Shown: piece after piece, positions 1-23,156 of the stretch
Position numbering within the stretch: the stretch's first letter is position 1
Layout: each line of letters opens with the position of its first letter
DNA from: Chrysochromulina tobinii
Lineage: Eukaryota; Haptophyta; Prymnesiales; Chrysochromulinaceae
Direction of reading: 5' to 3'
Length of the DNA: 23,156 bases
Assembly: GCA_001275005.1 (NCBI GenBank)
Contig: JWZX01002056.1
Span: 1-23,156 of the forward strand
Program-made: the position numbers and the translations under genes
The notes under the pieces: generated by a model
What the model was told of the DNA's origin: nothing
Databases searched by the model: none
What the model saw: only the letters and a program-made list of their open reading frames with translations

Positions 1-82
1 CGCGCCGCACCCCCGCGTGCTCGCCCACGCTCCTCGCGTGCTCTGGCACTCGATGACGCCGCGTGTGCTGCATTTGCCACAG

Positions 83-615
83 TACGGATACACAGCTTTG
101 ATATATGCCTCATACAAAGGGCACGAAGGGTGCGTCCGCCTCCTCCTCGAGGCCGAGGCCATCGAGGTCAACGCCACGGAGGTAAGCCTCGAGCATGCCC
201 TCCCCCAGCACATGCGAGTGGTCCGCTTCCATGTAGTCATTCCGTTTGGCCTCTCGTTTGTCTTTAGGACATCGACGATGTGACAGCATTGCATATCGCG
301 GTACGCTTCGGCTACCCCGCGATCGCCAAGCGCCTTCTCGAAGGGTGCGCCGATCCGACGCTTCGAACCAAGGACGGCAAGACGGCCCTCGACGACGCAC
401 GGAGGAATGGCAAGAGCGAGGTCGTGGCGCTCCTCAGCGAGCCTCGGTACGCCGCGCGCATGCACACTGATTGCCCAGCGCTGCCGAGCGGATGTGCAGA
501 GGCGCCGTCTTGGGCGCACGCGGACCACGGGTTTTCGGCCGCTCGGCGAACGAATGGCGGCCAATCGTCATGGGATGCGCCCGAGAGGACGCGACGGCCG
601 ACCTGCCTCGCGTAA
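83..615 (+). CDS. Ankyrin-repeat protein, 5'-partial, two exons (83-181, 268-615)
   Basis: Seen: exon 83-181 encodes an ankyrin helix pair (GYTALIYASYKGHEGCVRLL). Splicing at 181|182 and 267|268 joins it in phase 0 to DIDDVTALHIAVRFGYPAIA and then KDGKTALDDARRNGKSEVVA, giving about three consecutive repeats with the expected TALH/TALD and LL positions. A further acceptor (TTGCCACAG) ends at base 82, so the gene starts outside the window. Ankyrin repeats bind proteins and have no catalytic role. The repeats end near base 445; the residues from there to the stop at 613-615 do not look like a domain, so the true last exon boundary could lie earlier, for example with splicing on to the HET-like exon downstream. 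Family is confident; the 3' end is not. Confidence 0.75.
182..267 (+). other. Ordinary spliceosomal intron in the ankyrin gene
   Basis: This 86-base intron starts GTAAGC and ends in a pyrimidine-rich tract followed by TTTAG. Removing it restores a continuous ankyrin reading frame (phase 0). It has no flanking duplication and no CTGAT filler, so it is a useful contrast to the repeat-derived introns elsewhere in the window. Confidence 0.75.
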
Positions 616-1045
616 AGAGTGCCTTGCGATCGCGCGTCCTTCCCAAGCGATGATTGCCGCCGAGTGGGCGCGTGCCCAGCGCGCCGTGATGGGCACGTCG
701 GGAGTCGGCGGCACTGGCGGCCTGGGTGTGGCCACTCTCGTTGCGGCTGCGATGGGCCGCGCCGGCCGCGCCGCAGGCAGCGACCCGACGCACGCTCAGG
801 CGCACGCTCAGGCGCACTCGGGCGCACTCAGGCAGCACTCACAGGCAGCACTCAAGCAGCAATCAGGCAGCACTCACGAGCAATCACTAGCAATCAGGAC
901 CACTCGGTCGCCCCACGCCGTCGCCCCACGCCGTCGTCCTCGGAGAGGGCGCTGCTGCTGCTTCTGCCACTGACTGCCTTGCCAGCTTCACGACCACCCT
1001 TCGCAAGCCCTTGCGCTTCGTGATTGCATGCGATGACGCGCCGTG
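616..1045. other. Gap between ankyrin and HET-like exons with CAG/CACTC low-complexity tract
   Basis: No gene is supported here. Bases 790-898 are an imperfect tandem of CAGGCGCACT / CAGGCAGCACTCA units that includes GCAATCAG words, the reverse complement of the CTGATTGC filler found in the introns of this window. TGATTGCATG occurs at 1021-1030. A near-identical word, GCGCCGTGATGGGC, occurs at about 683 and again at about 1037. If the ankyrin and HET-like parts are one gene, this stretch would be its intron. Confidence 0.4.
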
Positions 1046-2057
1046 ATGGGCGCCACTGCTCAGCGCCAAAGCGTGTGTTCGCCAAATAGGTGGTACCCGG
1101 CGGAGGTGGCCGAGAAGATGGCGGCCGACAAGGCCGCGGCAGAGAAGGCCGCGGCCGAGAGGGCAGCAACTGAGGGCATGGAGTGCAGCTTCTGGTTCGT
1201 CCACGCGGACAGCCTGCGGCGCGCTTGGAAGCCAAGCCTGCCAATGATGCAGACGCTGCGCACACAGGAGCCGCACCGACTCGTCCAGAAAACGATCGGC
1301 TTCGTCGAGGGCATCAGCGGCGCCTATAAGAACATTCTAGTCGTGAGCCATCGATGGGAGACGCCGACAGATCCAGATCCGACCGGCGCGCAGGCTTTGG
1401 CGGTGCAGGCCTACTTGAAGGCACATCCGGAGATCGACGCCGTTTGGTTCGACTTCAGCTCGATGCCCCAAGGAAGAAACAAGACTCTGAGCGAGTCCGC
1501 CGAGTTCAAAGAGATGCTCCCCAACATCAACCTGCTCTACCTGACGTGCTCCGTCCTCATTCTCATGGATCGGAGCTACATGAACCGATTCTGGACGCAG
1601 TTCGAGGCGTACCTGAGCATGCGGGCGATCACGAGCGACGGTCTGACCAACGCTCGGGATCCACAGGCGCGTGTGACCATCATGACGCTACACGGTCTTC
1701 CCGCGCTCCAGGGCAATGTGCTTCTGCTAGAGTGGTCGAACAAGACGCCTGAGGAGGCGCACGCGATCCTCGCGGGGCAGGATGTGATTGTCACCAACCA
1801 GAGCGACAAGGACATCCAGCTCGCCAAGCTCAAGGTGCTCAACGAGCGCCTCCGATTGCCGTTGATGGCCTCTGATTGCTCATGATCGACTCCGTTTACT
1901 CTGTTTCCTTTTGTATGCTCGCTAAGCTCGAGGCGCTCAAAGCGCCTCTGATTGGCCTTGGTGGTTTCTGAGTCACCTGATGACCACTGAGGACCTCCCT
2001 CATCAGGTGCTAAACGAGCGAGCCCAGCGGGCGTACGCGCGCTCTCTCGATGCCTGA
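1046..2057 (+). CDS. HET-like (SHRWE-type) domain protein, exons 1046-1834 and 2007-2057
   Basis: Seen: 279 residues when spliced. After a short Ala/Lys/Glu-rich helix (residues about 20-45) comes a domain with VSHRWETP (about residue 100), VWFDFSSMPQG (about 137) and RFWTQFEAYLS (about 180). The order SHRWE, then W-x-D-x-x-S/C-x-PQ, then R-x-W-x-x-E is that of heterokaryon-incompatibility-like domains, which are related to TIR folds and usually act in signalling or self/non-self responses. Function here is inferred only. The ATG at 1046 is the first in frame. Read without splicing, the frame ends at 1885 inside repeat filler (LMASDCS). Splicing at AAG|GTGCTC (1834/1835) and CATCAG|GTGCTA (2006/2007) gives the C-terminus KVLNERAQRAYARSLDA. 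The upstream ankyrin exons may belong to the same gene. Confidence 0.65.
1835..2006 (+). repeat. Repeat-derived intron (introner-like) in HET-like gene
   Basis: This 172-base insertion begins with GTGCTCAACGAGCG and is followed, right after its terminal CTCATCAG, by the second copy GTGCTAAACGAGCG (one mismatch in 14). Its interior holds TTGATGGCCTCTGATTGCTC, and its 3' end is GACCTCCCTCATCAG, the end shared by the other elements. It also contains a perfect hairpin at 1930-1948. Splicing is phase 0. It is the longest and most diverged member here, so probably the oldest. Confidence 0.7.
1930..1948. repeat. Perfect hairpin inside the intron
   Basis: The 8-base arms GAGGCGCT and AGCGCCTC flank a CAA loop. 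It lies in the middle of the repeat-derived intron of the HET-like gene and might bring the splice sites closer together. Role unknown. Confidence 0.5.
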
Positions 2058-2605
2058 GCCATCGATGCCGTTGAGAAGAGAAGAAAGGGTGGGGGGGTGG
2101 GGGAGGCGCCGAACATGGCGCTGAAACGAGCCTCCCAACGGGAAACGGCCGCGCTGGGGGCGACTGGGGTGGGGTGGGGAATGGAACCTACGTGGCTGGG
2201 TCGTGGTGCGAGGGCATCATGAGGCGCGGGTGCGCGGCAGACAGAGAGGGGCGGCCGGGCGCCGGGCGGGTGAGGGGAGGCCCGGAGGGTCCGAGGTACT
2301 GTACGAAAACGCGTTAAAGCAGCCTACGGCCCTACGCGTGAATACCGCGGCGCGCAGTGCGCGGTGCGCCAGGGACGCCACGATTACGTATGTCCCCCGC
2401 CCGCGCACGCTTCACGAAAAAGAATCGGCAAATTTCGCCTTCTGCATCTCCCGCCCCGTCTGAATGTCGTACTCGGCACCGCAGTCCGCACGCGCACTGC
2501 CACTGGCACGGCGACTGACGAGAGAGACTGATCTAGTCGTGCATAACACCCGCGCAAGATGTAGCCCTCGGGCATGCACGCGCTCACTCACAATGTCGTC
2601 CTCGC
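2058..2605. other. Convergent intergenic region with G-rich tracts
   Basis: Lies between the 3' ends of the HET-like gene (+) and the CAP-Gly giant gene (-). No coding sequence is supported. G-runs at 2087-2106 and 2155-2184 (GGGGTGGGGTGGGG) could form G-quadruplexes on the plus strand. It presumably holds both 3' UTRs, but no clear polyadenylation signal was recognised. Confidence 0.5.
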
Positions 2606-5600
2606 TCACACGTCGACCCCCTCCCCGTGCTCGCCCATCTCCTTGGCGAGCTCCTCCCGCAGAATCCGCCCCTCGAGCCGCTCGCGTTGCAGGCTCGCCC
2701 GCCGGCGGTGCGAGCTCTCGAGCCGCTCGCGCTGCAGCCGCGCCAGCCTGTCGATGCGCCCCTGCGCCGCGGACAGCTCGCCCTCGGTCCTGCGCCTGTG
2801 CTCCTCCGTGTCGCCTGAGGTGCGCGCGACGAGCTCGCGCGCGCGCTGCAGCGTGGCAAGGTCCTTCGGGCGTACACGTAGCTGCGACTGCTCCAGATGG
2901 CGCTGCTTCTCCGCAATCGAGTCCCGGTGCCGCTGCACGACGAGCAGCTCATCGCGCAGCCTCGCGGCCGCGGGCGAGAGCGCGGCGGCCGCCTTGGCCG
3001 CCCCCAGGGCCTTGGCCTCACGCTGCCGGCGGCGTGTCTTGATGGCGATGAGCTCCGCCTCGAGCACAGCCTCGCGACGGCGCATCGCGAGCAACTGGCC
3101 GTAGAGGTCCTCGCGTCCCGCGCCGCTCGCGCCGGACGCCAAGGCGGTGGCGGGAGGGGCGGCGCCGCCGGCGCGTGCGCTCATGGCCGTGGCGCTGGCG
3201 GCACGTCGAAGGCCGCTGGCAGCGGTGCCCGCCAGACCGATCAGACAATGTCCCTGCTGCGGCGGTTGCTCCATCGCAGTCATCGGCCTTGGGGGCAGTC
3301 GGCGACTCGAGGCTGGTCGCAGGCTGCCACGCCCGCCCCGGGCGAGTGACGCGCTCGCTCGGGCGATGGCCGCCTCTTCCTCGCGCCGGGCGACGAGCGC
3401 CTCGCGCCGCGCGCCAGCATCGTCTGTGCCAAGCCCGGGATCTCCGATGCGATCTCCGAAGCCGTGGGCCGTATCGTCCCGCAGTGCACTTGCGGCCTCG
3501 CCGAAGCCGCCGGGGGCGGCGCTGCCGGCACCGCGGGACGGATGAAGGGGCGACGCCGAGCAGCCGTCGCCGCCGTCCCTGGCGTGCGAGCTGATCCTGA
3601 GGGGGCTCGCAGGCCCCGAGGATGCGCCGCGGCGCGAGGGCGAGTGAGTGCTGGAGCTCTCGGAGGCCGAGGCGCCACGAGCGCCGCCACCAGCTGCGCC
3701 ACCTCTGCTCGCACCGGCGGCGTCGATCAGCGACGGTGGCGCGCCGTGGCCGCGGTACGTGTACGGCGAGCCTGCACGATGCAAGAGGAGTGCAATCTGC
3801 ACCCGAAGCGTATCCGACTGCTCCTTGAGCTCGGCGGCGAGCTGGTAGCTCTCCGTCGCGACCGCATGCGCCTTGCGCCGCTCGAGGTCGTCGAGCTCGG
3901 CCCGTCGCTCGAGGACGCCGCTCTCGAGCAGCTTATACGCCTTGGCAGCATCAAAGTCCTCTGCGGCGACCGCGAGACGCTTTCGCAGCACCCAGGGCAT
4001 CAGCTGCTCGTGTACGAGATGGTCGAAGCGATCGGCGCGCAGTGAGCGCAGCGCCGCCGCGCGCCGAATCTCGCGAGCGGTGCGCTGCTCCACACTCGCC
4101 GAGATCATCGCCGCGCCCAGGACTGCATGCGCCGCCCGGAGCGCGCGCTGACGGCGCCGGCGGCCGGCATAGTAACGGCCGAGGGCGCCCGCGAGATCCT
4201 GCAGCTCGGACGTGTCGACCACCTGACGAACCTGACGAGCCTGCAGCTCGGACGTGTCGACCACCTGACGAACCTGACGAGCCTGCAGCTCGGACGTATC
4301 GACCACCTGACGAACCTGACGAGCCTGCAGCTTGGACGTGTCGACCACCAGAAACGGGCGCGCCCGGCCGTCGGCCTGGCTCTTGGCACCGTGGCTCTTG
4401 GCACCGTGGCTCTTGGCACCGGGGCTCTTGGCACCGGGGCTCTTGAGCTTTGAGGGTGAGCTTTGGCGGCGCTGTGGGGAATCGGGAGGTGCGGAACGCG
4501 CGCCGTCGTGGTGCGAAGCCGCCGCCGCCTCGAGAACACCGCCGAAGAAGCCGCCGCCACCGCCGCCGCCGCCGCCGCCGCGGCCACTCTCGGCGCCCTC
4601 GACGGCGCCCACGTCGTCGAAGCCGTAGACCTCGGCTGCTCTGCTGACGGCCGCGGTAGCGTACGACGCCTCGGCACGTTCCCGCAGGATGCGCGTCGCA
4701 TGGCGTCGGCGCGCGTGCGCTTGGATTCGAGCCGCTTGCAAGTTCTCATCCGCGTTGGAGTCCGCGCCGAACCGGCCGCCGCCCCCTCGGCCGCCGCCCC
4801 CCCGGCCGCCGCCGCCGCCGCCGCGTGCGCCATTGGGGGTAGCGGGCTTGGAGTTGGCGCGCGAGCTCGCGGCCGCAGCTTTGGCGGGAGAGCGGGCGGC
4901 GCGTGCCGAAGCATCGAGCCCGGCGGCAGATGCGCGTCGAGATCCAGATCCAGATCCAGATCCAGATGCCGAAGCATCGAGCCCGGCGGCGGTGGCGAGG
5001 TTGATGGCGCCGTCCTGGACGCTGCTCGACTGGCGCGAGACGAGAGGCGTGCGAGGCTGCGAGATCGAGACGGCGAGCCCCTCGCTACTGCTGCCCTGCC
5101 GAGGGCTGAGCGTCCGAGGGGAGCGCTGGCCGCGGATGAGGGCCGCCTGCGACAAGGCGGCGTCGCCGAGCAGCCCGTCGCCGAGAAGACCGTCAGACCG
5201 TCTCGCGCCGCCGCTCGTGCGCGCCCGCCGCTCGTGGAGCTCGAGGGCGGCCCTTCGGCGGCGAGCGTGCGCTTGGATGCGCTGAGACGCGAGGGCACGC
5301 TCGCGCTCCTCGGCCGACGCCGACGCGGGATGCCCAGTACGGCGCTCGCCAGCAGCACCCGTGCCGCCGCCACCGCCATCCCCAGGGCGGTGCCCAGGAC
5401 GGCGCGTGAGCGCCGCACTGGGCCCCGCGCCGCCCTGGGCGAAGCTCTGCGCGAGCCCCGGCGATGCCTGGACTGCGCGCTCGAGCATGGCGCCGTGTTG
5501 AGCACGCGTCTCGCTCGCCGGGCGCACGAGCACGCGGCTGACCTGATGAGGGAGGCAATCAAGGGCGTCATCAGAGGTCATCAGAGGTCATCACGCCGGG

Positions 5601-8265
5601 CGCACGAGCACGCGGCTGACCTGATCGCGCTCCCGTTGCAGGGCGCGCTGCTGCAGCTGCCCCTCACGCGAGGCCGCCTGGCGCGCGCGCCGCGCCTCCG
5701 CCTCCTGCAGCGTCTCTCGCAGCTCGTTCACAGAGCTCACGTCCTGTGCGGGCTGGGCGGTGCGCACTGGATGCAGCGTGCCCCAAGTCTCCCATCCACG
5801 CTCCCTAGACTCAGCTACGGCCACACGGTCCTCGGCGGCGCTCATGACCGCGTTCGAGCGCGCACGCGCGCCACGGCTGGCTGCCTGCACGCTGGTGGCC
5901 GCGCGCTCGGCGCGCGTCTGTTGCTTCGACGGACGGAGGACGCGCGTGCTCATGAGCGCTCGCCAGCGCGCCTGCACCTTGGTGACGAGTGCCACCACGC
6001 GCAGGTAGCCCGGGCTCGAGTGCATCGGCGGACCGAGCCGCTCCGGATCGTGCAGCACGTGCCTCACCTGCGTCGCGCTGCCCCGCCCATCGAGCTTGAT
6101 CAGATGCTTGAGCGTGAGCGGCTTGGCGCCAAAGTAGCCGTGGAAGTGCACGGTGACCCGTGCCGCGAGCGCCGAGCCCATCGGCAGGTGCGTCTTCGGA
6201 TTGTCTGGGTTGACCAGCACCGCGTTGCAAGGGGGCAGCCCGCACACGCGCAGATCGATCTTTTCCTTGGCGCGCCCCTTGAGACCGACGAGGGTCACCT
6301 GCTGTGCGAGAGTGTACCAAGCGCTGTCGGCGCGCGGGATCGCCCTCGAGGGCCGGCCGTTCTTAAGCAGCATGGCGTCGCGTCCCTTGATGAGGACCTG
6401 GTCGCCAGGGGTGAGCAGCCCCGTCTTCGAGACCACTTCAAATGGAGCCTGGTGAGCGGTACGGAAGAGCATCGGGACGCGGATATCGTTGCCCACATCG
6501 AAGATGACCTTGCTGATGACGATCGGCTCCGAGGCCGTCACGGCGAGGGTCCACTCGCCCGAGACGGCGTCCGAATCATGGCCGACGGTCAGGATTGAAT
6601 GATGGCGGCCCTCCTCATCGAGCGTCACCTGATGAGGGACGCAATCAGACGTCATCAGAGGAGCCATCAGACGCAATCAGGATCGAATGATGGCGACCCT
6701 CCTCATCGAGCGTCACCTGCGGCGGCATCACAAAGTCATCCGCGAGCTGCCTGTACTCGGTGTCGTCGCGCGCCTTCTTGGCGCGGACCATTGCCTGCAG
6801 CCGGATCGCAAGACGCACCGCAGGGTCCACAAATCTCGCTGGCATGCCCGGCGCGCCGAGCGCCTTCAAGCCGGCGCCGCCGACCCCAGCGCCGGCAACG
6901 AGGGCGCCTCCGGCCGGCGCGTTGATCTCGTCGTCCCCCTCGGCCTCGGACATGCCAAACGAGGCGCCATCGCCGTCGGTCTCGTCACTCGACATGCCCA
7001 TGTCGACATCGAGGGGGTCGCGCGCCCCCTGCACCCGCCGCGGCTGCTCGAGGCGCGCCCGGGACGGCGGCACGAAGACGCCATGCCGGGGCTCGCACTT
7101 GAAACAGCGCAGGTCACCCTTGGCGTAGTACCCGTCATGATGGCCGAGGGGCCGATCGAGGGCCACGCCGAGAAACACCGCACCACTCGTGTCCAGCTGC
7201 CCACGCCAGCAGCACAGGCCACGAAGCAGACCCTTGTGCCCCTTGAGCAGCACCTCGACACGCATCATCGTCCGCAGCTCCGGCTTGCGCCGCGACTTGG
7301 CGCCTCGGAGGACCGCTTGCACGCGCCGCGCGGCGGCCTGCGTTTCTTCGCTGCGCGGCAGCGTCGAGGCCGAGGCGCGCGCTGTGGCGAGCACTTGCAT
7401 GCGAGGCTGCGTTTCTTCGCTGCGCGGCAGCGTCGAGGCCGAGGCGCCACGTGCCTGGGAGGAGGAGGCGGCGACCGTGGGCGGGCGCACCCGGCTGCTC
7501 TGGACCGTCTGCCGCCTCCCGCCCGCGGCCGCAGACAGCCCGCCTCCTGCCTCGTCGCCCTCCCCCTCGCCCTCCCCCCCATCCTCCCCCCCATCCTCCT
7601 CCTCCTCGACTTGGAAAAAGTTCGTCTTCTTCTTCTGTGCGACTTGGTCGCGTGCGCCAAAGTCGAAGGACGCATCGTCGAAGGGGTTGGTCGAAGACCT
7701 CGCACGCTGTGGCGCCGCCGCCGCCGCCTTGCCCACTGCCGCGCGCTCGGCCGCCGCCTTGTTCGCTGCCGCCTTCTCCGCCGCCGCCCGCTCGGCCTCT
7801 GCCATTTCCCCAGCAACACGCTCGGCCGCGCGCCGCTGGTCCTTGACCTTTTGTTCCGCCGCCCGCTGCTCCGCCGCCCGCTGCGCAGCCAGTTCCTCTG
7901 GCGAGAGCGAGAGCGGCAGCGGCTGCTTGGCCGTCGGCGCCGCGCTCGCCACGGCGCTCGAGCGCGACAGCGGCTGCTTGGCCGTCGGCGCCGCGCTCGC
8001 GACGGCGCCACCCACCGCTTGCTGCCTTTGCACCGTCGCGAGCTCGTCGGGGCTGAGCGCATGTCCTTCCTCGACCAAGTACTTGCGCACGTCCCAAAGC
8101 ATGCGCTTGCGTCGCACCAGGTCGCCGCGCTGGTAGTCGGCGTCGATGCTCTCAACTGCCTCGCTTGGCAGCTTACGTGTGGAGAGCATCCACTCGGCGT
8201 CGAGCGCTCCACGTGTCGGCTGCCACTCATCGAAGCGAGCCTGATCCCGCGGCGTGAGTGGCTCG

Positions 8266-8314
<49 letters not shown>

Positions 8315-10761
8315 GCCCGACCGCGCCGCCGATGGCCTTCTGGGCGGCGGAGGCCTCCTCGGCGGCGAGCCGCTCCGCCTCAAGTCGCGCGGCCTCCTCA
8401 ACGGCCGCTTGGCGAGCCTTGCGCGCCTCGACCGCCTGGCGCACCGCATCCTTGTTCCCGCTGACCACCGCACCTGGCGGAGGCCCGCCTACATACGGTC
8501 CCGCCCGACGCGCCCCTCCCAATGCGGCAGCACGACGGGGAGACGTCGCGCCGGTCGCGGGCTTGGCGGTGGCGGTGGCGGCGGGCTTGGCCGTCGCCGT
8601 CGCAGCGCTCGCCACAGCGCTGGCCGCCGCTGGCTTGGCCGTTGCCGTTGCCGACCTGGCAGTCGCGGCAGCAGGTCTGGCGGCTGCCGTGGCTGTCGCG
8701 GCGGCAGGTGTGGCAGTCGCGGCAGCAGGTCTGGCGGCCGCCGTGGCAGGTTTGGCGGCCGCGGTAGCAGTCGCGGCGGCAGGCGTGGCAGTCTCCGCCG
8801 CGCTCGTCGGCTTCGCAGCGGCCTTCGAGATGATTTGCGTGACGGACGCCGTGATCGTTTGCACGCCCGCAGGCTCCGCAGGCAGCGTGCGCCGCGCCGC
8901 CTCTGCCGGGGTCGCCGCACGCGCTTTGACCGTCGTCAGAGCCGTCGCCGTCGGCTTGGCGCCCCCGTCAGAAGCGGCAGAGGCAGCCGTCGCCGGGGTG
9001 GCGGCCGAGGCCGGTTTGGCGCTCGCCGCAGTCGCAGTCGCAGGCCGCGCAGCTGAGGCCGTTGCCGTCGCTGGCCGCGCCACCGCTGCTGTCGCGGCAG
9101 CAGGCTTCACGCTCGCACTGTCGGTAGGAGGCGTGGCGGAGGCCGTTGCTGTCGCGGCGGCAGGTGTGGCAGTCGCGGCAGCAGGTCTGGCAGCTGCCGT
9201 GGCAGTCGCGGCGGCAGGTGTGGCAGTCGCGGTGGCAGGTCTGGCAGCTGCCGTGGCAGTCGCGGCGGCAGGTGTGGCAGTCGCGGTGGCAGGTCTAGCA
9301 GCTGCCGTGGCTGTCGCGGCGGCAGGTGTGGCAGTCGCGGCAGCAGGTCTGGCAGCTGCCGTGGCAGTCGCGGCGGCAGGTGTGGCAGTCGCGGCGGCAG
9401 GCTTGGCGGCCGCGGTAGCAGGCCGCGCAGCTGAGGCCGTTGCCGTCGCTGGCCGCGCCACCGCTGCTGTCGCGGCAGCAGGCTTCACGCTCACACTGTC
9501 GGTAGCAGGCGTGGCGGAGGCCGTTGCGGTCTCGGGCTTGGCAGTCGCCGCCGACGCCGTCGAAGCCGCCGCGGTGGGCTTTGCTGCCGCAACCGCCGAA
9601 GCAGCTGCAGGGGCGGCCGCTGACTTCGCGGCAGCAACCGCCGGCTGAACAGCTGCGGCCGCCTTGGTGCCTGATGCACACGATGCATTCGAGGCTGCCA
9701 CAGCTGGAGCGGCCGTGATCGTTTGCACGCCCGCAGGCTCCGCAGGCAGCGTGCGCCGCGCCGCCTCTGCCGGGGTCGCCGCACGCGCTTTGACCGTCGT
9801 CAGAGCCGTCGCCGTCGGCTTGGCGCCGCCGTCAGAAGCGGCAGAGGCAGCCGTCGCCGGGGTGACGGCCGTGGCCGGTTTGGCGCTCGCCGCAGTCGCG
9901 GTAGCAGGCCGCGCAGCTGAGGCCATTGCCGTCGCCGTTGCCGCTGTCGATGCTGTCGCAGTGGCCGCCGCTGCTGGCCGCGCCTCGGCCGTTGTCGCGG
10001 CCGTCGCCGTCGCTAGCAGGTCGTGCAGCTGCCACCGCCGCAGGTCGTGCGGCCGCTGCCGCCGCCGGTTGTGCGGCTGCTGCCGTCGCTGTGGCCGCCG
10101 CTGCTGGCCGCGCTTCGGTCGTGGTTGCGGTCGTTGCCGATGCCGCAGGTCGTGCAGCTGCCACTGCCGCCGGTCGTGCGGCTGCTGCCGTTGCCGTGGC
10201 CGCCGCCGCTGGCCGCGCTTCGGTCGTGGTTGCGGTCGTTGCCGATGCCGCAGGTCGTGCAGCTGCCGCCGCCACCGGCTGTGCGGGCGCAGCCCTCGGC
10301 GTGGTGGCAGCCGCCCCTTCAGCCGCCGTCGCTGGCCGCGCGGTCGCCATGACGGCGGGGCGAGCTGCTGCGATAGCGGTCGCCGGACGTGCGGCAGCCA
10401 CAGCCACTGTGGGGCGTGTCGAGGCGGTTGAGGCGTCACTGGCCAGCGATTCCGCTGCTGCTTCCGACGGCACGATGCTAGGGCGAACGGCGGCCGCGGG
10501 AGGGCGAGCAGCAGCAGTGGACGCGCAGCGGTCCACTAGCGCTGGGTGTGCCGCGGCCACCGCCACAGCCGGGCGCGCATCGGCCACTGCCGCAGCCGGG
10601 CGCGCCGCCGCCACCGCCGCAGCCGGTCGCGCCGTCGCCACTGCCGCAGCTGGGCGCGCCGCCGCCACTGCTGCAGCTGGGCGCGCCGCCGCCACTGCCG
10701 CAGCTGGGCGCGCCGTCGCCGTCGCCACGCGCGCAGAGGGTCGCTCTGGGTCGTCTGCCAT
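2606..10761 (-). CDS. Giant CAP-Gly / IQ-motif / coiled-coil protein, three exons, one frameshift
   Basis: Seen: exons 10761-6717, 6628-5621 and 5542-2606 join in phase 0 at CAG|GTGACG and CAG|GTCAGC, giving about 2,662 residues. From the ATG at 10759-10761 (MADDPERP): Ala/Pro/Thr low complexity to about residue 800; a poly-Asp run (about 817-831); an Ala/Lys/Glu coiled coil (about 950-1020); a lone NPF motif; an IQ motif (VQAVLRGAKSRRK); a CAP-Gly domain (about 1170-1238) with PLGHHDG in place of the usual GKNDG and a clear HGVFVPPS end; more IQ-like motifs near 1320, 1565, 1595, 1775 and 1960; an unrecognised beta-rich segment (about 1360-1540); a UVR/CEP104-like helical pair (about 2195-2265); and a C-terminal coiled coil. 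CAP-Gly binds tubulin/EB C-termini and IQ motifs bind calmodulin, so a microtubule or basal-body role is inferred. One extra base near 10012-10018 breaks the first exon. The exact start is uncertain. Confidence 0.7.
4199..4350 (-). repeat. 42-base coding tandem repeat (VVDTSELQARQVRQ, about 3.6 copies)
   Basis: Copies begin at 4199, 4241, 4283 and 4325 (last one partial). Differences are single bases. In the coding orientation each unit contains two CAGGT words, GTCAGGTTCGTCAGGTGG, so the tract is dense in possible exonic splice junctions. It remains in frame in the giant CAP-Gly protein. Confidence 0.85.
4376..4446 (-). repeat. 15-base coding tandem repeat (SPGAK / SHGAK)
   Basis: The unit GGCTCTTGGCACCGT or its GGGG variant is repeated about 4-5 times on the plus strand, encoding GAKSH/GAKSP pentapeptides in the minus-strand giant protein. 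This is a simple low-complexity expansion. Confidence 0.8.
5543..5620 (-). repeat. Repeat-derived intron (introner-like), intron 2 of the giant gene
   Basis: On the minus strand the 78-base element starts GTCAGCCGCGTGCTCGTGCG, runs into TGATGACCTCTGATGACC filler, and ends TTGATTGCCTCCCTCATCAG. The exon resumes with the same GTCAGCCGCGTGCTCGTGCG. The duplication is 27 bases after the splice site, plus a shared ATCAG before it, with no mismatch. Splicing is phase 0, giving ERDQ-VSRVLVRPA-SETRA. Reading through without splicing hits a stop at once (RPA then TGA). Confidence 0.8.
6629..6716 (-). repeat. Repeat-derived intron (introner-like), intron 1 of the giant gene
   Basis: On the minus strand this 88-base element starts GTGACGCTCGATGAGGAG, ends GATTGCGTCCCTCATCAG, and is followed by a second copy of the same 40-base stretch (two mismatches, at about 6670-6700 versus 6590-6610). 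The filler is ATTGCGTCTGATGGCTCC followed by TCTGATGACGTCTGATTGCG. Splicing is phase 0 (MPPQ-VTLDEEGRHHSIL-TVGHD). Read-through ends at a TGA within the filler. Confidence 0.8.
8851..9067 (-). repeat. Large direct repeat, copy A (partner at 9715-9931)
   Basis: About 217 bases recur at an offset of 864 bases with roughly six mismatches by eye (about 97% identical). Both copies are in frame in the giant protein and encode the same unit, which includes LPAEPAGVQTITA and GGAKPTATALTTVKARAATP. This is a recent internal duplication that lengthened the Ala-rich region. Confidence 0.85.
9140..9415 (-). repeat. Tandem of about 60-base Ala/Thr/Pro coding units
   Basis: About four copies of a 60-base unit built from GTGGCAGTCGCGG and GGTCTGGCAGCTGCCGTGGC words encode AAATATPAAATATAAARPA-type peptides in the giant minus-strand protein. 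Copies differ by one or two bases, so slippage or unequal exchange is likely. A separate ~100-base repeat flanks the tract (about 9045-9145 and 9422-9524). Confidence 0.75.
9715..9931 (-). repeat. Large direct repeat, copy B (partner at 8851-9067)
   Basis: Second copy of the 217-base unit. Mismatches include GCCGCCGTCA versus GCCCCCGTCA and ATTGCC versus GTTGCC. The copies diverge abruptly after about base 9931. Confidence 0.85.
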
Positions 10762-10985
10762 GTCGGTGAGGCGCGAAGCAAAAGCGCGCGTTTCGGCACA
10801 GTCGCCGAATGGACATGAACTTGAAGATTGCTGGGTCAGCCCCCCCCCGGGGGTCAAGTGAGTGCATGTGCGTTTCCATGTGAAATATTTTGACGAAACG
10901 CGCTGCACTGAACTCCCGCGAGAAACACGATTGTTTGACCCGTTCTTCTGCGCCACATGACCTGTGCGGCTTACAACCAATTGAA
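10762..10985. promoter_or_regulatory. Divergent promoter region, CAP-Gly giant gene (-) and IQ/proline-rich gene (+)
   Basis: The 224 bases between the two divergent start codons are visibly less GC-rich from about 10862 to 10985 (for example GAAATATTTTGACG) than the flanking coding DNA. That drop supports a shared promoter and UTRs and argues for starting the plus-strand gene at 10986. No specific binding site is identified. Confidence 0.45.
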
Positions 10986-12965
10986 ATGGGCCCCATGGAG
11001 ACGCTGCTCCTAGCAATCTCTGGGCCCGTGCTGACGCGCATCGGGCCGCCCGTGGCGCAATGGGCTGTCGAGGGTCTCATTGGAGCGAGCAAGCGTGCGA
11101 TGCTCCCCTTCGCGCACGCCTTCGCTCTCGCCAGCGTGCCCCAGCAGCGGTGCCGTGGCCACCTGACGAGCACGCTAATCTTGCCGGGTGCGCCAGTCTC
11201 GGTGAGCTGCACGGAGCGCAATGTCCTGCCACCTGCGCGGTTCGACCCTACCTTGGCTGTGCTCGTCGGCCTCGCGCTCTGTGCTCTTGGAGTCGTTGTC
11301 CACGCGCGGCACATGGCGCGGGCGCTGCGCCGAGCCGAGGCCGAGAACAGCGCAGCCACTCGCCTGCAAAGCCTCTCGCGCATGAGGCGCGCGTGCCTCT
11401 TCCTCCGCCGGTGCTGCGACGCCGTGCTGCGCCTCCAAGCGGCATGCCGTGCGCGCGCCGCCATCACGGCAGCGGCGGCAACCACCATCCAAAAGGAGGC
11501 GAGGCGATTCATCGCGTACACCGCGTACACGGCCATGCTCGGCGCGGCGGTGCGGCTGCAGAGTGCGGTACGCCGCTGGCGCGTCGGCGGCTACGCGGCG
11601 GCCGCCGCCGACGCGCGCTCGCTCGTTCGTGGCGAACTCTCCGCCGCACACGCGTCGCTCAGCCGTCGGATGCTCGCTGTGGTGCGCCTCGAGACGGCGG
11701 CGCGCAGGCTCGAGGCAGGCTGCTGCGTCGAGGCGGCGCTGAAGCTGACGCGCATCGGGCGCGGCCACCTGGCGCGCGTGCACGTGGCCCAGCTGCGCGC
11801 AGCGCGTGCCGCCAAGCACGCGGCCGTTACCAAGGCTCATCAGCACGCGGCCGTTACCAAGGCTCATCAGCACGCGGCCGTTACCAAGGCTCATCAGCAC
11901 GCGGCCGTTACCGAGGCTCATCAGCAAGCCTCGCTCAAGGATGCGGCCTACCGGCGCACGACTGGCCGCGGCCGTCATGTGGCCGTCTCGCGCCTCGTCG
12001 AGCCGCGGGAGGCGCCGTACCGGCAGCTCAACTTCTCGCCCTCGCCCGCTAGCGCGCCGCTGCCGCCGGTCGTGCACGGAGCTGTTGTCGGCCCGCGGCT
12101 GCCCTCGCCACTGACGCCCTCGCCGCTAGCGTCCTCGCCGCTGGCGCCCTCGCCACTGACGCCATTGCCGCTGGCGTCCTCGCTGCTGGCGCCCTCGCCA
12201 CCGCCGCGCATGCGGCGCTCCTCGACCTCGCTGACGAAACCCGCGACCACGCTGACGAATCCCGCGACCACGCTGACGAATCCCACGACCACGCTGACGA
12301 AACCCGCGACCACGCCGGCCGCGCCGGCAGCCTCGCCAGCGCCGGCGTATGTGGCGGCGAGCCCGACAGTTGTCACCACGGCGGTCGCATGTCCTGTGAC
12401 CAGCGCCACGGAGGCGCCGCCCGCCACGACGCCCGCGCCATCCGCGCTGCCCGCGCCGCCCACGCTTCCGCCAGTGTCGAGTGCGGAGAGAGCGCTCACG
12501 CCGCCGACGGCGCGCAGCGCATTGATGCCGCCGCCGCTGGTGCTCGCGCCGCCGCCGCCGCCTCCAATGGCTTCGGTCAAGCTCGCGCCACCTCCCATCA
12601 TTGGAGTTGCTCCGCCGCCGCCACCGCCCTCGGAACCCGCGCCGCCGAAGCCGAAACCGCCGTCGCCGCCTTCACGGCGTCGCGGCCCGCTCGTGTCGCT
12701 CTCCCCTACCCATCAGGGGTCCCATCGGGCTTCAAACAGGCCGACGGTGGAGGCACTCCAATCGGCGATCCTCAAGCCGGTGGGTGCGTCGAAGAGCGCT
12801 CGGGACAGCGCTCGGGACCCCGCGCCGCCGACGTCTCCCCCCAAGAGCAGCAGCGGCGGTGGCGGCATTCTGAACGAGCTGCATAAGCGCATCCTTTCGC
12901 GCCGCTCGTCGATCGGGTCGCCCGAGGCGGCCGCCGAGGAGGAGCAGGGCGAGATGCGCATCTGA
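10986..12965 (+). CDS. Membrane-anchored IQ-motif, proline-rich protein
   Basis: Seen: 659 residues from the ATG at 10986 (MGPMETLLLAIS). An in-frame ATG at 10890 exists, but it lies in AT-richer, non-coding-looking sequence. A hydrophobic segment (LAVLVGLALCALGVVVHA, residues about 88-106) is a likely single membrane helix. Several IQ-like helices follow (about 118-215: TRLQSLSRMRRACLFLRR, TIQKEARRF, VRLQSAVRRWRV). Then come four 9-residue repeats HAAVTKAHQ (about 278-313), SPLTPSPLAS repeats, four TLTKPATT repeats, and a formin-FH1-like polyproline zone (about 500-565). The C-terminus has LQSAILKPVG and ILNELHKRILSRRSS helices and an acidic tail. IQ motifs bind calmodulin and polyproline often binds profilin or SH3, so a calcium-responsive membrane-to-actin link is inferred. 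The whole family is unrecognised. Confidence 0.65.
   Translation: MGPMETLLLAISGPVLTRIGPPVAQWAVEGLIGASKRAMLPFAHAFALASVPQQRCRGHLTSTLILPGAPVSVSCTERNVLPPARFDPTLAVLVGLALCALGVVVHARHMARALRRAEAENSAATRLQSLSRMRRACLFLRRCCDAVLRLQAACRARAAITAAAATTIQKEARRFIAYTAYTAMLGAAVRLQSAVRRWRVGGYAAAAADARSLVRGELSAAHASLSRRMLAVVRLETAARRLEAGCCVEAALKLTRIGRGHLARVHVAQLRAARAAKHAAVTKAHQHAAVTKAHQHAAVTKAHQHAAVTEAHQQASLKDAAYRRTTGRGRHVAVSRLVEPREAPYRQLNFSPSPASAPLPPVVHGAVVGPRLPSPLTPSPLASSPLAPSPLTPLPLASSLLAPSPPPRMRRSSTSLTKPATTLTNPATTLTNPTTTLTKPATTPAAPAASPAPAYVAASPTVVTTAVACPVTSATEAPPATTPAPSALPAPPTLPPVSSAERALTPPTARSALMPPPLVLAPPPPPPMASVKLAPPPIIGVAPPPPPPSEPAPPKPKPPSPPSRRRGPLVSLSPTHQGSHRASNRPTVEALQSAILKPVGASKSARDSARDPAPPTSPPKSSSGGGGILNELHKRILSRRSSIGSPEAAAEEEQGEMRI
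11817..11924 (+). repeat. 27-base coding tandem repeat x4 (HAAVTKAHQ)
   Basis: Four units of CACGCGGCCGTTACCAAGG followed by CTCATCAG start at 11817, 11844, 11871 and 11898. The only visible difference is A to G in the fourth (TEAHQ). Each unit ends in CTCATCAG, the same octamer that ends the repeat-derived introns of this window. Confidence 0.9.
12107..12316 (+). repeat. SPL-x and TLTxPATT coding microsatellite-like repeats
   Basis: Bases 12107-12203 are an imperfect 15-base period (CCCTCGCCGCTGGCG type) encoding SPLAPSPLTP. Bases 12228-12316 are about four 21-base units (ACGCTGACGAAACCCGCGACC type) encoding TLTKPAT. Both are in the Pro/Thr-rich part of the IQ protein and may be glycosylated or disordered. 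Confidence 0.75.
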
Positions 12966-13861
12966 GCTGGAGGAGCATGCGGGCATGCATGCGTGCGCAT
13001 ACGGGAGGAGTACCATACGGGAGGAGTAACATACCTGCGCATACGGGAGGAGTACATGTAGCATGAGGCGCGAGGAGGCAGCATGAGCGCCACAGATGAG
13101 ACCAGACCATGCCATACAGGCAGATGCAGTCGCAGATGAACAGATACGATGGCAGGAGAGGAGAGATGACTACCGTACTCGGACGACGTTAACGACGAGA
13201 GAGGCAGCTGAGAACATCGAGAGAGACGCTGTGAGCGAGGTGTACTGAAGAGCTCTGAACGGAAGCGAGCAAGGTGTACAATAGGAACCTATGTACAGTA
13301 CTGGACGGACCAAGACGCGACCGCTGGACCTCGGTCAGAAGTCTGTGCATGCTGAGTCTGTGTCACGTCGACGTCAGCATGCACGTCAGACGGTCAGACT
13401 GAGACTCAGAGTAACAGAGACCGATAGACTACGTCTACGTCTTATATCTACGTCACTCCGCTCTCCGCTTACCGCTAGCACCTTGATGTCCCCTACAAGG
13501 CCCCTACGCCCTACGGGGGCGGGGACAGGCAACAGTGGTCAGTGCGATTTCAAACTGATCTATCTATCTTTGACCAGGTGCTCCTTGGGGGAGGGTTTCA
13601 CTACTATCAGGTACAAATGTAGTTAACATGAGTTACCCTAGGGTGAAGGGTGTCACAAGGGGGGTGTCACAGCTGAAGTTGCAGCAAGCAAGCTAATTAG
13701 TCGAAACACACAAGTACCTAAACCAGCGCAAACGAGTACCCCTGTAGCCAACGGGGCTTGCTTGCTTGAAGTTGCAGGGCAATTCCCATAATTGGACATT
13801 TCACGACCCGACTGTTTCAAACGTCTTGGCCCCTTACATCATGTAAGGCGTCATTGCGCAG
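12966..13861. other. Long lower-GC intergenic region, possibly with an unseen first exon of the EF-hand gene
   Basis: About 900 bases without a supported gene. Bases 12998-13054 hold three copies of the 15-mer CATACGGGAGGAGTA. Bases 13675-13684 and 13768-13777 are the direct repeat GAAGTTGCAG, and GCAAGCAAGC (13684-13693) is the inverted partner of GCTTGCTTGC (13756-13765). An open frame at 13291-13626 starts with ATG but shows no recognisable domain and has tandem GTCAGAC-like low complexity. The 5' exon and promoter of the EF-hand gene should lie here. Confidence 0.5.
12998..13054. repeat. Three copies of the 15-mer CATACGGGAGGAGTA
   Basis: Copies at 12998-13012, 13014-13028 and 13040-13054, just downstream of the stop codon of the IQ/proline-rich gene, so probably in its 3' UTR. 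Confidence 0.85.
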
Positions 13862-15784
13862 GCGGCCATCGAGCGGCGGCAATCATTAAAGGCCGCTGCC
13901 GAGGAGCGCGTGCGCACCGCCGTCGCGACGGAGCGTGCTCGGCGAGAGGCAGAACAGGTTGCGGAGCGCAAGAAGCGCCGCGTGAAGGACGTGCTGGCCC
14001 TCGCTGACAAAGGGGCGATGGGATCCCTCTTCCAGATGTGGGATCGGGATGGCAGCGGCTTCATCGATCGCGAGGAGTTTCGAGAGCAGGTCACGATCCT
14101 GTGCCGCGAGCATGGTTTTGAGGTCTCCGACGAGGCGCTCGAGCTCACGTGGGCCGACTTTGACCTCGACGGCTCCGGAACAGTGACCTACGAAGAGTGG
14201 CTGCGCATCACGCTGCGCGACCTGCTCGTGCAGGGCAACATGCGTATCATGGAGGCGTTCCGTGCGTGGGACCGCGACTTTTCGGGCACCATCGACAGGC
14301 GCGAGTTCTGCGACGCCCTCTGCACCCTCGGCTTCGACGCGCCGCGCGTGCTGGTCGAGGAGGTGTTCGATTCGATGGATCGCGACGGTTCGGGTGCCCT
14401 GAGCTTCGAAGAGCTGAATAAGCAGCTGCGACAGGGCAGCGCGGTACGCGGGCGGCTCGACGACGCCCTCCACGCTGGCCAGGTCAAACTGGACACCAGC
14501 CGCTCCTTTAAGAACGCGTTGCGCAAGAGCCCCGGCGGCGGCGGCGTCTTTGGCAGCGGCGGAGGCGGCACCGGGGCTTCGAGCCTGGTGGCACAGTTGA
14601 AGCGCCACATCCAGACAACGGCCGACAGCGAGCCGCGAGGCAACGCCACACCAGCCGCGCCCCAGCCCGCGCCCCAGCCCGACCTCCCTCAAGAGACGAA
14701 TCTTTGGGTCTTACGGATGCTCGCAAGTGTCGGACCACGGCAAGCCGCCTCGATACGGCACACTGCGGTCAATGACGACCACACGACGCTGGCGTCGGCG
14801 GTGGCCTCAAATGCGGCCGCGGCGGCCTCCGCCTCGGCCGCGATGCACGCACGCAGCGCGGCACTCGCGGCGGCCACTGCTGTGCGATCTCGGCAGAAAG
14901 CGACCACGCCACAGCATCTGATCGACTTGCTCGACAGGACCGCGCCGTTGCCGCCCGCTAAGGCGCCCTCACCGGTTTGGCCGCCGAGTGCTCCAACAGT
15001 GATACGGCCACCAAGCGCGCCGGCAATGCTGGGGTCTTTCCGGTCTTCGGCCTCCATGCAGAGCTTGCAGAGCTTGCAGAGCGCTTTGACTGAGGAGGAC
15101 AGTCCCGCACGCCATCAGCCCAGCCGCACCAGCCTGCGCCGGAGCGCGTCCAGCGGCATGCTCAGCGGTACGCGCAGTAGCGCGCCCGGCACGGCGCTGG
15201 GCAGCCGCGAGAGCCGCGGCGCCTTCGTTGCCAACGGTAGCTCGCCACGTGGCAGTTCGCAATCAGAGGTCATCAGAGGCGCTCAGCTCAGCTCGCCACG
15301 TGGCAGCTCGCCCCCTTCGCGGCCGAGCCTGCCTTCTACCACGATTCAGAAGAGACCGGATGCCATGACCCCGTTTCTGGTGCCGGACGCGCGCAAATTG
15401 TGTCGGCAATCAAGCCTCATCTCGTCGTGGACCATTGGAGGCCCTGGGCAGTCGAGCCTCACAGCCCATGACCATGATTTGCGACACGCGACGCTGCCGC
15501 CACCGGCAAGTGCCGTCGCTGCAGCGGCGGGTGGGCGCCTGACGAGGATCCAAGCGCGCATCGGGCCCGCTACGTGCTTGATTGTGCCCAAGGTGACGGA
15601 GCCGCATCGCAGCATCGACGAGAACGGGATGGCGTGCTGGGTGCGCCAAGGGACATACAGCGATGCAGCGATGGCGCTCCCGGGGGCAGGCGTGGTCGAA
15701 TCCTCGCAAGATCCTCGCAGGAGGGGCCCGATCCTCGCAAGGTACTCGCAGAAGGGGTACGACCGCCTCCCGCCGCGAAGTTGA
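13862..15784 (+). CDS. Calmodulin-like protein with four EF-hands and long disordered tail (5' end incomplete)
   Basis: Seen: four canonical 12-residue loops, DRDGSGFIDREE (14042-14077), DLDGSGTVTYEE (14162-14197), DRDFSGTIDRRE (14270-14305) and DRDGSGALSFEE (14378-14413). All keep acidic positions 1, 3 and 12, so four calcium sites are expected. A charged helix (RARREAEQVAERKKRR) precedes them. A Ser/Ala-rich, probably disordered tail of about 450 residues follows, with KSPGGGGVFGSGGG and repeated SSPRGSS. The open frame begins after an in-frame TAA at 13844, and there is no ATG before 14018, so translation must come through a splice at TTGCGCAG|GCGGCC (13861/13862) or start at 14018 (MGSLFQMW). 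I infer a missing upstream exon. The last 25 residues after 15700 come from CCTCGCA repeats, so the 3' end may also be spliced differently. Confidence 0.75.
   Translation, partial: AAIERRQSLKAAAEERVRTAVATERARREAEQVAERKKRRVKDVLALADKGAMGSLFQMWDRDGSGFIDREEFREQVTILCREHGFEVSDEALELTWADFDLDGSGTVTYEEWLRITLRDLLVQGNMRIMEAFRAWDRDFSGTIDRREFCDALCTLGFDAPRVLVEEVFDSMDRDGSGALSFEELNKQLRQGSAVRGRLDDALHAGQVKLDTSRSFKNALRKSPGGGGVFGSGGGGTGASSLVAQLKRHIQTTADSEPRGNATPAAPQPAPQPDLPQETNLWVLRMLASVGPRQAASIRHTAVNDDHTTLASAVASNAAAAASASAAMHARSAALAAATAVRSRQKATTPQHLIDLLDRTAPLPPAKAPSPVWPPSAPTVIRPPSAPAMLGSFRSSASMQSLQSLQSALTEEDSPARHQPSRTSLRRSASSGMLSGTRSSAPGTALGSRESRGAFVANGSSPRGSSQSEVIRGAQLSSPRGSSPPSRPSLPSTTIQKRPDAMTPFLVPDARKLCRQSSLISSWTIGGPGQSSLTAHDHDLRHATLPPPASAVAAAAGGRLTRIQARIGPATCLIVPKVTEPHRSIDENGMACWVRQGTYSDAAMALPGAGVVESSQDPRRRGPILARYSQKGYDRLPPRS
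15239..15311 (+). repeat. Antisense, in-frame relative of the introner-like elements
   Basis: Two 22-base copies of AGCTCGCCACGTGGCAG followed by TTCGC or CTCGC (15239-15260 and 15290-15311, one mismatch) flank 29 bases containing AATCAGAGGTCATCAG, the reverse complement of the CTGATGACCTCTGATT filler. The period is 51 bases (17 codons), so the reading frame stays open and encodes SSPRGSS twice. Splicing is not needed. Confidence 0.7.
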
Positions 15785-16048
15785 CAGTTTTGAGCTCGTA
15801 TACGAGCACGGCTACGACGGCTGGACTCACGCAGTCCATGACGCAGTCACACGGTTTCACGCGCTTGAGGAAACTATTTTAAGTTTGAATTTTACGCAGC
15901 CGTTTTCCCCGTTTTTCTCAGCCACGCGTGACGCGACCTCCACGCTCCAGGAGCGCCTCGGGATGATCTCAGTTCTCACCACCGGCACCGCGGCCACCGC
16001 GACATCATCGAAAACATAAACGGGACACGGGTCGTGTACCACGCTGCT
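15785..16048. other. Convergent intergenic spacer (EF-hand gene and FkbM methyltransferase)
   Basis: The 264 bases between convergent 3' ends are lower in GC (TTTAAGTTTGAATTTTACGC near 15890). No coding sequence is supported. The stop region of the methyltransferase gene holds a small GCGTGT...ACACGC hairpin (about 16054-16068). Confidence 0.45.
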
Positions 16049-16993
16049 CTAGGCGTGTTTCACACGCAATGAGAATATATTTTCGGCCGGTTCCCATTTT
16101 GTTGCAAGCATGGCATCTGCGAGCTCACCCACATCGGGGATGTAGACTGCGCCTCTCGGCAGCGTGAAGCTGGTGCTGTGCACATGTTGGCAGGCGGCAA
16201 TTTCCTTGTGGTGGTCACAGAAAGATGCACGGCCGGAAAAGAAGCTGTAGTAGTGCCGTTGAGAAAAGATCGAGCTGAACGTTTCCAGCCCAAATGCTCG
16301 GGAGACGTTGGCTTGCGCCCATTTACTGGGCGTCAGCTCCCAAAGCACGACGTTGATGGCCCCGCGCTTGAACAGTGGAATTGCGGATGCGAGCACACGC
16401 ACCTCGTGTCCCTCCGTGTCAATCTTGAGCATCATGATATCGCTACCATCTTCGCTCGCCCAACGCAGAACCTCAGTGAGAGGAGCAGCACGGGCGTGCG
16501 TCGTCGTAGCATGATCCGTGTCGCTCCAGCTTCCCACGTGTCGACGAACTTCACTCCTGGAGCCCACTTTGAAATATGGCGAGCACATATGGGTAGGCAC
16601 GCGAAAAGTGAAGTACGCGTCAGACACTCCACTGTGAAACACCGCCAAGCGTGACGGCTGAAAGTAATTATCCGCGGCTGAGCCTCTGGTGTCTTGCACG
16701 CATGTTGGCAATGGGTCTGCAGCAATACAGCGGTGCCCGAGCGAGGCCATGATCAGAGAGTAAAGGCCGCAATTTGAGCCAACGTCGACAAAGAGGCCGG
16801 CACCGTGGTCTAATCGGTGCCTCAACGCCAGCTGAATGGCCACACGCACATCATCCTGCTCATACTTGAGAGTGTTGCGTGGGTTGCAGTGAGCCGCTCG
16901 AATGGTGAACCACCAGTTGGGTGGCAAGCCAGCGGCGGGAATATCTCTGCTGGTAATATTCACACTCTTCGGAGGCAGAGACGTTGAGTGCAT
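16049..16993 (-). CDS. FkbM-family SAM-dependent methyltransferase
   Basis: Seen: 314 residues from the ATG at 16991-16993 (MHSTSLPPKS); a GTG two codons upstream is not a plausible eukaryotic start. Motif I is FVDVGSNCGLYSLIMASLGH (residues about 68-87), followed by an acidic strand end (AADP), and later MMLKIDTEGHEVRVL (about 187-201), the signature IDTEGHE block of the FkbM (Methyltransf_21) fold. The family transfers methyl groups from S-adenosylmethionine, typically to sugar or polyketide hydroxyls; the substrate here cannot be told. No membrane helix or signal peptide is evident. It appears intronless, and three lines counted by hand gave 50-65% GC, lower than the flanking genes, which suggests a different history, possibly transfer. 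Length is normal for the family. Confidence 0.85.
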   Translation of the reverse strand: MHSTSLPPKSVNITSRDIPAAGLPPNWWFTIRAAHCNPRNTLKYEQDDVRVAIQLALRHRLDHGAGLFVDVGSNCGLYSLIMASLGHRCIAADPLPTCVQDTRGSAADNYFQPSRLAVFHSGVSDAYFTFRVPTHMCSPYFKVGSRSEVRRHVGSWSDTDHATTTHARAAPLTEVLRWASEDGSDIMMLKIDTEGHEVRVLASAIPLFKRGAINVVLWELTPSKWAQANVSRAFGLETFSSIFSQRHYYSFFSGRASFCDHHKEIAACQHVHSTSFTLPRGAVYIPDVGELADAMLATKWEPAENIFSLRVKHA

Positions 16994-17281
16994 GCACACG
17001 CAGTTCGGCCCGCAGCTAGGGACCTAACGACGGCAAGGCCAGCAACCCCGCGCGGTTTCGGCACTCATGACGGAGACCGACCTCGGACGCGCTATTTGTA
17101 CCGGTACGACGCGTACCGGTAGAATAACCGCACAGTGTGTGAATGTGAACGTGTGTGAGTTGATTTCTAACACACGGCACACAACTCCATGTTCAAGATC
17201 GACATCACCGGAACAATGCGCGAAACCGTTGACGCTGTGCCCGAAACTTAGTTGGCGCGAGCGCGACGCACGCCGGCGAAC
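16994..17281. promoter_or_regulatory. Divergent promoter region, FkbM gene (-) and GNAT-SET-Agenet gene (+)
   Basis: These 288 bases separate two divergent start codons. They hold the paired palindromes at 17098-17122 and an AT-richer stretch with GTGTGTGA and TGTGAATGTGAACGTGTG (about 17136-17157). No coding sequence is supported. Confidence 0.5.
17098..17122. promoter_or_regulatory. Twin palindromes TACCGGTA, 15 bases apart
   Basis: TACCGGTA occurs at 17099-17106 and again at 17114-17121. The first is extended to GTACCGGTAC. The two centres are 15 bases apart, about one and a half helical turns. It sits between divergent genes, so it may be a dimer-type transcription factor site. No factor is assigned. 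Confidence 0.5.
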
Positions 17282-19806
17282 ATGAACAATGCCAGTCGTG
17301 AGGCGCGGGCGCGCGCCAACGTGTCGTACGTCGAGCCGGACGAGGACGAATTCCTTGCCCCGAACAAGAGAGCCGCGCCGCCGCAAAAGGACGAGGACGT
17401 CTCGCGCAAGTCGAGCCGCGTCGACCCTCGCAAGACGTCGCCGCTGGACGTGCTGGCATGCGCCGAACGCGTGGTGCCGGGTGGTCCGGGGCTCACCTAC
17501 ACAGTGGGCGGCGCGGAGGCGGGTGGCATCGACGCTGAGCGTGTGCTGCGCGAGGTCGAGATCGACGACGCCGCGCTAAACCTCACTGGGCAGTTTCTGG
17601 TGTGCCGGCGCATCGTGCTATTCCGGAGCGGCCGCGTGGTGGCCGCGGCGGTCTTCGAGCTGCACGCGACCGCCAACGTGCTCGAGATCCCCATCTTCGC
17701 CTCGTCACGCGCCCACCGCCAGCAGGGTAACGGCTCCGTGCTGCTCGCGCTGCTCGTCGAGCTCGCCGTGCGCCACCTGAATGCGAAAGTGGTCGTCGTC
17801 TCCGCCACTAATGAGAGCCGGCGCTTCTGGCTGAGCATGGGCCTGCACGTGGCTGCCCACTGCCCGCCGCCCGTCTCCGCCGCGCTCCGCTACCTCAAGG
17901 CGCACGGCTACGTCGCCATGGGCTTCTACTCCTCGACGACGCAGATGGCGAAGGCTTTACCGCCCGCGGTGAGCGAGGCTGGAGAGCTCGTCAAGATGGC
18001 TCTGCAGCGCGCCGCCTCGAAGACGACCAAGTCGCGCGATGGGCTCTCGGCCGCGCGCGTCGCCGACGTCCTTGGCTACACCGACCTCGCCGCCGGCACC
18101 CCCTCCTTTGTCCTCGAGCGCGCGAGCGGGGCGCGTGTGCCCCTCGGGTACGGCGCAGCGGGCGCGCGCCAGAGCGGGGTGCAGCCGTGGCGGCTGCAGG
18201 CCTTCGAGCGGACCGAGGGGGGCGGGGCGGGCGTGGGCGTGAGCGGCTGGGGCGAGCCCGGCTGGGGCGTCCGCTGCTCCACCGCCCTCGAAAAGGGCCA
18301 GGTCGTCGTCGAGGTGACCGGTGAATGGCTCAATGAGGAGGCACACAAGAGCCGCACGGACGTTCGGTTCATGCTCCCTCTCGATGACAAGACAGCGCGG
18401 CGCGAGGGGGTGGCGCCGACCTTCTTGGACCTGCGCGAGGCGGGCTCACTCGCGCGCCTCGTGTCCGTGTGCGTCGAGGCGCCCAACCTCGAGCTCCTCC
18501 TTATCCCCACAGGGGTGGCCGCGCCCATGCCCGCGCCCCTGATGCCCGCGCCCATGCCCGCGCTGCCGCCGCCCGCCGCCTCGACCGAGGGCGCGACGGC
18601 GGAGGCGGCTGAGGGCGATGTGCCCATGACGGATGGCGCGGCGCCGGAGACTGCCTCCTCTTCAGCTGCGGTGATGCATGCGCTCAATGCAGCGCTCGAG
18701 GACGCACCCGTCGTGGCAGCGCCCGCAGCGCTACCGGCACCGGCGCCGGCGCCTCCGATGCCCATGCCAGTGCTTACCACGGCGTCGGCGCCTCCGATGC
18801 TGGTGCGAGCCTACTTGGTGGCACGCCATGACATTCCTCCTATGGTCGAGTTGACGTGGGCGGGGCCGAGTGGCCACACGGCTCGCCAGTCCGTGTCCTC
18901 GGCCAAAGCAGCCGACGCCGCCACCGCCGCCGCAGCCGACGAGACGCCGGACGCCATGGCGGCCGAGCCTGGCAAGCTCGCGTACCTCGCGCGCGCCGCT
19001 GCCTGCGAGGTTCGTCAGCACGAACCCGGCCTCAAGGGGAATGATTGCATGCTGATTGCATGCTGATTGCATGCTGATTGCATTCTGATTGCATGCTGAT
19101 TGCATGCTGATGGCCTCCCTCATCAGGTTCGTCAGCACGAGCCCGGCCTCAAGGGTGCGTATTTCGGCGGGCGCCGCATGACTGGCGTGCGTGGCGACGG
19201 GCTCGTGCGAGTGCAGTATGCGACGCTGTATGAGTCGACGGTCTCCGACGCGGCCCTGGTCGAGTGGATCAAGCCCTTTGATGACGACCACGTATGGCAT
19301 CTGATGGCATCTGATTGTCTCCCTCATCAGCCCTTTGATGACGACCACGTATGGCATCTGATGGCATCTGATTGCCTCCCTCATCAGCCCTTTGATGACG
19401 ACCACGTATGGCATCTGATGGCATCTGATGGCATCTGATTGCCTCCCTCATCAGCCCTTTGATGACGACCACGTATGGCCGGAGCCGCCCGCTGATTGCA
19501 TCTGATGGAAACTGATGGCATCTGATGGCATCTGATTGCCTCCCTCATCAGGTACGGCCGGAGCCGCCCGCGCCGCCGGATGGCTTCCACAGCCGACTGG
19601 TGGTGGATGACGAGGTCGAGGTATGGTACGAGGCGGGCTGGTGGCCAGTGCGCGTGCGCGCGCTCCTGCCCAACGCCCTCGCCATCGAGGTGGGCAGCGA
19701 CGCCTTCGCCGGCCTCTGCCGGCGCGTCAACTTCGCGCACATCCGGCCACGTTGGCGATGGCGCGGCGCCGAGGCGGGATGGCTTCAGCTCACCCACCCC
19801 GCCTGA
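17282..19806 (+). CDS. GNAT + SET-like + tandem Agenet chromatin-type protein (exons 17282-19009, 19127-19291, 19552-19806)
   Basis: Seen: 715 residues when spliced, all junctions phase 0; the ATG at 17282 is the first in frame. Residues about 80-215 form a GNAT-like acetyltransferase fold, with VVAAAVFELHA, the acetyl-CoA loop HRQQGNGSVLLALL, and ATNESRRFWLSMGL. Residues about 310-530 resemble a SET domain: GWGVRCSTALEKGQVVVEVT, SLARLVSVCVEAPNLELLLI, a Pro/Ala insert of about 100 residues, then AYLVARHDIPPMVELTWAG. The NHSC motif and the DYG tyrosine of active SET enzymes are absent, so it may be inactive. The spliced C-terminus gives two Agenet/Tudor-like modules: GLKGAYFGGRR to LVEWIKPFDDDHVRPEPP, and DEVEVWYEAGWWPVRV to FAHIRPRWRW. 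Agenet domains bind histone tails. A nuclear chromatin reader/acetyltransferase is inferred. The domain order recalls plant GNAT chromatin factors, but the fusion is not one I know. Confidence 0.65.
19010..19126 (+). repeat. Repeat-derived intron (introner-like), intron 1 of the GNAT-SET gene
   Basis: This 117-base element starts GTTCGTCAGCACGAACCCGG, then carries about six 11-base CTGATTGCATG units, and ends GGCCTCCCTCATCAG. The exon continues with GTTCGTCAGCACGAGCCCGG. The duplication is 29 bases with one mismatch. Splicing gives ACE-VRQHEPGLKG-AYFGG in phase 0, while read-through hits a stop (LIAC then TGA). Confidence 0.85.
19274..19551 (+). repeat. Tandem array of introner-like units (intron 2 of the GNAT-SET gene)
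   Basis: CCCTTTGATGACGACCAC occurs at 19274, 19331, 19388 and 19455, each followed by GTATGG. The first three are followed by CATCTGATGGCATCTGATT filler and CCTCATCAG, with periods of 57, 57 and 67 bases. The fourth runs into GTATGGCCGGAGCCGCCCG, more filler and CCTCATCAG, then the exon copy GTACGGCCGGAGCCGCCCG at 19552. Removing 19292-19551 restores the Agenet frame (FDDDH-VRPEPP). Smaller introns of 39, 39, 49 and 79 bases are also possible, which would leave 18-base exons encoding PFDDDH. Confidence 0.85.
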
Positions 19807-20416
19807 AGCGCGCCGGGCGGCGTGGCCTGAGGCGCGACTCGATCCGTTGTACTACTGTAGTATGACATGTGAGCGGTGCGCGCGTCGGTTGGACAGTTGT
19901 GCTGCGGGTTGAGTGGGCGTTATGAGTTGAGGTGTGCGTAAGGGACGGTGCAGGGATGTGCTTGTCACGTCGGTGTGGCTGCGTCCGTAGTGCTCGGAGT
20001 GTATTGTGACTGTCGGGGGTCTGTCCGCTGAATTCGACGAGTGTGTGCAGAGTGTCATCTATTCCCCGCTCAGTTTCCGCTCAGTACAAACTACGCATGA
20101 AACTACACACGACAATGCCGCCAAGAATGGTCGAGGACAGGCATTGGACAGGGTCCGGTCCTGAGAACCTGACTGTCGACCCAAGCATGTCGATCTCCCG
20201 TCCACCAAGATCATGGACGTCCTGCAGCAATTGTATGTCATTTCGCACATAGGGCCGCTGGATGCCTGGGGCACGGGGGAGTGTGCTCCCCAAGGAGACG
20301 GCGTACGACCCGCCCATGTGGGCAGTTCTTAGAAGGTGTGCAAACTTACCCGATTCGCTTCAAATTCCGCGGCCACGTGGATGAGCGCGCGCCGATCGAC
20401 GATCGACGCGAGAGTA
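19807..20416. other. Intergenic region upstream of lysyl-tRNA synthetase
   Basis: About 610 bases with lower GC and no supported gene. It should contain the 3' UTR of the GNAT-SET gene and the promoter/5' UTR of the synthetase gene. A short near-palindrome TACTACTGTAGTA lies around 19850-19862. Nothing else is recognisable. Confidence 0.5.
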
Positions 20417-22204
20417 ATGTCGGAACCAGCAGCGGATCGTCGTCAGGCTGCGCGGTCGGATGAAGAGCTGGCGACGTTTGTCGGGCTCAGCGTTGAGGAA
20501 TTCAAGGCGCTCTCCAAGAATGAGCAGAAGACGCGGGTGAAGAATGTGGAGAAGGCGGCGGCGGCGGCTGCCAAGGAGGCGGAGAAGAAGGCGGCGGCTG
20601 AGACCGGGCCGGCGAAGCCCAAGAAGGAGGAGGGCCCCGCGTTCGAGGAGGAGGAGGAGGATATCGACCCGAGCAAGTATTTTGACAACCGGCTCAGCTG
20701 GGTCAACGGCATCAAGAGCAGTGGCGCCAACCCATACCCGCACAAGTTCGTCACGACGATGGGTCTGCCGCAGTACCACGCGGCGTACGCCGAGTCGATC
20801 CAGCCGGGCGCGTTCGCGGAGGCGACGGAGAGCGTCGCAGGACGCATCATGAGCAAGCGCTCTGGCGGCAAAGGCCTCGTCTTCTACGACATCCATGGCG
20901 ACGGCTTCAAAATCCAGCTCTTCTGCTCGCACGCCAACTTTACAGAGTTCCCGGGTGATGCGGGGCTGCCTGGCTTCATGAAGCTGATGAACGAGGCGAA
21001 GCGCGGCGATGTGGTGGGTGTGTCCGGCAAGCCCGGCAAGACCAAGCGCGGCGAGCTCTCCATCTTCCCCACCACGCTCATCATCCTCACGCCGTGCCTG
21101 CACATGATCCCCAAGGCGCAGAATACGCTGGCGACCGAGACGCGCTACCGGCAGCGCTACCTCGACCTGATCATGAACCGGCCGGTGCGCGACATCTTCT
21201 GCACGCGCGCCAAGATCATCGCCTTCGTGCGCCGCTTCCTCGACATGCACGGCTTCCTCGAGGTCGAGACGCCCTTGATGAACATGATCCCCGGCGGCGC
21301 GACGGCGAAGCCGTTCATCACGCACCACAACGACCTGAACCGCGACCTGTACATGCGCATCGCGCCCGAGCTGTTCCTCAAGATGCTCGTGGTAGGCGGG
21401 CTCGACCGCGTCTACGAGATCGGGCGCCTCTTCCGCAACGAAGGGATGGACGCGACTCATAATCCCGAGTTCACGACGTGCGAGTTCTACTGGGCCTACG
21501 CCGACTACAACGACCTCATGTCGTTCACCGAGACACTGCTGAGCGAGATGGTGCGCAACATCTGCGGCTCGTTCAAGGTCAAGCATCACCCGAAGGACGA
21601 GGAGGGTAACCCACTGCCCGAGATCGAGATCGACTTCACGCCGCCCTTTAGGAAGGTCTCGCTCGTGGCCGGCCTCGAGGAGGCCCTCAAGGTCAAATTC
21701 CCCGCGGATCTCGCCTCGGACGAGACGAACGAGATGCTCAAACAGATCTGCAAGGAGCACAAGATCGAGTGCAAGCCGCCGCACACGACCTACCGGCTGC
21801 TCGACAAGCTCGTCGGCGAGTTCCTCGAGTCGACGTGCAAGGACCCGTGCTTCATCATGGATCACCCGGTGCTCATGTCGCCCCTCGCCAAGGTGCACCG
21901 CTCGAACCCCTGCCTGACCGAGCGCTTCGAGCTCTTCATCAACTACAAGGAGGTGTGCAACTCGTACACGGAGCTCAACGACCCCGTCGAGCAGCGCGCG
22001 CGCTTCATGATGCAGGCCAAGGACAAGGCGGCGGGTGACGACGAGTCCATGTTCTTCGATGAGGACTTTTGCAAGGCGCTCGAGTATGGCTTGCCACCCA
22101 CCGCGGGCTGGGGCTTGGGCATAGACCGGCTCACCATGCTGCTCACGGACACCACCTCGATCCGCGAGGTGCTCCTCTTCCCGGCGATGAAGCCCGAGAA
22201 CTAA
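20417..22204 (+). CDS. KARS: Lysyl-tRNA synthetase, cytosolic type (class II)
   Basis: Seen: 595 residues from the ATG at 20417 (MSEPAADRR), close to the usual eukaryotic length. Order: a Lys/Ala/Glu-rich helical N-terminal extension (residues about 35-80) typical of eukaryotic enzymes, then [11 protein letters not shown], an OB-fold anticodon-binding domain (about 110-220), [10 protein letters not shown], motif 1 region ([18 protein letters not shown]), motif 2 ([20 protein letters not shown], about residue 332), and motif 3 ([16 protein letters not shown], about 563). It ligates lysine to tRNA-Lys using ATP. The gene is intronless. A second in-frame ATG at 20381 would add [12 protein letters not shown], an arginine-rich start that could alter targeting; I chose 20417 because the protein then begins like other cytosolic enzymes. 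Confidence 0.95.
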
Positions 22205-22706
22205 AGCTCAACCTACGGCCGAGGCGGATCCGTCATCGACGACAGCACCAGCGGAAGCCCCCGCGGAGGGAGCCTAGTCGACTCAAGAGGAACTGGCAGG
22301 GGCACAGGCGCTCCCGCGCGCGGTCGGCGAGATGGCAAGGGCGCCGGCGTCCATCGTAGCGCCGCACAGGCATGCGCACAGGCACATGAGGGACGTGGCG
22401 GCGGCGGTGGCGCGCGTTTCCTGAAAGGTTATATACGGGTTGCGGCTGTTGTGTTGGTCGTCTGCATGGCTTGCGGCATGGCACGTCTGGGCCATTGAAG
22501 GAGGTTTTGGACCCGTCGAATCGGGACGCGCCCAAGAAAAAGCGCCGTCTTGGGCTCGTCGGCTTGCGGCATTCGCACGCGCCCAAGTTCCGCGAACTGC
22601 AGCTCCGACATCAACACGGCACCCATTGTCATCTGGAATGCTAGGTTCGCCGATCGCATCGCCAAGCACGATCTACAGTCAACCGCTCGCGCGTCGCCTA
22701 GCTACA
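22205..22706. other. Region between lysyl-tRNA synthetase and the Cys-rich gene
   Basis: About 500 bases. It holds the synthetase 3' UTR and probably the promoter or first intron of the downstream gene. TTATATACGG (about 22427-22436) is TATA-like, 270 bases before the Cys-rich coding part. An inverted repeat CCCAAGA / TCTTGGG lies at 22531-22554. A short open stretch (about 22490-22640, containing APKKKRRLG) is not convincing as an exon. Confidence 0.4.
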
Positions 22707-23156
22707 GCGGAGAGCGCGCAGTGCACCCTCTCGTGCACTCGGCACGACTATCCGAGGGTGGGCACGACCAGCTCGTTTGAGTGCGCGCACGTGCTGCAGT
22801 TCATGACGTGCTCCGAGGTCCAGAGCACGCTCGGCTGCTACTGCGAGGGCTGCTCCGACGCTCACGGCGAGACCTGCGTGCTGCTGTCTCCGCCGCCGCC
22901 GGCGGCGCCGCCGCCGTTTGCGCCGCCGCCTGCGACGCCAGCGTGCGACGTGCTATGCCATACGACCAAGTGCTTGGTCTTCTTCGAGGCCGGGCTGACC
23001 TGCTCGCAGACGGACGCTCTAGGCTGCGACTGCTCGGGCTGCTGCGTGCTGCTGCCGCCCAAGCATCCGCCGCCGCCCATCGCGCCGCCGCCGCCGCCGC
23101 CGCCGCCGCCGTACGCGCCGCCGCCGCCCTCGCCGCCGCCCTCGCTGCCCTCGCCC
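22707..23156 (+). CDS. Cys-rich repeat / polyproline protein, partial at both ends
   Basis: Seen: an open frame (codons starting at multiples of 3) from an acceptor-like GCTACAG at about 22706 to the window end without a stop. It contains two related Cys-rich units, CTLSC ... FMTCSEVQSTLGCYCEGC and CDVLC ... LTCSQTDALGCDCSGCC, separated by Pro/Ala-rich linkers and ending in a long PPPP/SPPP tract. The shared pattern is C-x3-C ... TCS-x-4/5-LGC-x-C-x-GC. Such units with proline linkers look extracellular or cell-surface, with disulfides and possibly hydroxyproline glycosylation; that is inferred. The start and N-terminus are unknown, and no signal peptide is visible in this fragment. I do not recognise the family by name. 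Confidence 0.6.

Follow-up and report, generated by a model that had tools for sequence, protein, structure and literature searches.

The introners of Micromonas pusilla and Aureococcus, reportedly described by Huff et al. in 2016, are said to be DNA transposons with short duplications. Chrysochromulina is a haptophyte, and the window considered in the present work (the whole stretch analysed, 23,156 nucleotides) derives from Chrysochromulina tobinii. In the available portions of a published introner survey (PMC9860276), the introners of Symbiodinium microadriaticum are described with 4-bp duplications and terminal inverted repeats, and those of Chrysochromulina sp. with target duplications, inverted repeats not being reported for them; according to the same portions, the survey demanded a similarity starting near both intron ends and dropped low-complexity families. 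The analysis of our window, with high confidence for the explanation as a whole, points to introners, i.e., mobile elements that generate introns, forming one family whose core is present in about 4,600 copies in the genome.

The elements share the same order of parts: a host-exon duplication of 9–42 nt opening with GT, a body of 10/11-nt repeats containing CTGAT, the 20-nt core CTGATTGCCTCCCTCATCAG, and the second exon copy. Judging from the sequence, the element would supply the 3′ splice site together with motifs resembling a branch point, while the duplicated exon would provide the 5′ splice site. The predicted 5′ splice site is the GT opening the intronic exon copy; the CTGAT repeat, which we take to be a branch-site motif, would act as the branch site, and the predicted intron end is CAG. 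Since the predicted splicing runs from the GT of the intronic copy to CAG, the mRNA would stay the same; retention of a copy would in most cases introduce a stop or a frameshift, and hence a selection for splicing.

The initial annotation had reported five elements with host-exon duplications in the window; all five were found, with duplications of 14, 27, 40, 29, and 20 nt, 0–2 mismatches and, in each of these base-checked cases, a copy beginning with GT. Introner 1 (1835..2006, forward strand, 172 nt) lies near the 3′ end of host gene 1, a stop-to-stop frame (1037..2057, forward strand) that has no Pfam match; its left (1835–1848) and right (2007–2020) exon copies differ by one mismatch over 14 nt in a base-by-base check, the core ends at 2006, and the frame is open across the junction up to a stop 16 codons further on. 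Host gene 2 (2606..10535, reverse strand) is open once introners 2 and 3 are removed, the predicted splicing giving one frame of 2587 aa (10535–2606). Introner 2 (5543..5620, reverse strand, 78 nt) has its intronic exon copy at 5620–5594 and its exonic one at 5542–5516, identical at 27/27 positions of the 27-nt duplication; in introner 3 (6629..6716, reverse strand, 88 nt) the intronic copy (6716–6677) and the exonic one (6628–6589) are identical at 38/40 positions, i.e., with two mismatches over 40 nt (both checked base by base). With introner 4 and introner array 5 removed, host gene 3 (17282..19806, forward strand) would be spliced into a single 715-aa frame, matching IDM1_C with 30.6 bits, under the Pfam cut-off of 33; two relatives, P0121 and P0122, have PF05641 and PF23209. 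Introner 4 (19010..19126, forward strand, 117 nt) is bounded by a left (19010–19038) and a right (19127–19155) copy of 29 nt with one mismatch, has a body consisting of an 11-nt TGATTGCATGC tandem, and its core ends at 19126.

The 260-nt locus at 19292..19551 (forward strand) had been annotated as a single element; the locus stands, and it is in fact an array of four units (array 5). Three near-identical units with the CCCTTTGATGACGACCACGTATGGC duplication come first; the fourth has a separate duplication of 20 nt (19473–19492/19552–19571, one mismatch), and only this last unit has an own duplication starting at GT. The exon stretch CCCTTTGATGACGACCAC (19274..19291, forward strand), which is the start of the 25-nt duplication of the array, recurs behind units 1, 2, and 3. 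The 25-nt duplication begins at CCC (19274), with the predicted splice site lying 18 nt further downstream; therefore, the start of a duplication need not be GT, and the claim that the duplications start at the splice site holds for introners 1–4 and for the last unit of array 5, not for its first three units. Arrays would grow, at least partly, through the duplication of whole units. The word CCTCATCAG has exactly eight matches in the window, all of them at the loci reported initially: six on the forward strand (1998, 19118, 19322, 19379, 19446, and 19543) and two on the reverse one (5543 and 6629). A likely antisense insertion lacking the core, the copies of which were located, was also recognised by eye at 15239–15306.

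The proteins of relatives run ungapped across three out of the five window junctions: P0121 and P0122 are contiguous across those of introner 4 and array 5, and P0124 (58% identity) has no insertion at that of introner 2.

In the genome assembly (2,253 contigs, 53 Mb), the 20-nt 3′ core retrieved 4,604 matches with up to three mismatches, against one for the reversed control, and TCCCTCATCAGGT 1,567 against one for its control. The intron-end word CCTCATCAG, for which a genome-wide search had been suggested, occurs 3,915 times versus 144 for the reversed word, so that the recurrence proposed initially came through this search unharmed.

A sample of 247 kb, picked for hits on low-numbered contigs, contains 147 copies ending in CCTCATCAG, the core sitting beside different host exons. 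The next dinucleotide is GT in 109 copies, GC in 17, and another one in 21. A simple duplication (9–42 nt, right after CAG) is present in 47 of the 109 copies with GT next, and in 45 of these 47 the left copy is also GT-initial; it is present as well in three of the 17 GC-followed copies and in five of the 21 copies with other dinucleotides, and because these last are duplicated too, GT is dispensable for insertion. The simple duplication fell below threshold in 62/109 GT-followed and 14/17 GC-followed copies of the sample; decay, arrays, or other causes may account for duplication-free copies.

The best match of the duplication lies at an offset of exactly 0 in 27/147 copies versus 0/155 control positions, a control that excludes sites near any CATCAG and is hence unmatched for arrays. 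It replaced an earlier null (random AGGT sites of the same loci), which was contaminated by arrays, long duplications being common there too. Inspected by eye, the 18 best matches at offsets 2–13 comprise 13 that are flush, with the first bases changed or cut by the filter, two that are shifted, and three that are not flush. Over 45 single-unit cases, the mean identity is 96%, the two copies are exact in 20, and 39 mismatches were counted in 1,093 duplicated bases; the median duplication length is 22 nt (34 non-nested cases). The element L049+494 (44 nt, GC) includes body repeats, and is outside the 9–42 nt range and inside the counts of 45, 46, and 50 given here. The family had been called very young, an age read from mismatches, and both those of the sample and the 0–2 of the window fit this description.

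With the element removed, the flanking frames agree in 21 out of 23 isolated cases, and in 10 out of 23 without removal. This, together with the contiguity of the homologues at three window junctions, suggests that the exon insertion would be removable with no change in the protein, and similar predicted introns, whose intron status is derived from this frame test, are found at unrelated sites of one genome. Phase 0, stated for the five elements of the window, was confirmed for all of them; in the sample, it applies to 16 of the 21 frame-consistent cases, three being phase 2 and two phase 1. Retention would break a phase-0 frame in 47/50 sampled elements. The orientation is sense in 48 and antisense in four of 90 sampled elements (38 unclear). 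The introner-like multiplication proposed by the initial annotation is thus supported by the copy number, the post-CAG duplications, the frames, the sense bias, and the ungapped junctions.

As for the spread of the family, a copy already present, in many cases one close by in the same gene, would serve as the template for an insertion at a staggered break or nick, and the fill-in of the stagger would duplicate 9–42 nt of exon. A body likeness of at least 75% was found in 7/31 same-strand pairs less than 1.5 kb apart versus 155/3,728 between-locus pairs, and in 0/14 opposite-strand pairs of the same locus, pairs with similar following exons being left out of the count. Segmental duplication or gene conversion could explain part of this local sharing, and local hopping is a habit of some transposons. 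The long and variable duplications, the satellite-like body, and the body sharing between same-strand neighbours are more in keeping with a local copying process that uses staggered breaks or nicks than with cut-and-paste. A nearby copy acting as donor for DNA break repair or for template switching is given slightly less than an even chance. More tentatively, we propose a spread in cis, in which copies of the intron would return to the same gene, possibly through reverse transcription, at nicks, of the tails of excised intron RNA, with 9–42 nt of exon duplicated each time, a process driven by RNA or by repair with no classical transposon. The longer the duplication, the shorter the body tends to be (rho −0.54, n = 46; among the 37 of up to 100 nt, rho −0.42); this was rejected as a trace of the mechanism and read instead as a minimum intron size, five of 46 single-unit introns being under 66 nt.

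The involvement of RNA can be given a more precise form, which we regard as possible, if somewhat doubtful: the excised intron RNA, its 3′ end exactly at CAG, would be reverse transcribed from a target nick, with a stop near the branch-point-like CTGAT, and a second cut at a variable distance would yield the long exon duplication. It is consistent with variable duplications having a constant 3′ end (a feature not exclusive to target-primed, LINE-like retrocopies), with the sense bias (48:4, 38 unclear), with the same-strand local body sharing, and with a LINE-like frame of the genome (C1295) harbouring Exo_endo_phos, RVT_1, and RNase_H. Also in its favour, the insert begins at CTGAT in 17/45 cases versus 9.2 simulated, about two-fold, a count reached by only 6/2000 simulations; uniform 5′ truncation was rejected on this basis, and the enrichment would also fit an element having inverted ends. 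Against reverse transcription, the body repeats vary between loci, which would require additional slippage, and the likely antisense, core-less insertion seen by eye at 15239–15306 suggests an insertion at the DNA level. The RVT_1 profile has 26 hits in the genome; in nine fetched stretches (five of these hits, one 3′ flank, and three partial relatives) the core was not seen at a retroelement end, a weak argument since most 3′ ends lie outside the stretches. No mobilising machinery with the core as its tail was found in those nine, several RT frames running off the stretch or contig (that of C1295 extends to the contig end), and the only core that they contain (L063) is downstream of the retroelement, apparently in another gene. 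In the literature searched, a single paper mentions target-primed reverse transcription alongside introners, in the available portions only in a reference title; such a process may already be described by Huff et al. in 2016 or in a 2025 PNAS article devoted to functionally diverse introners.

A non-autonomous, MITE-like DNA transposon, whose short inverted ends would be CTGAT(GA)/(TC)ATCAG and which a transposase would mobilise, as for the introners of Micromonas, Aureococcus, and Symbiodinium, is in our opinion unlikely. The core consensus does start with CTGAT and end with ATCAG, inverted ends of 7–8 bp were seen by eye in some copies of L013 and L010 (few copies), and the CTGAT starts are above simulation. 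However, cut-and-paste transposases give target duplications of near-fixed length, and the short, near-fixed duplication of TIR DNA-transposon introners is not what is found here (9–42 nt). In the available portions of PMC9860276, published introners of this type likewise recruit one of their splice sites from the target duplication, but with duplications of 3–9 bp, versus the 9–42 nt of our 47 GT cases. Introns flanked by exon copies and a repetitive body would also be expected if, as in the Rogers AGGT model, an exon were duplicated in tandem and a CTGAT microsatellite then slipped, with no mobile element. This model, which we consider very improbable, is contradicted by the sharing of the 20-nt core, present at thousands of sites and beside different exons in the sample; moreover, AG immediately precedes the left copy in only 9/34 non-nested cases. 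The splitting of the genome into 2,253 contigs might evoke an assembly or binning artefact, an idea that is scarcely credible given that P0125, a 98% identical protein on a JGI contig, reads into the same intron at 6629–6716, and that the sampled elements are mostly in a coding context with distinct duplications. Lastly, the 16-mer TTGCCTCCCTCATCAG matches nine IMG/VR stretches; a viral origin was rejected, since none of the nine has GT next and, by eye, the preceding 120 nt contain no CTGAT array, so that these matches look like chance.

The origin of new introns is a long-standing question. In this family of thousands, many of the predicted introns keep their own birth record in the form of two exon copies, from which insertion site, stagger length, and donor are directly readable, and the body sharing of same-strand neighbours makes the cis-copying mechanism testable. 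A survey such as that outlined at the beginning would tend to overlook a family in which the bodies are repetitive and the long 5′ ends derive from the host, and current counts may therefore underestimate this type of intron gain. A spread in cis, if true, would represent an intron factory of a kind that such screens tend to miss.

As reportedly in Micromonas pusilla and Aureococcus, the intron gain is on a genome scale and duplicated gene sequence furnishes one of the two splice sites; unlike what is said of those introners, the duplications are long and variable. According to the available portions of PMC9860276, the elements resemble Symbiodinium microadriaticum introners in carrying the 3′ splice site and taking the 5′ one from the target duplication, and differ from them in the 9–42 nt duplications, in the variable satellite body, and in inverted ends of 5–8 bp present in some copies only. 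The Amoebophrya introner elements, as far as described in the portions of PMC7789003 available, are also introns of a repeated kind whose boundaries carry direct repeats, but these are of 3–5 nt and accompanied by inverted repeats of 8–20 nt, and the elements were defined within the set of introns having non-canonical splice sites. The Rogers AGGT model of tandem genomic duplication (PMC4974935, in part) likewise provides GT from a duplicated exon piece and leaves the protein unchanged, without the repeated element family found here. It is plausible that the family is separate from the published introner families, as initially proposed; its unusual feature, which the initial annotation did not mention, is a duplication length that greatly exceeds, and varies much more than, that of the target duplications described for published introners.

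All five predicted introns proposed in the initial annotation were found at their positions, namely 1835-2006 (+) in gene 1, 5543-5620 (-) and 6629-6716 (-) in gene 2, and 19010-19126 (+) and 19292-19551 (+) in gene 3. The host exon stretch copied on both sides of the element measures 14 nt with 1 mismatch at 1835-2006, 27 nt with 0 mismatches at 5543-5620, 40 nt with 2 at 6629-6716, 29 nt with 1 at 19010-19126, and 20 nt with 1 in the last unit of 19292-19551, in agreement with the 0-2 mismatches previously claimed. The statement that the duplication begins at the splice site holds for the four single elements and for this last unit, and fails for the first three units of 19292-19551; the latter is an array of three units with a duplication from CCC, 18 nt upstream of the predicted splice site, followed by one unit with a duplication from GT. 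As anticipated, removing the elements leaves the junctions of all three genes open: gene 3 (17282-19806) acquires a 715-aa frame, gene 2 (10535-2606, minus strand) a 2587-aa frame, and gene 1, which ends at 2057, is open across its junction.

These junctions were also compared with related proteins, whose sources may be DNA or RNA. P0121 (66%) and P0122 (46%) align without gaps across both gene 3 junctions, and P0124 (58%) is continuous across that of 5543-5620. For 6629-6716 no intron-free relative spanning the junction was found; the translation of P0125 (98%), from a JGI contig, enters this intron much as the window does, which rules out an assembly artefact in this genome as the source of that element.

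Other features of the window were noted by eye or in passing. An ordinary-looking predicted intron, GTAAGC...TTTGTCTTTAG, unlike introners, lies at 182-267 (+) in an ankyrin-type-looking stretch, which suggests that the genome also carries introns outside the family. A long Ala/Thr/Pro-rich tandem-repeat coding region of the minus-strand gene occupies 8572-10740 (-); near 10010 the reading appears to pass from one open frame to another that overlaps it. At 11815-11930 (+), four 27-bp tandem copies of AGCACGCGGCCGTTACCAAGGCTCATC stand within a coding frame; they include GCTCATCAG, yet do not look related to the introner family.

The window is contig C982 of the genome of a probable haptophyte: of the 120 matches listed for the lysyl-tRNA synthetase, the best from a named organism is that of Scyphosphaera apsteinii, itself a haptophyte, at 70%, and green algae reach at most 63%. 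In the whole 53.15-Mb genome (2,253 contigs), the family words are commoner than chance would give: the element end word CCTCATCAG occurs 3,915 times vs 144 for the reversed word, TCCCTCATCAGGT 1,567 times vs 1, and TTGCCTCCCTCATCAGG 947 times vs 0; the 20-nt core shared by the 3' ends, allowing at most 3 mismatches, was retrieved 4,604 times vs 1 for its reversed control. A sample of 246,617 bases was then analyzed, comprising 20 stretches of at most 10 kb in match-bearing contigs, 20 short stretches around matches, two loci and the window; six further loci from eight initial ones were omitted, five of which overlap sampled stretches (L003 does not). Since places were drawn from the first 100 of the 1,567 listed, the sample is skewed to matches and, the window aside, to contigs up to C172. 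It contains 222 C[CT]CATCAG sites, including 147 with the exact CCTCATCAG word (strict sites), followed by GT in 109 cases, by GC in 17 and by other dinucleotides in 21. A simple exon duplication (score at least 9) accompanies 47/109, 3/17 and 5/21 of these, respectively, with lengths of 9 to 42 nt at GT-followed sites. The remaining 62 GT-followed sites include arrays and long bodies, and some are probably decayed copies; making up over half of the GT-followed set, they count against the reading proposed below.

The consensus over the 147 copies is CTGATTGCCTCCCTCATCAG followed by GTGCG, its final nine intron bases being set by the search word. Bodies are built mostly of tandem 10- or 11-nt units containing CTGAT, which vary between loci (best periods of 10, 11, 20 and 22 in 12, 6, 5 and 4 of 34 bodies of testable length); CTGAT resembles a branch-point motif. 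Single-unit predicted introns are 66-101 nt long in 34/46 cases, and CATCAG immediately precedes the left copy in 16/50 elements. At L016, L012, L019, L010, L022 and window 19292-19551, the complete unit, exon copy together with element, recurs in tandem.

A best local duplication scoring at least 12 was detected at 74/147 strict sites, 27 of which begin exactly at the base after CAG, every other offset being represented by at most 4 sites; offsets of 2-13 account for 18 sites, and the other 29 are farther off. Among control positions, 14/155 have a duplication and 0 begin at offset 0. By eye, 13 of the 18 are flush, with altered first bases or clipped by the filter, 2 are shifted and 3 are non-flush (L014-3978, L014-6408, L017+8544). 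At L014-3978, L049+494 and L049+626 the duplication does not start right after CAG or takes in body repeats, as in complex or older events.

Reading frame was examined with a codon table trained on six window frames. From 50 duplicated elements with a strict 3' end, 23 (three from the window) had 180 nt flanks and no other CATCAG within 150 nt, and 27 were set aside. The independently predicted frames of the two flanks match in 21/23 with the element removed vs 10/23 unremoved, and in 13/13 with clear margins on both sides; 16 predicted introns are in phase 0, 2 in phase 1 and 3 in phase 2. Read in phase 0, a retained element would introduce a stop or frameshift in 47/50 cases. Moreover, the sense strand outscores the antisense in 22/23, and among the 90/147 strict sites whose downstream 150 nt is clean, 48 are sense, 4 antisense and 38 unclear, vs 273, 285 and 655 at background positions.

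As regards their spread, plain cut-and-paste transposition is at odds with the continuous range of duplication lengths (9-42 nt) and with the bodies common to neighbouring same-strand elements. After collapsing arrays (147 copies to 88 elements), body similarity of at least 75% was observed in 7/31 same-strand pairs within 1.5 kb, 3/17 at 1.5-3 kb, 0/30 at 3-10 kb, 0/14 opposite-strand pairs within a locus and 155/3,728 pairs from different loci. When the sequences were shuffled over the positions, the nearest-class count was reached in 1/2000 cases and the nearest-class mean in 0/2000. Furthermore, the same 39-nt insert occurs twice in L016, some 500 bp apart, flanked by a 34-nt duplication at one site and by a different one of 27 nt at the other. 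Because of the continuous lengths and the neighbour sharing, part of which may come from gene conversion, we prefer a route in which the element would be copied locally into a staggered break or nick.

Such copying could proceed by template switching on DNA or by reverse-transcribing intron tails, and these data fit either route. The insert begins with CTGAT in 17/45 cases vs 9.2 expected for random starts (at least 17 in 6/2000 simulations), an excess that is neutral, fitting a halt at the branch point, microhomology or an inverted-end element. The genome has 26 RVT_1 matches, and a long open frame at C1295:1-5000 is LINE-like, matching Exo_endo_phos, RVT_1 and RNase_H; the core was found at no retroelement end in the retroelement stretches examined, most of which lack covered 3' ends, and no mobiliser came to light among them. 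A purely RNA route is disfavoured by window 15239-15306 (+), where 17-nt copies of AGCTCGCCACGTGGCAG (15239-15255 and 15290-15306, by eye) enclose a 34-nt stretch that reads as antisense body repeat without the CCTCATCAG end. This is likely an antisense, core-less insertion, pointing to insertion at the DNA level; the copy spacing being 51 nt, the EF-hand gene frame is still open, and the insertion is possibly tolerated as coding sequence.

The elements are an introner family with splicing predicted from sequence. That the element supplies one predicted splice site and the host duplication the other is a logic already known; new here are the long, variable duplications and the local spread. 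In PMC9860276, introner duplications are reported as 3-9 bp, and the survey demanded similarity starting near both intron ends and discarded low-complexity families; therefore, the present family would tend to escape it. The closest described system is that of the Symbiodinium introners (PMC9860276), whose duplications are 4 bp, in contrast to 9-42 nt at the GT-followed copies studied here.
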